64,000 nt of DNA, taken from positions 1,573,894 through 1,637,893 of the forward strand of contig NZ_JAPVBI010000001.1 in assembly GCF_026967925.1 (NCBI RefSeq). Reading direction: 5' to 3'. The notes beneath the pieces were generated by a model that saw only the letters and a list, made by a program, of their open reading frames with translations, searched no databases and was not told the origin of the DNA. This stretch comes from Modestobacter sp. VKM Ac-2985. GTDB taxonomy: Bacteria; Actinomycetota; Actinomycetes; Mycobacteriales; Geodermatophilaceae. The first letter of the stretch is position 1, and every line of letters begins with the position of its first letter. Both the position numbers and the translations under genes were made by a program. Shown here piece by piece: positions 1 through 64,000 of the stretch.

Positions 1-1378
1 CGGTGACCGTGACGTGCGAGAGGTCGGGGTCGCGGCCGGGCAGCAGCTGGGCGAGCTCGTCGGCGTTGAGGTTGCGGGCGTTGCCGTAGTACCGCTCCTC
101 GAGCGGGATCGACGCCCGGCGCAGCAGGTCCTGCCCCCGGACGCCCTCGGGCACCAGCCGGGACAGCCCGCCCAGTGCCCGCCGGCCGGCGGCCGGGAGC
201 TTCGACGCCCAGGCCAGGCTCAGGGGCTCGCGGTAGATCGTGTAGCCGCCGAACAGCTCGTCGGCGCCCTCACCGGACAGCACGACCTTCACGTGCTTGC
301 GAGCCTCGCGGGCCACGAAGTACAGCGGCACGAGCGCCGGGTCGGCGACCGGGTCGTCCAGGTACCAGACGACCGTGGGGATCGCATCGGCGAACTCCTG
401 CGCGGTGACCTCCACCGGGACGTGCTTCACGCCCAGGATCGCCGCCGACTCCGCGGCGATGTCGACCTCCGAGGTGGCCTCCCGCTGGAAGCCGACGGTG
501 AAGGTGACCAGGTCGGGGTTGTACTTGTGCGCCAGGGCGGCGACGGCGGTGGAGTCGATCCCGCTGGAGAGGAACGACCCCACGGTGACGTCGGCACGCA
601 TGTGCTTGGCCACCGAGTCCTCGAGCACCTCGGCGATCCGGTCGAAGAGGGCCTGCTCCGACCCGGGGGTGACCGGCTTCGGCGCGAACGTCGGGTGGAA
701 CCAGCGCTTCGTCTGCAGCTCGCCGTCCGTGACGGTGAAGCTGGTGCCGCTCTCGATCCGCCGGATGCCCCGGTGGAGGGTGGCGGGCTCGGGCACGTAC
801 TGCAGCGTCAGGTAGTGCTGCAGGGACGCCGGGTCGACACCGCCGGTGCCGGGGGTGCCGCCGAGCATCTCCAGCAGGGCCTTCTTCTCCGAGCTGAAGG
901 CCAGGCCGCCGTCGGCCAGTCGGGCGGTGAACAGCGGCTTGATGCCGAAGGCGTCCCGGGCGCCGAACGCCGTCCCGGTCCGGGTGTCCCAGATGACGAA
1001 GGCGAACATGCCCCGCAGTCGAGGCAGGATGGCCTCGCCCCACAGGTGGTAACCGGCCACGATCGCCTCGGTGTCGCCCTCGGTGGCGAAGGTGGCGCCG
1101 GCGGCCTTCAGCTCCTCGCGCAGCTCCAGGTAGTTGTAGATCTCACCGTTGAAGACGATCCGGTAGCGGCCCTCGGCGTAGGGCATGGGCTGGGGGCTGC
1201 CCTCGATGTCGATGAACGCCAGCCGGTTGAAACCGAGCACCGCGTGCCGGTCCGACCAGACCTCCCGGTCGTCGGGGCCACGGTGTCGCAGGCACCGCAG
1301 GGCGTGCTGCACCCCGGAGACCGTCTGCTCGTCGACCCGTTCGGCGTCGGTGGACAGGTAGGCCAGCAGGCCGCACAT
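1..1378 (-). CDS. asnB: Asparagine synthetase (glutamine-hydrolysing), C-terminus beyond the left edge
   Basis: Makes asparagine from aspartate, ATP and glutamine in the cytoplasm. Translation from ATG at 1378 gives MCGLLAYLS, placing the class II glutaminase nucleophile Cys at position 2, which fixes the start. RHRGPDD and NGEIYNY follow in the N-terminal amidotransferase domain. The synthetase domain carries the pyrophosphate-binding loop SSGIDST and LSGEGADELFGGY. About 459 codons are present and the reading frame is open at base 1, so the last part of the usual 600-650 residue protein is missing from the window. It lies downstream of two small membrane-protein genes on the same strand. 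asnB beside ctaC is also the M. tuberculosis order (Rv2201-Rv2200c). Confidence 0.93.
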   Translation of the reverse strand, partial: MCGLLAYLSTDAERVDEQTVSGVQHALRCLRHRGPDDREVWSDRHAVLGFNRLAFIDIEGSPQPMPYAEGRYRIVFNGEIYNYLELREELKAAGATFATEGDTEAIVAGYHLWGEAILPRLRGMFAFVIWDTRTGTAFGARDAFGIKPLFTARLADGGLAFSSEKKALLEMLGGTPGTGGVDPASLQHYLTLQYVPEPATLHRGIRRIESGTSFTVTDGELQTKRWFHPTFAPKPVTPGSEQALFDRIAEVLEDSVAKHMRADVTVGSFLSSGIDSTAVAALAHKYNPDLVTFTVGFQREATSEVDIAAESAAILGVKHVPVEVTAQEFADAIPTVVWYLDDPVADPALVPLYFVAREARKHVKVVLSGEGADELFGGYTIYREPLSLAWASKLPAAGRRALGGLSRLVPEGVRGQDLLRRASIPLEERYYGNARNLNADELAQLLPGRDPDLSHVTVT

Positions 1379-1408
1379 GCGGGAGGTCTCCAGGTGAGGG
1401 GGAGGGGG

Positions 1409-1425
1409 CGGGGCCGACGGCCCCG
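1409..1425. terminator. Short GC hairpin between the small membrane gene and asnB
   Basis: CGGGGCC and GGCCCCG form a perfect 7-bp stem with a 3-base loop, just past the stop codon at 1429 on the minus strand. It may attenuate read-through into asnB. It is short and has no T-tract, so the call is weak. Confidence 0.3.
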
Positions 1426-1428
1426 GGA

Positions 1429-1803
1429 TCAGACGCGCTCGCCGGCGCGGGTCTTGCGGGTCGCGATCCGCTCGGCGAAGAACGACAGGACGGGGACCGT
1501 GCCGGCCAGCAGCATCAGCACCGAGCCCTTGAACGTCCACCGGGCGCGGAGCGCCAGGTCGCAGGCGGTCACGAAGAAGATCGCGTAGAGCCAGCCGTGT
1601 GCGGTGCCGATGACGGTCACGGGACCGTCGACACCGGCCAGGTACTTCAGCGGGACGGCGACCAGGAAGAGGGCCACCAGCAGGACGCCGACGACCCAGG
1701 CCATCACCCGGTAGCGGAGCAGCGCAGCCGGGACGTCGCGCCCGACCCGGCGGGCCAACGCGCGCGGCAGGCGCGAGGCGGTGGCCGTGTGGTCAGCGGT
1801 CAC
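1429..1803 (-). CDS. DUF3817-type integral membrane protein
   Basis: 124 residues from a GTG start at 1803. After about 30 basic N-terminal residues comes RYRVMAWVVGVLLVAL and then further hydrophobic segments (GTAHGWLYAIFFVTACDLAL, VLMLLAGTVPVLSFF), so about three membrane helices. The pattern RYR-hydrophobic-HGWLY and a C-terminal ER-A-R stretch is typical of the DUF3817 family of small actinobacterial membrane proteins, whose function is unknown. Its start overlaps the end of the upstream gene (1793-1803), indicating co-translation. Confidence 0.8.
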   Translation of the reverse strand: MTADHTATASRLPRALARRVGRDVPAALLRYRVMAWVVGVLLVALFLVAVPLKYLAGVDGPVTVIGTAHGWLYAIFFVTACDLALRARWTFKGSVLMLLAGTVPVLSFFAERIATRKTRAGERV

Positions 1804-2158
1804 TGCTGCTCCCGGGCCGGAGTGCCTTCTCGTTCAGCTCGGCGAGGTAGGCGTTGTAGGCAGCGAGCTCCGGATCGCCCGTGGTGTCGATCCGTGGCCG
1901 CTGGTAGAGCACCAGGGAGGAGCCGGGCTCGTCGTCCGCGGGGTCCCGGGCCAGCTCGTCCTTGCACATCTTGAGGTAGAAGCCCAGGCCCATGAACCCG
2001 TACAGCGGCCACTGGAGCGCGTAGCTCCAGTTGACGGCACCGCCACCGGCCTCGGCCTTGGTCAGCTGCCAGTAGCCGAGGAAGAAAGTCATCACGAAGA
2101 GCGCGACGACGACCAGGTGCATGAAGAGCCACCCGGGGCTGAGCAGGCGTCGGTACAC
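1793..2158 (-). CDS. Conserved small membrane protein, unknown function
   Basis: 121 residues if translated from GTG at 2158 (MYRRLLSPGWLFMHL). This start is preferred because the upstream in-frame extension looks non-coding. Two hydrophobic segments (WLFMHLVVVALFVMTFFLGYW and LQWPLYGFMGLGFYLKM) are followed by a charged C-terminal tail. The first segment resembles the N-terminal helix of SURF1-like cytochrome oxidase assembly proteins (F-LG-WQL), but the rest does not match a full SURF1, so no function is claimed. It is divergent from ctaC, which suggests but does not prove a respiratory link. Its stop overlaps the next gene's start. Confidence 0.75.
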   Translation of the reverse strand: MYRRLLSPGWLFMHLVVVALFVMTFFLGYWQLTKAEAGGGAVNWSYALQWPLYGFMGLGFYLKMCKDELARDPADDEPGSSLVLYQRPRIDTTGDPELAAYNAYLAELNEKALRPGSSSDR

Positions 2159-2465
2159 GCCCGCGACTGTAACCGCCGGGACGGCGGCGAGCCGTCGCCC
2201 AGGGCGTGGTCCGGAGCACGCCGCCGTCCCGGCGCTGGTGGACACTGGCCTCGCCGTGAGCCGGGGTGGACGACGCAGACCGCGTCCGACCAGCCGCTCC
2301 GGACGACCCGCCGGGACGGTCCTCCCGCCCCCGGGACGACAGGCGGGGTCGGCTAGTCTCGGCGAGACTGTGGTCGGGGTGGGCAGAGCCCGTCGGGCAA
2401 CCGAGGAGCACCCGCCGGTGAGACCGCGTGGCGTCGCCACGCGGGGGATGAGGAGGCAGCGGGCA
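2159..2465. promoter_or_regulatory. Divergent intergenic region with a leader hairpin before ctaC
   Basis: 307 bp between two divergent starts. A perfect 9-bp stem CCGCGTGGC/GCCACGCGG with a 3-base loop lies at 2424-2444, directly before the Shine-Dalgarno GAGGAGG (2450-2456) of ctaC, so it would sit in the mRNA leader. Further up, AGTCTC/GAGACT is a 6-bp inverted repeat at 2355-2369, overlapping a TANNNT element (TAGTCT, 2354-2359). No -35 box is convincing. Confidence 0.45.
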
Positions 2466-3338
2466 GTGGCTCGACGCAGCAAGCTGGCGAAGGTCGCCGG
2501 GCTCGGTCTCCTGGGAGCGCTGACGCTCAGCGGGTGCGAACTCACGGGCAGTTGGCTCAGTTGGGGATGGCCCGAGGGCATCACCGACCAGGCCGAGGCG
2601 ATGCACGACCTGTGGATCGGTTCGACGATCGCGGCCCTGGTGGTCGGCATCGGGGTGTGGGTGCTCATCGCCTACGCGACGATCCGGTACCGGAAGCGCG
2701 GGGACGAACTGCCCCGGCAGACCGCCTACAACCTCCCGCTCGAGGTCGTCTACACGATCATCCCGTTCCTGATCATCGCGGTGCTCTTCTTCTTCACCGT
2801 GAACACCCAGAACGAGGTCCGTGACGTCAGCGACGACCCCGACGTCACGATCGCGGTCAACGCCTTCAAGTGGAACTGGCAGTTCGTCTACCCCGAGACG
2901 GAGACCGATGCGGGTGAGGCGGTCTCGACCGTCGGGACCAGCACGGAGATCCCGATCCTCGTGGTCCCCACCGACCAGACGATCCGCTTCGAGCTCGCCT
3001 CCGCGGACGTCATCCACTCCTTCTGGGTGCCGGAGTTCCTCTTCAAGCTGGACATCATCCCGGGCCAGGACAACGGGCGGGACAACGTCTTCGAGGTCAC
3101 CGTCCGCGAGGAAGGTGCCTACGTCGGCCGCTGCGCCGAGCTCTGCGGGACGTACCACGCGTTCATGAACTTCGAGCTCCGGTCGGTCACCCCGGACGCG
3201 TACGAGACCTACCTGGGGGCGCGCGAGGACGGTCTGTCGACCTACGACGCCCTGGAGCTCATCGGCGAGCCCGGTGCGGCGGTCTCCACGCAGCCCTTCG
3301 CGCCGCAGCGCGAGCAGGCGGTGGCCTCGGATGACTGA
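2466..3338 (+). CDS. ctaC: Cytochrome c oxidase subunit II (aa3 type), lipoprotein precursor
   Basis: Carries the CuA electron-entry site of the aa3 oxidase outside the cell membrane. GTG 2466 is chosen because GAGGAGG lies 9 bases upstream and because it places a lipoprotein signal with lipobox LSGC at Cys24. An ATG at 2448 is the alternative. Two membrane helices follow (residues about 55-75 and 97-115). The C-terminal cupredoxin domain has the ligand run C223-x3-C227-x3-H231-x2-M234 (GRCAELCGTYHAFMNF) and VIHSFWVPE. 290 residues. The next gene starts 33 bp downstream. The catalytic subunit I gene ctaD is not in this window, as in mycobacteria where it lies elsewhere. Confidence 0.95.
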   Translation: MARRSKLAKVAGLGLLGALTLSGCELTGSWLSWGWPEGITDQAEAMHDLWIGSTIAALVVGIGVWVLIAYATIRYRKRGDELPRQTAYNLPLEVVYTIIPFLIIAVLFFFTVNTQNEVRDVSDDPDVTIAVNAFKWNWQFVYPETETDAGEAVSTVGTSTEIPILVVPTDQTIRFELASADVIHSFWVPEFLFKLDIIPGQDNGRDNVFEVTVREEGAYVGRCAELCGTYHAFMNFELRSVTPDAYETYLGAREDGLSTYDALELIGEPGAAVSTQPFAPQREQAVASDD

Positions 3339-3371
3339 CCCGATCACTCAGCCTCACCTGGAGGAGCGGCC

Positions 3372-3773
3372 GTGAAGGTCGAAGCGCTCATCTTCAACTT
3401 GATCACGGTGTTCTGCCTCGTGACCGCCGTGGTCTACGGCTTCTGGGCGCGGGAGCCCATCGGGACGACGGCGCTCGCGCTGTCCGGTGGCCTGACCGCC
3501 CTGATCGGTGGCTTCTTCTGGTTCGTGAGCCGTCGCATCGATGACCGCCCCGAGGACCGCAAGGACGCCGAGATCGCCGACGGGGCCGGCGAGCTGGGCT
3601 TCTTCAGCCCGGCCAGCTACTGGCCGTTCGGGCTGGCGTTCTCCGCCGGGATCATGGGCCTCGCGCTGGCCTTCTGGTACCCGTGGCTGGTTCTCATCGG
3701 TGCGGTCGCGCTCCTCGTGACCATCGGTGGGCTGCTGTTCGAGTACTACGTCGGGCAGAACGCGCACAGCTGA
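3372..3773 (+). CDS. ctaF: Actinobacterial cytochrome c oxidase subunit IV
   Basis: 133 residues from GTG 3372 with GAGGAG upstream. Four hydrophobic segments arranged as two hairpins, separated by SRRIDDRPEDRKDAEIADGAGELGFFSP, are the hallmark of the actinobacterial oxidase subunit IV family. The protein stabilises the aa3 complex, which forms a supercomplex with bcc. Co-transcribed with ctaC and followed by a strong terminator hairpin. Confidence 0.93.
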   Translation: MKVEALIFNLITVFCLVTAVVYGFWAREPIGTTALALSGGLTALIGGFFWFVSRRIDDRPEDRKDAEIADGAGELGFFSPASYWPFGLAFSAGIMGLALAFWYPWLVLIGAVALLVTIGGLLFEYYVGQNAHS

Positions 3774-3796
3774 CCGCCAGCAGCACCGGACGACTC

Positions 3797-3832
3797 AGCG
3801 GGGCCCCTTCCCAGTCGGGAAGGGGCCCCGCT
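3797..3832. terminator. Terminator hairpin after ctaC-ctaF
   Basis: A perfect 16-bp stem, AGCGGGGCCCCTTCCC paired with GGGAAGGGGCCCCGCT, with loop AGTC, 24 bp past the ctaF stop. There is no T-tract, as is usual in high-GC actinobacteria. Confidence 0.85.
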
Positions 3833-3839
3833 CGGCGTC

Positions 3840-4656
3840 TGTGCCTGTACACGTCGCTGGGGTGCGGTGGCCCCGTCTCAGCCACGGAACGCCACCGGTC
3901 CCGGTCACCCCGGTACCGGGCCGATGGGTTCTCCGGACCCGCTACCGGAAGGTCGCATCGCCGACCGGCACCCACGGGGCGGCCACCTGATCCAGTCCTG
4001 GACGGGTGGCTGAGCTCCCGGCCAGAGACGTGTCCGCGACGAAGAGGACGCCCGGGCTGACGGACCGTTCGGTGTGCTCGCCACGGTGCCCCTGGCAGGA
4101 CCGCAGTGGCCCGGGGCAGCGCTGAGGCTGGAGCCAGCTCCGGGGCGGGGAACGGGAGGTCCGGGCACCCAGCTGTGCGTGATCCGGCGCCCGGGACGAC
4201 CTCGGTGGCGGCGGGGTCGGCGGGTGGACCGCCGCGGCACCGGAGCTGAGCGCCCACGCCCACCAGCGGGACCTGGGGGTGGCGGGCGGCCGCGTGGGGG
4301 CCGGGGCGGGCTGGGCAGCGGGCCAGGCCCTTGTAGCCGATGGACCGGGCCACGGGGCAGTCAGAGGTGCACTCGACCCGGCGAGCGAGGCGTCGCCACC
4401 CGCTGCAGATGGCCGGGGGGGGGGCCAGCGGACCGGCGAGGTGCCGCGCCCTGGTCCCCGGGGAGTGGAGCGCTCCCGACGATCATGGACCCAGCGGGAG
4501 GACGCGCCGTTGCTGACCGGCGTGCCGGATCGCCAGCTCCATGATCGTCGGGAGCGAGGCCGGCACCTGCGCCATGGGGGAGTGCTCACGGCGCGGGCAG
4601 TGGTGTGCTCGGCCGGCTCTGGGCCGGCCTCGGCCACTGAGGTCCACCAGGGAATG
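3840..4656. other. Gene-free region between convergent respiratory units
   Basis: About 0.8 kb with no reading frame I would call a gene. Translations on both strands are low-complexity Arg/Pro/Gly/Ala-rich and lack any recognisable fold or a Shine-Dalgarno. The only structure seen is the inverted repeat at 4471-4556, annotated separately. Confidence 0.6.
4471..4556. repeat. 19-bp inverted repeat flanking 48 bp
   Basis: CGCTCCCGACGATCATGGA at 4471-4489 is exactly reverse-complemented at 4538-4556. The 48-bp spacer contains a small CCGG-CGTG-CCGG hairpin. It is not next to either terminator, and perfect 19-bp pairing is unlikely by chance. It could be an interspersed palindromic element, a remnant of a mobile element, or a structured RNA. 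Confidence 0.75.
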
Positions 4657-4694
4657 CAGCAGGCCCCGACGGACGAGTCCGTCGGGGCCTGCTG
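4657..4694. terminator. Terminator hairpin after qcrB
   Basis: A 17-bp perfect stem with loop CGAG (4674-4677), 19 bp beyond the qcrB stop. Its minus-strand form ends the ctaE-qcrCAB operon. Confidence 0.85.
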
Positions 4695-4712
4695 TCGGGC
4701 TGGTGCTGTGGG

Positions 4713-6395
4713 TCAGTCCCTCGGAGCCTGGGGCCGCCCGCCTTCGGAGGGACGGCCGCCCTCGGAGGGGCGACCCGAGCTGATGGACTGGCGGTCAGCC
4801 TGCTCCGCCTCCAGCCCGCGGGCGTCCAGCTCGGCCTGCCGCTGCACCTCGGCCGGCTCCTCGATCGGCTTGAAGAAGCCCTTGATCGCCCGGCGTGCGC
4901 CGCCGACCTGGTTCATCTTCTTCGGCACCGAGGCACCGCCGTACGCCAGCTGACCGTGGCCGTGCTCGTCCACCGGGCCCAGGGGCTGGTGGACCTCGAT
5001 GAACTCGCCGCTGGGCAGCCGCCGGATGACCCCGGTCTCGATGCCGTGCTCGAGGACCTCGCGGTCGTGCCGCTGGAGCCCCAGGCACAGGCGGTAGGTC
5101 ATCCAGTAGGCGAAGGGCGGGAGAACGAGGCAGCCGATCCGGCCGAACCACGTCATCGCGTTGAGGCTGATGTCGAATTTGTCCGCGATGAGGTCGTTGC
5201 CACCGGAGATCCACAGGATGACGTAGAACGTCAGCGCCATGGCACCCACCGCCGTCCGCACAGGGACGTCGCGCGGGCGCTGCAGGAGATGGTGGGACGC
5301 GGTGTCCCCGGTCAGCTTCCGCTCGATGAACGGATAGAACGCCAGCACGGCGAACATCAGGCCGGCACCGACGACGGTCGGCCAGAACAGCGCCGGGATC
5401 GTGTAGTCGCCGGGCAGGTTGATGTCCCAGGCCGGGAAGAGCCGGGTCGAGCCGTCGAGGAAGCCGATGTACCAGTCCGGCTGCGAACCTGCCGACACCT
5501 GCGCCGGGTTGTACGGACCCCACAGCCAGATCGGGTTGATCTGGACCAGGCCACCCAGGGCGGCGCACAACCCGAACACGATGAACAGGAGAGCCGTCGC
5601 CTTGCCGGCGAAGGTGGGGAAGAGCCGGTTCCCGACGACGTTGTGCTCCGTGCGGCCGGCACCCGGGAACTGCGTGTGCTTCTGCTTGACCAGGATCAGC
5701 AGGTGCGCGGCGATCAGCGCGAGCAGGATCGCCGGGATGATCAGCACGTGGGCGATGTAGAACCGCCCGATGATCTCCGTGCCGACGTAGTCACCGTTGA
5801 AGACGGCCCAGTGCGCCCAGGTGCCGATGACCGGGAGCGACAGGATGATCGCGCTGATGATCCGCAGGCCCGTTCCCGACAGGAGGTCGTCGGGGAGGGA
5901 GTAGCCGGTGACGCCCATGAGGAGCGCCAGGACGAGCAGGACGACGCCGATCAGCCAGTTGGTCTCACGCGGCCGGCGGAACGCACCGGTGAAGAAGATG
6001 CGGATCAGGTGGATCACGATCGAGGCCACGAACAGCAGAGCGGCCCAGTGGTGGATCTGCCGGATCAGCAGCCCGCCGCGGACGTCGAAGGAGAGCCCGA
6101 GAGTCGACTCGTAGGCCGCCGACATCTCCACGCCCCGCAGGGGTGCGTAGACGCCCTCGTAGACGACCTCCTCCATGCTGGCGTCGTAGAAGAACGTCAG
6201 GTAGGTGCCCGACACCAGCAGGATCATGAAGGAGTAGAGCGCGATCTCCCCGAGCAGGAAGGACCAGTGGTCGGGGAAGACCTTGTTCAGGGTCCGACGC
6301 AGCGGACCGGCGACGATCAGACGATCATCGACCTCGAGTGCAGCTTGACCGATCTTGGTCGTCGGCGCACCAGGCGCCGCCGTGGTGGTGGCCAT
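4713..6395 (-). CDS. qcrB: Cytochrome bc1 (bcc) complex cytochrome b subunit
   Basis: Membrane quinol-oxidising cytochrome b of the menaquinol:cytochrome c reductase. 560 residues, with about eight or nine helices. Heme-binding His occur in [16 protein letters not shown] and in [19 protein letters not shown], and the Qo-region sequence [11 protein letters not shown] is visible. The ATG at 6395 overlaps the qcrA stop by one base. The C-terminal 100 residues form a charged cytoplasmic extension ending in a repeated RPSEGG element (encoded at about 4733-4770), longer than classic cytochrome b but common in actinobacterial QcrB. Confidence 0.95.
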
Positions 6396-7507
6396 CAGAT
6401 CCGTTCCCGGTTCCAGTAGGTGGGGCCGACTGCCTCAATGTAGTCGCTCCGTGCCACGAAGTAGCCCTCGTCGTCGACCGTGATGGGCAGCTGGGGGAGT
6501 GCGCGGGTCGCCGGCCCGAAGACCGGTCGCGCGCCCTGGGTCACCTGGAACTGCGACTGGTGACACGGACAGAGGATGCGGCCGGTCTCCTGCTCGTAGA
6601 GCCCGACCGGGCACCCGGCGTGCGTGCAGATCTTGGAGTACGCGACGTAGTCGCCGTAGGAGAAGTCGGCCTGACCCTCCCGCGGCTCGTCGCTGAGCTG
6701 CTGCTCCGGCCGGAGCCGGATCAGCATGGTCGCCGCGTCTGACTGGAAGTTGCCCCCCGCGACGGCCGGGAAGACGGTCTCCAACGAGCCGGGCTGCTGG
6801 TCACCGGGGCGGATCGGGGTGCCGTCGTCGCGCAGCAGGCGGACGCCCTCGGCCCACGACGTGGTGCCGAGCGGGTTGCCGGTGTTCGGGTTCTTGATCA
6901 GGCCACCGAGCGGGGCGATGAGCATGGCCCCGAACGCGACCCCCATGCCACCGATGGTGCCCAGGAGCAGCTTGCGGCGGGGGAGGCCGGACTTGTCCAG
7001 GCCGCTCATGAGGGTGGCGCCGGTGGTGACCCGGTCGAAGTGTGAACCGTCGTGCTTGTCCTGGACCGCGGTCTCGTGGGGCAGCAGCTTCTTGACGTAC
7101 TGCACCAGGCCGATGCCGATGCACAGCAGCGACAGGCCCATCGCCAGACCGAGGAGCGGGGTGAACAGCGCGCTCCACGGAGCGGCGCCGACCTCCCACT
7201 CCCAGTCGGGGAGGAACCACCCGGAGCCGGCGTAGACGACCAGGAAGGCCACGGCGAAGACGCCGGCGAGTGCGAACCACATGGTCACCTGGCGGGTGGC
7301 CTGCTTCTCCAGTGCCGAACCCGGGGCCGGGGCGGGCTCGACGTGGAGCACCTCGACACCGTCGTAGCGGGCACCCAGCCGGTCCAGCTCGGTGCGGTCC
7401 ATCGCGGCGAGCTGGGCGGGCGTGTGCTCGTCGTCCGGACCGCCGTGGCTGGGGCCGGTCGCTGCGCTCCCGCCGGCCGAACCGGGGTTCTTGTCCGTCG
7501 TGGTCAC
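6395..7507 (-). CDS. qcrA: Rieske iron-sulfur subunit of the bcc complex
   Basis: 370 residues from GTG 7507. Three predicted helices (about 72-95, 108-128, 178-202) precede the Rieske domain, as in other actinobacterial QcrA. Cluster ligands are C294-T-H296 and C313-P-C-H316, with the disulfide partners C299 and C315. The 60-residue hydrophilic N-terminus is cytoplasmic. The start overlaps the qcrC stop (GTGA). It transfers electrons from menaquinol to the diheme subunit QcrC. Confidence 0.95.
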
Positions 7508-8385
7508 GCCTTCGTCCCCATCCAGAAGATCCCGAACAGCAGGGCGCCGACACCGGCGACCCAGAGGACCAGGCCCTCGGCCACCGGACCGGCGCGGCCG
7601 ATCGCGGCGCCACCGGGGTCGGCCTGGTCCTGGATCGTCTGCACGTAGTCGATGACCGAGCGCTTCTCCTCCGGTGTCAGCTGGTTGTCACCGAAGACCG
7701 GCATGTTCTCCGGGCCGGTCAGCATCGCCGCGTAGATCTGCTCGTCGGTCAGGCCGTCGAGCGAGGGTGCCCGCTTGCCGGAGGACAGGGCGCCGCCCTC
7801 TCCGACGAAGTTGTGGCAGGAGGCGCAGTTCAGGCGGAAGAGCTCGCCGCCCTCGGCCAGCTCGCCGTCGCGGAGGTCGCCCGAGGGGACGCTGGGGCCG
7901 CCACCGTTGGCCTGGACGTAGGCCATCAACTGGGCGATCTCCGCCTCGGTGAACACCACGGGGTGCTCGGGCGCCTGCGCCTCCTGGCGGACCAGCGGCA
8001 TGCGGCCGGTGGAGACCTGGAAGTAGACGGAGGCCGAGCCGACGCCGATGAGCGAGGGGCCGCGGTCCTCCACCCCCTGCAGGTTGGAGCCGTGGCAGGT
8101 GATGCAGCTGAGGACGTAGAGCTCACGGCCGGCCTCGACGGCGATGGACTCCGAGTCCGACGTCTCGTCAGCGGCGATGGCCCCGGGGGCGAAGGCGGAG
8201 TAGGCGACCCCGGTCAGGATCAAGGCGGCCATGAGCCCGGCCACGTTGGCCAGGCGGCGGCGCTGCTTGGAGCGGTGCCGGTCACGGGCGGCAGCGGCCG
8301 GCGTGCCAGCGGGCGGCCGGCGGCGCAGCAACCTGCGGGGGCCGCCCTCGAGGGGGGCTTCGGACGAGGCGTTCGTGGTGGACAC
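7504..8385 (-). CDS. qcrC: Diheme cytochrome c subunit of the bcc complex
   Basis: 293 residues from GTG 8385, preceded by TAGGGA that overlaps the ctaE stop. An N-terminal membrane anchor (about 46-72) precedes two CxxCH heme sites, C94-I-T-C97-H98 and C187-A-S-C190-H191. A C-terminal helix (about 272-290) re-anchors the protein. The two fused cytochrome c domains replace soluble cytochrome c and pass electrons straight to CuA of CtaC in the actinobacterial supercomplex. It is third in the ctaE-qcrC-qcrA-qcrB order when read from the promoter side as ctaE, qcrC. Confidence 0.95.
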   Translation of the reverse strand: MSTTNASSEAPLEGGPRRLLRRRPPAGTPAAAARDRHRSKQRRRLANVAGLMAALILTGVAYSAFAPGAIAADETSDSESIAVEAGRELYVLSCITCHGSNLQGVEDRGPSLIGVGSASVYFQVSTGRMPLVRQEAQAPEHPVVFTEAEIAQLMAYVQANGGGPSVPSGDLRDGELAEGGELFRLNCASCHNFVGEGGALSSGKRAPSLDGLTDEQIYAAMLTGPENMPVFGDNQLTPEEKRSVIDYVQTIQDQADPGGAAIGRAGPVAEGLVLWVAGVGALLFGIFWMGTKA

Positions 8386-8393
8386 CCGGTTCC

Positions 8394-9008
8394 CTACTTG
8401 ATCAGGTAGATCGTGATGAAGAGGCCCACCCACACGACGTCGACGAAGTGCCAGTAGTACGACACAACGATCGCCGAGGTCGCCTGGGCGGGTGTGAAAC
8501 GGCCCATCGTGGACCGGATGAGCACGAAGACGAAGGCGATGAGGCCGCCGATCACGTGCAGGGCGTGGAAGCCCGTCGTCAGGTAGAACACCGACCCGTA
8601 GGACGAGGACGAGATGGTCGTGCCGTGGTCGACGACCAGGGTGCGGTACTCGAACATCTGGCCGATCACGAAGATCAGCCCCATCACGAACGTGATGGTG
8701 AACCAGCGCCGCAGCCCGTAGACGTTGCCGATCTCCGCAGCGAAGACGCCGTACTGACAGGTCACCGACGAGGCGACCAGGATCAGGGTGAAGGCCAGTG
8801 CGTACGGCACGTTCAGCTCGGTGGGCTCCGGCGGCCAGCCGTCCTCGGCTCGGGCGCGGGCAGTGAAGTACATGGCGAACAGGCCGGCGAAGAACATCAG
8901 CTCACTGGCGAGCCAGACGATCGTGCCGACGCTGACCATGTTCGGTCGGGTCAGGGAGTGCACCCGCGAGGTGTCGAAGGTGCTGCTCGCCACGGGGGCC
9001 GTTGTCAC
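8394..9008 (-). CDS. ctaE: Cytochrome c oxidase subunit III
   Basis: 204 residues from GTG 9008. Five hydrophobic segments with family signatures [29 protein letters not shown] and [13 protein letters not shown]. It is first in the ctaE-qcrCAB operon and 8 bp from qcrC. Structural subunit of the aa3 oxidase core. It is divergent from the receiver-like gene at 9144. Confidence 0.95.
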
Positions 9009-9143
9009 CGGCCCATCATGGCATCGGGACAGCCATCCCACGACGCGGGGTCGGTGGGCGTGGCGCGCTCGGTGCGGCCACCTGCGAGAGGCCCGGCACG
9101 CCGCCCTCCCGCCCCTCTCCCTCCGGGCACTAGGCTCGCGAGG

Positions 9144-9566
9144 GTGAGCCTCGACTCCACACCGGCCACCGTGCTGGTCTTCAGCCAGCGGGCCGAGGTC
9201 CGCACCGCCGTCCGGACGGCCCTGGGCACGGCGCCGGCCGCCGACGTGGGGCCGCTCAGGTACCTGGAGTGCGCGACCGCCGACGAGGTGGTGGCGGCCG
9301 TCGACCGCGGTGGCGTCGACCTCTGCGTGCTGGACGGTGAGGCGCAGCCGACCGGTGGCATGGGGATCAGCCGCCAGCTGAAGCACGAGATCGCCGACTG
9401 CCCGCACCTCGTGGTGCTCATCGCTCGGCAGGCGGACCGCTGGCTGGCCCACTGGTCGATGGCCGACGCCACGTTGGCCTATCCGGTCGACCCGTTGACC
9501 GCGCCTCAGGTCGTCGCCGGACTGCTGCGGGACCGGGCAGCGCAGCGCCCGGCCGTCCGACGCTGA
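9144..9566 (+). CDS. Degenerate response-regulator receiver-like protein
   Basis: 140 residues from GTG 9144. The fold resembles a stand-alone receiver domain: [11 protein letters not shown] as strand 1 and [23 protein letters not shown] around a candidate phospho-acceptor Asp64. The N-terminal acidic pair of true receivers is absent and the conserved Lys near the C-terminus (usually K-P) is replaced in LAYPVDPL. Phosphorylation is therefore doubtful. Similar single-domain proteins sit between ctaE and trpD in other actinobacteria. It ends 4 bp before trpD, so they are probably co-transcribed. Confidence 0.75.
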
Positions 9567-9570
9567 CCCG

Positions 9571-10617
9571 ATGACGTCAGCCAGCCCGACCTGGCCCGGC
9601 CTGCTCACCCGGCTGACCCGCGGCGAGCACCTCGCGGCCGAGGACACGCGTTGGGCGATGCGCCAGATCATGACGGGGGAGGCGACGCCGGCCCAGGTCG
9701 CCGGGTTCGTCGTCGCGCTCCGGGCCAAGGGGGAGTCGCCGGAGGAGGTCTCCGGGCTCGCCGCCACGATGCTGGAACAGGCCACCCCGGTGCAGCTGCC
9801 GATGGAGTGCGTCGACATCGTCGGCACCGGAGGCGATGGCGCGCAGACGGTGAACATCTCCACGATGGCCGCGATCGTCACCGCAGCGGCCGGCGTCCCC
9901 GTGGCCAAGCACGGCAACCGGGCTGCGTCCTCGGCCTCGGGCACCGCCGACGTCCTCGAGGCGCTCGGGGTGGTCATCGACCTGCCCGCCCCGGCAGTGG
10001 CCCAGTGCGTGCTCGAAGCGGGGATCGGCTTCTTCTTCGCGCCTGTCTTCCACCCCGGGATGCGGCACGCCGCCGCGCCGCGGCGGGAGCTGGGGATCGG
10101 CACGGTCTTCAACTTCCTGGGCCCGCTGACGAACCCGGCCCGTCCGGTCGCGGCCGCCATCGGTTGTGCGGACACCCGGATGGCCCCGGTCCTCGCCCAG
10201 GTGCTCGCGGACCGGGGGGGCCGGGCGCTGGTGTTCCGCGGGGACGACGGGCTGGACGAGCTCACCACCAGCACGACCTCCGCGGTGTGGGTGGTGCGCG
10301 ACGGCGAGGTGGTCTCCGAGCGGCTGGACCCGACGGCCCTGGGCATCCCGGTGTCCGCGCCGGGGGCGCTGCGCGGAGGGGGTCCGGAGGTCAACGCCGA
10401 GGTGGTGCGTCGGCTGGTGGCCGGCGAACCGGGACCGGTCCGCGACGCGGTGGTGCTCAACGCGGCCGGCGCGCTCGCCGCGTTCGACACCCGTGGGTCA
10501 CGGCTGCACGACGCACTGGGGGCGGGGCTGGAGCATGCCGCGGCCGCCATCGACGACGGCAGGGCGGCCGCGAAGCTCGCGGACTGGGTGCGGGTCAGCC
10601 GCGCCGCACGGGAGTGA
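9571..10617 (+). CDS. trpD: Anthranilate phosphoribosyltransferase
   Basis: Transfers phosphoribose from PRPP to anthranilate, the second committed step of tryptophan synthesis. 348 residues. The PRPP-binding loop reads [14 protein letters not shown], and the anthranilate and metal region [21 protein letters not shown] is intact. [13 protein letters not shown] and the later DGLDE are also present. It stands apart from other trp genes, next to the respiratory operon, as in M. tuberculosis. Confidence 0.96.
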
Positions 10618-10692
10618 CGACCAGGTCGTTCCCCCGGCCCCGGGACACACCCGGGTGGACGCGGGACGAGAGCGCCCGACGCCCGGGGTGAG

Positions 10693-10983
10693 CTACTGGT
10701 CCGTCGACTCGAAGCCGATCGAGAACGCGGCCTCGAGGTCGTGGCGCGAGTAGGCGCGGAAGGCGATGTGGGTGGCGGTGTCGACGACGCCGGGAACCTT
10801 GTTGATCCGCCCGGCGATGACCTGGGCGATCTCCTCGAACTCGTGCACGCGGACGAGCGCGACCAGGTCGACGTCGCCAGCGACGGAGTAGACCTCGCTG
10901 ACCCCAGGCAGCGCGGCGACCGCCTCGGCCACCTCGCCGATCGAGTCGGTGGCGGCATCGATCATCACGATGGCGGTGATCAC
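10693..10983 (-). CDS. Stand-alone Lrp/AsnC ligand-binding (RAM) domain protein
   Basis: 96 residues from GTG 10983 with no helix-turn-helix. The whole protein is the alpha/beta sandwich effector domain of Lrp/AsnC regulators ([42 protein letters not shown]). Such proteins may sense amino acids or pair with DNA-binding partners. Its start overlaps the stop of the exonuclease gene (GTGA), implying translational coupling. Confidence 0.85.
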
Positions 10984-12932
10984 GTCCGGGATGTTAGCCC
11001 GGTCGCGACCCGGCCGCGCCGTCCGGCGGTGCGCCGACCGGCCGCCGGGGCACCTGCGGTGACCCGGTCCGGCTGGCTGCGGGTGCTGAGCGACCGGGTG
11101 TCGGCGAAGGGGTCTCGCTCGGCGAGGCCGGCGTCCACCTGGGCGAGGAAGCCGCTGTAGTCACCTGTGCCCGGGGTGCGGCTGGCCAGGGTGCCGGTGA
11201 GGTCGACCAGGCGGGTGCCGGGTCTCTCCATCCAGCGCAGCACCAGTTCGGCCTCGTCGACGGTGGCGGCCAGCTCGTCGTCCGGCCCGGTCGGGGTCTC
11301 GGCGGTGGCGCGCAGGTCGGCCAGGTGGCCGCGGACGGACCGCCCATGCTCGGCGACGCCGGCCGCGACCAGTCGGCCACGACGGACGACCGCCAGCTGC
11401 CAGCCCCCGCTGCCGTCGGGGCGGGCGAGGACGAGCTCGGCCACGGTGGCCAGCGACTCCAGGCGCTGTCGCCGCCGGACCGCCCGGACCAGCACGGCCA
11501 CCCGGTCGCGCAGCACGGCCGCCTCCTCGTACCGGCCTTCCCCGGCCAGCTGCTCGACCCGGTGGAGCAACGGGGCGACCAGGTCGCGCGGATCGGACTG
11601 GACGGCCGCACGGAACACCGCGGCGACCGCGGAGTACTCCTCGCGGGACTGGTCGCCGGTGCAGGGGGCCCCGCACCGGCCCATCCCGGCCAGAGCGCAG
11701 GCGCTGCCCAGCACCGTCAGCGACAGGCGGGAGGTGCACTGGCGCAGCGGCACGGACTCGTGCACGGCGGCGACGGCGGCCTCGGCCGCCCGCCGGTCGG
11801 GGAAGGGCCCGAGGAACGAACCGGCCCCCGGCCGCACCCGGCGCACCACGGACAGCCGGGGGAACGGCTCATCGGTCAACCGGACCCAGAGCGCGCGCTC
11901 GGGGAAGCGGGACCGCCGGTTGTACCGGGGCTTGTGCTCAGCGATCAGCCGCAGCTCCCGGACGGCGGCCTCCAGGTCGTGCGCGCACGGCAGCGCCTCG
12001 ATCCGCTCGGCGAGGGTGATCATCTCGGTCATCCGGCTGCGCTGCTCGCCGGCGGAGAAGTAGCTGCGCACCCGGCTGCGGAGGTCGCCCGAGGTGCCGA
12101 CGTACAGCGGTTCGTCGCGCGGGCCGCGGAAGACGTACACCCCGGGACCGGAGGGGACGTGCTCGGCGAGGTGACGCTTGCGGCGACGGCGCGGGTCGAC
12201 CTGGCGGGTCAGCCCGGTCAGCTCCTCGAGCGAGGTGATGCCCAGGGGGCCGAGGCGCTCGAAGAGCCCGTGCAGGACGTCGACGGTCGCCCGGGCGTCG
12301 TCCAGTGCCCGGTGGCAGGGCTGGGTGGAGGTGGAGAAGTACGGCGCCAGCGTGGCCAGCTTGCAGTTGGGCACCTCGTCGCGGCTGAGCAACCGGCGGG
12401 CCAGGACGGCGGTGTCGACCGACGCGAACACCGGGCAGGGCACTCCGCTCGCCTCGCAGGCCGCCCGCAGGAACCCGAGGTCGAACGGGGCGTTGTGGGC
12501 CACGAGGACGGCGCCGCGGGCGAACTCCAGGAAGGCCGGCAGCACCGCGTCGATCCGGGGGGCCGCGGCCACCATCATCGAGGTGATCCCGGTCAGCACG
12601 CTGATGTAGGGCGGGATCTCGTGACCGGGGTCGACCAGGGTCTGGAACTCGCCGAGCACCTGGCCGCCGCGGACCTTGACCGCCCCGATCTCGGTGATCG
12701 CGCTGTTCTTCGGCGAGCCCCCGGTGGTCTCCAGGTCGACGACCACGAAGGTGACCCCGGCCAGCGGGGTGCCCAGGTCGTCGATCGTCGACTGCTGGAA
12801 GCGCGGCTCGTCCGGCGCCCCGTGCCGGCCGGGGAGCGCCACCTGTCGCCACGGTGAGGGGGCGGGCGCCGCAGTGGTCGGTGGGACCGGGACCGGAGGT
12901 GGTGCTGGGTGCGGGGCAGGTACGGACGGCAC
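10980..12932 (-). CDS. DEDDh 3'-5' exonuclease fused to a GIY-YIG (UvrC/Cho-like) nuclease
   Basis: 650 residues if started at GTG 12932. A longer in-frame version reaches into tandem repeats and is less likely. A Pro-rich linker is followed by a DnaQ-type exonuclease with VVVDLETTGG (D, E), AHNAPFDLGFL and HRALDDARATVD. Next come a GIY-YIG domain (GPGVYVFRGPRDEPLYVGTSGDLRSRVRSYF) and a UVR-like motif near EEAAVLRDRVAVL. Proteins of this build (Rv2191 type) are thought to act in DNA repair, cutting damaged strands and trimming ends. There is no UvrC RNase H-like C-terminal half. Confidence 0.9.
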   Translation of the reverse strand: MPSVPAPHPAPPPVPVPPTTAAPAPSPWRQVALPGRHGAPDEPRFQQSTIDDLGTPLAGVTFVVVDLETTGGSPKNSAITEIGAVKVRGGQVLGEFQTLVDPGHEIPPYISVLTGITSMMVAAAPRIDAVLPAFLEFARGAVLVAHNAPFDLGFLRAACEASGVPCPVFASVDTAVLARRLLSRDEVPNCKLATLAPYFSTSTQPCHRALDDARATVDVLHGLFERLGPLGITSLEELTGLTRQVDPRRRRKRHLAEHVPSGPGVYVFRGPRDEPLYVGTSGDLRSRVRSYFSAGEQRSRMTEMITLAERIEALPCAHDLEAAVRELRLIAEHKPRYNRRSRFPERALWVRLTDEPFPRLSVVRRVRPGAGSFLGPFPDRRAAEAAVAAVHESVPLRQCTSRLSLTVLGSACALAGMGRCGAPCTGDQSREEYSAVAAVFRAAVQSDPRDLVAPLLHRVEQLAGEGRYEEAAVLRDRVAVLVRAVRRRQRLESLATVAELVLARPDGSGGWQLAVVRRGRLVAAGVAEHGRSVRGHLADLRATAETPTGPDDELAATVDEAELVLRWMERPGTRLVDLTGTLASRTPGTGDYSGFLAQVDAGLAERDPFADTRSLSTRSQPDRVTAGAPAAGRRTAGRRGRVATGLTSRT

Positions 12933-12978
12933 GCCGCGGACGCTAGGTCGGGGGTCCGACAGTCCCCGGGAGGCCACG

Positions 12979-13042
12979 CCGTGCAGGCCGCTGGCCGGAG
13001 CCGTGCAGGCCGCTGGCCGGAGCCGTGCAGGCCGCTGGCCGG
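12979..13042. repeat. 22-bp tandem repeat, about 2.9 copies
   Basis: GTGCAGGCCGCTGGCCGGAG plus CC begins at 12981, 13003 and 13025, the last copy being truncated. It lies in the divergent intergenic region between the exonuclease fusion and the Cys-motif gene. Each unit carries the palindrome GGCCGCTGGCC. It could be neutral slippage or a set of regulatory boxes. Confidence 0.85.
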
Positions 13043-13120
13043 CCGGGAGCTGGGCAGAACTGTCGGTGGTCGCTCCTACGGTCCGCGGTGTCTGGATCAC
13101 AGGAGACAAGGAGAGCCGCT

Positions 13121-13492
13121 GTGCTCATCGACTGCGACACCTGCACCGTCCGCGGTCAGGGCTGCGACGACTGCGTCGTGACCGTCCTGCTGGGCGCCCC
13201 ACCGGACTGGCGGGGGAGTGCACCCACCGTCGTGCCGCTCACGCGACGCCGGCCGGGCGTCTCGGCCGGGGCCCCGACCGGCGAGAGCGTGCTGGCGGCC
13301 GGGACCGCACCGGGGGAGGCGACCGCCGACGGCCAGAGCGGGCCCGGTGAGCGTGGTGCCGAGGTCGCGCGCCCGGTCGTCGAGTGGGACGACGTGGAAC
13401 GGCGGGCCGTCCGCGCCTTGGCAGAGTTCGGGCTGGTTCCGCCGTTGCGTCATCAGGATGCGTCGTTCCGCGGCGACCGCCACGTGAGCTGA
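13121..13492 (+). CDS. Conserved actinobacterial protein with N-terminal Cys motif
   Basis: 123 residues from GTG 13121 with AAGGAGAG upstream. The N-terminus MLIDCDTCTVRGQGCDDCVV has two CxxC pairs that could bind zinc. A low-complexity middle follows, then a conserved-looking C-terminal helix EWDDVERRAVRALAEFGLVPPLR. Proteins beginning M-L-x-D-C-D-x-C sit upstream of NlpC/P60 genes in many actinobacteria. The function is unknown. Confidence 0.8.
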   Translation: MLIDCDTCTVRGQGCDDCVVTVLLGAPPDWRGSAPTVVPLTRRRPGVSAGAPTGESVLAAGTAPGEATADGQSGPGERGAEVARPVVEWDDVERRAVRALAEFGLVPPLRHQDASFRGDRHVS

Positions 13493-13618
13493 CAAATCGC
13501 AGTCTTGTGATTTGGCAGGTCCTGGGGTCGATTCCGGGTTTGACAGGGCTAGGTCTCGGTCTGGTCACGGACCTACGGTCGTCATGTCTGAGCGAGACGA
13601 AGTCGCCACAGAGGGTGA
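13493..13618. other. Leader upstream of the riboswitch, with an AT-rich hairpin
   Basis: A few bases past the stop at 13492, CAAATC and GATTTG can pair around GCAGTCTTGT, giving a small AT-rich hairpin that stands out in this GC context. A TTGACA hexamer at about 13541-13546 could be a -35 box for the transcript carrying the riboswitch, but I see no good -10 at the right spacing. Confidence 0.35.
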
Positions 13619-13779
13619 CCTCGGTCGGACGCCGCCGAACCACCGACCCGCGCCGGGGTGGTGCACCGGGGGGCCGCCGCAGCGCTGAGGTGAGCTCTCG
13701 GGCAGCGGGACACCGTGCCAGCGACCGGGGCTCCTGGAGAGCCCGGATGCGTCCGGTGACCCGGTAGGCGGTCCGAGTC
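13619..13779 (+). promoter_or_regulatory. Probable c-di-AMP (ydaO/yuaA) riboswitch
   Basis: Blocks in the order of the actinobacterial ydaO consensus, as I remember it: GCCGAACC (13634 on), ACCGGGGGG (13665-13673), TGAGGTGAGCT (13686-13696), then GGATGCGTCCGGTGACCCGGTAGGCGG from about 13745, close to the consensus 3' block with CCGTCAGCTAACCyCGTAGGCG. The flanks CTCGG..GGA..CGCC and GGCGGTCCGAG can pair as P1. A cell-wall hydrolase gene starts 22 bp after it, the classic target of this riboswitch. The match is by eye only. Confidence 0.65.
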
Positions 13780-13801
13780 GAGAAACGGAGTCCTGCCGCC
13801 C

Positions 13802-14896
13802 GTGGCGAGTCCTCAGTCCCGCGCCCTGCCCGCCTCGACGGCCCCCGCCGTCGACACCCCGGTGCCCGCGCCCTGCGGGCGTCTCGCCGGTCGGCTGGGC
13901 ATCGGGGTCGTGGCCGTCGTCGCCGCGAGCCTGACCCTGGCGGTCCTGCCGGGTGACGCCGCTGCCGCGCCGGGTGGTCAGGTCACCGAGGCGACGAGCC
14001 CGGAGCAGGCCACCCAGCTGGTCGCCGACGCGACCCACGAACTCGAGGTCGTCACCGAGCAGTTCAACGAGGCGCAGGAGACGCTGGTCCAGCAGCAGGC
14101 AGCCGCGGCCGCTGCGGGCGGGACGGTCGCCGAGGCGCAGGCCCAGCTGGCCGCCCTCGACGAGCAGGTGCGCCGAGTCGCCCGGAGCGCCTTCACCGGC
14201 GAGCACCTGTCCCGCTTCAACGCCCTCATGAGCAGTGGGTCGGCGGACGAGTTCCTCGCCCAGGTGACCACCCTGGACGCCATCGCCGGGCACACGGACG
14301 AGGTCCTCGCCCAGGTCACCGCAGCGGCGACCGCTGCCGCGCAGGCCCAGTCGCAGGCCGAGGCCGCCGCCGCGGCCGCGGCGCAGACGCTGCAGGACGT
14401 CACCGCCCGCCAGCGGGACCTGACCTCCCGGGTCGACGAGTACCAGGCGCAGTACGACGCGCTGAGCGTGGTCCAGCAGGAGGAGGTGGTCGAGGAGCAC
14501 GCCGGCCCCGTGCTCGAGCCGCCGGCCGAGGTGGTGGCCACCAGCTCCTCGGCCCAGGTCGCCGTGGACACCGCCATGGCGCAGCTCGGTGACCCCTACG
14601 TGTGGGCCGCCGGCGGGCCGGACGCCTTCGACTGCTCCGGCCTGACCCAGTACGCCTACGCGGCGGCCGGGGTGACCCTGCCGCACTCCAGCCGCCTGCA
14701 GGCCACGATGGGGACCGCGGTGTCCCGGGGCGAACTGCAGCCGGGCGACCTGGTCTTCTTCCGCAGCCCGATCAGCCACGTGGGCATGTACATCGGAAAC
14801 GGCCAGATGGTGCACGCGGCCACCTTCGGCGTCCCGGTGCAGGTCACCAGCGTCGACATGGCCGGGTACGCCGGGGCACGCCGCATCCTCGGCTGA
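13802..14896 (+). CDS. Secreted NlpC/P60 peptidoglycan endopeptidase (RipC-like)
   Basis: Cleaves D-Glu-mDAP type stem-peptide bonds outside the cell. 364 residues from GTG 13802 (ACGGAG upstream). A long signal peptide has its hydrophobic core at about 32-50, ending in AAAAPGG. A coiled-coil region (about 60-225) is rich in Ala, Gln and Glu, and the C-terminal NlpC/P60 domain has Cys in FDCSGLTQ, His in SHVGMYIGNG and a third polar residue in VHAATF. The coiled coil probably keeps it inactive or docks it to FtsX-like partners, as known for RipC. It is controlled by the riboswitch immediately upstream. Confidence 0.92.
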   Translation: MASPQSRALPASTAPAVDTPVPAPCGRLAGRLGIGVVAVVAASLTLAVLPGDAAAAPGGQVTEATSPEQATQLVADATHELEVVTEQFNEAQETLVQQQAAAAAAGGTVAEAQAQLAALDEQVRRVARSAFTGEHLSRFNALMSSGSADEFLAQVTTLDAIAGHTDEVLAQVTAAATAAAQAQSQAEAAAAAAAQTLQDVTARQRDLTSRVDEYQAQYDALSVVQQEEVVEEHAGPVLEPPAEVVATSSSAQVAVDTAMAQLGDPYVWAAGGPDAFDCSGLTQYAYAAAGVTLPHSSRLQATMGTAVSRGELQPGDLVFFRSPISHVGMYIGNGQMVHAATFGVPVQVTSVDMAGYAGARRILG

Positions 14897-14984
14897 TCCG
14901 GTGGCCCCGGCCTTCCTGCCGGGTCACAGGGAGCCTGCCTAAGCTCGGCGTCGTGCACCTCCCGCCTCGTTCGACAGCCCGCGG

Positions 14985-16268
14985 ATGAGTCGAGGACGAG
15001 CCGCCGGCTCCCGGCGTGCGGCCCTGCTCGTGGCCGCGGTGCTCGGTGCCGCCCTGGTCGCCGTGATCGTGGTGGCCACTCCGTGGGACGTGCTCCCGGT
15101 GCCGCCGGGGGGCCGCACCCCGGTCGATCCGGGCGCCGCATTCGACCCGGAGCAGGTGACCCGGGCGGAGTCCTTCGCCGCAGCGCTGCGGCCGGCCTCG
15201 TTGACCGCCCTGGTGCTGAGCCTGCTCGTCTCGGCGGTCTTCGGGCTCACCCGGGCCGGCGCGGCGACCGCGCGGGCCGTCGCCCGGCCGCTGGGCGGTG
15301 GCTGGGCATGGCAGGTGCTGCTCGGCTCGATCGCGATCCTGCTCGTCGGCCGGCTGGTGACCCTGCCGCTGACCGCCTACGGCGAGGTGGTGCGGCGCCG
15401 CTACGGCCTGTCCACGCGGGGATGGGACCTGTGGGCGCGTGACGTCGCCACGTCCTTCGCCATCTCCGCCGGGTTGACCGCCCTGGGTCTGCTGGCGCTC
15501 GTCGCGCTGGCCCGGCGGGCCCCCCGCACGTGGTGGGCGTGGGCGGGCGCAGCAGCCGCAGCGCTGGTCGTCGTCGGGTCGTTCCTGTACCCGCTGGTGT
15601 TCGAGCCGGCCTTCAACCGCTTCGAGTCCATGCCGGCCGGCCCGCTGCGCACGGAGCTGATCGCACTCGCCGAGCGCAGCGGCACCCCGGTCGAGGACGT
15701 GCTGGTCGCCGACGCCAGCCGGCGCACGACCGCGCTGAACGCCTACGTCTCCGGCTTCGGCTCGACCCGTCGGATCGTCGTCTACGACACGCTGCTGGAC
15801 CAGCGGCCCGACGAGGAGGTCGTCTCGATCACGGCCCACGAGCTCGGGCACGTGGCCAACGACGACGTCCTGACCGGCACGCTGATCGGGGCGCTGGGCG
15901 CCGGGGCGGGGGTCGCGCTGCTGGGCTGGCTGCTCGGCTCGACGCCGCTGCTCCGCCGGGCCGGCGCCGAGGGGCCGGGGGACGGGGCGGTGGTGGGGCT
16001 GCTGCTCCTCCTGCTCTCCCTCGGCACCCTGGCGTCGACGCCGGTGCAGAACCTGGTCTCCCGGCACATCGAGGCGCGGGCGGACCTGCACGCGCTCGAC
16101 CTGACCGGGGACCCGGACTCCTTCGTGGCGGTGCAGCAGGCGCTGGGCGGTGCCAACCTCAACGACCCCGACCCGCCCGCGATCTGGCAGTGGGCGTTCG
16201 GGTCGCACCCCACGGTGCCGCAGCGGATCGCCTTCGCCGCCGACTGGGTGGCGGTGCGCGACCGGTGA
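14985..16268 (+). CDS. M48-family (Ste24/CAAX protease 1-like) membrane metalloprotease
   Basis: 427 residues. A first membrane helix (about 10-32) and five or six later segments surround the catalytic region. Zinc motif HELGH is at 285-289 and the third ligand Glu at about 363 (SRHIEARADLHAL). The sequence before it, RTTALNAYVSGFGSTRRIVVYDTLL, is the Ste24 family signature. It probably degrades or matures membrane proteins, since bacterial hosts lack CAAX prenylation. Its stop overlaps the start of the glycosyltransferase (GTGA). Confidence 0.9.
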   Translation: MSRGRAAGSRRAALLVAAVLGAALVAVIVVATPWDVLPVPPGGRTPVDPGAAFDPEQVTRAESFAAALRPASLTALVLSLLVSAVFGLTRAGAATARAVARPLGGGWAWQVLLGSIAILLVGRLVTLPLTAYGEVVRRRYGLSTRGWDLWARDVATSFAISAGLTALGLLALVALARRAPRTWWAWAGAAAAALVVVGSFLYPLVFEPAFNRFESMPAGPLRTELIALAERSGTPVEDVLVADASRRTTALNAYVSGFGSTRRIVVYDTLLDQRPDEEVVSITAHELGHVANDDVLTGTLIGALGAGAGVALLGWLLGSTPLLRRAGAEGPGDGAVVGLLLLLLSLGTLASTPVQNLVSRHIEARADLHALDLTGDPDSFVAVQQALGGANLNDPDPPAIWQWAFGSHPTVPQRIAFAADWVAVRDR

Positions 16269-17398
16269 GCGGGGGTCGCACGCTGGTCGTCACCAACGAC
16301 TTCCCGCCCCGGCAGGGTGGCATCCAGACCTTCGTCGAGGCCCTGCTGGACACCCGGCCGCCGGAGTCGCTGGTCGTGCTGGCCTCGGACCACCCCGGCT
16401 CGGCCGCGTACGACGCCGCGCTGCCCTACCCGGTGGTGCGTGCGCCCACGGGCATGCTGCTGCCCACGCCGAGCATCGCCCGGACGGCCGCCCGGCTGGC
16501 CCGCGAGCACGGGTGCCGGACGGCGTTCTTCGGTGCCGCGGCACCACTGGGGTTGCTGGCGCCCGCGCTGCGCCGTGCCGGGGTCGAGCGGCTGGTCGGG
16601 GCCACGCACGGCCACGAGACCGGCTGGGTGGCGCTGCCCGCGGCCCGGCAGCTGCTGCAGCGCATCGCCGCCGGCCTGGACGTGCTGACTTACATCAGCC
16701 AGTACACCCACGGCCGGCTGGCCCCGGCGCTGGGGGACCGCACCCAGCTGGTCCAGCTCTCGCCGGGGGTCGACGTCGACCGGTTCACCCCGGGAGCCGA
16801 CGGGGCGGCGGTCCGCGCCCGGTACGGCCTCGGGGCCGACCCCGTCGTCGTCTGCGTGTCCCGGCTGGTGCACCGCAAGGGGCAGGACGTGCTGGTCGAG
16901 GGCTGGCCACAGGTGCTGGCCCGGCACCCCCGGGCGAAGCTGCTGCTGGTGGGCGGCGGCCCCTTGGAACCGGCGTTGCGGCGCACGATCGCCGCCCGGG
17001 GACTGGCCGGCTCCGTCGTCCTGACCGGGGGAGTGGCGCCGGCGGACCTGCCGGCGCACTACGCGGCCGGGGACGTGTTCGCCATGCCCTGCCGTACCCG
17101 TCGCGGTGGGCTGGACGTCGAGGGGCTGGGCATGGTGTTCCTGGAGGCGGCCGCCTGTGGCCGGCCGGTCGTCGCCGGCACCTCGGGCGGTGCACCGGAG
17201 ACCGTCCAGGACGGCGTGACCGGGCACGTCGTGGACCCGCGGTCAGCCGCGGCAGTCGCGGACGTGCTGGCCGACCTGCTGGCCGACCCGGAACGTGCGC
17301 GGGCGATGGGCGCGGCCGGCCGGGCGTGGGTGGAGCAGCGGTGGTCCTGGACGACGATCGCGTCCGCCTTCGCCGACGTGCTCGACCCCGCGCCGTGA
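16265..17398 (+). CDS. pimB: GT4-family glycosyltransferase, PimB-like
   Basis: 377 residues from GTG 16265. GT-B fold: N-terminal NDFPPRQGGIQTFVEALL, then ATHGHETGW, and the nucleotide-sugar domain with VCVSRLVHRKGQDVLVEGW, VGGGPLEPALR and the E-x7-E type segment DVEGLGMVFLEAAACGRPVVAG. Family and location match PimB' (Rv2188c), the GDP-mannose-dependent transferase adding the second mannose to phosphatidylinositol mannoside. Substrate specificity is inferred, not shown. Confidence 0.8.
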   Translation: MSGGRTLVVTNDFPPRQGGIQTFVEALLDTRPPESLVVLASDHPGSAAYDAALPYPVVRAPTGMLLPTPSIARTAARLAREHGCRTAFFGAAAPLGLLAPALRRAGVERLVGATHGHETGWVALPAARQLLQRIAAGLDVLTYISQYTHGRLAPALGDRTQLVQLSPGVDVDRFTPGADGAAVRARYGLGADPVVVCVSRLVHRKGQDVLVEGWPQVLARHPRAKLLLVGGGPLEPALRRTIAARGLAGSVVLTGGVAPADLPAHYAAGDVFAMPCRTRRGGLDVEGLGMVFLEAAACGRPVVAGTSGGAPETVQDGVTGHVVDPRSAAAVADVLADLLADPERARAMGAAGRAWVEQRWSWTTIASAFADVLDPAP

Positions 17399-17429
17399 GC
17401 GCGGGGCCGAACATGCCGGCGGTCAGGTG

Positions 17430-19223
17430 CTACCGGGCGTAGAGGGCTTCGACCTCGGCGCCGAACTCCTTCATCACGACTGCCCGCTTGAGCTTCAGGC
17501 TCGGGGTGAGGGTGCCGTTGTCCTCGGTGAAGTCGTCGCCGAGCACCCGGAACTTCTTGATCGCCTCGGCCTGCGAGACGGCCTTGTTCGCCTCGGCGAC
17601 CGCAGCGTCCAGCTCGGCCAGCAGGTCGGGGTCGTCGCGCAGCTGCTCGGAGGTCAGCGCGGCGTCCTTGCCCTGGGCCTTCAGCCACGTCGGCAGCGCC
17701 TCGGCGTCCAGCGTGACCAGGGCGGCGATGAAGGGCCGCTGATCGCCCACGACGATGCACTGGCTGACCAGCTTGTGCGCCCGCAGCCTGTCCTCCAGCA
17801 CGGCGGGGGCGACGTTCTTGCCGCCCGCGGTCACCAGGATCTCCTTCTTCCGCCCGGTGATCGTGAGGAAGCCCTGGGCGTCGAGCTCACCGAGGTCGCC
17901 GGTGTGGAACCAGCCGTCGGCGTCGATGGCCTCCGTGGTGGCCTTCTCGTTCTTCCAGTACCCGCGCATGACGATCCCGCCGCGCAGCAGCACCTCGCCG
18001 TCGTCGGCGATCGCCGTGTCGACCCCGGGCAACGGGCGTCCGACGGTGCCGATGCGCAGCGCCGCGTCGTGGTTGACCGCGGCAGCCGCCGTGGTCTCGG
18101 TCAGGCCGTAGCCCTCGAAGATCGTCACCCCGATGCCCCGGAAGAAGTGGCCGAGCCGCTCGCCCAGCGGTGCGCCGCCGGAGATGGCGCCGGCGCAGCG
18201 TCCGCCGAGGGCCGCCCGCAGCTTGCCGTAGACCAGCCGGTCGAACAGCGCGTGCTGCAGCCGCAGTGCCAGCCCCGGGCCGCCGGTGTCCTGCGCCCGC
18301 GACCAGTCGACGGCCACCTGGGCGGCCTTGTCGAAGATCTTGCCCTTGCCGTCGGCCTCGGCCTTGGCCTTGGCTCCGTTGAACACCTTCTCGAAGACCC
18401 GGGGCACGGCCAGCACGAACGTGGGCTGGAACCGCCCGAGGTCGCCGACGAGGTCCTTGATGTCGGGGGTGTGCCCGATGACCGTGCGGGTGTTGAGCGC
18501 GCCCACCTGCAGGACCCGGGCCAACACGTGGGCCAGCGGGATGAACAGCAGCAGCGACCCGTCGGCGTTCATGAACCGGCTCAGCAGGGTCATGCCGTTG
18601 CGGATCTCGAACAGGAAGTTGGCGTGGGTGAGCTCGCAGCCCTTGGGCCTGCCGGTGGTGCCGCTGGTGTAGATCAGCGTCGCCAGGCTGTCGGCGGAGA
18701 GGGTGGCCCGGCGGGCGGTCAGCTCGCTGTCGGGCACGTCGGTGCCCGCCGCGGTCAGGGTGGCCAGCCCGCCGTCGTCGATCACCCACACCGGTCCCAG
18801 CTCGGGGGCCTCGGAGCGCACGGACTCGACGGTCGCGGCGTGCTCGGCGCTCTCCACCACGATCGCCCGAGCGCCGGAGTCGGCGAGGATCCAGGCGACC
18901 TGGTCGGCGCTGGAGGTCTCGTACATCGGGACGACGACGGCGCCGGCGGTCCAGATCGCATAGTCCAGGACGGTCCACTCGTAGCGGGTCCGGGCCATCA
19001 GCCCGACCCGGTCGCCGGCCTGCACGCCACCGGCGATCAGCCCCTTGGCGACACCGGAGACCTCGGCGGCGAACTCCGCGTAGGTGACGTCGGCCCACTG
19101 ACCGGCCTGTTGGCGGCGCAGCCCGACCTCGTCGGGGTGCTCGGCCGCGTTGGTGGCGACCATGTCCGTCAGGGCGTCATCGGGCCCCACGCTGGCGGTG
19201 GGGGGAACGCTCAGTTCGCGCAC
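17430..19223 (-). CDS. fadD15: Long-chain fatty-acid-CoA ligase (FadD15-like)
   Basis: 597 residues from GTG 19223. AMP-forming acyl synthetase with P-loop LIYTSGTTGRPKGCELTH (about residue 180), the A5-type segment YGLTETTAA, WFHTGDLGELD and the catalytic Lys region ITGRKKEILVTAGGKNVAP. The long DFTEDNGTLTPSLKLKR C-terminus is typical of the FadD15 and eukaryotic ACSL group. It activates fatty acids for lipid synthesis or oxidation. Convergent with the PimB-like gene, 31 bp apart. In M. tuberculosis the same neighbour is fadD15 (Rv2187). Confidence 0.88.
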   Translation of the reverse strand: MRELSVPPTASVGPDDALTDMVATNAAEHPDEVGLRRQQAGQWADVTYAEFAAEVSGVAKGLIAGGVQAGDRVGLMARTRYEWTVLDYAIWTAGAVVVPMYETSSADQVAWILADSGARAIVVESAEHAATVESVRSEAPELGPVWVIDDGGLATLTAAGTDVPDSELTARRATLSADSLATLIYTSGTTGRPKGCELTHANFLFEIRNGMTLLSRFMNADGSLLLFIPLAHVLARVLQVGALNTRTVIGHTPDIKDLVGDLGRFQPTFVLAVPRVFEKVFNGAKAKAEADGKGKIFDKAAQVAVDWSRAQDTGGPGLALRLQHALFDRLVYGKLRAALGGRCAGAISGGAPLGERLGHFFRGIGVTIFEGYGLTETTAAAAVNHDAALRIGTVGRPLPGVDTAIADDGEVLLRGGIVMRGYWKNEKATTEAIDADGWFHTGDLGELDAQGFLTITGRKKEILVTAGGKNVAPAVLEDRLRAHKLVSQCIVVGDQRPFIAALVTLDAEALPTWLKAQGKDAALTSEQLRDDPDLLAELDAAVAEANKAVSQAEAIKKFRVLGDDFTEDNGTLTPSLKLKRAVVMKEFGAEVEALYAR

Positions 19224-19397
19224 GCCGTCCTCTCTGTCCTGGCCGGCCGGGGGCTCCGTCGCCCCGCCGCTCCGGACCAGGGTCCGGCACCCAATCTAGT
19301 CCGCGCAGCCCCCGCGCAGTAGCCGAGCGACCCCGGAGGAGGCAGGTGGCCCGGGAGGAGGCCAGGTCGGAGGGGGGCAGCGACTACCCTCCGCCCC

Positions 19398-19829
19398 ATG
19401 GCTGACCAGTCCACCCAGTCGATCGTCATCGACGCGCGAGCGGCCGAGGTCATGGCCGTGATCGCCGACTTCCCGGCCTACCCGTCGTGGGTGTCGGCAG
19501 CCAAGCAGGTGCAGGTGCTGGAGACCGGGGCCGACGGGCGGGCCCGCCGGGTGCACTTCGTGCTCGACGCCGGCGCGGTCCAGGACGACTACGTCCTGGA
19601 CTACACCTGGGACGACGACCGCCGCGTCGACTGGACCCTGGTGCAGGGCCAGATGCAGAAGCAGCAGGACGGCTCCTACTCCCTGGCCGAGTCGGGTGGT
19701 CGCACCACCGTCACGTACTCGATCACCATCGACCTGTCGATCCCGATGCTCGGGATGATCAAGCGCAAGGCCGAGAAGGTCATCCTCGACACCGCGCTCA
19801 AGGAGCTCAAGAAGCGCGTCGAGGGCTGA
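19398..19829 (+). CDS. SRPBCC-family (polyketide cyclase/START-like) protein
   Basis: 143 residues from ATG. MADQSTQSIVIDARAAEVMAVIADFPAYPSWVSAAKQVQVLE is the classic N-terminal helix-grip entry. The remaining beta strands (VDWTLVQG, TTVTYSITIDLSIPMLG) and the C-terminal helix KAEKVILDTALKELKKRVEG complete the hydrophobic cavity. It likely binds a lipid or other hydrophobic ligand and corresponds to Rv2185c in position. The stop shares a base with the ATG of the next gene (TGATG). Confidence 0.85.
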   Translation: MADQSTQSIVIDARAAEVMAVIADFPAYPSWVSAAKQVQVLETGADGRARRVHFVLDAGAVQDDYVLDYTWDDDRRVDWTLVQGQMQKQQDGSYSLAESGGRTTVTYSITIDLSIPMLGMIKRKAEKVILDTALKELKKRVEG

Positions 19830-21010
19830 TGCGCGCCGTGCAGGTCCTCCTCGTCACCGGCCCCGGTGGCGCCGGCAGCTCCACCGTGGCCGCGGCCACC
19901 GCCGTCCGGCTCGCCGCGGCCGGCTCCCGGTGCGTGCTGCTCACCGGTCAGCCGGCCGGGATCGCCGACCTCCCCGACCGGCTGACCGTCGATGTCGCCA
20001 CGCCGCAGCCGGCGTTGGAGGAGCTGTGGGCCCGGCACGTCGGCCAGCTGTCCGGCGCGCTGCCCCTGCTCACCGTGCCACCGGCGACCTCGGTCGTCGC
20101 GCTGCCGGGCGTCGCCGAGTTCACGCTCCTCACCGCCCTGGCCGGGCACCTCCGCTCCGGGGACGTCGACGTCGTCGTGCTGGACCCCGGCCCGACGGCG
20201 GCGGCGACGGCGTTGCTCGGCCTCCCGGGGGCGCTGCGCTGGTGGGTGGCGCAGGCCGCGCCGACCCGGCTGCGGGTGCTCGCCACGGTGCGTGCGGCCG
20301 CCACCCCGGGCCGCGCCGGCGTCACCGCGGGGCTGCTCGCCGGCGCCGCGGCGACGGAGGAGCTGCTGGACGCCGTGCCGCTGGCCGACCCGGCGCACAC
20401 CGCCGTCCACCTGGTGCTGCGCCCCGAGGCAGCGGCCGCCGACCACCTGCAGCACACGGCGACCGCGCTGGGCGTCCTCGGTCAGCGGATCGCCTCGGCC
20501 ACGGTCGCCCGGCTCCTCCCGGCCGGCCCGGGGGAGTGGTGGCAGCAGCGGGCCGCGGTGCAGGAGCAGGCGCTGCGCTCGGTGCGCGCGCTCCTGGACC
20601 CGGTGCACGAGGTGGCCGAGGCCGCCGCCGCGCCGGCCACCGTCGCCGAGCTGCTCGCGCTGGACGCCGCAGTGCCCGAGACCGCACCGCAGCCGCGGAC
20701 GCAGGCCGCGCCCCGTCGGGTGGACGGCGAGTGGCTGTTGGACGTGCCGCTGCCCTTCGCCCGCCGTGGCGAGGTCGAGCTCACCCGCTGGGCCGACGAC
20801 CTGGTGGTCACCGCCGCCGGGGCGCGCCGGTCCCTCGCGCTGGACGCCCTGCTGCGCCGGTGCACGGTCTCCGGCGGGTCGCTGACCGAGCCCGGCACGG
20901 CCCGCGCCGTCCTGGAGGTCCGCTTCGCCCCCGACCCGGAGCAGTGGCCGGCCGGGCTGCTGGCCGCCGGTGCCGCGGCCGGTGCGCCGGCCGAGGGGAG
21001 CGGGGCGTGA
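19829..21010 (+). CDS. ArsA/GET3-like ATPase with a degenerate P-loop
   Basis: 393 residues. The deviant Walker A of ArsA/MinD ATPases (GKGGVGKT) is replaced here by LVTGPGGAGSST, so neither the signature Lys nor the P-loop Lys is present. The rest of the fold is recognisable: VVVLDPGPTAAATALLGLPGALRWW in the Walker B region, and a C-terminal beta domain DGEWLLDVPLPFARRGEVELTRWADDLVVTA as in actinobacterial ArsA-like proteins. Position matches Rv2184c. It may bind nucleotide weakly or have become a scaffold. Co-transcribed between the SRPBCC gene and the next small gene, which it overlaps (GTGA). Confidence 0.8.
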   Translation: MRAVQVLLVTGPGGAGSSTVAAATAVRLAAAGSRCVLLTGQPAGIADLPDRLTVDVATPQPALEELWARHVGQLSGALPLLTVPPATSVVALPGVAEFTLLTALAGHLRSGDVDVVVLDPGPTAAATALLGLPGALRWWVAQAAPTRLRVLATVRAAATPGRAGVTAGLLAGAAATEELLDAVPLADPAHTAVHLVLRPEAAAADHLQHTATALGVLGQRIASATVARLLPAGPGEWWQQRAAVQEQALRSVRALLDPVHEVAEAAAAPATVAELLALDAAVPETAPQPRTQAAPRRVDGEWLLDVPLPFARRGEVELTRWADDLVVTAAGARRSLALDALLRRCTVSGGSLTEPGTARAVLEVRFAPDPEQWPAGLLAAGAAAGAPAEGSGA

Positions 21011-21450
21011 CCGCGCCCGGCCCCGACTGGGTCGAGCAGGCCCGCCGGCTGGCTGCCGGGCTGGCCGCCGAGCACGCGGCCGGCGCGCGGCTGACCGACG
21101 CGCTGGGCGGTCTGCTCGGCACGCCCGCCGCGCGGCCTGACCCGGCCCGACCCGAGGACGACGGTGCGGCCGCGCCCCCGTCGGCGGAGGACTGCCGCTG
21201 GTGCCCGGTCTGCGCCGGTCTGGCAGCGCTGCGCGGACGCCGTCCCGACCTGGTCGAGGCGCTCGCCGACGTGCTCGCCAGCGCAGCCACCGCGTTGCGT
21301 GCCCAGACGACCCACCCTGATCCGGACGGCAGCGCTGCCGCGCCCGAGGCCCCCGCTCCCGACGTCCGCGCCGCGGACGCACCAGCCCCTCCCGAGGAGA
21401 CCGTGACCCACCCGGCCCCTGCCCCCGTCCAGCGGATCGACGTCGCGTGA
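21007..21450 (+). CDS. Conserved actinobacterial protein with a CxxC pair (Rv2183c-like position)
   Basis: 147 residues from GTG 21007. Helical N-terminus WVEQARRLAAGLAAEHAAGARLTDALGGLL, then DCRWCPVCAGLAALRGRRPDLVEALADVL with two Cys that could bind metal, and a Pro/Ala-rich tail. It shares GTGA junctions with both neighbours, so it is translated with the ATPase and the ROK kinase. No function known. Confidence 0.75.
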   Translation: MTAPGPDWVEQARRLAAGLAAEHAAGARLTDALGGLLGTPAARPDPARPEDDGAAAPPSAEDCRWCPVCAGLAALRGRRPDLVEALADVLASAATALRAQTTHPDPDGSAAAPEAPAPDVRAADAPAPPEETVTHPAPAPVQRIDVA

Positions 21451-22481
21451 CCGTCTCCGACCTGCAGCGCCACGGCCCGACCGCGACCGGCCGGGCCGCG
21501 CAGCTGCCTGCGCTGGGCATCGACATCGGCGGCACCAAGGTCGCCGGCGGTGTCGTCGCCCCCGACGGCACGATCCTGGACACCGCCCGCCGAGCCACCC
21601 CCGGGAAGTCGGTCACCGCCACCGAGGACGCGATCACGGCGGTGGTCGAGGAGCTCGCGCAGCGGCACGGCGACCCGCTGGTCGGCGTGGGCGTCGGCGC
21701 GGCCGGCTGGTTCGACCGCACCGGGGACACCGTGCTGTTCAGCCCGCACCTGGCCTGGCGCAACCAGGCGCTGCGCAAGGACCTCGCCGACCGGCTGCAA
21801 CGCCCGCTCTGGGTGGGCAACGACGCCGACGCGGCGGCCTGGGCCGAGTACCGCTACGGCGCGGCCCGCGGCAGCAGCCTGATGCTGATGATCACCCTGG
21901 GCACCGGGATCGGCGGCGGCATCGTCGTCGACGGCCGGCTGCAGCGCGGCTCGCACGGCGTGGCCGGCGAGTGGGGTCACATGCGCGTGGTGCCCGACGG
22001 CCGGCTGTGCGCCTGCGGCAACCGTGGGTGCTGGGAGCAGTACGCCAGTGGGAACGCGCTGGGCCACACCGCGCGGGAGGTGGCCGACAACTCCCCGGCG
22101 GCCGCGGCCGACCTGCTCGACCGGGTGGACGGCAACGCCGCGCGGATCACCGGCGAGGTGGTGGCGCAGGCCGCCGCCGACGGCGACCCGCTGGCGATCG
22201 AGCTGCTGTGCGAGGTCGGCACCTGGCTGGGCCAGGGGATCGCCGACCTCTCGGCGATCCTCGACCCGGACGTGGTGGTGATCGGCGGCGGGGTGAGCGT
22301 GCTGGGCGAGACGGTGCTCGCGCCGGCCCGGGAGCGCCTGGAGCGGGCCCTGCCCGGTCGCGGGTTCCGGCCCGGGCCGCGGGTGGTGGCCGCCGAGCTG
22401 GGCGCGCAGGCCGGGATGGTCGGCGCCGCCGACCTGGTCCGCCGCGCCGTCGCCGACGGCGAGGACCAGCAGCAGGTCTGA
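21447..22481 (+). CDS. ROK-family glucokinase
   Basis: 344 residues from GTG 21447. Phosphate motif GIDIGGTKVAGGVV, the adenosine-side LGTGIGGGIVVDGRL, and the ROK zinc motif with GEWGHMRV and CACGNRGCWEQYAS. Catalytic Asp lies in WVGNDADAAAWAEYRYG. The closest family is the Streptomyces GlkA type, phosphorylating glucose with ATP. Other hexoses are possible. Last gene of the operon, followed by a terminator. Confidence 0.88.
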   Translation: MTVSDLQRHGPTATGRAAQLPALGIDIGGTKVAGGVVAPDGTILDTARRATPGKSVTATEDAITAVVEELAQRHGDPLVGVGVGAAGWFDRTGDTVLFSPHLAWRNQALRKDLADRLQRPLWVGNDADAAAWAEYRYGAARGSSLMLMITLGTGIGGGIVVDGRLQRGSHGVAGEWGHMRVVPDGRLCACGNRGCWEQYASGNALGHTAREVADNSPAAAADLLDRVDGNAARITGEVVAQAAADGDPLAIELLCEVGTWLGQGIADLSAILDPDVVVIGGGVSVLGETVLAPARERLERALPGRGFRPGPRVVAAELGAQAGMVGAADLVRRAVADGEDQQQV

Positions 22482-22490
22482 CGGCGAGGA

Positions 22491-22520
22491 CGGCAGCGGG
22501 GCCGGCGGGCCCCGCTGCCG
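22491..22520. terminator. Bidirectional terminator between convergent genes
   Basis: A perfect 13-bp stem CGGCAGCGGGGCC/GGCCCCGCTGCCG with loop GGCG, 10 bp after the kinase stop and 7 bp before the stop of the minus-strand gene. Confidence 0.85.
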
Positions 22521-22526
22521 GGTGCC

Positions 22527-23759
22527 TCACTCGGGGGCGAGCTCGCGGGCCAGCTGCTCCAGGAAGAGGCCGATGTCGGTGACGATGCCCATCGCCTGGG
22601 CACTGCCCCGGTCGGCCAGCTTGGTCACCGTCGCCGGGTTGATGTCCACGCAGACCAGCGGCACGGACGCCGGGAGGATGTTCCCGGTGGCGATCGAGTG
22701 CAGCATGGTGGCCACCATGATCGCGAAGCCGACGTCGGGCAGCTCGGCGCGCATCGCCCGCTGACCGTCGATGACGTCGGTGATGACGTCGGGCAGCGGG
22801 CCGTCGTCGCGTACCGAGCCGACCAGCACGAACGGCTTGTCGGCCTGCACCATCGCGTGCATGACCCCACCGGTGAGGACGCCGTTCCCCACCGCCGCGG
22901 CGATCGACCCGGCTGCCCGGATGGTGTTGATCGCCCGGATGTGGTGCTCGTGGCCGTGCGGCACGCCGGATCCCTTGGCGAGGTCGACCCCGAGCGAGGT
23001 GCCGAAGAGCGAGGACTCGATGTCGTGGGTCGCGAGCGCGTTGCCGGCGAAGAGCACGTCGACGTAGCCGGCCTGCACCAGCCGGACCATCGCCGGCGCG
23101 GCACCGGTGTGGACCACGGCCGGGCCGCCGACCCACAGCACCCGCTTCCCGGCGGCCTTGACCTCCCGCATCCGCTCGGCGATCTGGCGGACCAGGAGCG
23201 CCTGGGGCTTCTCGCTGGAGACCGAGGAGGACATGAACCCGAAGTCGTCCTCGTCGCCGCGGGGGGCCTGTGGCGGCAGCTCCACCCGCACGCCGTGGGC
23301 GCCGCAGACCACGGCGTCCCCGGCCCGGACGTCGCTGACCGGCACGGTCCGTACGACCGGTCCGTCGGTGACGACCAGGCCGCAGTCCATCTCCGGACGC
23401 TCCACCCGCACCCAGTCCCGGTCCAGCCGGACCAGGGTCTCCAGGTTGGTGGTCGAGTAGAAGTCCTCCGGGAAGACGCCGTCGGAGGGGGCGGGCCGGG
23501 TCGTCGCCGTCCCGGGGTCGACGGCGTTGGCCCCGTGCACCTGCACCCGCATCAGGATCCGGTCCAGCAGCTCGGGCTCGCTCGCGCTGACCTCGACCAG
23601 CGCCCGGGACTCGTCCTGGTGCTGACGACCCAGGTCCAGGCGGTCGATCCGGTAGTCACCGCCGTACTCGAGGACGTCGTCGAGCACCCGGGCGAGGATC
23701 CCGGTGTCCATCAGGTGACCGGTCAGGGTGACGACGGCGGAGTGCGTCGAGGAGGTCAT
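22527..23759 (-). CDS. TIGR00300/LOR-SDH-type protein (ornithine cyclodeaminase-like)
   Basis: 410 residues. N-terminal GHLMDTGILARVLDDVLEYGGDYRIDRLDLG with an ACT-like arrangement matches the LOR/SDH conserved region. The C-terminal half contains VLWVGGPAVVHTGAAPAMVRL, FAGNALATHDIESSLFGTSLG and MVATMLHSIATGNILPA. Related archaeal proteins are reported as NAD-dependent ornithine cyclodeaminases, and the cyanobacterial ArgZ/AgrE enzyme carries this module. Conversion of ornithine to proline is therefore a reasonable but untested call. Transcribed toward the terminator at 22491. Confidence 0.8.
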   Translation of the reverse strand: MTSSTHSAVVTLTGHLMDTGILARVLDDVLEYGGDYRIDRLDLGRQHQDESRALVEVSASEPELLDRILMRVQVHGANAVDPGTATTRPAPSDGVFPEDFYSTTNLETLVRLDRDWVRVERPEMDCGLVVTDGPVVRTVPVSDVRAGDAVVCGAHGVRVELPPQAPRGDEDDFGFMSSSVSSEKPQALLVRQIAERMREVKAAGKRVLWVGGPAVVHTGAAPAMVRLVQAGYVDVLFAGNALATHDIESSLFGTSLGVDLAKGSGVPHGHEHHIRAINTIRAAGSIAAAVGNGVLTGGVMHAMVQADKPFVLVGSVRDDGPLPDVITDVIDGQRAMRAELPDVGFAIMVATMLHSIATGNILPASVPLVCVDINPATVTKLADRGSAQAMGIVTDIGLFLEQLARELAPE

Positions 23760-23835
23760 CTCCGCAGGCTAGCGACAGCCCCGGGCAGGACCCCGCCGCG
23801 AGCTCAGGAGGCGTGGGGGGCAGCGGGGTCCTTCG

Positions 23836-24528
23836 TCAGACGACCGCGCCGTCGTCCCCGTCACGGTCGTCCCGGTCGCGCATCCGGGACACCAGCACCC
23901 CGACGCCGCCGACCACCGCGGCCACCCCGAGCACCAGGCCCAGGTCCAGCGACAGGCCGACCCGGGTCGGGGCGACGAGGAGCACGGCGCCGAGGACGAT
24001 GAGCAGCAGCGCGTACAGCGAGGCCGGCGCGAGCACCGGCAGGGGCGGGGGCGGGGGCGGCTCGTAGTGGTCGTCGAAGGCCTCCAGCACCGACCGCTCG
24101 GCCGGCGGCGGGGGCGGGTCGTCGCGTGGTTCGGCGGCCACGACGTTGCGGCCGTGCTCGGCCTCGAACGCGGCGACGATCCGGGCGAACTCGGCGTCCT
24201 CGTCGGTGGCCCGGTCCGCCCGGGGCGGCATCGGGCGGGGTGCGGCCGGCTCGTCGGTGTGCGGGTCGACGACGGCGGCGGCCTCGGTGCGCCGGGCGCG
24301 GTCGACGAACAACCGGTCCGAGGGCGGGCTGGGGAAGGAGACGCTGCGGGTGTAGGGCTGCACGTCGGTGGCCGGCTCGAGGTAGGCGGCTATCCCCGCC
24401 GCGGCCAGCAGGTCGAGCAGGTGCTCACCCACCCGCGGGTCGACGTCGCGCAGCGGGTGCCACAGCGTCGCGTCCAGCCCGTTGTCCCGGCGGCCCCGGC
24501 CGCGGCCCGGACCGCGGGGGAGCGTCAC
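23836..24528 (-). CDS. Actinobacterial protein with two C-terminal membrane helices
   Basis: 230 residues from GTG 24528. The N-terminal part DVDPRVGEHLLDLLAAAGIAAYLEPATDV is conserved-looking. A Pro-rich charged linker includes DEDAEFARIVAAFEAEHG and ERSVLEAFDDHYEPPPPPPLP. The C-terminus has two helices (LYALLLIVLGAVLLVAP, LGLVLGVAAVVGGVGVLVSR). The gene overlaps the end of the hydrolase gene (GTGA). No function is recognised. Confidence 0.72.
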   Translation of the reverse strand: MTLPRGPGRGRGRRDNGLDATLWHPLRDVDPRVGEHLLDLLAAAGIAAYLEPATDVQPYTRSVSFPSPPSDRLFVDRARRTEAAAVVDPHTDEPAAPRPMPPRADRATDEDAEFARIVAAFEAEHGRNVVAAEPRDDPPPPPAERSVLEAFDDHYEPPPPPPLPVLAPASLYALLLIVLGAVLLVAPTRVGLSLDLGLVLGVAAVVGGVGVLVSRMRDRDDRDGDDGAVV

Positions 24529-25316
24529 GAGCTGCGCTCCCGGGCGGCGGGCACGCGCTCCCGGACCCACTCGACGGACCGGGCGAAGAGCATCGTCGCG
24601 TCGTTGTCCAGGGTCGCCACGTGCCAGCTGTCGTGCAGCAGCACCTCGGTGGTGTCGGTGCTGCCGACGCCGGCCAGCAGCACCCGGGTCGAGGCGGGCT
24701 CCACGACGTGGTCGGTGACGCTGCGGAACACCAGCAGCGGCGCCCGCACGGCGCCCAGGTCGGCGCGGACGGCGGTCCACAGCCGGCGGAGGGCCAGCGC
24801 GGCCCGGGTGGGCAGCCGCGGGTAGGCCAGTTCGACCGACCCCGGCTTCTTGATGTCGCCGGCGACCGGCGCCCAGGCCGGGGTGAGCCGGGCCAGCAGC
24901 GGCAGCAGCCGGGCATCGCGTCGTTCGGTGAGCAGCGAGGGGTTGACCAGCACCAGCGCGGCGACGTCGTCCGGACGCCGCTGGGCCAGGCGCAGCGCCA
25001 GGGCGCCACCCATCGACAGGCCGGCCACCACCACCGAGCCGCACCGGGCGTGCAGGTCGTCCAGTGCCGCGGACAGCTCCTGGTACCAGTCCTCCTCGGT
25101 GCTGGCGTTCGCGTCCTGCCAGCGGGTGCCGTGGCCGGGCAGCAGCGGGCAGCGCACGGTGAAGCCGGCGGCCGCCAGGTGCTCGCCCCAGAGGCGCAGG
25201 CTCTGCGGGGTGCTGGTGAACCCGTGGCACAGCAGCACCCCGACCTGCCCGCCCGGCAGGTCGAAGGGGTCGGCGCCGGGCATCAGCGGCCCGGCCTGCG
25301 GTGCGACCTGCGGCAT
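24525..25316 (-). CDS. Alpha/beta hydrolase, carboxylesterase or monoacylglycerol-lipase type
   Basis: 263 residues. Oxyanion strand VGVLLCHGFTSTPQSLR, nucleophile elbow VVAGLSMGGALAL, Asp in FRSVTDHVVEP and His in DSWHVATLD give the complete triad of the Est30/thermostable carboxylesterase family. Likely intracellular, since there is no signal peptide. It is divergent from plsC, which suggests a link to glycerolipid turnover. Confidence 0.85.
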   Translation of the reverse strand: MPQVAPQAGPLMPGADPFDLPGGQVGVLLCHGFTSTPQSLRLWGEHLAAAGFTVRCPLLPGHGTRWQDANASTEEDWYQELSAALDDLHARCGSVVVAGLSMGGALALRLAQRRPDDVAALVLVNPSLLTERRDARLLPLLARLTPAWAPVAGDIKKPGSVELAYPRLPTRAALALRRLWTAVRADLGAVRAPLLVFRSVTDHVVEPASTRVLLAGVGSTDTTEVLLHDSWHVATLDNDATMLFARSVEWVRERVPAARERSS

Positions 25317-25411
25317 CGGTCCTCCGGAGCGGTGAGTGGCCGTGCGGCGTCGGCTGGGATTGTCGCGCTGTTGTGCGCCTCCTTAGTCTGACAGTCGCTG
25401 AGGGAGGCGCG

Positions 25412-26194
25412 TTGTTCTACTGGTTCCTCAAGTTCGTGGCCGTCGGGCCGATCGTCAAGCTCGTGTTCCGGCCCCGCGTCGAAGGCGGCGAGCACGTGCC
25501 GGCGACCGGTGCGGCGATCATCGCCAGCAACCACCTGTCCGCGGCGGACTGGATCTTCATGCCGCTGTCCCTGCGCCGGCGGGTCACCTTCCTGGCCAAG
25601 GCCGAGTACTTCACCGGCACCGGGCCCAAGGGGGCCGCGCAGCGGCTGTTCTTCGGCGGCAGCGGCCAGGTGCCGATCGACCGGACCAACGCCTCCGCGG
25701 CCGAGGACGCGATCCGCACCGGCATCCGCATCCTCAGCCGGGGCAAGCTGCTCGGGATCTACCCGGAGGGCACCCGGTCGCCCGACGGCCGGCTGTTCCG
25801 GGGGAAGACCGGCATCGCCCGGATGACCCTGGAGACCGGCGCGCCCGTGGTCCCGGTGGCGATGGTCTACGAGCCGCGCTCGGTGCCCCTGCCGGGCAAG
25901 CTGGGTCGCCGGCTCAGCAAGCACCTGCTGCGGGTCGTCGTGCGGTTCGGGGAGCCGCTGGACTTCTCCCGCTACGACGGGCTCTCGGGTGACCGCTTCG
26001 TCGAGCGTTCGATCACCGACGAGATCATGTACGAGATCATGGAGCTCTCCGGCCAGGAGTACGTCGACCTCTACGGCGCCAAGGTGAAGAAGTCGATGGA
26101 CACCACCGGCATCACCGCCGTCGAGGCCGTGTCCCGACTGCAGCCCCCGCCGCACGAGGCCGCCGACCGGCTGCCGAGCTCACTCGCCGGCTGA
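25412..26194 (+). CDS. plsC: 1-acyl-sn-glycerol-3-phosphate acyltransferase
   Basis: 260 residues from TTG 25412, chosen because GGGAGG lies just upstream and because the protein then begins LFYWFLKFVAVGP, a normal N-terminal membrane anchor. Motif I is NHLSAADWIF (the H-x4-D catalytic pair), and EGTRSPDGRLFRGKTG and PVVPVAMV are the glycerol-3-phosphate binding and family motifs. It acylates lysophosphatidate at the membrane to give phosphatidate. Corresponds in position to Rv2182c. The 95-bp divergent region upstream is shared with the hydrolase. Confidence 0.9.
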   Translation: MFYWFLKFVAVGPIVKLVFRPRVEGGEHVPATGAAIIASNHLSAADWIFMPLSLRRRVTFLAKAEYFTGTGPKGAAQRLFFGGSGQVPIDRTNASAAEDAIRTGIRILSRGKLLGIYPEGTRSPDGRLFRGKTGIARMTLETGAPVVPVAMVYEPRSVPLPGKLGRRLSKHLLRVVVRFGEPLDFSRYDGLSGDRFVERSITDEIMYEIMELSGQEYVDLYGAKVKKSMDTTGITAVEAVSRLQPPPHEAADRLPSSLAG

Positions 26195-26393
26195 GCTCAC
26201 TGGCCGGCTGAGCACGCGCCCCCAGGTCACAGGTCGGCTTCGCTGCAGACCGGGGGCTCCGGCCGACGTGCGGCGCGTGAGCTCCGCTCGACGGATCGCT
26301 GGTGTCGCCGCACTGCGATCCGGGAAGTGGGATCCGATGTGCTCCTGCTCCCACGCCTCGGCGCTGCCGCGCCCGACCGCCCGCTGACCGGGC

Positions 26394-27683
26394 ATGGACC
26401 CCACCGGGCTGGCCTACGCCCTCGCCGGCGCCGCCGCCCTGCTGACCGCACTGCTGCCGCGGTTGCTCCGCGGGCTGCCGATCTCGTTGCCGATGGTGGT
26501 GGTGGCCATCGGGATCGCCGCCTTCGCCGCCGTCGACGGGCTGCCCACTCCCGACCCGATGGCTCACGAGACCATCGCCGTCCACCTCACCGAGGCCTGC
26601 GTGATCGTCTCGCTGCTGGGCGCCGGGCTGGCCCTGGACCGGCCGCTGGGCTGGAAGCGCTGGTCCACCACCTGGCGGCTGCTCGGCATCACCATGCCGC
26701 TGACCGTCGTGGCCACGGCGCTGCTCGGCGGCTGGCTGCTGGGGCTGGGGGCGGCGGCCGCGGTGCTGCTCGCCGCTGCACTGGCCCCCACCGACCCGGT
26801 GCTCGCCACCGAGGTGCAGGTGGGTGAGCCGACCGGTGAGGCGGACAGCGAGGACGAGGCGCGCTTCGCGCTGACGTCCGAGGCAGGCCTCAACGACGGG
26901 TTGGCCTTCCCGTTCACCTACGCCGCGATCGCCATGGCGACCCTCGGCGCGGCGCCGTCGAACTGGCTGGGGGAGTGGCTCCTGCTCGACGTCGGCTGGC
27001 GCATCGCCGCAGGTGTCGCCGTGGGCATCGGGGTGGGGTGGGTCCTGCGCGCGACCTTCTTCTCGGCCGGGCGGGAACGGGCCGGGCTCGTCGAACGGGC
27101 CGAGGGGTTCGTCGCGCTCGCCATCGTCTTCCTCGCCTACGGTGTCGCCGAGCTCGTGCAGGGCTACGGCTTCATCGCCGTGTTCGTCTGCGCCTGCACG
27201 ATCCGGGCCGCGGAGCGGGCGCACGGTCACCACCAGGTGCTGCACACCTACGTCGAGCAGCTCGAACGGCTGCTGACCGTCGTCGTCCTGGTGCTGCTGG
27301 GCGGGGCCGTGGCCCGGGGCGCGCTGGCCGACCTGACGGTGGCCGAGGTGGGACTGGCTGTCGTGCTGGTGCTCGTGGTGCGGCCGCTGGCGGGCTGGCT
27401 GGGGCTGCTCCGCGGGCGGACCGGTCCGCGGGAGCGCAGCGTCATCTCCTTCTTCGGGGTCCGCGGCATCGGGTCGCTCTACTACCTCGCCTACGGCCTG
27501 AGCCAGGCCGAGTTCGCCGGCGCCGAGCAGCTGTGGCGGGTGACGGTCCTCGTCGTCCTCGTCTCGGTCGTGGTGCACGGGATGGCCGCCACGCCGGCCA
27601 TGGCCTGGTTGGACGTCCGCCGGCGGGGCGCCGCCGTGGTGACCCACGGGCGGCAGGACGCTGCCCCGGTCACCCCGGTCTGA
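26394..27683 (+). CDS. CPA1-family Na+/H+ antiporter (NhaP-like)
   Basis: 429 residues with about 12 hydrophobic segments. The ion-site motifs are APTDPVLATEVQVG in the middle helix and SEAGLNDGLAFPF with the Asn-Asp pair of electroneutral CPA1 exchangers. An Arg-rich helix, ISFFGVRGIGSLYYLAYG, follows. It exports Na+ or K+ for pH and salt homeostasis. It stands alone after a 199-bp gene-free gap, in which I saw no clear promoter. Confidence 0.9.
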   Translation: MDPTGLAYALAGAAALLTALLPRLLRGLPISLPMVVVAIGIAAFAAVDGLPTPDPMAHETIAVHLTEACVIVSLLGAGLALDRPLGWKRWSTTWRLLGITMPLTVVATALLGGWLLGLGAAAAVLLAAALAPTDPVLATEVQVGEPTGEADSEDEARFALTSEAGLNDGLAFPFTYAAIAMATLGAAPSNWLGEWLLLDVGWRIAAGVAVGIGVGWVLRATFFSAGRERAGLVERAEGFVALAIVFLAYGVAELVQGYGFIAVFVCACTIRAAERAHGHHQVLHTYVEQLERLLTVVVLVLLGGAVARGALADLTVAEVGLAVVLVLVVRPLAGWLGLLRGRTGPRERSVISFFGVRGIGSLYYLAYGLSQAEFAGAEQLWRVTVLVVLVSVVVHGMAATPAMAWLDVRRRGAAVVTHGRQDAAPVTPV

Positions 27684-27711
27684 GGAGGCACCGCAGGCCG
27701 GCGCCTACGGT

Positions 27712-28224
27712 GTGCGGGTGAGTGTGCGGCGGTACTTCTACGACACCGAGTTCATCGAGGACGGCACCACCATCGACCTGGTGTCGATCGGCGTGGTCGA
27801 CGAGACCGGCCGTGAGTTCTACGCCGTCAGCACCGAGTTCGACCCGGACCGGGCGATCCCGTGGGTGCGCCGCAACGTCCTGGACCAGCTGCCCTCCCCG
27901 GCGGACAAGGCGTGGCGCAGCCGGGAGCGGATCCGGGAGGACCTGCTGTCCTTCCTCACCGCCCCCGGTGAGGAGATCGAGCTGTGGGCCTGGTTCGCCG
28001 CCTACGACCACGTCGCGCTCGCCCAGCTGTGGGGTGCGATGCCGGCGCTGCCGCGACCGATCCCGCGGTTCACCCGCGAGCTGCGCCAGCGCTGGGACGA
28101 CGCCGGCCGGCCCACGCTGCCTCCCAAGCCGACCGGCACCCACGACGCGCTGGTGGACGCCCGGTACAACCTGACCCGCTGGCAGGTCATCGCCGCGGCC
28201 GGAGGTCGCGCGGCGGCCCGCTGA
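27712..28224 (+). CDS. 3'-5' exoribonuclease, Rv2179c-like DEDD family
   Basis: 170 residues at most. In-frame GTGs at 27712, 27718 and 27724 compete. The last gives MRRYFYDTEFIEDG, which fits the usual family N-terminus best. Catalytic acids: D and E in YDTEFIEDG, D in AAYDHVALAQ, and H-D with D in THDALVDARYNL. Rv2179c is described as a small exonuclease acting on 3' RNA overhangs. It stands close to aroG in both genomes, separated here by inserted genes. Confidence 0.87.
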   Translation: MRVSVRRYFYDTEFIEDGTTIDLVSIGVVDETGREFYAVSTEFDPDRAIPWVRRNVLDQLPSPADKAWRSRERIREDLLSFLTAPGEEIELWAWFAAYDHVALAQLWGAMPALPRPIPRFTRELRQRWDDAGRPTLPPKPTGTHDALVDARYNLTRWQVIAAAGGRAAAR

Positions 28225-28251
28225 CCTGCTCGGGGCGCGACACTGGTCCGG

Positions 28252-29463
28252 GTGGAGGCAGCAGCGACAGCGGACGAGGCGCTGGCCCGGATCGCCCGCG
28301 CGGCCGCGGGTGAGCACGGTGCGCCGGCGGGGCTGCTGGACGGCTACCTGCCGGCGGTCCTGGCCGTGGCGCGGACCGGCCGCCGGCTCAGCGCCGCCGA
28401 GGAGGACTCCTGCTGTCGGTTGGGCGGGGAGGCCGCGCGGGCCGGGGTGCCGCTGCCGGCCCTGGTCGACCTGTACATGACGGCGTCCCGGCGGCTGTGG
28501 CCCGAGCTGCCCGCGCTGCTGGGCCGGGTGCGGTCACGGCCGGTCCGGCCCACGGAACTGGTCGGCATCGGTGAGGCCGTCTGGCGCGCCGCGGACACCG
28601 CGCTGGCCGCCCTGGCCAGCGGCTACCTGGACGCCCAGCACGAGGTGGTGCGCCGGGAGGAGGCCCACCGGCGGGAGTTCGTCGACGACCTCTTCAGCGG
28701 CGGGTCCGACGTCGGGTCGCTGGTCGAGCGCGCCGAGCCGTTCGGCCTGTCGCTCACCGCGACCCACGTGGTCCTCGTGGCCGGGACGGGCCGACCGATC
28801 GACTCGGGCATGCACGTGGCCGGTGCGGTCGAGGCGGCGGTCCGGGCCCGCACGGCCGGGCGGGGCCTGCTCGTCGCCGCCAAGGACGGGCGGCTGGTGT
28901 GCATGCTCTCCTCGCCGGCCGACGACGGCAGTGCGGCCGGCGCGCTCGGCCCACCGGAGCTGGCCGAGGTGGTCGGCCGGGCCGTCGCGCGGCTGACGCA
29001 CCAGGCCTCGTGGCGGGTGGGGGTCGGGCGTCCGCACGCCGGACCGCGGGGGGTGCTGCACTCGTACCGGGAGGCCCTCGACGCGCTGGACCTCGCGGCC
29101 CGGCTGGACCTGCCGCAGCCCGTCGTCCACGCCCGCGACCTGCTCGTCTACCGGGTGCTGCTGCGCGACGAGGCGGCGATGGCCGACCTCGTGCAGACGG
29201 TGCTCGGCCCGCTGGTCGGCGCCCGCGGCGGGGCCGAGCCCCTGGTGCGCACGCTGGCCGCCTACTTCGCCACCGGCGGGAACACCGCGGCCACCGCACG
29301 CGACCTGCACCTGAGCGTGCGGGCGGTCAGCTACCGGATCGAACGGGTGCACACGCTCACCGGGCACGACGCCACCGACCCGGCCGACCACCTGCCGCTG
29401 CTGGTCGCCGTGACCGGGGCCCGGATGCTCGGCTGGCCCCGGCGCCGCCTGGTCGCTGACTGA
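28252..29463 (+). CDS. PucR/CdaR-type transcriptional regulator
   Basis: 403 residues from GTG 28252. The N-terminal helical domain and central GGDEF-like fold (EPFGLSLTATHVVLVAG, RVGVGRPHAGPRGVLHSYREALDALDLA) precede a C-terminal HTH_30: LVRTLAAYFATGGNTAATARDLHLSVRAVSYRIERVHTLTG at about 338-378. This architecture controls diverse catabolic and sporulation genes. Targets are not evident, though the genes at 29602 and 30290 are nearby. Followed by a terminator. Confidence 0.85.
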   Translation: MEAAATADEALARIARAAAGEHGAPAGLLDGYLPAVLAVARTGRRLSAAEEDSCCRLGGEAARAGVPLPALVDLYMTASRRLWPELPALLGRVRSRPVRPTELVGIGEAVWRAADTALAALASGYLDAQHEVVRREEAHRREFVDDLFSGGSDVGSLVERAEPFGLSLTATHVVLVAGTGRPIDSGMHVAGAVEAAVRARTAGRGLLVAAKDGRLVCMLSSPADDGSAAGALGPPELAEVVGRAVARLTHQASWRVGVGRPHAGPRGVLHSYREALDALDLAARLDLPQPVVHARDLLVYRVLLRDEAAMADLVQTVLGPLVGARGGAEPLVRTLAAYFATGGNTAATARDLHLSVRAVSYRIERVHTLTGHDATDPADHLPLLVAVTGARMLGWPRRRLVAD

Positions 29464-29465
29464 GG

Positions 29466-29490
29466 CTGGTTGCCGGGAACCGGCAACCAG
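29466..29490. terminator. Terminator after the PucR-type gene
   Basis: A perfect 11-bp stem CTGGTTGCCGG/CCGGCAACCAG with loop GAA, starting 3 bp after the stop codon. Confidence 0.85.
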
Positions 29491-29601
29491 GGGTGGGAGG
29501 ACGGTGCCCGGTCCAGCCGGTGCGACCCCCCCGAGTACGGGCCATCGTCAGCAGGTGGCAAGGGCCTGAGCGGACCTCGCCCGGAGCCCGAGGAGGCTGC
29601 C

Positions 29602-33903
<4,302 letters not shown>

Positions 33904-33904
<1 letters not shown>

Positions 33905-34956
33905 TGTACGGCATCGACACCGACGGCCCGGCCACCCGCGGGGACGTCGTCGACCTGCGCTCGGACACCCTGACCCGGCCGACCCCGGCGATGCGCCGGG
34001 CGATGGCCGAGGCGGAGGTGGGCGACGACGTCTACCGCGAGGACCCGACGGTCAACGCGCTGGAGGCGCGGGTCGCCGAGCTGTTCGGCCACGAGGCCGC
34101 GCTGTTCGTGCCGTCCGGGACGATGGGCAACCAGATCGGGCTGCGGCTGGTCTGCGAGCCCGGCCAGGAGGTGCTCGGGGACGCCGACGCGCACGTCCTC
34201 ACCTACGAGATGGGCGCCGCGGCGGCGCTGTTCGGGCTCTCGTCCCGGACGGTCGTCTCCGACGGCGGCCGGCTGTCGGCCGACCAGCTGATCGCCCAGG
34301 TGCGCCCGCACGGCGACTGGCACCTCACCGCCACCGCCGCGATCGCCGTGGAGAACACCCACAACCGCGGCGGCGGGCTGGTGCAGCCGCTCGCCGAGCT
34401 GGAGCGTCTCTTCACCTGGTCCCGCACCGCCGGGGTCAACGTGCACCTGGACGGCGCCCGGGTCTTCAACGCGGCCGTGGCCTCCGGCGTCCCGCTGGCC
34501 ACCTACGGGCGGCTGGCCGACACCGCCTCGGTGTGCCTGTCCAAGGGGCTCGGCGCGCCGGTCGGGTCGGTGCTGGTCGCCAGCGCCGAGCGGATCGCCG
34601 CGGCCCGGCTGTGGCGCAAGCGGCTCGGCGGCGGGATGCGCCAGGTCGGGGTCCTCGCCGCGGCTGCCTCCTACGCGCTGGACCACCACCTCGACCGGCT
34701 GGCCATCGACCACGAGCACGCCCGCCTGCTCGCCGAGCGCCTCGGCGTCGACCCGGCGACGGTGGAGACGAACATGGTGGTCGTCGACGACGTCCCGGCC
34801 CCGGCCGTGGCCGAGGCGGCCAAGGCCCAGGGAGTGCTGGTCGGTCAGGTCAGCGCCCGGCGGGTCCGGCTGGTCACCCACCTGGACGTCGACCGGGACG
34901 GCGTGGAGCGGGCCGCCAAGGTGCTCACCCAGGTGATCGGCGACCTCGCCGGCTGA
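33904..34956 (+). CDS. ltaE: Low-specificity threonine aldolase
   Basis: 350 residues. Fold-type I PLP enzyme: [34 protein letters not shown] at the N-terminus, [26 protein letters not shown], and the PLP Lys in [16 protein letters not shown]. It cleaves L-threonine or L-allo-threonine to glycine and acetaldehyde. Translationally coupled to aroG, a pairing with no obvious metabolic reason. Confidence 0.92.
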
Positions 34957-35260
34957 GCCGGCGACGGGGTCAGCGGCGCCCCTGCCGGCGGAGGACCGCA
35001 CGGCGCAGCGCGCTGTGACACCACCACCCGGAGAACCCGGTGGAGATCGGGTTCACCGCCCGGCGCAGCCGTCGCCCGGCTCGGGACATCCCGCGCCCCC
35101 CGCATCGCGGCGCCGCCGGCCGCCGGGCCGATGATGCCGCAGCCGGACCCGTCCGACACCCGGCGAGCACTCGCGCGCAGGTGATCACCGCTGTCACAGT
35201 GGTCCCCTCGTCCGCGCCCGCGGTCGAGTCCGCGTCGCCGTCGACTCGAAGAGGTCCCCC
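34957..35260. other. 304-bp gap between ltaE and gntP
   Basis: Apart from the candidate small gene on the minus strand (34970-35089), it holds GC-rich sequence with no strong hairpin. GTGATCACCGCTGTCACAG at about 35180-35198 contains TGATCA and TGTCACA elements that might be promoter or operator material for gntP. Confidence 0.35.
34970..35089 (-). CDS. Candidate 39-residue basic protein
   Basis: An ATG at 35089 opens a 39-residue frame, MSRAGRRLRRAVNPISTG then FSGWWCHSALRRAVLRRQGRR, predicted pI very high. About 90% of its third codon positions are G or C, matching real genes here, and WWC is unusual for random GC-rich sequence. There is no clear Shine-Dalgarno. It lies convergent to ltaE, with its stop 14 bp past that gene. 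It may simply be chance. Confidence 0.35.
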   Translation of the reverse strand: MSRAGRRLRRAVNPISTGFSGWWCHSALRRAVLRRQGRR

Positions 35261-36760
35261 GTGCCAGAAGTCGAACCCGCCCTGGGCACCACACCGCTGT
35301 TGCTGATCGCCGTGGGTGCCGTCGCCGTGCTGCTCGTCCTGATCATGAAGTTCAAGGTGCACGCCTTCGTGGCGCTGGTGCTGGTCAGCCTGCTGACCGC
35401 GCTGGCGACCGGGATCCCCATCGGGGACGTCATCGACACCCTGTTGGCCGGGTTCGGCTCGACCCTGGCGGCCGTCGCGCTGCTGGTCGGGCTGGGCGCG
35501 ATGATCGGCAAGCTGCTGGAGGTCACCGGCGGCGCCACCGTGCTGGCCGACTCGATGGTCAACCGGTTCGGGGAGAAGCGGGCGCCGCTGGCCCTGGGCG
35601 TCGCGTCGCTGCTGTTCGGCTTCCCGATCTTCTTCGACGCCGGCTTCGTCGTCTTCCTGCCGCTCATCTTCAGCGTCGCCCGCCGGTTCGGTGGGTCGGT
35701 GCTGCTCTACGCGCTGCCGTCGGCGGGTGCCTTCGCGGTCATGCACGCCTTCGTGCCGCCGCACCCGGGCCCGGTCGGCGCCGGCGACATCCTGGGCGCC
35801 GACATCGGGCTCCTGGTCGTCGTCGGCCTGGTCATCGGCCTGCCCACCTGGTTCATCTCCTGCTACCTGTTCAGCCGGTGGATCGGTGGTCGGATCATGG
35901 TCCCGATCCCGTCCACCCTGGCCGGTCGCAAGTCCGAGGCCGACGACCCCCGGGTCGACACCGACGTCGACGACGCGGGCGGCCCGGACGGCGGTGGCCG
36001 GGGTGGGGCGGCGGGCACGGGTGGCGGCGCCACCGTGGCCGCCGGCACGGCGACGTCGACGGACACCCGGACCGGGCCGCCGAAGTTCAGCACCGTGCTG
36101 GCCCTGCTGCTCCTGCCGCTGGTGCTGATCCTGCTCAACACCGGCTTCAACACCCTGGTCACGGCCGGGGCGGTCGACGGCGAGGCCGGCTGGCTGGACT
36201 GGGTGACCCTGCTCGGCCAGACGCCGGTGGCGCTGCTGATCACGTTGCTGGTCGCCGCCACGGTGCTCAGCCGCGAGCGGTTCTCCCGCGCGGAGACCGA
36301 GGACCTGCTCAACTCCTCGATCGGTCCGGTCGCGGCGATCATCCTGATCACCGGCGCCGGTGGCATGTTCGGGGGAGTGCTGCGCGCCAGCGGCATCGGC
36401 ACGGCGCTGGCCGACAGCCTGGAGACGATCGGCCTGCCGGTGATCGTCGCGGCCTTCGTGATCGCGACCTGCCTGCGGGTCGCCCAGGGCTCGGCGACGG
36501 TCTCGTTGCTGACCACCGCCGCGCTGATCGCCCCGGCGGCGGCGGAGAACGACCTCTCCCGGCTGGACACCGCGCTGGTGGTCATCGCGATCGCCTGTGG
36601 CGCCACCGTGCTCTCGCACGTCAACGACTCCGGGTTCTGGCTGGTCGGCCGGTTCCTGGAGATGGACGTGAAGACGACCCTGCGCACCTGGACGGTGATG
36701 GTGACGCTGATCGGGGTGGTCGGCTTCGTCATCTCCTGGGCGCTGAGCTTCGTCCTCTAG
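35261..36760 (+). CDS. GntP-family gluconate or related organic-acid:H+ symporter
   Basis: 499 residues from GTG 35261. About 12-14 membrane segments with GntP family sequences: LVGLGAMIGKLLEVTGGATVLADSMVNRFGEKRAPLALGVASLLFGFPIFFDAGFVVFLPL, VMHAFVPPHPGPVGAGDILGADIG and LSHVNDSGFWLVGRFLEM. A Gly-rich hydrophilic loop at residues 228-270 (GGPDGGGRGGAAGTGGG) is longer than usual. Substrate could be gluconate, glycerate or a related acid. No gluconate kinase is adjacent. Confidence 0.9.
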   Translation: MPEVEPALGTTPLLLIAVGAVAVLLVLIMKFKVHAFVALVLVSLLTALATGIPIGDVIDTLLAGFGSTLAAVALLVGLGAMIGKLLEVTGGATVLADSMVNRFGEKRAPLALGVASLLFGFPIFFDAGFVVFLPLIFSVARRFGGSVLLYALPSAGAFAVMHAFVPPHPGPVGAGDILGADIGLLVVVGLVIGLPTWFISCYLFSRWIGGRIMVPIPSTLAGRKSEADDPRVDTDVDDAGGPDGGGRGGAAGTGGGATVAAGTATSTDTRTGPPKFSTVLALLLLPLVLILLNTGFNTLVTAGAVDGEAGWLDWVTLLGQTPVALLITLLVAATVLSRERFSRAETEDLLNSSIGPVAAIILITGAGGMFGGVLRASGIGTALADSLETIGLPVIVAAFVIATCLRVAQGSATVSLLTTAALIAPAAAENDLSRLDTALVVIAIACGATVLSHVNDSGFWLVGRFLEMDVKTTLRTWTVMVTLIGVVGFVISWALSFVL

Positions 36761-36773
36761 CGCCTCAGCGGCC

Positions 36774-36809
36774 GGGCCGGGTCGCCCGTGCGAGCGGACG
36801 ACCCGGCCC
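36774..36809. terminator. Bidirectional terminator between gntP and the subtilase gene
   Basis: GGGCCGGGTCG (36774-36784) pairs exactly with CGACCCGGCCC (36799-36809), with a 14-base loop. The hairpin sits between two convergent genes. Confidence 0.7.
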
Positions 36810-36817
36810 AGCCGGGC

Positions 36818-37978
<1,161 letters not shown>

Positions 37979-38129
37979 GGCGGTTCTCCTCGGTCCAGGT
38001 CATCGCAATGAGCTGCGACTGCGACACGGAGAGTGAAACCGTTGGGTCGTACCAGCGGAAGGTGCCCGGCCGTGGGAATCGGTTGCGTCCGGCGTTTCCT
38101 GCCACTCGGCGAGTCGTGGCAGCGGCGGG

Positions 38130-39014
38130 TCAGCCGGGGACGAGGGCGCCGTCGCGCAGGGCGCAGAGCAGCGCGATGTCCTTGGCGTGGCCGTCGTCGG
38201 CGCTGGGGGTCTCCACGACCACCGGGACCCCGGCCATCGTCGGGTGGGTGAGCAGTTCGGCGAACGGCGCGGCACCGATCGAGCCGGCCCCGATGGTGGT
38301 GTGCCGGTCGCGGGTGGAGCCGCAGCCGTCGAGCGAGTCGTTGGCGTGCACGAGCCCCAGCCGGCCCGGGCCCACGGTGGCCTCCAGCGCGTCCAGTGTG
38401 GCCGCCATCCCGCCCGGGGTGGCCAGGTCGTGCCCGGCGGCCCAGGCGTGGCAGGTGTCGAAGCAGACGCCGACGGCGGGGTGGTGGTCCAGGGCGGCCA
38501 GGTAGGGGCCCAGGTCCTCGACGGTGGCCGCCAGGGACCTGCCGCCGCCGGCGGTCGGTTCGATCAGCAGGCGGGGCGCGCCCTCTCCGAGCTCGTCGAG
38601 CACCGGCAGCAGCCGCTCGTGCAGCTGGGCCAGTGCGGCCTCGTACCGGTCGGCGTCGACCGCCGAACCGGCGTGCACCACGACCCCGGCACACCCGAGC
38701 CGGGTGGCCCGGGCGAGGTTGTGCCGGATCGTCGCGATCGACTGCTCGACCGTCGCCTCGTTCGGGGACCCGACGTTCACCAGGAACGGCGTGTGCACGA
38801 AGGAGGGCACCCCGCGCTCGGCGCACCCGGTGGTGAACGCGGCGTCCTGCGCCGGGTCACCGGCGCTGGGCCGCCAGCCGCGCGGGTTCCCGACGAACAC
38901 CTGGACGGCGCGGGCGCCCACGGCATCGGTGTAGGCGAGCCCGCCCGTGGCCAGGCCGCCCTTGATCTGGATGTGCGCCCCGATCGCGGGCAGCACGGCA
39001 GGAGAGGAGGTCAC
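38130..39014 (-). CDS. nfo: Endonuclease IV (AP endonuclease family 2)
   Basis: 294 residues from GTG 39014. TIM-barrel family motifs: IGAHIQIKGGL, VHTPFLVNVGSPN, VVHAGSAVD, LIEPTAGGGRSL, GVCFDTCHAWAAGHDL, LVHANDSLDGCGSTRDRHTTIGAGSIG, and VVETPSADDGHAKDIALL. These hold the three-zinc ligands. It cleaves 5' to abasic sites in base-excision repair. The PASTA kinase gene lies 26 bp upstream on the same strand (39040-41058), so the two are probably co-transcribed. Confidence 0.95.
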   Translation of the reverse strand: MTSSPAVLPAIGAHIQIKGGLATGGLAYTDAVGARAVQVFVGNPRGWRPSAGDPAQDAAFTTGCAERGVPSFVHTPFLVNVGSPNEATVEQSIATIRHNLARATRLGCAGVVVHAGSAVDADRYEAALAQLHERLLPVLDELGEGAPRLLIEPTAGGGRSLAATVEDLGPYLAALDHHPAVGVCFDTCHAWAAGHDLATPGGMAATLDALEATVGPGRLGLVHANDSLDGCGSTRDRHTTIGAGSIGAAPFAELLTHPTMAGVPVVVETPSADDGHAKDIALLCALRDGALVPG

Positions 39015-39039
39015 GGCGTGCAGGTCACCCGGACGTCGC

Positions 39040-41058
39040 TCACCCGAACGTCACCAGGATGGTCACCGACGAGCCCAGGTCGACGACCTCGCCGGCCCCG
39101 GGGGTCTGCCGCAGCACCTGGTTGCCGAAGAACTGGGTGACCTCGGCCTCCAGGCCGGCCTCCTCGAGGGTGGCGATCGCCTCCTCGCGGCTCCGGCCGG
39201 TGACGTCGGGGACCGCCACCTGCGGCAGGCCCTCGGACACCGTGATCGTCACCGTGCTGCCGTAGGGCTGTGCGCCCGCACCCGGTCCGGGGCTGACCGC
39301 CATGACCGCGCCGGTGGCGACGTCGGCGCTGCGACCGGTGGCCCGCTCGACGGTGAACCCCAGCTGCTCCAGGTTGCTCTCGGCGGCGTCCGGGCTCTGG
39401 CCGACGACGTTGGGCACCGCGACGGGCGCCCGGCCGGAGGAGACCACGACGGTGACCGTGTCACCGCGCTTGAGCTCCGTGCCCGGCGCAGGGTCGAAGC
39501 GGATCACGTCGCCCGTGTCGACGTCGTCGCTGTAGTCCTCCACGGTGCTGAAGGCGAGGTCGGGGAACTGGGTCTGCAGTTGGGCGAGGACGGCGTCGGC
39601 GGGCTGGCCGGCCAGCGCCGGGTCGACCGCGAACCGCTCCGGTCCCTTGGAGACGACGAGCTCCACGTCCGAGCCGCGGATCGCCTCGCCCGCGGCGGGC
39701 TCGGCGGTGATCACCGCACCGGACGGGACGGTCTCGCTGAACTGCTCCTCGGTCAGCACCGGGTCCAGGCCGGCCTCCTGCAGCAGGCCGACCGCGGTGT
39801 CCTGGTCCTTGTTGAGCAGGTCGGGGACCTCGGTCCAGCGCCCGACGCCCAGCCACCAGCCGATCGCGCCGATGGTCACCGCCAGCAGCAGCACCACCGC
39901 GATGCCCAGCTGGGCACGGCGACGGCGGATGTGCGGGGGCACCCCGGGTCGGACGACGGGCGGGCGCGGGCCGACGCCGGGGCGGGCGCTGCCCACGGCG
40001 GTGGTCGGGCCGGTGCCCATGCCCGGCAGCACCGTGGTGCCCCGGCCGCGCTCCACCGGGCCACCGATCACCTCGGTGTGCGGGTCGCCGGCCCGCCCGC
40101 CCGGCGCGCTGGGCTGCCGGGGACGGGGTGCGGTCGGGCGGTTGGTCGGGCGGAGCGTGGCCGGGTTGTCGGCCGGCAGGCCGGTGGGCACCGGGACGCG
40201 GGCCAGGCCCAGGTCGGCGCGCAGGTCGGTCAGCTCGGCCAGGAAGGCGCCGGCGTCCAGCGGCCGGGCGGCCGGGTCGCGCCGGGTGGTCCGGGTGACC
40301 AGCTCGTCGACCTGCCACGGCACCGTCGGCACCTCGGCCGAGGGCGCCGGCACGTCGTGGTGCACGTGCTGGTAGGCCACCGCCAGCGGGGTGTCGCCGG
40401 CGTAGGGCGGGTGGCCGGTGAGCAGCTCGTAGAGCATCACGCCGGCGGCGTAGACGTCGCTGCGGGCGTCGCTGCGGCCGCGCTCCAGCTGCTCGGGGGA
40501 GAGGTAGGCGACCGTGCCGATGAGCACGCCGCCGGTGTGGCTGGTCTGCCCGGTGCCGGCCACCGCGCGGGCGAGCCCGAAGTCGGCCACCTTGACCTGG
40601 CCGTCGGTGGAGATGAGCACGTTCTCCGGCTTGACGTCGCGGTGCGCGATCCCGGCCCGGTGGGCCGCGGTCAGCCCGGACAGCACCGGCTCCAGGACGG
40701 CGAACGCCTCGCCCACGGTCAGCCGGCCGCGGGCCTGCAGCAGGTCGCGCAGCGTGCGACCGCGGACCAGCTCCATGACCAGGTAGACCAGCCCCTGGTC
40801 GCTGCCCTGGTCGCTGACGGAGACCACGTTGACGTGGCTGAGCATCGCGGTGGCCCGGGCCTCCCGGGTGAACCGGTCGACGAAGGCGGGGTCGTGCGCC
40901 AGGTGCTCGGCCATCACCTTGACCGCCACGGTGCGGTGCAGGCGCAGGTCGGTCGCGGCGTAGACGGTGGACATGCCGCCACGTGCCAGACGCTCCTCGA
41001 GGCGGTAACGCCCCTCGAGGACGAGGCCGACCACGGGGTCGGTCACGACGGTCTCCAC
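39040..41058 (-). CDS. Membrane Ser/Thr protein kinase with four PASTA repeats
   Basis: 672 residues from GTG 41058. The N-terminal kinase domain has RGGMSTVYAATD, VAVKVMAEHL (Lys), HRDVKPENVLI (catalytic Asp) and VADFGLARAV (DFG), with the activation loop TGQTSHTGG. A Pro-rich linker leads to one helix (about 384-404), then four extracellular PASTA repeats of about 65 residues each. It probably senses muropeptides or lipid II and signals to growth and division. Position matches M. tuberculosis PknL (Rv2176), which to my knowledge lacks PASTA repeats. Confidence 0.93.
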   Translation of the reverse strand: METVVTDPVVGLVLEGRYRLEERLARGGMSTVYAATDLRLHRTVAVKVMAEHLAHDPAFVDRFTREARATAMLSHVNVVSVSDQGSDQGLVYLVMELVRGRTLRDLLQARGRLTVGEAFAVLEPVLSGLTAAHRAGIAHRDVKPENVLISTDGQVKVADFGLARAVAGTGQTSHTGGVLIGTVAYLSPEQLERGRSDARSDVYAAGVMLYELLTGHPPYAGDTPLAVAYQHVHHDVPAPSAEVPTVPWQVDELVTRTTRRDPAARPLDAGAFLAELTDLRADLGLARVPVPTGLPADNPATLRPTNRPTAPRPRQPSAPGGRAGDPHTEVIGGPVERGRGTTVLPGMGTGPTTAVGSARPGVGPRPPVVRPGVPPHIRRRRAQLGIAVVLLLAVTIGAIGWWLGVGRWTEVPDLLNKDQDTAVGLLQEAGLDPVLTEEQFSETVPSGAVITAEPAAGEAIRGSDVELVVSKGPERFAVDPALAGQPADAVLAQLQTQFPDLAFSTVEDYSDDVDTGDVIRFDPAPGTELKRGDTVTVVVSSGRAPVAVPNVVGQSPDAAESNLEQLGFTVERATGRSADVATGAVMAVSPGPGAGAQPYGSTVTITVSEGLPQVAVPDVTGRSREEAIATLEEAGLEAEVTQFFGNQVLRQTPGAGEVVDLGSSVTILVTFG

Positions 41059-41239
41059 GCCGGCGAGTCTAGGAGCGGATCGGGGTGCGTGGCCCGAACG
41101 ACGCGAGCTGCCAGGTCACGGTCTGGACACCAGGGACCTGGAGTGACCAGGTGGACGCGTGGGGTCGCCGGAGGTGGTCGGTCCGGGGCGCCGGTGGCCA
41201 GTGGGGTGGCTGTGCCCGGACGGCGCGCCGACCCGCTGA

Positions 41240-42394
41240 TCACCGGCTGGGCCACGGCCGGACGACGGTGTCGCGTGGCACCGCCCGCACGTCGTCGACT
41301 CCGCACAGGGCCATGGTGTGGGCCAGCTCCTCGGTCAGCCCGCTGATCACCCGGGCCACGCCGTCGGCGCCTCCGGTGGTCAGCCCCCACACCGTGGGCC
41401 GGCCGAGGAAGACCGCCCGGGCGCCCAGCGCCAGGGCGGTGAGGACGTCGGACCCGGTGCGGATCCCCCCGTCGGCGTAGACCTCGGCGTCGTCCCCGAC
41501 CGCCTCGACCACCTCCGGCAGCGCGTCGGCGCTGGCGACCGCGGGGTCGGCCTGCCGCCCGCCGTGCGTGGAGACCCACACCGCCGCGGCCCCGGCGGCC
41601 ACGCACCGGGCCGCATCGTCGCCGCGCAGCACCCCCTTGACCACCACCGGGAGCCCGGAGACGTCGGTGAACCGGCCGATGTCGGCGAAGGTCCAGGTCG
41701 GCGTCTCGGCGGCCGCCAGTGGCGGCTGGGTCCCCGTCACGGGCGGGTGGTTGGCCAGTCGGAGGCCGGCGGGCAGCGCGAAGTCGTGCCGCAGGTCGCG
41801 GTGCCGGCGGCCGAGCACCGGCAGGTCGACGGTGAGCACGAGCGCGCCGTAGCCAGCCTGCCCGGCCCGGCGGGCCAGGTCGTCGGTGTGGGCGGGGGAG
41901 TGCAGCCGGTAGAGCTGGAACCAGCGCGGCCCGGCCGGGCGGGCCGCGGCGACCTCCTCCAGCGAGGTCGTCGCGCTGGTCGACACGGTCATCAGCGCAC
42001 CGGTCGTGGCCGCGCCGCGGGCGGTGGCCAGCTCGCCGTCCGGGTGCGCCATCGCCTGGTAGGCCCACGGGGCGACCCCGATCGGGGTGTCCACCTCCGC
42101 GCCCAGCAGCGTGGTGCCCAGCTGCGCACTCGTGACCCCGCGCAGCACCCGGGGGCGCAGCCGCCACGTCCGCCAGGCGGCCGGCGCCTCGGCCAGGGTG
42201 GTCTCGGCGCCGGCGCCGCCGGCGTAGTAGTCGGCGACGTCGGGCGGCAACAGCTCCCGGGCCCGCTCGGCGAGCGCGTCGAGGTCGAGGTACGGCGGCT
42301 CGCGGCCGGGGTCGTCCGGGGTGGCCGGGGCATCGCTGCCCCGCTGCGGCTGGCTGAGCCGGGGACCGTTCGCCGGGGCTGCACTGTGCGCCAT
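41240..42394 (-). CDS. FMN-dependent alpha-hydroxyacid oxidase or lactate 2-monooxygenase
   Basis: 384 residues from ATG 42394. TIM-barrel flavoenzyme: VDTPIGVAPWAYQAMAHPDGELATARGA, FQLYRLHSPAHTDDL, PVVVKGVLRGDDAARCVAAGA, the catalytic His in WVSTHGGRQAD, and the phosphate loop YADGGIRTGSDVLTALALGARAVFLGRP. It oxidises an (S)-2-hydroxyacid such as lactate. Its start codon lies in a palindrome shared with the divergent DNA-binding protein gene. Confidence 0.9.
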   Translation of the reverse strand: MAHSAAPANGPRLSQPQRGSDAPATPDDPGREPPYLDLDALAERARELLPPDVADYYAGGAGAETTLAEAPAAWRTWRLRPRVLRGVTSAQLGTTLLGAEVDTPIGVAPWAYQAMAHPDGELATARGAATTGALMTVSTSATTSLEEVAAARPAGPRWFQLYRLHSPAHTDDLARRAGQAGYGALVLTVDLPVLGRRHRDLRHDFALPAGLRLANHPPVTGTQPPLAAAETPTWTFADIGRFTDVSGLPVVVKGVLRGDDAARCVAAGAAAVWVSTHGGRQADPAVASADALPEVVEAVGDDAEVYADGGIRTGSDVLTALALGARAVFLGRPTVWGLTTGGADGVARVISGLTEELAHTMALCGVDDVRAVPRDTVVRPWPSR

Positions 42395-42412
42395 AGGCTG
42401 GCAGCCTATGGA
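42392..42412. promoter_or_regulatory. Perfect palindrome containing both divergent start codons
   Basis: CCATAGGCT, GGC, AGCCTATGG: 9-bp arms around 3 bases. The ATG of the oxidase (complement of 42392-42394) and the ATG of the DNA-binding protein (42408-42410) are symmetric within it. On each strand TAGGCT, a TANNNT -10 hexamer, ends 8 bases before the A of its own ATG and overlaps the opposite start codon. This is the geometry of two leaderless transcripts sharing one overlapping promoter and operator. Confidence 0.75.
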
Positions 42413-42731
42413 CACGTACACCCCCGCGGAGGTCGCCGAGCAGCTCGGCGTCTCGACGAACAAGGTCCGTCAGCTGATCGCCGAGCGGAAGCTCATGGCC
42501 GTGCCCGGCAGCGGCAACAGCAAGATCCCGGTGGACTTCGTGCAGGACGGGATCATCCTCAAGCACCTGCCTGGCCTGCTCACGGTGCTCTACGACGGCC
42601 GGTTCACCGACGAAGAGGCCTTCGAGTGGCTGTTCCGCGAGGACGACTCGCTGCCGGGCACGCCGGTGCAGGCCCTGCGGGACGACCGGCACACCGAGGT
42701 CACCCGCCGGGCCCAGGCCCTGGCGCTGTAG
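42408..42731 (+). CDS. Rv2175c-like winged helix DNA-binding protein
   Basis: 107 residues from ATG 42408. MDTYTPAEVAEQLGVSTNKVRQLIAERKLMAVPGSGNSKIPVDF is an excisionase/MerR-like helix-turn-helix. The C-terminal part (GLLTVLYDGRFTDEEAFEWLFREDDSLPGTPVQAL) is the Rv2175c-family helical domain. In M. tuberculosis Rv2175c is a substrate of PknL, whose phosphorylation blocks DNA binding. The kinase gene here lies 1.4 kb away, making the same pair likely. The palindrome over its own start is a natural autoregulatory site. Confidence 0.9.
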   Translation: MDTYTPAEVAEQLGVSTNKVRQLIAERKLMAVPGSGNSKIPVDFVQDGIILKHLPGLLTVLYDGRFTDEEAFEWLFREDDSLPGTPVQALRDDRHTEVTRRAQALAL

Positions 42732-42753
42732 CCACCCGGCGTACTCGGTCGGC

Positions 42754-43695
42754 CTACGTGTCCCTCGCGGGCCTGCTGCCGACCCGGGCGACCTGGGCGG
42801 CGGCCAGCCGGCGGGCGAACACCGCCAGACGCCGCGGCTTGGACACCCGCACCCGGCGGTCCAGCACCCGGTGGTCGGCGCGCTCGATCTCGGTGAGGAT
42901 CCCGCCGTAGAGGGCGGTGGCCGCGCGCACGCAGTCCCGGGACTCGCGGGCCAGCATCGGGGTGCCCGGTGCCGCGTCGTCGTAGCGGCGCCGGGTGACC
43001 GCGACCATCTCCCGCATCAGCTCGGCGAAGCCGGGGGAGTGCCGCTTGGCGGCGAGCTGCTCACGGGTGACCCCGTGCGCGGCCATCAGGTCCGCCGGCA
43101 GGTACACCCGGCCACGGTCGACGTCCTCGGCGACGTCGCGCAGGAAGTTGGTCAGCTGGAACGCCTCGCCCAACGCGATCGCGTGCGGTGCGGCCTCCTC
43201 CCGGGCGACCCCGGGGGCGGTGCCCAGCACCGGGAGCACCTGCAGGCCGATGACCGACGCCGACCCCCACATGTACCGGTCCAGGGCGGCCAGGTCGGCG
43301 TAGCCGGTGACGTCGAGGTCGCTGGTCATCGCGGCCAGGAAGTCGACCAGGTGCTCCATCGGGATGTCGTAGCGGCGGTAGGTGTGCACCAGCGCCAGCC
43401 GCACCGGGTCGTCGGACCAGCCGGCCTCGACCTCCTCCAGCGCCGCCTTCGACCAGGCCAGCAGCTCGCCCTCGGGGTCCCGCCCGGGCTGGTCGGCGCC
43501 GACGTCGACGATGTCGTCGGCCACCCGGGCGGCGGCGTACAGCGCGTGGATCGCCGCCCGGCGGTCCGGGGTGAGCAGCCGGGTGGCCAGGAAGTAGGAC
43601 TTGCCGTGCTCGGCGGCGATCCCGCGGCACACGGCGTAGGCGGCGTCCAGCCGGGCCTGCTGCTGCACCCGGGTGGGCGGCGGTGCGGTGGTCAT
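42754..43695 (-). CDS. crtB: Phytoene synthase
   Basis: 313 residues from ATG 43695. Condenses two geranylgeranyl diphosphates. First aspartate-rich motif ARVADDIVD, second LRDVAEDVDRGRVYLP, and substrate region YMWGSASVIGLQVLPVLG and GEAFQLTNFLRD. Start overlaps the crtI stop (ATGA). Third gene of idsA-crtI-crtB. Confidence 0.94.
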   Translation of the reverse strand: MTTAPPPTRVQQQARLDAAYAVCRGIAAEHGKSYFLATRLLTPDRRAAIHALYAAARVADDIVDVGADQPGRDPEGELLAWSKAALEEVEAGWSDDPVRLALVHTYRRYDIPMEHLVDFLAAMTSDLDVTGYADLAALDRYMWGSASVIGLQVLPVLGTAPGVAREEAAPHAIALGEAFQLTNFLRDVAEDVDRGRVYLPADLMAAHGVTREQLAAKRHSPGFAELMREMVAVTRRRYDDAAPGTPMLARESRDCVRAATALYGGILTEIERADHRVLDRRVRVSKPRRLAVFARRLAAAQVARVGSRPARDT

Positions 43696-45194
43696 CCCTG
43701 GGCTCCCGTGATCCGCTCGGCAGCCAGCCGGCCGCTGATCACCACCATCGGCACCCCGACGCCGGGCTGGACCGACGAACCGGCCAGGACGACGTTCTCC
43801 GGCCCGCTGCGGGGCAGCGTGGACGGCCGGAACGGCCCGGTCTGCCCGAAGGTGTGCGCGAGTGCGAACGGGGTGCCCGCTTCCATGCCCTGGGCGGCCC
43901 AGTCGACCGGCGTGAGCAGCTCCTCGACCTCGATCGACCCGCCGATCCCGGTCCAGCCGCGCGCCTCCAGGGTGGCCAGCAGCTCGTCGCGGTAGCGGGG
44001 GGCCAGCGCCGGCCAGTCCAGGTCGGGGTTGCCGCCGCTGCGCGGGTCGAGGTTCGGCGTCGGGGCGACCACGCTGAGCACCTGACCGCCGTCGGGCGCG
44101 AGCGAGCGGTCGGTCACCGACGGCATGCTGATCAGCAGGCTCGGGTCGCTCATCGGGCGGCCGTCGCGGGTCAGCTCGTCGAAGACCTGCTCCCAGGCGG
44201 CGCCGAAGCTGATGGTGTGGTGCGCCTGGCCGGGCAGCTCGGCCCGCACTCCCAGGTGCAGCGCCACGCAGGACGGCGAGTAGACCGGGCGCCGCGGCCC
44301 GCGCAGCCCGGGCACCAGCCGGTGCGGGGCGTCGGCGGTCACCACGACGGCGTCGGCGGGCAGCAGGTCCCCGCCCTCGAGCGCCACCCCGGTGACCCGG
44401 CCGCCGGCCAGCTCCAGCTCGGCCACCTCCGTGCCGTAGCGGAACTCCACCCCGGCGTCGGCGGCGGCGGCGGCCATCGCCCGGGGGACGGCGCCGATCC
44501 CGCCCTGCGGGTGCCAGACCCCGGCCCCGATGTCGAGCTGGGCGATGACCGCGTAGGCGGCGATCGCCCGGAACGGGGAGACCCCGGCGTAGAGCGCCTG
44601 GAAGCTGAACAGCCGGCGCATCCGGTCGTCGGTGAAGGCCGCCTCGACGTGCTTGGACAGCCGGCGGAACCCACCGCGACGGACCAGGGACAGCAGCTCG
44701 GGGCCCAGCAGGTCCAGGGGGGAGTCGAGGTTGCGGTCGATGAACGTGCGCAGCTGCAGCTCGTAGAGCTCGGCGAGGTCGTCGAGGTAGCGCAGCAGCG
44801 CCGCGGCCTCGCCGGCGCCGCACAGCCGCTCCACCTCGGCGGCGAAGGCGGTCCGGTCGGCGTGCACGTCCAGGTGCGACCCGTCGGCGAACTGGGCCCG
44901 GTAGGTGGTGTCCAGGGCGGTGAGGGTCAGCCGGTCGGACATCGTCTCGCCGACCGCGGCGAAGGCGTCGGCGACCAGCTCGGGGGCGGTGAACACCGAG
45001 GGGCCGGTGTCCAGGGCGTACCCGGACCGCTCGACCCGGCCGGCCCGCCCGCCGGGGCCGGGGCAGCGGTCGACGACGGTGACCTCCCGTCCGGCGCCGC
45101 GCAGCCGCAGCGCCGCGGACAGGCCGGCCAGGCCGGCCCCGATCACCACGATCCGGTCGGTGCGCCCGGGGACGGTGCGCAGGGTCCTGCTCAC
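43692..45194 (-). CDS. crtI: Phytoene desaturase (CrtI family)
   Basis: 500 residues from GTG 45194. FAD-binding GAGLAGLSAALRLRGAGREVTVVD, substrate-side GPSVFTAP, and the C-terminal FAD motif GSSVQPGVGVPMVVISGRLAAERI. It introduces double bonds into phytoene to give neurosporene or lycopene. The number of steps cannot be read from sequence. No cyclase or ketolase gene is nearby, so the end product depends on other loci. Start overlaps the prenyl synthase stop (GTGA). Confidence 0.92.
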   Translation of the reverse strand: MSRTLRTVPGRTDRIVVIGAGLAGLSAALRLRGAGREVTVVDRCPGPGGRAGRVERSGYALDTGPSVFTAPELVADAFAAVGETMSDRLTLTALDTTYRAQFADGSHLDVHADRTAFAAEVERLCGAGEAAALLRYLDDLAELYELQLRTFIDRNLDSPLDLLGPELLSLVRRGGFRRLSKHVEAAFTDDRMRRLFSFQALYAGVSPFRAIAAYAVIAQLDIGAGVWHPQGGIGAVPRAMAAAAADAGVEFRYGTEVAELELAGGRVTGVALEGGDLLPADAVVVTADAPHRLVPGLRGPRRPVYSPSCVALHLGVRAELPGQAHHTISFGAAWEQVFDELTRDGRPMSDPSLLISMPSVTDRSLAPDGGQVLSVVAPTPNLDPRSGGNPDLDWPALAPRYRDELLATLEARGWTGIGGSIEVEELLTPVDWAAQGMEAGTPFALAHTFGQTGPFRPSTLPRSGPENVVLAGSSVQPGVGVPMVVISGRLAAERITGAQG

Positions 45195-46342
45195 GCGGTG
45201 CGGATGGTGGCGGCGACGGCGAGGGCGTCCAGCGCGGCGCGCGCCTCGTCGCTGATGGGTGCCGCGGCGATCGCCGCGCGGGCCACGGCGGTCCGGTCGG
45301 CGATCCGCTCCTCGACCCGGGTGCGGGCGCCGGTCTCCTCGAGCAGGGTGCGCAGCGCGGCCAGCTGCTCCGGACCGGCGTCCGGGTCGCCGAGCGCCCT
45401 GCTCAACAGCCGCAGGCCGGCCTCGTCGGCCCGCTCCTCGGCCAGCGCGATCAGCAGCGTCTGCTTGCCCTCGCGCAGGTCGTCGTCCACGGACTTGCCG
45501 GTGACGGCGGGGTCGCCGAAGACGCCGAGCACGTCGTCGCGGAGCTGGAAGGCCTCGCCGAGCGGCAGGCCGATGGCGGTGTACGCCTCGCTGACGTCGG
45601 GGCCGGCCCCGGCGATCGCGGCGCCGAGCTGCAGTGGCCGCTGCACCGTGTAGCCGGCGCTCTTGTACCGGGCCACGGTCAGGGCGCCACCGGGCCCGGG
45701 CAGCCCGCCGTCGGCGCGCAGCAGGTCCAGGTACTGCCCGGCGGTCACCTCGGTGCGCATGGTGTCCCAGACCCCGCGGGCGCGGGCCAGGGCGGGTGCG
45801 GAGATGCCCGACCGGCGGAGCAGCTCGTCGGACCAGACCAGGGCGAGGTCGCCGACGAGGATCGCGGCCCCGACGCCGAACCCGGTGGCGTCGCCGTGGA
45901 GGCCGGCGTCGACGTGTCGGGTCGCGAAGCCGATGTGGGTCGCCGGGCGGCCGCGGCGGGTCAGTGCGCCGTCCATCACGTCGTCGTGGACCAGCGCACT
46001 GGCGTGCACGAACTCCACGGCGGAGACGGCACGCAGCACGTCGGCATCGGCCTCGGCCACGCCGGCCGCGCCGGCCGTGGCCCCGCGCCAGCCCCAGTAG
46101 GCGAACAGTGGCCGCAGTCGCTTCCCGCCCTCGGCCAGCGCGCAGACCTCGTCGACGACCGGGACGAGCGAGTCGTCCATCGCGGCCAGGGTCTGCCGCT
46201 GCTCGGCCAGGAACCCGGCCAGCGCGGCGGCGACAGCCGCGCGGACCCGCTCCACGTCGGCGGCTCCCGGCTCGATCGGGACCCGGACGGGCGGCTGGCG
46301 GCGTTGGGTCCCGGCGGTCACCGAGCCAGTATCGCCCGTCAT
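45191..46342 (-). CDS. idsA: Geranylgeranyl/polyprenyl diphosphate synthase
   Basis: E-type prenyl synthase of 383 residues from ATG 46342. GTG 46321, preceded 6 bases away by GATACT, would be a good leaderless alternative. Catalytic motifs: GGKRLRPLFAYWG, first Asp-rich DDVMD (LVHDDVMDGALTRRGRPA) and second LRDDVLGVFGDPAVTGKSVDDDLREGKQT. It supplies C20 diphosphate to CrtB, and possibly menaquinone precursors. It occupies the position of M. tuberculosis idsA2 (Rv2173). Confidence 0.92.
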   Translation of the reverse strand: MTGDTGSVTAGTQRRQPPVRVPIEPGAADVERVRAAVAAALAGFLAEQRQTLAAMDDSLVPVVDEVCALAEGGKRLRPLFAYWGWRGATAGAAGVAEADADVLRAVSAVEFVHASALVHDDVMDGALTRRGRPATHIGFATRHVDAGLHGDATGFGVGAAILVGDLALVWSDELLRRSGISAPALARARGVWDTMRTEVTAGQYLDLLRADGGLPGPGGALTVARYKSAGYTVQRPLQLGAAIAGAGPDVSEAYTAIGLPLGEAFQLRDDVLGVFGDPAVTGKSVDDDLREGKQTLLIALAEERADEAGLRLLSRALGDPDAGPEQLAALRTLLEETGARTRVEERIADRTAVARAAIAAAPISDEARAALDALAVAATIRTA

Positions 46343-46557
46343 GATCGGACGTTGCCCGTTCACCCTGGCTGGTGCGGCCGTCGTCTCCACTGGGCCTCCT
46401 CCTCCGCCGGCCGCGCCGGCCCGCCGTGTCGCGGGCCGTCCGAGCGCCGTCCGGGGTTGCTTCTGCCGCGACCCCGCCGGTGGATGCAGCTGGCCGGGAC
46501 GGATCTGCGGCGGTCGGTGCGCGGCCGGTGGCCCGCGCGCACGTAGGCTCGTCGGTC

Positions 46558-47460
46558 ATGACCGGCACCGTGCGCGAGCTGCTCCAGACCGAGCAGCCCA
46601 CCTGGTCCTTCGAGTTCTTCCCCCCGCGTGACGCGGCGGCGGAGACGCAGCTGTGGACGGCGCTGCGCCAGCTGGAGCAGCTGCGGCCCTCGTTCGTGTC
46701 GGTCACCTACGGCGCGGGCGGGTCGACCCGCGAGGGCACCGTGTCGGTGACCGAGCGCATCGCCACCGACACCACGATGCTCCCGATGGCCCACCTGACC
46801 GCGGTCGACCACAGCGTCGCCGAGCTCCGGCACGTGGTGAGCCGGCTCGCGGCGGCGGGCGTGCGGAACCTGCTCGCGCTGCGCGGTGACCCGCCGGGTG
46901 CCGACCCGCAGGGGGAGTGGGTGGCCCACCCGCAGGGCCTGCGGTACGCCGCCGAGCTGGTCGAGCTGATCAAGGGCATCGGCGACTTCTCCGTCGGCGT
47001 GGCCGCCTTCCCGGAGCGGCACCCCCGCTCGGCGGACTTCGACACCGACACCGACATGTTCGTCGCCAAGTGCCGGGCCGGTGCCGACTTCGCCATCACC
47101 CAGATGTTCTTCCGGGTCGAGGACTACCTGCGGCTGCGGGACCGGGTCGCGGCCCGCGGCTGCGACGTCCCGGTCCTCGCCGGGGTGATGCCGGTGACCA
47201 ACGCCCGGCAGATCTCCCGGATCGTGCAGTTGTCCGGGCAGGCGTTCCCGGCGGAGCTGGCCGAGCGGTTCGCCGCGCTGGACGGCGACCGCCCCGAGGA
47301 CAAGCGCGCGGTGCGGGCGCTCGGCGTCGAGGTGGCCACCCAGATGTGCCGGCAGCTGCTGGACGAGGGCGTCCCCGGCATCCACTTCATCACGATGAAC
47401 CGGTCGACGGCGACGCGGGAGGTCTACACCAACCTGGCCGGCGCGGACCTGGTCAGCTGA
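46558..47460 (+). CDS. metF: Methylenetetrahydrofolate reductase
   Basis: 300 residues from ATG 46558. [46 protein letters not shown] and [15 protein letters not shown] are the MetF family set. It reduces 5,10-methylene-THF to 5-methyl-THF for methionine synthesis. It matches Rv2172c by position. The 215 bp between it and idsA holds their divergent promoters. The 3' end overlaps the convergent gene by 8 bp. Confidence 0.93.
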
Positions 47461-48067
47461 GCAGCTCCTCGGCCGCCAGCGCGGCTCGGCGCAGGCCCTC
47501 GCGCTCGGCGGCGTAGCCCCCGGCGACCCCCACGACGGGGAACTGGGCCAGCGCCCGGTGCCGGAGCTTGCCCTTGGGTCGCGCGTCCAGGGCGTCGTCG
47601 ATCCGGCTGAGCAGCCGGGCGGCCCGCCACAGGCTGCGCGCGACGCCCCGCGCCCCGGAGCGGTCCTCGCCCAGCGCCTCGTCGACGTAGACCCCACGGG
47701 TGCGGTCCAGCAGCGGCTGGACCCGGTCGGCGGGCAGGTCGCGGTCCAGCAGCACCCGGGCCAGCAGCGACACCCGGTCAGCAGGTCGGTCGAGGCCGTG
47801 TTCCCCGGCCACCCCGAGGACGACGAGGGCCTGCACCGCCGAGCCGACGGTGTTCTGCAGCGGCAGCAGGTCGGCCAGCTTGCCGGCGAAGCGCGGCGCG
47901 GCCGAGACGCCGGCGGCCACCCGGCTGACCTGGTCGGCCCACCAGGCGGCCCGCTCGGCCGGGGGGAGCTGCGGGGGGCGGCCGAGACGCCGGGTCAGGG
48001 GGCTCAGCCCACGGTCGACGCGGCGGAGCACGTCGACGACGACGGCGTCGCTGATCGGGGCGGCCAT
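47453..48067 (-). CDS. Alpha-helical protein of unknown function
   Basis: 204 residues from ATG 48067. Entirely helical with Leu/Ala/Arg-rich amphipathic stretches: [71 protein letters not shown], and [38 protein letters not shown]. No cofactor motif or membrane helix. It may be lineage-specific. Its stop lies inside the end of metF on the other strand. Confidence 0.7.
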
Positions 48068-48082
48068 GCCCGCGACCCTAGG

Positions 48083-48358
48083 TGGCCGCCGGCCGCCCGA
48101 CCGGTCGGGCAGCTGCTGTTCGAGGTCCAGCCGATCGGCGGGACGGCGCTGTGGGGCACCACGCTCACCTCCCAGGAGGTCGCCGTCCGGACGCTGCTGG
48201 CGATCGGCTACGTGACCGTCGCGATGCTCGGGGTGGCCGCGTTCGCACTGTTCTTCTCCACGCTCACCGACTCCCCGCTGGGCGCCACCCTGGGCGCGCT
48301 GGCGGTGCTGGTGGGCGCCGCGTGGGCCGACTTCACCACCAAGGACGTCACCAGCTGA
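48083..48358 (+). pseudogene. Fragment of an ABC-2 type transporter permease
   Basis: The frame has no plausible start and encodes, from about 48107, GQLLFEVQPIGGTALWGTTL, then VRTLLAIGYVTVAMLGVAAFALFFSTLTDSPLGATLGALAVLVGAAWADFTTKDVTS. These hydrophobic segments and the STLTDSPLGATLGALAVLV stretch look like the middle of an ABC-2 permease. Both the N-terminal helices and the last helices are missing, and the protein stops abruptly after WADFTTKDVTS. It appears to be a broken remnant at the left edge of the catabolic island. Confidence 0.55.
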
Positions 48359-48415
48359 GCGGCGCCCAGGACGCCGGCATGGTGGGTGCCCGCCGGGACG
48401 GCAGTCTCCTCTCGA

Positions 48416-48432
48416 GTCGTCCGAGCACGGAG
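48416..48432 (-). promoter_or_regulatory. Operator-like site O1 in front of the MarR gene
   Basis: On the minus strand CTCCGTGCTCGGACGAC, 14 of 17 identical to the nicX site GTCCGTGTTCGGACTAC, with both TCCG/CGGA half-sites intact. It ends 22 bp before the MarR start, placing it over the likely promoter (TAAGCT at about 48442). It suggests autoregulation. Confidence 0.6.
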
Positions 48433-48454
48433 CGTCTTGCGTAAGCTCCGAGAT

Positions 48455-48973
48455 GTGACACGGCAGACGGGCACAGAGCCAGTGGACGAAGCGGCGACGA
48501 TCTCGTTGCACACCCCTCGGGCTCTCCTGACGGCCCCCGGCTACCTGGTCCGCCGGATGTACCAGGCGTACGTCGCCTCGTGGGTACGGCAGGTCGACGG
48601 AGTGCTGACCGGACCGCAGTTCGCCGTGCTGGTCGCCGTGGACGAGAACCCCGGCTCCGACCAGGGCTCACTCGCCTCAGCCGTGGCGTTGGACCGTTCG
48701 ACCATGGCCGACATCGCCCGGCGGATGCAGGAGAAGGGGTTGATCACCCGAACTCCGGACACCCAGGACGGGCGCCGGAAGCTGCTCAACCTGACCGACG
48801 AGGGCCGGGAGACCTTGGCGCGGAGCAACGTGCGGGCCCGCCAGCTGGACGAGTTGCTCCTGGCCGGGCTGGACGCGGAGGAACGGGCCGAGGTCATGGC
48901 GGTGCTCGAGCGCCTCTCCGGGCACTGGTCGGACGTCGCCGGCCGGGATCAGGAGTGGACCGCAGCCCCGTGA
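48455..48973 (+). CDS. MarR-family transcriptional regulator of the nic island
   Basis: 172 residues from GTG 48455, with GTG 48482 as an alternative and no strong Shine-Dalgarno at either. Winged helix: VDGVLTGPQFAVLVAVDENPGSDQGSLASAVALDRSTMADIARRMQEKGLITRTPDTQDGRRKLLNLTDEGRETL, the recognition helix being about DRSTMADIARRM with the wing DTQDGRRK. Long flanking helices make the dimer. In Pseudomonas putida the nicotinate repressor NicR is also of MarR type. Convergent with livF, the two coding ends overlap by 25 bp. Confidence 0.9.
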   Translation: MTRQTGTEPVDEAATISLHTPRALLTAPGYLVRRMYQAYVASWVRQVDGVLTGPQFAVLVAVDENPGSDQGSLASAVALDRSTMADIARRMQEKGLITRTPDTQDGRRKLLNLTDEGRETLARSNVRARQLDELLLAGLDAEERAEVMAVLERLSGHWSDVAGRDQEWTAAP

Positions 48974-49677
48974 CCGGCGCTGACGCCCAGCAGCCGCTGG
49001 AGCGCGGCCGCGTCGGCCTTCAGCTCCTGCGGTCGGTCGGTCTCGTGGACGATGCGTCCCCGGCTCAGGACCACCGCCCGGTCGACGCGGTCGAGGGTGA
49101 AGTTGACCTTCTGCTCCACCAGGATGGCCGAGGTCCCGCGGCGCCGCAGCTCGTCGATCACCTCGCCCATGCGGGCGACGGTCTGCGGATCGAGCCCTTC
49201 CGTCGGCTCGTCGAGCAGCATGATCCGACCGTTGCCGAGCAGGGCCCGGCCCATCGCGAGCATCTGCTGTTGACCTCCGCTGAGCTTGCCGGCGCTGACG
49301 CTCCATCGCTGCTCGAGCGCCGGGAAGTTCTCCAGCACCTCCTCCATCGTCCACTCACCCGGACCGACGCGGCGCCGGGCGATCCGCAGGTTCTCCCGGA
49401 CCGTGAGTGAGGGGAAGACCCGGTGGCCCTGCGGCACCAGGGTCATGCCGAGCCGGGAGATCTTCTCGGCCGGCAGGGTGGAGATCCGCTTCCCGTCGAA
49501 GGTGATCTCACCGCTGCGGGGATGGAGCAGCCCGACGATCGTGTGCACGAGCGTCGTCTTGCCCATGCCGTTGCGCCCGAGGAGCCCCACCACCTCTCCT
49601 TCGCGCACCGACAGGGTGGCGGCGTGCAGGATCTGACTGGAGCCGTAGAAGGTGTCGACGGCCTGGACCTCAAGCAT
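48949..49677 (-). CDS. livF: Branched-chain-type ABC transporter ATP-binding protein (LivF)
   Basis: 242 residues from ATG 49677. Walker A GRNGMGKTT, Q-loop TLVPQGHRVFPSLTVRENL, signature LSGGQQQMLAMGRALL, Walker B IMLLDEPTEGLDP and His-loop region AILVEQKVNFTL (Gln-type as usual for LivF). Overlaps livG by 8 bp. Last gene of the importer operon and convergent with the MarR gene. Confidence 0.95.
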   Translation of the reverse strand: MLEVQAVDTFYGSSQILHAATLSVREGEVVGLLGRNGMGKTTLVHTIVGLLHPRSGEITFDGKRISTLPAEKISRLGMTLVPQGHRVFPSLTVRENLRIARRRVGPGEWTMEEVLENFPALEQRWSVSAGKLSGGQQQMLAMGRALLGNGRIMLLDEPTEGLDPQTVARMGEVIDELRRRGTSAILVEQKVNFTLDRVDRAVVLSRGRIVHETDRPQELKADAAALQRLLGVSAGHGAAVHS

Positions 49678-50425
49678 CGGTGGCGTCCCCCAGGTAGATC
49701 TGCAGCACGCTGCGGTCGACCGCAACGCGTTCGGGCAGGTCGTCGGCCAGAACGCTCCCCTGGTGCAGGACCGTGACCCGGTCGGCGAGGGCGAAGGCGA
49801 CGTCCATGTCGTGCTCGATCATGATGATCGTGATCTCCCGGGGGAGCTCGGACACCAGTCGGGTCAGCCGGTGGGCATCGGCCGGAGCGAGGCCGGCGGT
49901 GGGCTCGTCGAGGAGCAGCACCTGTGGTTCGGTGCTCATCGCCAGCACGATCTCCATGACCCGCTGCTGGCCGTAGGCGAGCTCGCTCACCGGCAGGTCG
50001 GCGAGATCGGTGAACTCCCACGTGTCCAGCAGTGCATCCGAGCGCGCCCGGATGCCGGGTACGGAGGCGAGGTCGCGCCAGAAGACCACGCGCGACCGGG
50101 ACTGCGAGGCGAGCGTGATCTCCACGTTCTGCCGGACGGTCAGGTCGGTGAACAGGTTGTTCAGCTGGAACGTGCGGGCCAGCCCCATCCGCGCTCGGCG
50201 GTGCGCCGGCAGCCGGGTGACGTCCTGACCCAGCAGTTCCACCGACCCCGCCGTCGGTCGGAGCTGGCCGGCCAGCACGTTGAACAGGGTCGACTTCCCT
50301 GCGCCGTTCGGCCCGATCAGCACCCGGCGTTCGCCGACGGGGACCTCCAGGGTGACGTCGTCGTTGGCGAGGAAGGACCCGAACCGCATCTGCACGCCGC
50401 GGGTCGCCAGGGCCAGGCGGGTCAC
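49670..50425 (-). CDS. livG: Branched-chain-type ABC transporter ATP-binding protein (LivG)
   Basis: 251 residues from GTG 50425. Walker A GPNGAGKST, Q-loop region GLARTFQLNNLFTDLTVRQNVE, signature-equivalent VSELAYGQQRVMEIVLAM, Walker B VLLLDEPTAGLAP and His switch IIMIEHDMDVAF. The signature LSxGQ is altered to LAYGQ, normal for LivG. Start overlaps the livM stop (GTGA). Confidence 0.95.
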   Translation of the reverse strand: MTRLALATRGVQMRFGSFLANDDVTLEVPVGERRVLIGPNGAGKSTLFNVLAGQLRPTAGSVELLGQDVTRLPAHRRARMGLARTFQLNNLFTDLTVRQNVEITLASQSRSRVVFWRDLASVPGIRARSDALLDTWEFTDLADLPVSELAYGQQRVMEIVLAMSTEPQVLLLDEPTAGLAPADAHRLTRLVSELPREITIIMIEHDMDVAFALADRVTVLHQGSVLADDLPERVAVDRSVLQIYLGDATDA

Positions 50426-51573
50426 GGCCGGGGCTCCGTGGTCCGAGCGCTCGCCGTGGTCCGGGCGCTCGCCGTCGAGCGGCTCGGAGTCGGCTCGGCA
50501 GGTCCGGAACCGCTCATCGACGGCAGCGCGGCCCCGGCCGGCAGTGCCGGTACCCCGTCCGGGACGGGACCTCCGGACGACGTGGCAGACCCGTCCGGGC
50601 CAGGGCCGGTCGCGGTCCCAGCCCGCTGACCGGACCGCTGGCGCCAGTGCGCGATGCGACCGAGCACTCCGTCGCTCATGAACAGCGCCGTCACGATGTA
50701 GAGGGCACCGAGCACGATGGTCCAGCGGGTGGTGAAGGTGCTCACGTAGAACTCCAGGCCGAGGATCAGGGCCGCACCGAGGAACGGGCCGAAGAAGTAC
50801 CTGGCTCCGCCGAGGATCGCCATCACGACCACCTCGGCGCTGAGCAGGAAGGCCAGGTTCGCCGGGGACACGCTGCCCACGAGGTAGGCGTCGAGCATCC
50901 CAGCGAGGGCGGCGAACGCACCGGACACGGCGAACGCCCAGACCCGGTACATGCCGACCCGGTAACCCGTGGCGGCCAGGCGGGACTCGCTCTCCCGCAG
51001 CCCGGTGATCGCCATGCCGACCGGCGAGCGCATGAACTGCCACATCAGCGCCAGGGACACCCCGACGATGCCGAGGACGAACCAGTAGAAGTACGGCAGG
51101 CCCACCGGGACGAGCCCTTCGCGGGCGATCCCGAAGATGCCGTTGTCCCCGCCGGTGATCGAGACCTGGGTGAAGGCCAGCCCGAAGACGGCCTGGGCCA
51201 GTGCCAGGGTGAGCAGCAGCAGGTAGATGCCGCGCACCCGCAGGTTCATCAGCCCGAAGACCACCCCGAGCGCCGTTCCGACCAGCAGTGCCAGCAGCAG
51301 GACGACGGGGAAGGGCAGCTCCGTGCGGGTGCTGGCGAGCCCGACGACGTAGGCACCGGCACCGAAGAACGCGGCGTGCCCGAGCGAGGGCATGCCGGCG
51401 TAGCCGAACACGACGTTGAAGGCCGTGGCGAACAGTCCGAACACCAGGATGCGGGTGCTCAGGAAGAGGTAGAACGACGGGATGATCAGCGGCAGGAGGA
51501 GCAGGACGAGGAGTCCCACCGCCACCAGCAGCGGAACGACCAGGTGTCGCCGGTCCCGTGGGCTGTCGTGCAT
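50422..51573 (-). CDS. livM: Branched-chain-type ABC transporter permease (LivM)
   Basis: 383 residues from ATG 51573 (GGTGAGGAGACCAGCC upstream). About ten membrane helices with GYAGMPSLGHAAFFGAGAYVVGL, RVRGIYLLLLTLALAQAVF and the EAA-like loop GITGLRESESRLAATGYRVGMYRVWAFAVSGAFAALAGML. The last 65 residues form a Pro/Ser/Ala/Thr-rich disordered tail with a short internal duplication (TASARTTASARTT) that ordinary LivM proteins do not need. Confidence 0.93.
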   Translation of the reverse strand: MHDSPRDRRHLVVPLLVAVGLLVLLLLPLIIPSFYLFLSTRILVFGLFATAFNVVFGYAGMPSLGHAAFFGAGAYVVGLASTRTELPFPVVLLLALLVGTALGVVFGLMNLRVRGIYLLLLTLALAQAVFGLAFTQVSITGGDNGIFGIAREGLVPVGLPYFYWFVLGIVGVSLALMWQFMRSPVGMAITGLRESESRLAATGYRVGMYRVWAFAVSGAFAALAGMLDAYLVGSVSPANLAFLLSAEVVVMAILGGARYFFGPFLGAALILGLEFYVSTFTTRWTIVLGALYIVTALFMSDGVLGRIAHWRQRSGQRAGTATGPGPDGSATSSGGPVPDGVPALPAGAALPSMSGSGPAEPTPSRSTASARTTASARTTEPRP

Positions 51574-51584
51574 GGCTGGTCTCC

Positions 51585-52448
51585 TCACCGTGTCTCGACC
51601 TTGCCCAGCAGCCCGCGGGGACGGAACGCCAGGAGCAGCGCGACGGGCGCGTAGATGGTGAACATCGCCCATTCCGGGAACAGGACCCGGCCGAACTGGT
51701 CCAGCAGCCCCACCGCGAAGGCCGCGATCAGCGCTCCGGGCACCGAGCCGAGCCCGCCGACGACGACGACGACGAGGGCCAGCAGCAGGATGTCGAAACC
51801 CGTGTCCGGCGACAGGCTGGTCATGGCACCACCCCACACGCCGGCGAACGCTGCCAGTGCGGTCCCTGTGCCGAAGACCAGGAGGAACATCAGGGGCACC
51901 CGGATCCCGATGGTGCGGGCGATCTCCTGGTCGTCCACGGCACTGCGGACCTTCGCACCGACCGAGGAGAAGCGCAGGAAGGCCATGATCACGGCGGCCA
52001 GCGCGAGGGCCAGGCCGATCAGGAACAACCGGAACTTCGGGAACACCAGGGTGTCCGTCAGTTGGATCGAGCCCTCCAGCCCCGCCGGTGCGGGCGGTGA
52101 CACCGGGTTGCCGCCGTACTGGGCCAGCAGCAGGTCGCCGAGGATGAGCGCGACGCCGACGGTCAGGATGATCTGCGGGAGCTCCTGGTTGATCAGCCGG
52201 TGCAGCAGGAAGCGCTGCACGATCATCCCCAGGACCGCCGTCACGACGACCGCGAGCACCAGCGAGAGCCAGTAGTCGTTCGTGCGGGTGAACAGGTCGA
52301 ACGCCAGGTAGCCCCCCACCAGGTAGAACCCGCCGTGCGCCAGGTTGATCGTGCGCATCAGCCCGAACGTGATGGTCAGGCCACTGGCGACGAGGAAGAG
52401 CAGCGACCCGAAGGCCAGACCGTTGAGGACGTTGGACAGCCAGAGCAT
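51585..52448 (-). CDS. livH: Branched-chain-type ABC transporter permease (LivH)
   Basis: 287 residues. Eight helices: VLNGLAFGSLLFLVASGLTITFGLMRTINLAHGGFYLVGGYLAF at the N-terminus and the cytoplasmic loop KVRSAVDDQEIARTIGI. GGLGSVPGALIAAFAVGLLDQFG near the C-terminus is the family signature. Forms the channel with LivM. 11 bp upstream of livM on the minus strand. Confidence 0.95.
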   Translation of the reverse strand: MLWLSNVLNGLAFGSLLFLVASGLTITFGLMRTINLAHGGFYLVGGYLAFDLFTRTNDYWLSLVLAVVVTAVLGMIVQRFLLHRLINQELPQIILTVGVALILGDLLLAQYGGNPVSPPAPAGLEGSIQLTDTLVFPKFRLFLIGLALALAAVIMAFLRFSSVGAKVRSAVDDQEIARTIGIRVPLMFLLVFGTGTALAAFAGVWGGAMTSLSPDTGFDILLLALVVVVVGGLGSVPGALIAAFAVGLLDQFGRVLFPEWAMFTIYAPVALLLAFRPRGLLGKVETR

Positions 52449-52473
52449 GGTGATCCCCTCGATCCGTGGTCCG

Positions 52474-53748
52474 TCAGTCCGCCCAGGTGCCCTTGAGCTC
52501 CTCGTAGGGCGGGAACTCCAGGTACTCGGCGGGGTCGTAGGTGTAGAACTGGCTGACGTCCTCGGCGGTGTCGATGACCTCGTTCACCCACTCGCCGTCC
52601 TGCTGGGTCACCTCCCGGAACTGGACGTCGTAGACGGCCTGGCCGTACTCGTCGAAGTAGACCGGGCCGCGGGGAGCATCGATCTGCACTCCGGCCAGCG
52701 CCTCCCGGATCGCCTCCGGAGTCGCTTCGCCCTCCATCTCGGTCAGCGCGGCCTCCAGCGACTGGGCGGCTGCCCAGCCGTCCTCGGCGTACTGGTTGGT
52801 CGAACGCCCCTGCGCCTCCGTCCAGGCCGCCACGAAGGTGTCGTTGGCGTCGTTCTCCACGCCGGGTGCGTAGTGCAAGCTCGACTGCACGCCTTCGGCG
52901 GTCGCCCCGAGCGAGGGCAGCAGCGTCTCGTCGGTGGTCGAGCCGTGGACGAAGACCGGCGTCGTGACCCCGAAGCCGTCGATGGCCTGGAAGAAGCGGA
53001 CCGAGTCACTGCCCGGGGCAACCGCGAAGACGACGTCGGCGGCGGGGTCGATCTGGGTGACGTACGGACCCCAGTCCTGGGTGCCCAGTGGCGCGTAGAG
53101 CTCCTGTACGACCTCGCACCCGGCGTCCTCGTAGACCCGCGCGAACCCTCCGGTGGCTTCCCAGCCGAAGGAGTAGTCCAAGCCCACGATGGCCGCCGTC
53201 CGGTGTCCGAGCTCGTCGCAGACGTAGTCGCCGGCCGGCATGGTGTCCTGGGAACCGGTGTAGGACAGTCGGAAGACGTTCGGGTCGGTCTCCCGGGTCA
53301 GACCGTCCGCACCGGCGACCGTGATCAGCAGCGGGACGCCGGCTTCCTCGAGATAGGGCGCCACGGCGTAGGCGACGCCGGAGTTCACCAGGCCGATGAT
53401 GATGTCGGACTCGTGCTGCTCGACGAGCTGGCGGGCCTTCGTGGTGGTACCGCCCGGGTCGTTGGCGGTGTCCTCCTTGACCACCTCGACCCCGTAGCCA
53501 CCCAACGTGCCGCCGTTGCGCTCGAGATAGAGCTCGAATCCGGCGTTCACGTCCTCGCCGAGGGCGGTGAACGGACCGGTCGTGGGGTTGAGCAGACCGA
53601 CGTTGACGGTCCCCTTCTCGCCCTCCGCTGTCTCCCCGCTGCCGGCAGGGACACCGCCGGCCGAGGGGTCCAGGTCGCCGCATCCGGCGAGGACCACGGC
53701 GAACGTGGTCAGGGCGGCGACCTGCAGTGCCGAACGCGGTCCGCTCAT
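52474..53748 (-). CDS. livK: ABC importer solute-binding lipoprotein (LivK-like)
   Basis: 424 residues from ATG 53748, preceded by AAGGAG. Lipobox LAGC at Cys23. Type I periplasmic fold: TVNVGLLNPTTGPFTALGEDVNAGFELYLERNGGTLGGYGVEVVKEDTANDPGGTTTKARQLVE, and DIIIGLVNSGVAYAVAPYLEEAGVPLLITVAGADGLT. Homologues bind aromatic acids, amides or urea as well as amino acids. In this island nicotinate or a related pyridine acid is the likely ligand, by inference only. First gene of the importer operon. Confidence 0.92.
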   Translation of the reverse strand: MSGPRSALQVAALTTFAVVLAGCGDLDPSAGGVPAGSGETAEGEKGTVNVGLLNPTTGPFTALGEDVNAGFELYLERNGGTLGGYGVEVVKEDTANDPGGTTTKARQLVEQHESDIIIGLVNSGVAYAVAPYLEEAGVPLLITVAGADGLTRETDPNVFRLSYTGSQDTMPAGDYVCDELGHRTAAIVGLDYSFGWEATGGFARVYEDAGCEVVQELYAPLGTQDWGPYVTQIDPAADVVFAVAPGSDSVRFFQAIDGFGVTTPVFVHGSTTDETLLPSLGATAEGVQSSLHYAPGVENDANDTFVAAWTEAQGRSTNQYAEDGWAAAQSLEAALTEMEGEATPEAIREALAGVQIDAPRGPVYFDEYGQAVYDVQFREVTQQDGEWVNEVIDTAEDVSQFYTYDPAEYLEFPPYEELKGTWAD

Positions 53749-53920
53749 GTCTGCTCCTTGTGTCGGGAAGTGCTCAGCGGGACGTGCACGTACTCCGGCC
53801 GATGCGCCGCGGTCGGCAGATGTCGCGGAACCCACGGCCATGGCCCGCCAGACGCACTGACTGCGCGGTCGAGCCTCGCCTGAAGGGGGATCTCACCAGC
53901 ACGTTCTCGCCGAATCGAAA

Positions 53921-53937
53921 ATGATCCGAACACGGAC
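53921..53937 (-). promoter_or_regulatory. Operator-like site O2 before livK
   Basis: On the minus strand GTCCGTGTTCGGATCAT, 16 of 17 identical to the nicC site and oriented the same way relative to its gene. The core TCCG-TGTT-CGGA is a palindrome. It is 173 bp upstream of the livK start. Confidence 0.7.
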
Positions 53938-54194
53938 GGACCGCCCGGGGCAAGCTTCTCACGCAGTGTTAACGAGGCCGAAACGCCCGACCTGGGCCGA
54001 CCACTCGTCGCCAGGTCTCCATGACGTCCGGTGCTTGCGAGGTGGGTCGGCGGACTTGGCGAGTCGGTCCGCGCCACCCGTCGACGCGGTGGAGGCCGAC
54101 GGGCCTCGGGCGTGCGGCCCGGTGCGAGATGCACCCGCGCCCGACCCGACGGATGTAACAGGAACGCAACACCGACCACTTGCCCGAGCAACTA

Positions 54195-54211
54195 GTCAGT
54201 GTTCGGATCAT
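54195..54211 (+). promoter_or_regulatory. Operator-like site O3 before nicC
   Basis: GTCAGTGTTCGGATCAT, starting 54 bp before the nicC GTG. It matches O2 except that the left half-site is TCAG instead of TCCG. TTGCCC at 54180 and TCGGAT inside the site form a possible 17-18 bp spaced promoter. Confidence 0.7.
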
Positions 54212-54248
54212 CTCGTTCGATCCGGTTCGTCTTCTCCCTGGAGGTCCT

Positions 54249-55511
54249 GTGTCCCACTCGATCGAGGTGCTCGTGGTCGGCGGCGGGCTGGGCGGGCTGA
54301 CCACTGCGCTGTCGCTGCGGCAGCGGGGCCTGCAGGTCACCGTGCTCGAGGCGGCGAACGAGCTGGGCGAGGTGGGGGCGGGCATCCAGACGGCTCCCAA
54401 CGCGAGTCGCATCCTGATGGGCCTGGGCCTGCTGCCGCAGATGGAGGCGATCCACACCCAGCCCGAGGACCAGGTCCGACGGCGGTGGAAGGACGGCAGC
54501 ATCGTCGCCAGCAAGCCCCTGGGCCGGGAGGTGCAGGCGGACTACGGTGCGCCCTACTGGCACTACCACCGGGCCGATCTGCACGCGTTGCTGCTGGCCG
54601 CCTGCCTGGCGCCCGAGCGGCCCGGCCCGGTGGTCGAGTTCGCGACGGGGTGCCGGGTCACCGACCTCGACCAGTCCGACCCGGCCCGGCCGACGGCGGT
54701 CACCGACGCCGGGCGGCGATTCACCGCCGACGTGGTCGTCGGCGCGGATGGGATCCGATCGAAGGTGCGGGACCTGGTGGGCGCACCGGACACCCTGGTC
54801 TTCTCCGGGGAGATGGCCTACCGGGTGCTCATCCCGGGCAAGCGGATCGCCGACGACCCGGCGACCCGGTTCCTGCTCGACCGCTTCCACAGCACCATCT
54901 GGTACGGCCCCGACCGGCATCTGGTGCACTACTTCATCCGTGGGGGCCAGTACCTCAACGTGGTCGCCATCGTCCCGTGTTCGCCGGAGATCGAGCAGAC
55001 CTGGAGCGGCCCGGTCCCGGTCAGCGAACTCGTGGCGGCCTATCCGGGCTGGGACGACCGGGTCACGGCCATGCTGTCCAAGGCCGAGGACAACGTCAGC
55101 GCCTGGGCGATGTCCTACCGGCGACGCGACCCGCGCTGGGTCTACGGTCGGGTCGCACTGCTCGGCGACGCCTGTCACGCGATGTTGCCGTACCAGGCGC
55201 AGGGCGCGTCCCAGGCGATGGAGGACGCCGCCGTGCTGGCCGAGGAGCTGGGCGCCGTCACCCATGCCGGCATCGACGGCGCGCTGGCGCGCTACGTCGC
55301 CCGCCGCGCGAAGCACGCCGGGATGGTGCAGGACGCGTCGCTGGAGAACATGCGCTTCTACCACCTGCCCGACGGCCCCGAGCAGCAGGCGCGGGACAGC
55401 ACGCTGCAGGAGTTCAACGGCGAGTCCGATGTGTCCTACGACTGGCTGTGGCGCGGGACCCCGCTGGACGACCCCGACCTCGTCCCCTTCGACTACGAGT
55501 TCCGGCGCTGA
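54249..55511 (+). CDS. nicC: FAD-dependent monooxygenase, probable 6-hydroxynicotinate 3-monooxygenase
   Basis: 420 residues from GTG 54249 (GGAGG at 54240-54244). Class A flavin hydroxylase: GxGxxG in VLVVGGGLGGLTTAL (residues 8-22), RADLHALLLAACL, DG motif VVVGADGIRSKVRDLVG and GD motif LLGDACHAMLPYQAQGASQAMEDA (from residue 306). NicC oxidatively decarboxylates 6-hydroxynicotinate to 2,5-dihydroxypyridine with NADH and oxygen. On sequence alone salicylate or hydroxybenzoate hydroxylase is possible. The neighbouring NicX, NicD, NicF and NicE candidates make NicC the best call. Confidence 0.8.
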   Translation: MSHSIEVLVVGGGLGGLTTALSLRQRGLQVTVLEAANELGEVGAGIQTAPNASRILMGLGLLPQMEAIHTQPEDQVRRRWKDGSIVASKPLGREVQADYGAPYWHYHRADLHALLLAACLAPERPGPVVEFATGCRVTDLDQSDPARPTAVTDAGRRFTADVVVGADGIRSKVRDLVGAPDTLVFSGEMAYRVLIPGKRIADDPATRFLLDRFHSTIWYGPDRHLVHYFIRGGQYLNVVAIVPCSPEIEQTWSGPVPVSELVAAYPGWDDRVTAMLSKAEDNVSAWAMSYRRRDPRWVYGRVALLGDACHAMLPYQAQGASQAMEDAAVLAEELGAVTHAGIDGALARYVARRAKHAGMVQDASLENMRFYHLPDGPEQQARDSTLQEFNGESDVSYDWLWRGTPLDDPDLVPFDYEFRR

Positions 55512-55569
55512 TCCCCGAACGCCGAACGTCCCGCCGGAGCGCGGGGTCAACTCTCGAGAGGAGCGCGAC

Positions 55570-55722
55570 ATGAGGACCGGACAACAGGTCGGCGACGAGC
55601 TCCCGGCGAGGGGAGCGCAGGATGCCGACGTCCCCGGCGGGGACGGCTCCCCGCTCGACAGCCGCGCCGTCTCGGGGCGAGGCGACCCCACGAGCGGCCG
55701 TCCGCCGAGGGAGGAGCGGTGA
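55570..55722 (+). CDS. Candidate 50-residue protein between nicC and the hydroxylase genes
   Basis: ATG 55570 is preceded by GAGAGGAG (55556-55563), a strong Shine-Dalgarno. The frame, MRTGQQVGDELPARGAQDAD then VPGGDGSPLDSRAVSGRGDP and TSGRPPREER, is hydrophilic and Gly/Asp/Arg-rich. Its TGA (55720-55722) overlaps the GTG of the next gene (GTGA), the junction style of true genes in this operon. About 88% of third positions are G or C. It has no known family. It could be a leader peptide for coupling or a spurious frame. Confidence 0.45.
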   Translation: MRTGQQVGDELPARGAQDADVPGGDGSPLDSRAVSGRGDPTSGRPPREER

Positions 55723-56648
55723 AACCGGCACCCTTCGACTACCGGCGGGCGCGCAGCGTCGCGGATGCCCTGGGCCTGCTCGCCGAGCTCGGCGGGGAGG
55801 CCAAGGTCATCGCCGGTGGGCAGAGCTTGATGCCGATGATGGCCTTCCGGCTGGCCCGGCCCTCCCATCTGGTCGACATCGGCGGCCTGGGCGAGCTGCG
55901 CGGTCTGTGGGTCGACGACGACGGCCTGCACATCGGCGCGCTCACCACCCACCACCAGGTGGAGACCTGCACCGATCCGGCCGTCCTGGCCGGCTGGCCG
56001 GTCCTCCCGGCGTCGATGTCCTGGATCGGTCACCTGCCGATCCGCACCCTGGGGACCGTCGGCGGCAGCGTGGCTCACGGGGACGCACTGGCGGAGTGGT
56101 GCCTGCTCACCACGTTGCTGGACGCGGTCCTCGTGGCCGAGGGAGCGGACGGACGGCGGGAGATCCCGGTTGCCGACTTCTTCCTCGGCTTCTTCACCAC
56201 GGCCCTGCTGCCCGACGAGCTGCTGGTCGAGGTGCGGTTCCCGGCGCCCGCGCCGCACGCCGCGCTCACCGAGTACGCCGAGCGGCACGGCGACTACGCC
56301 ATCGTCTCCGCCGCGGTCTCGCTCGACCTGGTCGACGGCTCGCTGCGCGGCGGCCGGATCGCGCTGGGCGGGGTCGCCGACGCGCCGGTCCGGGTCCCGG
56401 AGGCCGAGGCGCTGTTGACCGCCGGTACGACCCACCCCGACGAGCTCGGCGGGGTCTTCGCTGCCGCGGCGGACGCCGCGGCAGCAGCCGTCGACCCGGG
56501 CGACGACCAGCACGGCAGCGCCGACTACCGGCGGTCGCTGGTGCGGACCCTCGTGCAGCGGGCCGGCGTGCAGGCGTCGGTCGCGGCGCGGGCCGTAGAT
56601 GACGATCGGCCGGCAGCAGTGCCGGCCGGTGCGAGGAGGAGACCGTGA
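55719..56648 (+). CDS. Molybdenum hydroxylase FAD-binding subunit (CoxM/NdhF-type)
   Basis: 309 residues from GTG 55719 with GGGAGGAG upstream. Vanillyl-alcohol-oxidase-type FAD fold: EAKVIAGGQSLMPMMAFRLARPSHLVDIGGL (FAD AGGQS) and RTLGTVGGSVAHGDALAEW (TxGG). It passes electrons from the FeS clusters to FAD. In the three-subunit xanthine-oxidase family, medium chains of this size (280-310 residues) pair with separate Mo and FeS proteins, as here. Followed by the Mo subunit with a GTGA overlap. Confidence 0.9.
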   Translation: MKPAPFDYRRARSVADALGLLAELGGEAKVIAGGQSLMPMMAFRLARPSHLVDIGGLGELRGLWVDDDGLHIGALTTHHQVETCTDPAVLAGWPVLPASMSWIGHLPIRTLGTVGGSVAHGDALAEWCLLTTLLDAVLVAEGADGRREIPVADFFLGFFTTALLPDELLVEVRFPAPAPHAALTEYAERHGDYAIVSAAVSLDLVDGSLRGGRIALGGVADAPVRVPEAEALLTAGTTHPDELGGVFAAAADAAAAAVDPGDDQHGSADYRRSLVRTLVQRAGVQASVAARAVDDDRPAAVPAGARRRP

Positions 56649-59116
56649 TGCCGCAGGGCGCCGACACCGATCAGCCCGATGCCGGGCACCGAGCCCCGAG
56701 CTTCGGCTCCACCGGACGCTACGTCGGGGCGGCCGTACCCCGGCGGGAGGACCCCCGGCTGGTGACCGGTCGTGGCCGCTTCCTCGACGACATCGCCGTC
56801 CCGGGCATGCTGCACGCCCAGTTCGTCCGGTCCACGATCGCGCACGCCCGGCTGCTGGAGGTCGACCTCACCGCCGTCCGGGCGCTGCCGGGGGTGGTCG
56901 CCGCCTACAGCGCCGCCGACCTGGCGCTGGGGGACATCACCGCGCTGCTGGACCGGCCCCTGGAGGAGTTCGTCCCGACGCCCATGCCCGTCCTGTCCGG
57001 TGCGCCGCAGGCCGACGGCTCCCTGGGCAAGGTGCGCTTCGTCGGGGAGCCGCTGGCCATCGTGGTGGCCGCCGACCCCTACCTCGTGGAGGACGCCCTC
57101 GAGCTGGCCCGCGTGCGGTACGAGGCTCTCCCCGCGATCACCTCCGCGGAGGGGGCGATGGCGCAGGGTGCTGCCCTGGTGCACGACGAGGCGCCCGGCA
57201 ACGTGCTGGTCGACGTCTCGATGTTCGCCACCGAGGGCATCGACGAGGTGTTCAGCGATGCCCACACGGTGGTCGAGGTGCGCAGCAGCACCGGCCGGCA
57301 GAACGCCCTCCCGCTGGAGACCCGAGGCGCGTTGGCCGAGTGGGACGAGCGCGCTGGGCAACTGGTCCTCGACACCTGCACGCAGGTGCCGCACCAGGTG
57401 CGCACGGTCACGGCCGGGTGCCTGGGGCTGGCCGAACGGCAGGTGCGCGTCCGGGTGCCGGACATGGGCGGTGGCTTCGGTATCAAGTGCGTGGTCGGCC
57501 GGGAGGAGATCGCCGTCGCGGCAGCGGCCCAGCGGCTGCGCCGCCCCGTCAAGTGGATCGAGGACCGCAAGGACGCGCTGACCGCTTCCTTCCTGGCCCG
57601 TGAGCAGCAGTACGTGGCCCGGGCCGCCTTCGACCGGGAGGGGCACGTCCTGGCCCTGGACGCCGACGTGGTCTGCGACATGGGCGCCTACTCCTGCTAT
57701 CCGTTCACCGCGGCGATCGAACCCCTGATGGCGTCGGGGGAGATGCCCTCGGTCTACCGGGTGCCCGCCTACCGGGTGCGCGGGCGGTCGATCACCAGCA
57801 ACAAGGCGCCGACGGCTCCCTACCGGGGGGTCAGCCGCCCGCAGTACGTGATGGTGATGGAGCGGCTGATGGAGCGGGCCGCCCGCGTGCTCGACCTCGA
57901 CCCCGTCGAGGTGCGCCGCCGCAACGTCATCACCACGTTCCCCTACACCGGGGTCAACCACATCACCTACGACCCCGGCTCCTACCTGGAGTCCCTCGAC
58001 CTGGCCGAGCAGACCGTCCGCGACGAGGGCTGGTACGACGTCCAGGCCGCCGCCCGCGCGGAGGGGCGGTTCGTCGGGATCGGCTACAGCTGCTTCAGCG
58101 AGCGGACCGGGTACGGGTCCGGCGCCTTCGCCAAGCGCCGGATGAAGGTCGTGCCCGGCTTCGACATCTCCGAGATCCGGATGGACCTGTCCGGGACGGT
58201 GACCGTCACGACCGGTACCCAGAGCCACGGGCAGGGCCACGAGACCACGATGGCGCAGATCGTGGCGGACAAGCTGAAGCTCGACGTCGCCGACGTCCGG
58301 GTCGAGCAGGGCGACACCGACCGCGTCCTGTACGGCTGGGGCAGCTTCGCCAGCCGGTCCGCCGTCATCGGCGGCTCCGCGGTCGGCGCGGCGGCCGGCA
58401 AGCTGGAGGTCAAGCTGCGCGAGCTGGCTGCCCACCTGCTGGGCACCCGGCCGGAGGTGCTGGAACTGCGCGACGGCGGTGTCCGCCCCATCCCGCACGC
58501 CGGGGACGGTGTGCCCCCGGAAGGGCTGTCGTTCACCCAACTGGCCGACGTCGCCTACCTGAAGTCGCACCTGCTGGCCAAGGAGACCGACCCGGGGCTC
58601 AGCGCGGTCGCCAGCTTCGACGTCGCCGGCGACGGCACCTTCTCCAACGCCACGCACGCCTGCGTGGTGGAACTCGATCCGGGCACCGGGGGCACCCGGA
58701 TCCTGCGGTACGTCTGCGTGGAGGACTGCGGCGTGGCCATCAACCCCCCGATCGTCGAGGGCCAGGCCCGTGGCGGCATCGCTCAGGGCATCGCCGGTGC
58801 GCTGTTCGAGCAGGTGAGCTACGACGCCAACGGTGAGCCGTCCTGCGCGTCGTTCCTGGACTACAAGGTGCCCACCGCCTGGGAGACACCGGACGTGCTC
58901 ATCAAGCACCTCGAGACGCCGTGCCTGTTCACCGAGACCGGCGCCAAGGGAGCCGGTGAGGGGGGCACCATCGGTGCTCCGGCCGCCGTGCTGAACGCGG
59001 TCAACGACGCCCTGCGGCCCACCGGGGTCGAGCTGGACGACACCCCCATCCGTCCGGAGGTGGTGCACCGGTCACTGCAGGTCACCCGCTCGGCCGCCCA
59101 CGGGAGCGCCGCGTGA
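56645..59116 (+). CDS. Molybdenum hydroxylase catalytic (Mo-cofactor) subunit, probable nicotinate hydroxylase
   Basis: 823 residues from GTG 56645 (ATG 56648 also possible). Xanthine oxidase large-chain family: FVRSTIAHARLLEVDL, GKVRFVGEPLAIVVAADPYLVEDA, MGGGFGIKCVVG, PYRGVSRPQYVMVMERLMERAA, QSHGQGHETTMAQIVA, and the catalytic Glu772 in GAKGAGEGGTIGAP. The active-site loop is PYRGVSRP, not the AYRCSFR of CO dehydrogenase form I, so it hydroxylates an organic substrate. In this island nicotinate to 6-hydroxynicotinate is the expected reaction. 6-hydroxypicolinate or another pyridine acid would also be chemically plausible. Confidence 0.85.
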   Translation: MMPQGADTDQPDAGHRAPSFGSTGRYVGAAVPRREDPRLVTGRGRFLDDIAVPGMLHAQFVRSTIAHARLLEVDLTAVRALPGVVAAYSAADLALGDITALLDRPLEEFVPTPMPVLSGAPQADGSLGKVRFVGEPLAIVVAADPYLVEDALELARVRYEALPAITSAEGAMAQGAALVHDEAPGNVLVDVSMFATEGIDEVFSDAHTVVEVRSSTGRQNALPLETRGALAEWDERAGQLVLDTCTQVPHQVRTVTAGCLGLAERQVRVRVPDMGGGFGIKCVVGREEIAVAAAAQRLRRPVKWIEDRKDALTASFLAREQQYVARAAFDREGHVLALDADVVCDMGAYSCYPFTAAIEPLMASGEMPSVYRVPAYRVRGRSITSNKAPTAPYRGVSRPQYVMVMERLMERAARVLDLDPVEVRRRNVITTFPYTGVNHITYDPGSYLESLDLAEQTVRDEGWYDVQAAARAEGRFVGIGYSCFSERTGYGSGAFAKRRMKVVPGFDISEIRMDLSGTVTVTTGTQSHGQGHETTMAQIVADKLKLDVADVRVEQGDTDRVLYGWGSFASRSAVIGGSAVGAAAGKLEVKLRELAAHLLGTRPEVLELRDGGVRPIPHAGDGVPPEGLSFTQLADVAYLKSHLLAKETDPGLSAVASFDVAGDGTFSNATHACVVELDPGTGGTRILRYVCVEDCGVAINPPIVEGQARGGIAQGIAGALFEQVSYDANGEPSCASFLDYKVPTAWETPDVLIKHLETPCLFTETGAKGAGEGGTIGAPAAVLNAVNDALRPTGVELDDTPIRPEVVHRSLQVTRSAAHGSAA

Positions 59117-59604
59117 GCGAGCGGCAGCTGGTCACGCTGACCGTCAACGGCGTCGAGCACGAGCTGCTGGTGGAGCCACGGCGCACCCTCGTCGACGCGC
59201 TCCGGCACGACCTGCGCCTGACCGGCACCCACGTCGGGTGCGAGCACGGCGTCTGCGGTGCGTGCACCGTGCTCGTCGACGGACTGCCCGCTCGGGCCTG
59301 CCTGATGTTCGCCGTCCAGGCGGAGGGGCGGGAGATCAGCACGGTCGAGAGCCTGTCGCCCGACGGCCGGCTCAACGACCTGCAGCAGTCCTTCGTCGAC
59401 CACCACGGCCTGCAGTGCGGCTTCTGCACCCCCGGGATGCTCATGCTCGCCGAGGGACTGCTCGCCGAGAGGCCGGCCGCCGGCCGCGAGGAGATCCGCG
59501 AGGTCGTGGCGGCGAACCTGTGCCGCTGCACCGGTTACCAGAGCATCGTCGATGCGGTCGAGGCGTGTGCCCGGGCCCGCTGCCCCCAGGAGGAGAGATC
59601 GTGA
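59113..59604 (+). CDS. Molybdenum hydroxylase [2Fe-2S] subunit
   Basis: 163 residues from GTG 59113. Two [2Fe-2S] clusters: plant-ferredoxin type with C43, C48, C51 and C63 (GCEHGVCGACTVLVDG...AC), and the distal four-helix cluster with C102, C105, C137 and C139 (QCGFCTPG, CRCTGYQSI). It relays electrons from Mo to FAD. The stop overlaps the CoxG-like start. Complete and typical in length. Confidence 0.93.
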   Translation: MSERQLVTLTVNGVEHELLVEPRRTLVDALRHDLRLTGTHVGCEHGVCGACTVLVDGLPARACLMFAVQAEGREISTVESLSPDGRLNDLQQSFVDHHGLQCGFCTPGMLMLAEGLLAERPAAGREEIREVVAANLCRCTGYQSIVDAVEACARARCPQEERS

Positions 59605-60299
59605 AGCTGGAGAACCGGGCCGTGGTCCAGGCCGATGCCGACGTCGTCTTCGGCATGCTCAACGACCCCGAGGCGATCGTGGGGTGCGTGCCGGGTGGCG
59701 CACTGACCGGCCGGGACGGCGACGCCTGGGCCGGCGGGGTGACGGTGAAGGTCGGGCCGATCACGGCCGCCTACGCGGGCACCGTCCGGTTCGTCGACGT
59801 CGACGAGGCGGGCCGGTCGCTGCGGCTGGTCGCCCGTGGGGCCGACACCCGGGGGAGCGGGGACGCCGAGGCCGAGGTGGTCGTGCGGGTCCAGCCGGTC
59901 GACGGCGGCTCGGAGCTGCTCATCGACACGGATCTGCTCATCCGCGGCAAGATCGCCCAGTTCGGGAAGGGCGCCATCGCGGCGGTCTCCACCCGGATCC
60001 TGCAGCAGTTCGCCGCCGAGCTCGGCCGGCTGGCTGCCCAGGACGGCAGCCCGGCCACGGCACCAGCGCCCACCCCGGCCGGATCGCGCTCGCCGACTCC
60101 GGTCGGCACGACCGTCGCGCCGGACCTCGCGCCGGCCAGGCCCGCCGCCTCGGAGCTGAACGCGTTCAGCCTCGTGATCGGACCGGTCCTGAAGGAGTAC
60201 GGGCGTCCGGTGGCGCTGGTGGCCTTCGGTCTGCTGCAGGGCTGGGTGCTCGGCCGAGCCGTCACGATCGAGCGGTTCTACCGCTCCACCCGCCGCTGA
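59601..60299 (+). CDS. CoxG-like SRPBCC protein with C-terminal membrane helix
   Basis: 232 residues from GTG 59601 with AGGAGGAG at 59588-59595. Start MKLENRAVVQADADVVFGMLNDPEAIVGCVPGG and the GITVKVGPITAAYAGTVRFVDVDE region are CoxG family. In Oligotropha, CoxG is described as recruiting CO dehydrogenase to the membrane. Pro/Ala-rich linker, then PVALVAFGLLQGWVLGRAV, a helix that could anchor it. Here it would tie the pyridine hydroxylase to the membrane quinone pool. This is inference from the family. Confidence 0.87.
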   Translation: MKLENRAVVQADADVVFGMLNDPEAIVGCVPGGALTGRDGDAWAGGVTVKVGPITAAYAGTVRFVDVDEAGRSLRLVARGADTRGSGDAEAEVVVRVQPVDGGSELLIDTDLLIRGKIAQFGKGAIAAVSTRILQQFAAELGRLAAQDGSPATAPAPTPAGSRSPTPVGTTVAPDLAPARPAASELNAFSLVIGPVLKEYGRPVALVAFGLLQGWVLGRAVTIERFYRSTRR

Positions 60300-60355
60300 C
60301 CGCTCCACCACCACTCACCGCGTCGCCACCACGACCGACACACACGAGGAGCCCC

Positions 60356-61075
60356 ATGTCCGCGGACGACAGCGAGAACACCCAGCAGGTCTACGCCCGA
60401 GCCGGTTTCGGTGCGGCCGTGCGCCGCGGCCACCGCCCGGCGGTCGTCGTCGTCGACCTCACCCGCGGGTTCACCGAGCCGGGGTTCGACACCGGAGCCG
60501 ACCTGAGCTACGTCGTCGCCGACACCGGCGCTCTGGTGGAGGCCGCCCACGCCGTGGGAGCCCCGGTCGTGTTCACCGCCATCGCCTACAGCGACGCAGA
60601 GGTGGACAGCGGCGCCATCGTCTGGCTGCAGAAGGCCACCGGGATGGCGTCCCTGCGGGAGGGTGGGGACGCGGCTGCGCTGGACCCGCGGTTGCCCCGG
60701 GGGCCGCGTGACCCCCTGCTGGTGAAGAAGGGCGCCTCGGCCTTCGCCGGCACGCACCTGGCCGCGATGCTCAGCGCCTGGCAGGTGGACACCGTGATCG
60801 TCTGCGGGGCCACCACCAGTGGCTGTGTCCGGGCCTCGGTCGTCGACGCGGTGCAATCTGGCTTCCCGGTCCTGGTGCCGCGCGAGTGCGTCGGGGACCG
60901 GGCGCAGGCGCCGCACGACGCCGCGTTGTTCGACCTGCAGGCCAAGTACGCCGACGTGGTCCAACTGACCGAGGTGCTGGACTACCTCGCCTCGGTCGAG
61001 ACCGGCCCGGCGGGACCGGCCACGCAGCTCGCCGAACCGGCACTCGCCGTGGCCCAGCAGGCGGTGATCCGGTGA
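60356..61075 (+). CDS. nicF: Isochorismatase-family amidohydrolase, probable maleamate amidohydrolase
   Basis: 239 residues from ATG 60356. Cysteine hydrolase triad: D34 in VVVVDLTRGFT, K125 in LVKKGASAF, C157 in VCGATTSGCVRASVVDA. NicF hydrolyses maleamate to maleate and ammonia. The same fold includes N-carbamoylsarcosine and nicotinamide amidases, so the substrate is assigned from the pathway. Its GTGA end overlaps nicD. Confidence 0.82.
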   Translation: MSADDSENTQQVYARAGFGAAVRRGHRPAVVVVDLTRGFTEPGFDTGADLSYVVADTGALVEAAHAVGAPVVFTAIAYSDAEVDSGAIVWLQKATGMASLREGGDAAALDPRLPRGPRDPLLVKKGASAFAGTHLAAMLSAWQVDTVIVCGATTSGCVRASVVDAVQSGFPVLVPRECVGDRAQAPHDAALFDLQAKYADVVQLTEVLDYLASVETGPAGPATQLAEPALAVAQQAVIR

Positions 61076-61974
61076 ACCGGCGCGTCGTCGAGCAGGTGGC
61101 GCTGGCCGATCTGGCCGACGTCCCCGCGCGCAGTCGGTGGGTGCGCAGCGGCGCGCTCCGGCTGCACGTGCTGGACTACGCCCGGACCGATGACGACGTG
61201 CGGACCCCGCTCCTGGTCGTCCCGGGCATCACGACGCCGGCCATCGGCATGGACTTCGTCGCCCGGGAACTCACCGACCTGGTGCGCCCGGTCGTGCTCG
61301 ACGTGCGTGGACGCGGGTTGTCGGACTCGGCGGACAGCTACACGCTCAGCGACTACGCCGACGACGTCCTCGCGGTGGTGACCGGCCTGCAGCTGCACCT
61401 CCCGCTGCTGCTCGGCCACAGCATGGGGGCCCGGATCGCCGGGTTGGCCGCTGTGCGGGCGGCCGGTCAGCGGATCCCCTTGACCGGCTCGGTTCTCGTC
61501 GACCCACCGCTGAGTGGCCCGGGGCGGAGTCCCTACCCGACCACGCTGGCCGCCTTCATGGGCCAGCTGGACGCTGCCGTGCGGGGGACGACTGCCGACG
61601 AGGTGGCGCAGTCGTGGCCGCGCTGGCCTCGGCGCGAGCAGGAACTGCGGGCCCGCTGGCTGTCCAGCTGCGCTCCGGAGGCCATCGAGGCCACCCATCG
61701 CGGTTTCGAGAGCGAGGACTTCTTCGACTTCTGGGCCCAGGTGCCGGCGTCGACGGTCTTCGTGTGGGGAGAGGACAGCCCCGTGGTGACGGCGGCCGGC
61801 GCCGGCGAAGCCCGGGCAGCGCACCCGGAGGCCGGGTTCGCGAGCATCCCGGGAGCCGGGCACATGGTCTTCTGGGACAACGTGCCCGGGGCGCTGGCCG
61901 TGACCAGGGAGGTGCTCGTGGACCTCTCGAGCCAGGATCGGGTGCCGGTCGGCGGCGGGCCAGCGGCGGGGTAG
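61072..61974 (+). CDS. nicD: Alpha/beta hydrolase, probable N-formylmaleamate deformylase
   Basis: 300 residues from GTG 61072. Oxyanion strand VVPGITTPAIG, DVRGRGLSDS, nucleophile S117 in LLLGHSMGARIAG, Asp in WGEDSPVV and H264 in IPGAGHMVFWDNVPG. In P. putida NicD is likewise an alpha/beta hydrolase removing formate from N-formylmaleamate. The last plus-strand gene. A hairpin that overlaps its stop codon terminates the operon. Confidence 0.8.
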   Translation: MNRRVVEQVALADLADVPARSRWVRSGALRLHVLDYARTDDDVRTPLLVVPGITTPAIGMDFVARELTDLVRPVVLDVRGRGLSDSADSYTLSDYADDVLAVVTGLQLHLPLLLGHSMGARIAGLAAVRAAGQRIPLTGSVLVDPPLSGPGRSPYPTTLAAFMGQLDAAVRGTTADEVAQSWPRWPRREQELRARWLSSCAPEAIEATHRGFESEDFFDFWAQVPASTVFVWGEDSPVVTAAGAGEARAAHPEAGFASIPGAGHMVFWDNVPGALAVTREVLVDLSSQDRVPVGGGPAAG

Positions 61975-61996
61975 GCCGTCCGGCCGACCCCGCCGC
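61963..61996. terminator. Bidirectional terminator between the nicD and nicE ends
   Basis: GCGGCGGGGTAGGCCG and CGGCCGACCCCGCCGC pair over 15 of 16 positions with a short loop. The stem includes the nicD stop codon, so the two convergent nic operons are insulated by one hairpin. Confidence 0.7.
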
Positions 61997-62010
61997 GGCG
62001 TGCCCGGAGG

Positions 62011-62847
62011 TCAGCCGGCGGCCGCTCCCGACGGCGACACCGCCGGAACGGGCAGGCCTCCCGCGAGCAGGGCGCCGGCGCCGGGGACGACCGGGTCCAG
62101 GCCCAGCTCGCGCAGCACCTGGTAGGTCGTGGCCGAGGCGGCGGAGAGGACGGGGAGCCCGGCCGCCTCCTGCACCGGCTGCAGTGCCGCCAGCGAGGGC
62201 ATCTGCACACATGCCGACAGCACGAGGGCGTCGGCGTCGTGCAGATCGAGCTTGCGCCAGTGCTCCAGCAGGTCGGCCGGGTCCAGCCGCGCGACGGCGA
62301 TGTTGTCGGCGACCTCGAGGCTGAGCGTGTCCACGACCTCGATGCCGGCGTCCTCCAGGTACTCGGCCACCAGTTGGGTCAGCGGCTTCATGTAGGGGGT
62401 CAGGATGGCGACCCGCCGCGCGCCGAGCGCGGTGATCCCGCTGATCAGCGCACCGGCGCTGGAGATCACCGGCGCCGGCACCCCCTGACCGCGAAGGACC
62501 GCAGTGATCTCGTCCTCGGCCGTGCAGTGGAAGCCGGGGCCCTGGGCCATCAGGGCGACCAGGCAGGCGGTGGCGACGACGTCGGGCCGGGCGTCGGCGA
62601 GTTCGAGGGATGCCCGCTCGGTCTGGGCGTTCATCGCCGCGAGCTGCTCAGGGGTGACGTGCTGCATCCGCATCCGGCTGGCATGGAACACGAACCGGTC
62701 GTCAGGGTGGAGCGCGGCCCGGGCGGCCAGCATCCGGGGCAGCTCCGTCTCCATCGTCAGGTTCGAGCTGGGCACGATCATGCCGATGTGGTGGTCCCGT
62801 CCGGCGCCGTACCCGCGAGCGGCTGCGGCTGCCGTGTCCTCGGTCAT
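62011..62847 (-). CDS. nicE: Maleate cis-trans isomerase
   Basis: 278 residues from ATG 62847. Asp/Glu racemase-superfamily isomerase with GMIVPSSNLTMETELPRM, VVATACLVALMAQG with C95, and ALVLSACVQMPSL with C213. The two Cys are 118 residues apart, the same as Cys76 and Cys194 of the Nocardia farcinica enzyme as I recall it. Turns maleate into fumarate for the TCA cycle. Start overlaps the nicX stop (ATGA). Confidence 0.9.
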   Translation of the reverse strand: MTEDTAAAAARGYGAGRDHHIGMIVPSSNLTMETELPRMLAARAALHPDDRFVFHASRMRMQHVTPEQLAAMNAQTERASLELADARPDVVATACLVALMAQGPGFHCTAEDEITAVLRGQGVPAPVISSAGALISGITALGARRVAILTPYMKPLTQLVAEYLEDAGIEVVDTLSLEVADNIAVARLDPADLLEHWRKLDLHDADALVLSACVQMPSLAALQPVQEAAGLPVLSAASATTYQVLRELGLDPVVPGAGALLAGGLPVPAVSPSGAAAG

Positions 62848-63890
62848 CGGCGGGCGACGGGGCGCATCTCGGGGACGGTGAGCTCGCCCGCGTCGACGAT
62901 GAGCTGGTCGTCGAGGTACAGGCTGCAGCCGCGCATCGGGATGTCGAAGTGGCAGGGGGTGTCGTTGGGGCCGCCGAGCTCGTTGTTGGGGCCGATGGAG
63001 AACATGACGTTGCCGTAGAAGGAGCGCAGTTCCATCCCCATGCCGCCGCCGAACTGGGTGAGGCCGTGCCAGTGGGCGCGCTCGTCGAGGCCCCAGCCGA
63101 CGTGGGACATCCCGTAGCCGCGCGGGTCGTCGAAGGACTCGATGTAGGACCGCAGCAGGTCCGCGTCCAGGCTCGGGGCCCCGCCGACACCGCGGATGCT
63201 CTGGATGAACCCCTGCTCGATGATCAGTTCGACCGGGGTCTGCACGTAGGTGTTGAACGGCAGCAGCACGTCGCCGGGGGAGAGGACGATCGTCCCGTCC
63301 ACGCCGTCATCTGCACCGCCGGTGAACACGAAGGCCGCCGGCCAGTGGTCCCAGCGGCCGGGGGTGTCGGTGAACCCGTACTCGCTCAGGGTCGGGTAGA
63401 CCCCGAGCCGGTAGGTGACGTCGGTGCCGGCGGGGCTGGTGATCCGCATGGTCTGGGCCTTGGCCAGCAGATCGGCGCCGATCTCGACCCGTTCGCGCAG
63501 TTCCCGGGTGGGCATGAGGCGGGCCAGCAGCGGGGCGGGCTCCACGGCGGTGAGGATCCGGGTGTTGGCGTCCTGGATCTCGAACTGCTCCTTGCTGAAC
63601 AGCAGGAAGGTCAGGTCCACCACCATGTCGGCGGCCTTCAGCGCGTCGACGGCCAGCCGGTTGGTGGCCAGCCCGGAATCACCCACCGCCCAGGCGCCCT
63701 TCGCCGAGGCCGGTGCGGGCAGCCGCAGGTGGTAGGTCTCCGCGCCCAGCTGCTGGGCCGCCCACAGGAACGCATCGGCGTACTCGGGCCGCTCGGCGCC
63801 GCGGGAGAGCACCGCCACGGTCTCCCCCTCGTGCACTGCGGAGAGCTTCAGCTGCTGCAGGCAGATGTCGTTGAACAAGTTCTGGTCCAT
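62844..63890 (-). CDS. nicX: 2,5-dihydroxypyridine 5,6-dioxygenase, M29/leucyl-aminopeptidase-like fold
   Basis: 348 residues from ATG 63890 (GGAGGA upstream). It has an aminopeptidase T-like fold, used by the NicX ring-cleaving dioxygenases. The iron ligands would be H263 (MSHVGWG), H314 and D316 (PCHFDIPM). This H...H-x-D pattern and total length fit P. putida NicX (ligands H265, H318 and D320 from memory). NicX opens 2,5-dihydroxypyridine to N-formylmaleamate without a cofactor. A plain aminopeptidase or thermophilic M29 peptidase is the alternative, but it would not fit the island. Confidence 0.87.
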   Translation of the reverse strand: MDQNLFNDICLQQLKLSAVHEGETVAVLSRGAERPEYADAFLWAAQQLGAETYHLRLPAPASAKGAWAVGDSGLATNRLAVDALKAADMVVDLTFLLFSKEQFEIQDANTRILTAVEPAPLLARLMPTRELRERVEIGADLLAKAQTMRITSPAGTDVTYRLGVYPTLSEYGFTDTPGRWDHWPAAFVFTGGADDGVDGTIVLSPGDVLLPFNTYVQTPVELIIEQGFIQSIRGVGGAPSLDADLLRSYIESFDDPRGYGMSHVGWGLDERAHWHGLTQFGGGMGMELRSFYGNVMFSIGPNNELGGPNDTPCHFDIPMRGCSLYLDDQLIVDAGELTVPEMRPVARR

Positions 63891-64000
63891 CGAGTCCTCC
63901 AGGACACCGGGCGGCGGAATGTCGTCCGTGTTCGGACTACCTTGCGGCAGGTGCGCACCGGCGTCCAGCCCCTGAGCCGAGCTGGAACACAGCGTTAACA
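63891..64000. promoter_or_regulatory. nicX promoter region
   Basis: Upstream of nicX on the minus strand. It holds the operator-like site O4 (annotated separately). CACAGCGTTAACA at the very end of the window shares GTTAAC and the CAGYGTTAAC form with the liv promoter region (53964-53973). The far end is cut by the window. Confidence 0.5.
63924..63940 (+). promoter_or_regulatory. Operator-like site O4 before nicX
   Basis: GTCCGTGTTCGGACTAC, palindromic as GTCCG-TGTT-CGGAC, identical over 13 bases to O2. Relative to its gene it is in the opposite orientation to O2 and O3, which matters little for a dimeric regulator. It starts 34 bp before the nicX ATG. Confidence 0.7.

Follow-up and report, generated by a model that had tools for sequence, protein, structure and literature searches.

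Candidate operators of a MarR-type regulator in a nicotinate gene island of Modestobacter and related actinobacteria

Results

The gene island and its four candidate sites

The window, i.e. the whole stretch of 64,000 nucleotides from Modestobacter sp. VKM Ac-2985 that was analysed, contains four gene units that probably let this actinobacterium take up and degrade nicotinate (vitamin B3). The genes and the candidate operators before them are as follows.

48416..48435, minus strand: candidate operator 20-mer before marR, ACGCTCCGTGCTCGGACGAC; weaker than the other three
48455..48973, plus strand: marR, NicR-like MarR regulator and proposed reader of the sites (Pfam MarR, 2.9e-13)
48949..53748, minus strand: livF-livG-livM-livH-livK, branched-chain/urea-type ABC importer (matches below curated cut-offs; relatives in the Embleya island)
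53921..53940, minus strand: candidate operator 20-mer before livK, TCCGTCCGTGTTCGGATCAT; overlaps TTGCCC-N18-TCGGAT (spacing counted by eye)
54192..54211, plus strand: candidate operator 20-mer before nicC, CTAGTCAGTGTTCGGATCAT; overlaps TTGCCC-N17-TCGGAT (spacing counted by eye)
54249..55511, plus strand: nicC, FAD monooxygenase of the 6-hydroxynicotinate 3-monooxygenase type (8uiq, 1.2e-51)
55719..59604, plus strand: ndhF-ndhL-ndhS, molybdenum hydroxylase subunits (broad family matches below curated cut-offs), proposed from gene context to be a nicotinate dehydrogenase
59607..60284, plus strand: coxG-like gene, putative start (Pfam COXG, 4.4e-13)
60353..61974, plus strand: nicF and nicD, maleamate amidohydrolase and N-formylmaleamate deformylase types (4l07, an isochorismatase-family hydrolase, 2.1e-56; 4l0c, a deformylase, 3.6e-42)
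62011..63890, minus strand: nicX and nicE, 2,5-dihydroxypyridine dioxygenase and maleate isomerase types (7cn3, 1.4e-91; 4fq7, 9.5e-75)
63921..63940, plus strand: candidate operator 20-mer before nicX, GTCGTCCGTGTTCGGACTAC; reversed relative to nicX

The livK product matches Pfam Peripla_BP_6 at 7.2e-73. For nicC, a decarboxylative vanillate hydroxylase and others outscore 8uiq (2.1e-73 vs 1.2e-51).

A sequence-only reading had placed related 17-mers at 48416-48432 (minus), 53921-53937 (minus), 54195-54211 (plus) and 63924-63940 (plus), and every letter agrees with the window. The pairwise identity of 14-16 of 17 given for them is true of some pairs only, since all six pairs span 11-16 (livK-nicC 16, livK-nicX 14, nicX-marR 14, nicC-nicX 13, livK-marR 12, nicC-marR 11). 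Likewise, the TCCG-N4-CGGA core is exact at three sites, but nicC reads TCAG. The sites lie 22 bp (marR, GTG), 172 bp (livK), 37 bp (nicC, GTG) and 33 bp (nicX, ATG) from the likely starts, and those of marR and nicX are both reversed relative to their own genes.

Searches of the window and of whole genomes

In the window, the livK 17-mer with up to three mismatches yielded four matches versus 0.15 expected (at most two in 100 shuffles). These are the livK, nicC and nicX sites and a match at 35882; the marR site is more than three mismatches away. A matrix built from relatives only ranks the four sites first to fourth. Its fifth-best place, 35879, was rejected: like the match at 35882 it falls within open frames of up to 549 aa, and its score is inside the shuffle range. 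The bare core TCCGNNNTCGGA with at most one mismatch was not enriched in the window (28 matches vs 35.6 expected), as a chance resemblance among intergenic stretches would have it. Chance is nevertheless a practically negligible explanation in view of the 17-mer count and of the motif being kept at the same places in other families, and it was rejected on this conservation.

Taken alone, the marR site is not significant: its scores of 9.4 and 11.8 are within the block-shuffle range (maxima 12.5 and 13.7). The proposed autoregulation of marR, which depends on this weakest site, is less sure than the rest.

The exact core TCCGTGYTCGGA occurs three times in the 4.72-Mb genome, always in the island, before marR, livK and nicX. 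Base composition alone already predicts approximately 1.3 copies, and it is therefore the clustering rather than the copy number that counts. When the whole genome was searched with GTCCGTGTTCGGAYCAT allowing three mismatches, nine places were found against four for the reversed control: livK, nicC and nicX with zero, one and two mismatches, respectively, and six others with three each. The marR site is not among the nine. Thus no place outside the island matches the 17-mer pattern with two mismatches or fewer, which answers the concern that equally good matches might be spread elsewhere. A second search of the same genome gave more places for the reversed control (nine) than for the pattern (five), whose best three were island sites. 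Twenty genomes were searched whole with a pattern taken from relatives. In the 15 selected for carrying the island, 24 of 26 matches stood before island genes and two elsewhere; the five without the island gave no matches, and the reversed control none.

Conservation in relatives

A matrix built from the four window sites only was applied to 63 loci (1.22 Mb) with relatives of the window MarR. It found 103 matches scoring at least 16, of which 101 lie less than 400 bp before marR, nicC or nicX, zones that make up 4.7% of the sequence; such matches are present in 60 of the 63 loci. The motif is hence kept in orthologous islands. The relatives' matrix, built from 33 distinct sites, placed 126 of 127 matches before these genes, a partly circular count. 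The loci are mostly of one family (f15) and not independent of each other; they were sampled from 62 of 128 genomes plus two of 11 in a second listing, with nearly all matches below 217 bits, and some above, left out.

Sites were also counted gene by gene, dropping rows with less than 75% query coverage or less than 200 bp upstream, as well as the duplicate counts of four genomes with overlapping stretches. A site precedes nicX in 30/30 rows without an island gene running into it, but in 0/6 where nicD precedes by 50 bp or less. For nicC, a site is present in 32/32 rows behind marR; behind nicE it is present in 8/8 rows with a gap of at least 170 bp and in 0/21 with a gap of at most 104 bp. 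Before marR, 46/63 rows have a site scoring at least 12. The other island genes have few or none: nicF 0/43, nicE 0/35, ndhS 0/59, coxG 0/40, ndhL 1/58, ndhF 2/61 and nicD 2/35. Sites thus track transcription units across relatives. In Embleya, one unidirectional run holds the pathway genes, marR and livKHMGF. A single site stands ahead of it (22.5; next best 12.7), which supports uptake as a member of the regulon. In family f103, the best window-matrix match in each of four nic-linked loci falls in the marR-nicX gap.

With the window matrix, 65 of 66 MarR loci reach a score of 16, as do three of 21 without the MarR island (16.4, 17.1 and 17.1). Genome G1102, with nic genes and a more distant MarR, has a weak best placed site (12.8). 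Six MarR relatives lack nic genes on the stretch examined: a site precedes marR in L174 and L223 but not in L159, L179 and L222, and the sequence of L221 ends 107 bp before the gene. NicX islands without this MarR were rejected as further carriers, the best relatives'-matrix score in 18 stretches from 10 genomes being 9.3 and the top place of each stretch lying away from nicX. In one of these, a contig piece of genome G096 encodes nicE, nicF and nicD 66-75% like those of the window, with no MarR at 1e-40 and no site. Scanning genome contigs with the window MarR also gave 19 loci at 30-45% identity, 11 of which were used as background. The search of phages gave no match.

A dyad that overlaps promoters

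The full element is a 20-bp dyad, ideally ATAATCCG-N4-CGGATTAT, and is perfect in locus L135 (8/8 arm matches). A de novo motif search in 60 non-redundant upstream regions (of 97) recovered it in the best run, in most regions embedded in the longer block TTGCGTATCCGGATAGTACGTG(C/T)TCGGATTA; one of 14 runs converged on another motif. In relatives, the element overlaps a TTGnnn-N17-TCGGAT promoter and the stretch between the hexamers is conserved too. With sites scoring below 24 left out, TTGnnn lies 16-18 bp from TCGGAT in 73 of 81 contexts versus 3.8 by shuffling. The window nicC and livK sites fit this promoter as well, and no clear TTG-N17 promoter was read by eye at the nicX and marR sites.

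This regularity raises the question whether the block serves chiefly as a core promoter, possibly one used by a specific sigma factor, instead of as an operator. We find that very unlikely: the promoter spacing in relatives and at nicC and livK would agree with it, but the sequence separating the hexamers is conserved too, the element has dyad symmetry, its copies at nicX and marR point against the direction of the gene, and it accompanies a MarR gene and is similar to the operator of PcaV, a homologue. If the element is an operator, its overlap with promoters in relatives suggests repression by promoter occlusion; a site over the −10 region usually means repression. Some MarR proteins do activate transcription, as described in PMC4737184, and the MarR could bind the sites as an activator or dual regulator. 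The position of the nicC and livK sites over the −10 region makes this highly improbable.

The MarR protein and known regulators

The window MarR contains a winged-helix MarR domain (PF01047, 49.9 bits, cut-off 24.6), and nic genes adjoin it in 61 of 65 relatives aligned. By sequence profile, its closest solved structure is PcaV of Streptomyces coelicolor, which controls protocatechuate catabolism (1.2e-30), whereas the window MarR has nic genes beside it. In both proteins the recognition helix begins with LDRST. The PcaV operator Oi probe contains ATAGTCAG-GGCA-CTGAGTAT, as given in PMC6882365, with the same 8-4-8 geometry as the window sites (nicC, CTAGTCAG). The window matrix gives it 17.8, a value reached by none of 2000 shuffles, and the relatives' matrix 10.3, reached by 5 of 2000. 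The sequence-only reading had known of no described operator with this sequence; a very similar near precedent exists in that of PcaV. The PcaV half-site is TCAG; among the best sites here only window nicC and locus L178 have TCAG, and the others TCCG or TACG.

Ligand pockets were compared by sequence alignment, with PcaV residue numbers that, in our reading of it, are offset by 3 from the chain. Arg-33 of the window MarR aligns with R15 of PcaV and R26 of BpsR and is kept in 61/61 nic-linked relatives. R15, W25, G11 and A39 of PcaV are kept in the window protein, whereas H9, H12, H21, S35, Y38, M113 and N114 are replaced by A, Y, Y, G, F, L and D. From the set H9/H12/R15/H21/W25/S35/Y38/N114 only R and W are kept (61/61), i.e. 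the PcaV pocket as such is not present. BpsR of Bordetella, a MarR protein that represses nic genes until 6-hydroxynicotinate (6HNA) releases it (PMC6837509), matches at 1.5e-15 (6pcp). Its 6HNA contact Arg-26 alone is kept; Tyr-15, His-23 and His-32 align with R22, Y30 and Y39, so the BpsR-type contact set is not found in the window MarR. The protein hence keeps the pocket arginine of PcaV and BpsR, with tyrosines replacing two histidines. PMC6837509 states that NicR does not conserve the residues with which BpsR contacts 6HNA; no BpsR operator sequence was found in the passages of it consulted. NicR of Pseudomonas putida is described in PMC10269826 as a MarR-type repressor of the nicC and nicX operons. 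CouR of Rhodococcus jostii is likewise an actinobacterial MarR repressor with inverted repeats. In several units of a single catabolic regulon these repeats overlap the promoter boxes (PMC4737184), as the dyad here overlaps promoters too. By the same source its operator cATTGA/TCAATg differs, with a 5-bp spacer and a position over the −35 box, and its ligand is p-coumaroyl-CoA.

A proposed nicotinate regulon

With the sites, their conservation, the marR/nic linkage, the promoter overlap in relatives and the homology to PcaV and BpsR as observations, it is very probable that all four sites serve a single nicotinate regulon as operators, read by the island MarR and released by a pathway compound. 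Dozens of related bacteria have the same switch ahead of the same genes, and the MarR encoded beside these genes probably reads it. We infer binding of the sites from linkage and homology; repression, the identity of the effector and autoregulation are likewise inferred. The sites could be true operators of a regulator other than the linked MarR. This is very unlikely too, marginally more so than the promoter reading: a MarR orthologue lies beside the nic genes in 61 aligned relatives, nearly all with sites, the NicX stretches without this MarR score 9.3 or less, the sites resemble the PcaV operator, and an operator base covaries with recognition-helix residue 81, perhaps through one event.

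Under the preferred reading, a dimer of the island MarR, an actinobacterial NicR, would bind the two 8-bp half-sites of the dyad. At nicC and livK the dyad extends over the TCGGAT −10 element and into the spacer, and the bound repressor would therefore exclude RNA polymerase. A pathway compound, most likely 6-hydroxynicotinate or nicotinate, would enter the pocket anchored by Arg-33 and free the DNA. Release would turn on uptake (liv), the upper pathway (nicC-ndhFLS-coxG-nicF-nicD) and ring cleavage (nicX-nicE) and, less surely, marR itself. The earlier proposal that the sites define such a regulon gains support from the motif kept in orthologous islands and from the clean genome outside the island at two mismatches.

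For the breakdown of nicotinate in several actinobacterial families, the analysis offers a candidate regulator with a candidate operator and regulon, where none was found in the literature searched. It links a liv-type ABC importer to nicotinate use, and the sites lend themselves directly to a binding assay and to use as a sensor part.

Covariation of residue 81 with an operator base

Across the PcaV-like clade, recognition-helix residue 81 may read one operator base: Arg would pair with TC[CA]G, either Thr or Ser with TACG, and Ala perhaps with TGCG. We put this code forward tentatively, as possible. Among the 63 loci that had a scored site, counting the window and Embleya and leaving out rows without one, a TACG site occurs in 0/6 Arg loci and 57/57 Thr loci. 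The association of residue 81 with the base in the best site gives a Fisher value of 6.8e-6 (Arg: C 6, A 0; Thr: C 5, A 52). PcaV has Arg at this position and TCAG in its operator, and the Ala case is G1102, resting on its weak site. The covariation may be a single inherited event, since one Arg/Thr change (1-2 in bootstraps) suffices on the best tree, which holds one independent pair. If the code is true, the nic regulators would be a natural series in which operator and recognition helix vary together, a MarR changing DNA specificity yet retaining its regulon. In family f103, whose rows are outside that tree, four Arg loci and one Ser locus fit the code.

Operator-like sites in the window and genome

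The sequence-only reading proposed that an operator-like 17-mer precedes each transcription unit of the nic island, and each of the four was found in the window sequence exactly where it had been placed:

48416-48432, minus strand, site before marR
53921-53937, minus strand, site before livK
54195-54211, plus strand, site before nicC
63924-63940, plus strand, site before nicX

The claimed pairwise identity of 14-16 of 17 holds for some pairs but not for three of the six, the full range being 11-16 of 17. The livK 17-mer, allowing up to three mismatches, matches the window at four places, where 0.15 would be expected; the short core by itself showed no enrichment there. In the whole genome (4.72 Mb, nine contigs) the exact core TCCGTGYTCGGA occurs three times, before marR, livK and nicX, and as about 1.3 occurrences are predicted by composition alone, it is the clustering that counts. 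A longer pattern, with up to three mismatches, was found at five genome places (reversed control, nine), with one mismatch each at nicC and nicX, two at livK and three at each of the two other places. When a matrix built from 33 distinct sites of relatives was applied, the four window sites ranked first to fourth (scores 21.6, 15.6, 15.2 and 9.4), followed by a fifth-best place at 7.0. The maximum over six block shuffles was 12.5, so the marR site, the lowest of the four, is not significant alone.

Conservation of the motif in relatives

The key conservation test used a matrix built solely on the four window sites, with no sites of relatives. It was run over 63 loci, sixty fetched around matches to a profile of five MarR proteins and three obtained earlier; nic genes adjoin marR in all of them except L159, L174 and L179. 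At a score of at least 16 there were 103 matches, 101 of them less than 400 bp before marR, nicC or nicX, and they occur in 60 of the 63 loci; the motif is thus kept in orthologous islands. Lower thresholds gave 129 of 136 matches (at least 14) and 218 of 441 (at least 9) in such positions. The best score was at least 16 in 65 of 66 loci with MarR, including L174, compared with 3 of the 21 that lack the island. Twenty genomes were searched whole with a pattern from the relatives: 15, chosen for carrying the island, gave 26 matches, 24 of them before island genes, and the five without the island gave none. In family f103 the best match lies in the marR-nicX gap in each of four nic-linked loci; the best placed site of genome G1102, at 12.8, is weak.

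Six MarR relatives have no nic genes on their stretch. An operator-like site precedes their own marR in L174 (10532) and L223 (9895) but not in L159, L179 or L222; the stretch of L221 ends short. In G146 (L065, 8194 and 8215) and G154 (L068, 10026 and 10005) the nicC site has a further operator-like copy next to it, in reversed orientation.

Transcription units and uptake

The sites track transcription units. Where nicX heads its run a site is present in 30/30 rows, and where it lies at most 50 bp behind nicD, in 0/6. Likewise, nicC has a site in 40/40 rows when it follows marR, or nicE with a gap of at least 170 bp, and in 0/21 when the gap behind nicE is at most 104 bp. The site before marR was found in 46 of 63 cases, and the rest of the island genes almost never have one.

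The best evidence that uptake (liv) would belong to the regulon comes from Embleya sp. NBC_00888 (Streptomycetaceae). On its linear 5.7-Mb replicon NZ_CP108785.1, which carries no annotation, tblastn located the island genes all in one direction: a NicX-like gene, nicC, ndhFLS, coxG, nicF, nicD, marR, nicE and livKHMGF. A single site, ATAGTACGTGTTCGGATTAT, precedes this run, 215 bp ahead of the first match, and the Embleya liv proteins share 54-69% identity with the window's. The first gene (L211, 5401-6423) is only 37% identical to NicX, yet stands under the same operator; a similar NicX-like protein (39%) is encoded in G1102 (L228, 1537-2511).

As to gene identities, NicX matches a solved 2,5-dihydroxypyridine dioxygenase (1.4e-91), NicE a maleate isomerase (9.5e-75), NicF an isochorismatase-family hydrolase (2.1e-56) and NicD a deformylase (3.6e-42), all solved structures. 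NicC matches 6-hydroxynicotinate 3-monooxygenase at 1.2e-51, and other FAD monooxygenases more strongly. The ndh and liv names rest on context, because these proteins gave only broad-family matches below curated cut-offs. The coxG-like gene inside the island (59607-60284) is present in most relatives, but many islands of genus g76 gave no match to it.

Architecture of the proposed operator and the MarR protein

The ideal form of the element, ATAATCCG-N4-CGGATTAT, is perfect in L135. A TTGnnn element lies 16-18 bp before the right-half TCGGAT in 73 of 81 distinct contexts (70 at 17 bp; 3.8 by shuffling), and in the window TTGCCC stands, counted by eye, 17 bp from it at nicC and 18 bp at livK. 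The -10 region would lie under a bound MarR dimer. In the window, the sites of nicX and marR lie in reverse orientation relative to their genes, and by eye no clear TTGnnn-TCGGAT promoter of that kind is seen there.

By sequence, the solved structure closest to the window MarR is PcaV (1.2e-30), followed by HosA, 2nnn and BpsR. The PcaV operator probe contains ATAGTCAGGGCACTGAGTAT (PMC6882365), which scored 17.8 on the window matrix (a score reached by 0/2000 shuffles) and 10.3 on that of the relatives (5/2000). PcaV R15 and BpsR R26 align with Arg33 of the window MarR, whereas two histidines of the PcaV pocket are replaced by tyrosines and N114 by aspartate in 61/61 nic-linked relatives. An aromatic carboxylate such as 6-hydroxynicotinate would be the natural guess for the effector. 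Searches of open-access literature yielded NicR and BpsR of proteobacteria and no actinobacterial nicotinate MarR or operator, which does not prove absence.

An Arg at residue 81, found in the window and in five relatives, goes with sites that read TC[CA]G; the 57 loci with Thr at this position each have a TACG site. Four Arg loci and one Ser locus of f103 fit this pattern. Because a tree with the residue-81 column masked needs one change, a tie between this residue and the operator base is a lead only.

Distribution of the island

A match to the MarR profile at 1e-25 was present in 128 of 390 family f15 genomes and, phylum-wide, in 11 of 396; at 1e-40 the profile matched 9 of 394 genomes of the class and, in the window's family, 1 of 112, the window's own. 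Since MarR is absent at 1e-40 from the other 111 family genomes searched, the island may have an outside origin. One contig piece from that family (L078, G096) carries nicE, nicF and nicD 66-75% like the window's, with no MarR and no site. In L125 (G347) the gene after marR is a shortened nicX, with nicF and nicD immediately behind it, which looks like what would remain after loss of most of the island.

NicX was matched in 15 of 196 genomes, the window's own among them, and the other 14 loci are of two kinds. In G174, G192, G146 and G154 the island genes are the same set as in the window and a MarR relative accompanies them; in the other ten genomes the similarity is 75-95% for NicX and mostly 35-63% for its neighbours, and MarR gave no match. 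Five genomes of the window's genus or family encode a NicX 88-95% identical to the window's (62844-63890), over full or half-length matches, and a sixth has one at 91%; at the loci concerned (L016-L020, L053-L060) the other island genes are only about 35-63% like the window's. Where an island has the gene set of the window, its NicX is mostly 79-89% identical to the window's. These values hint at gene exchange between the two island types.
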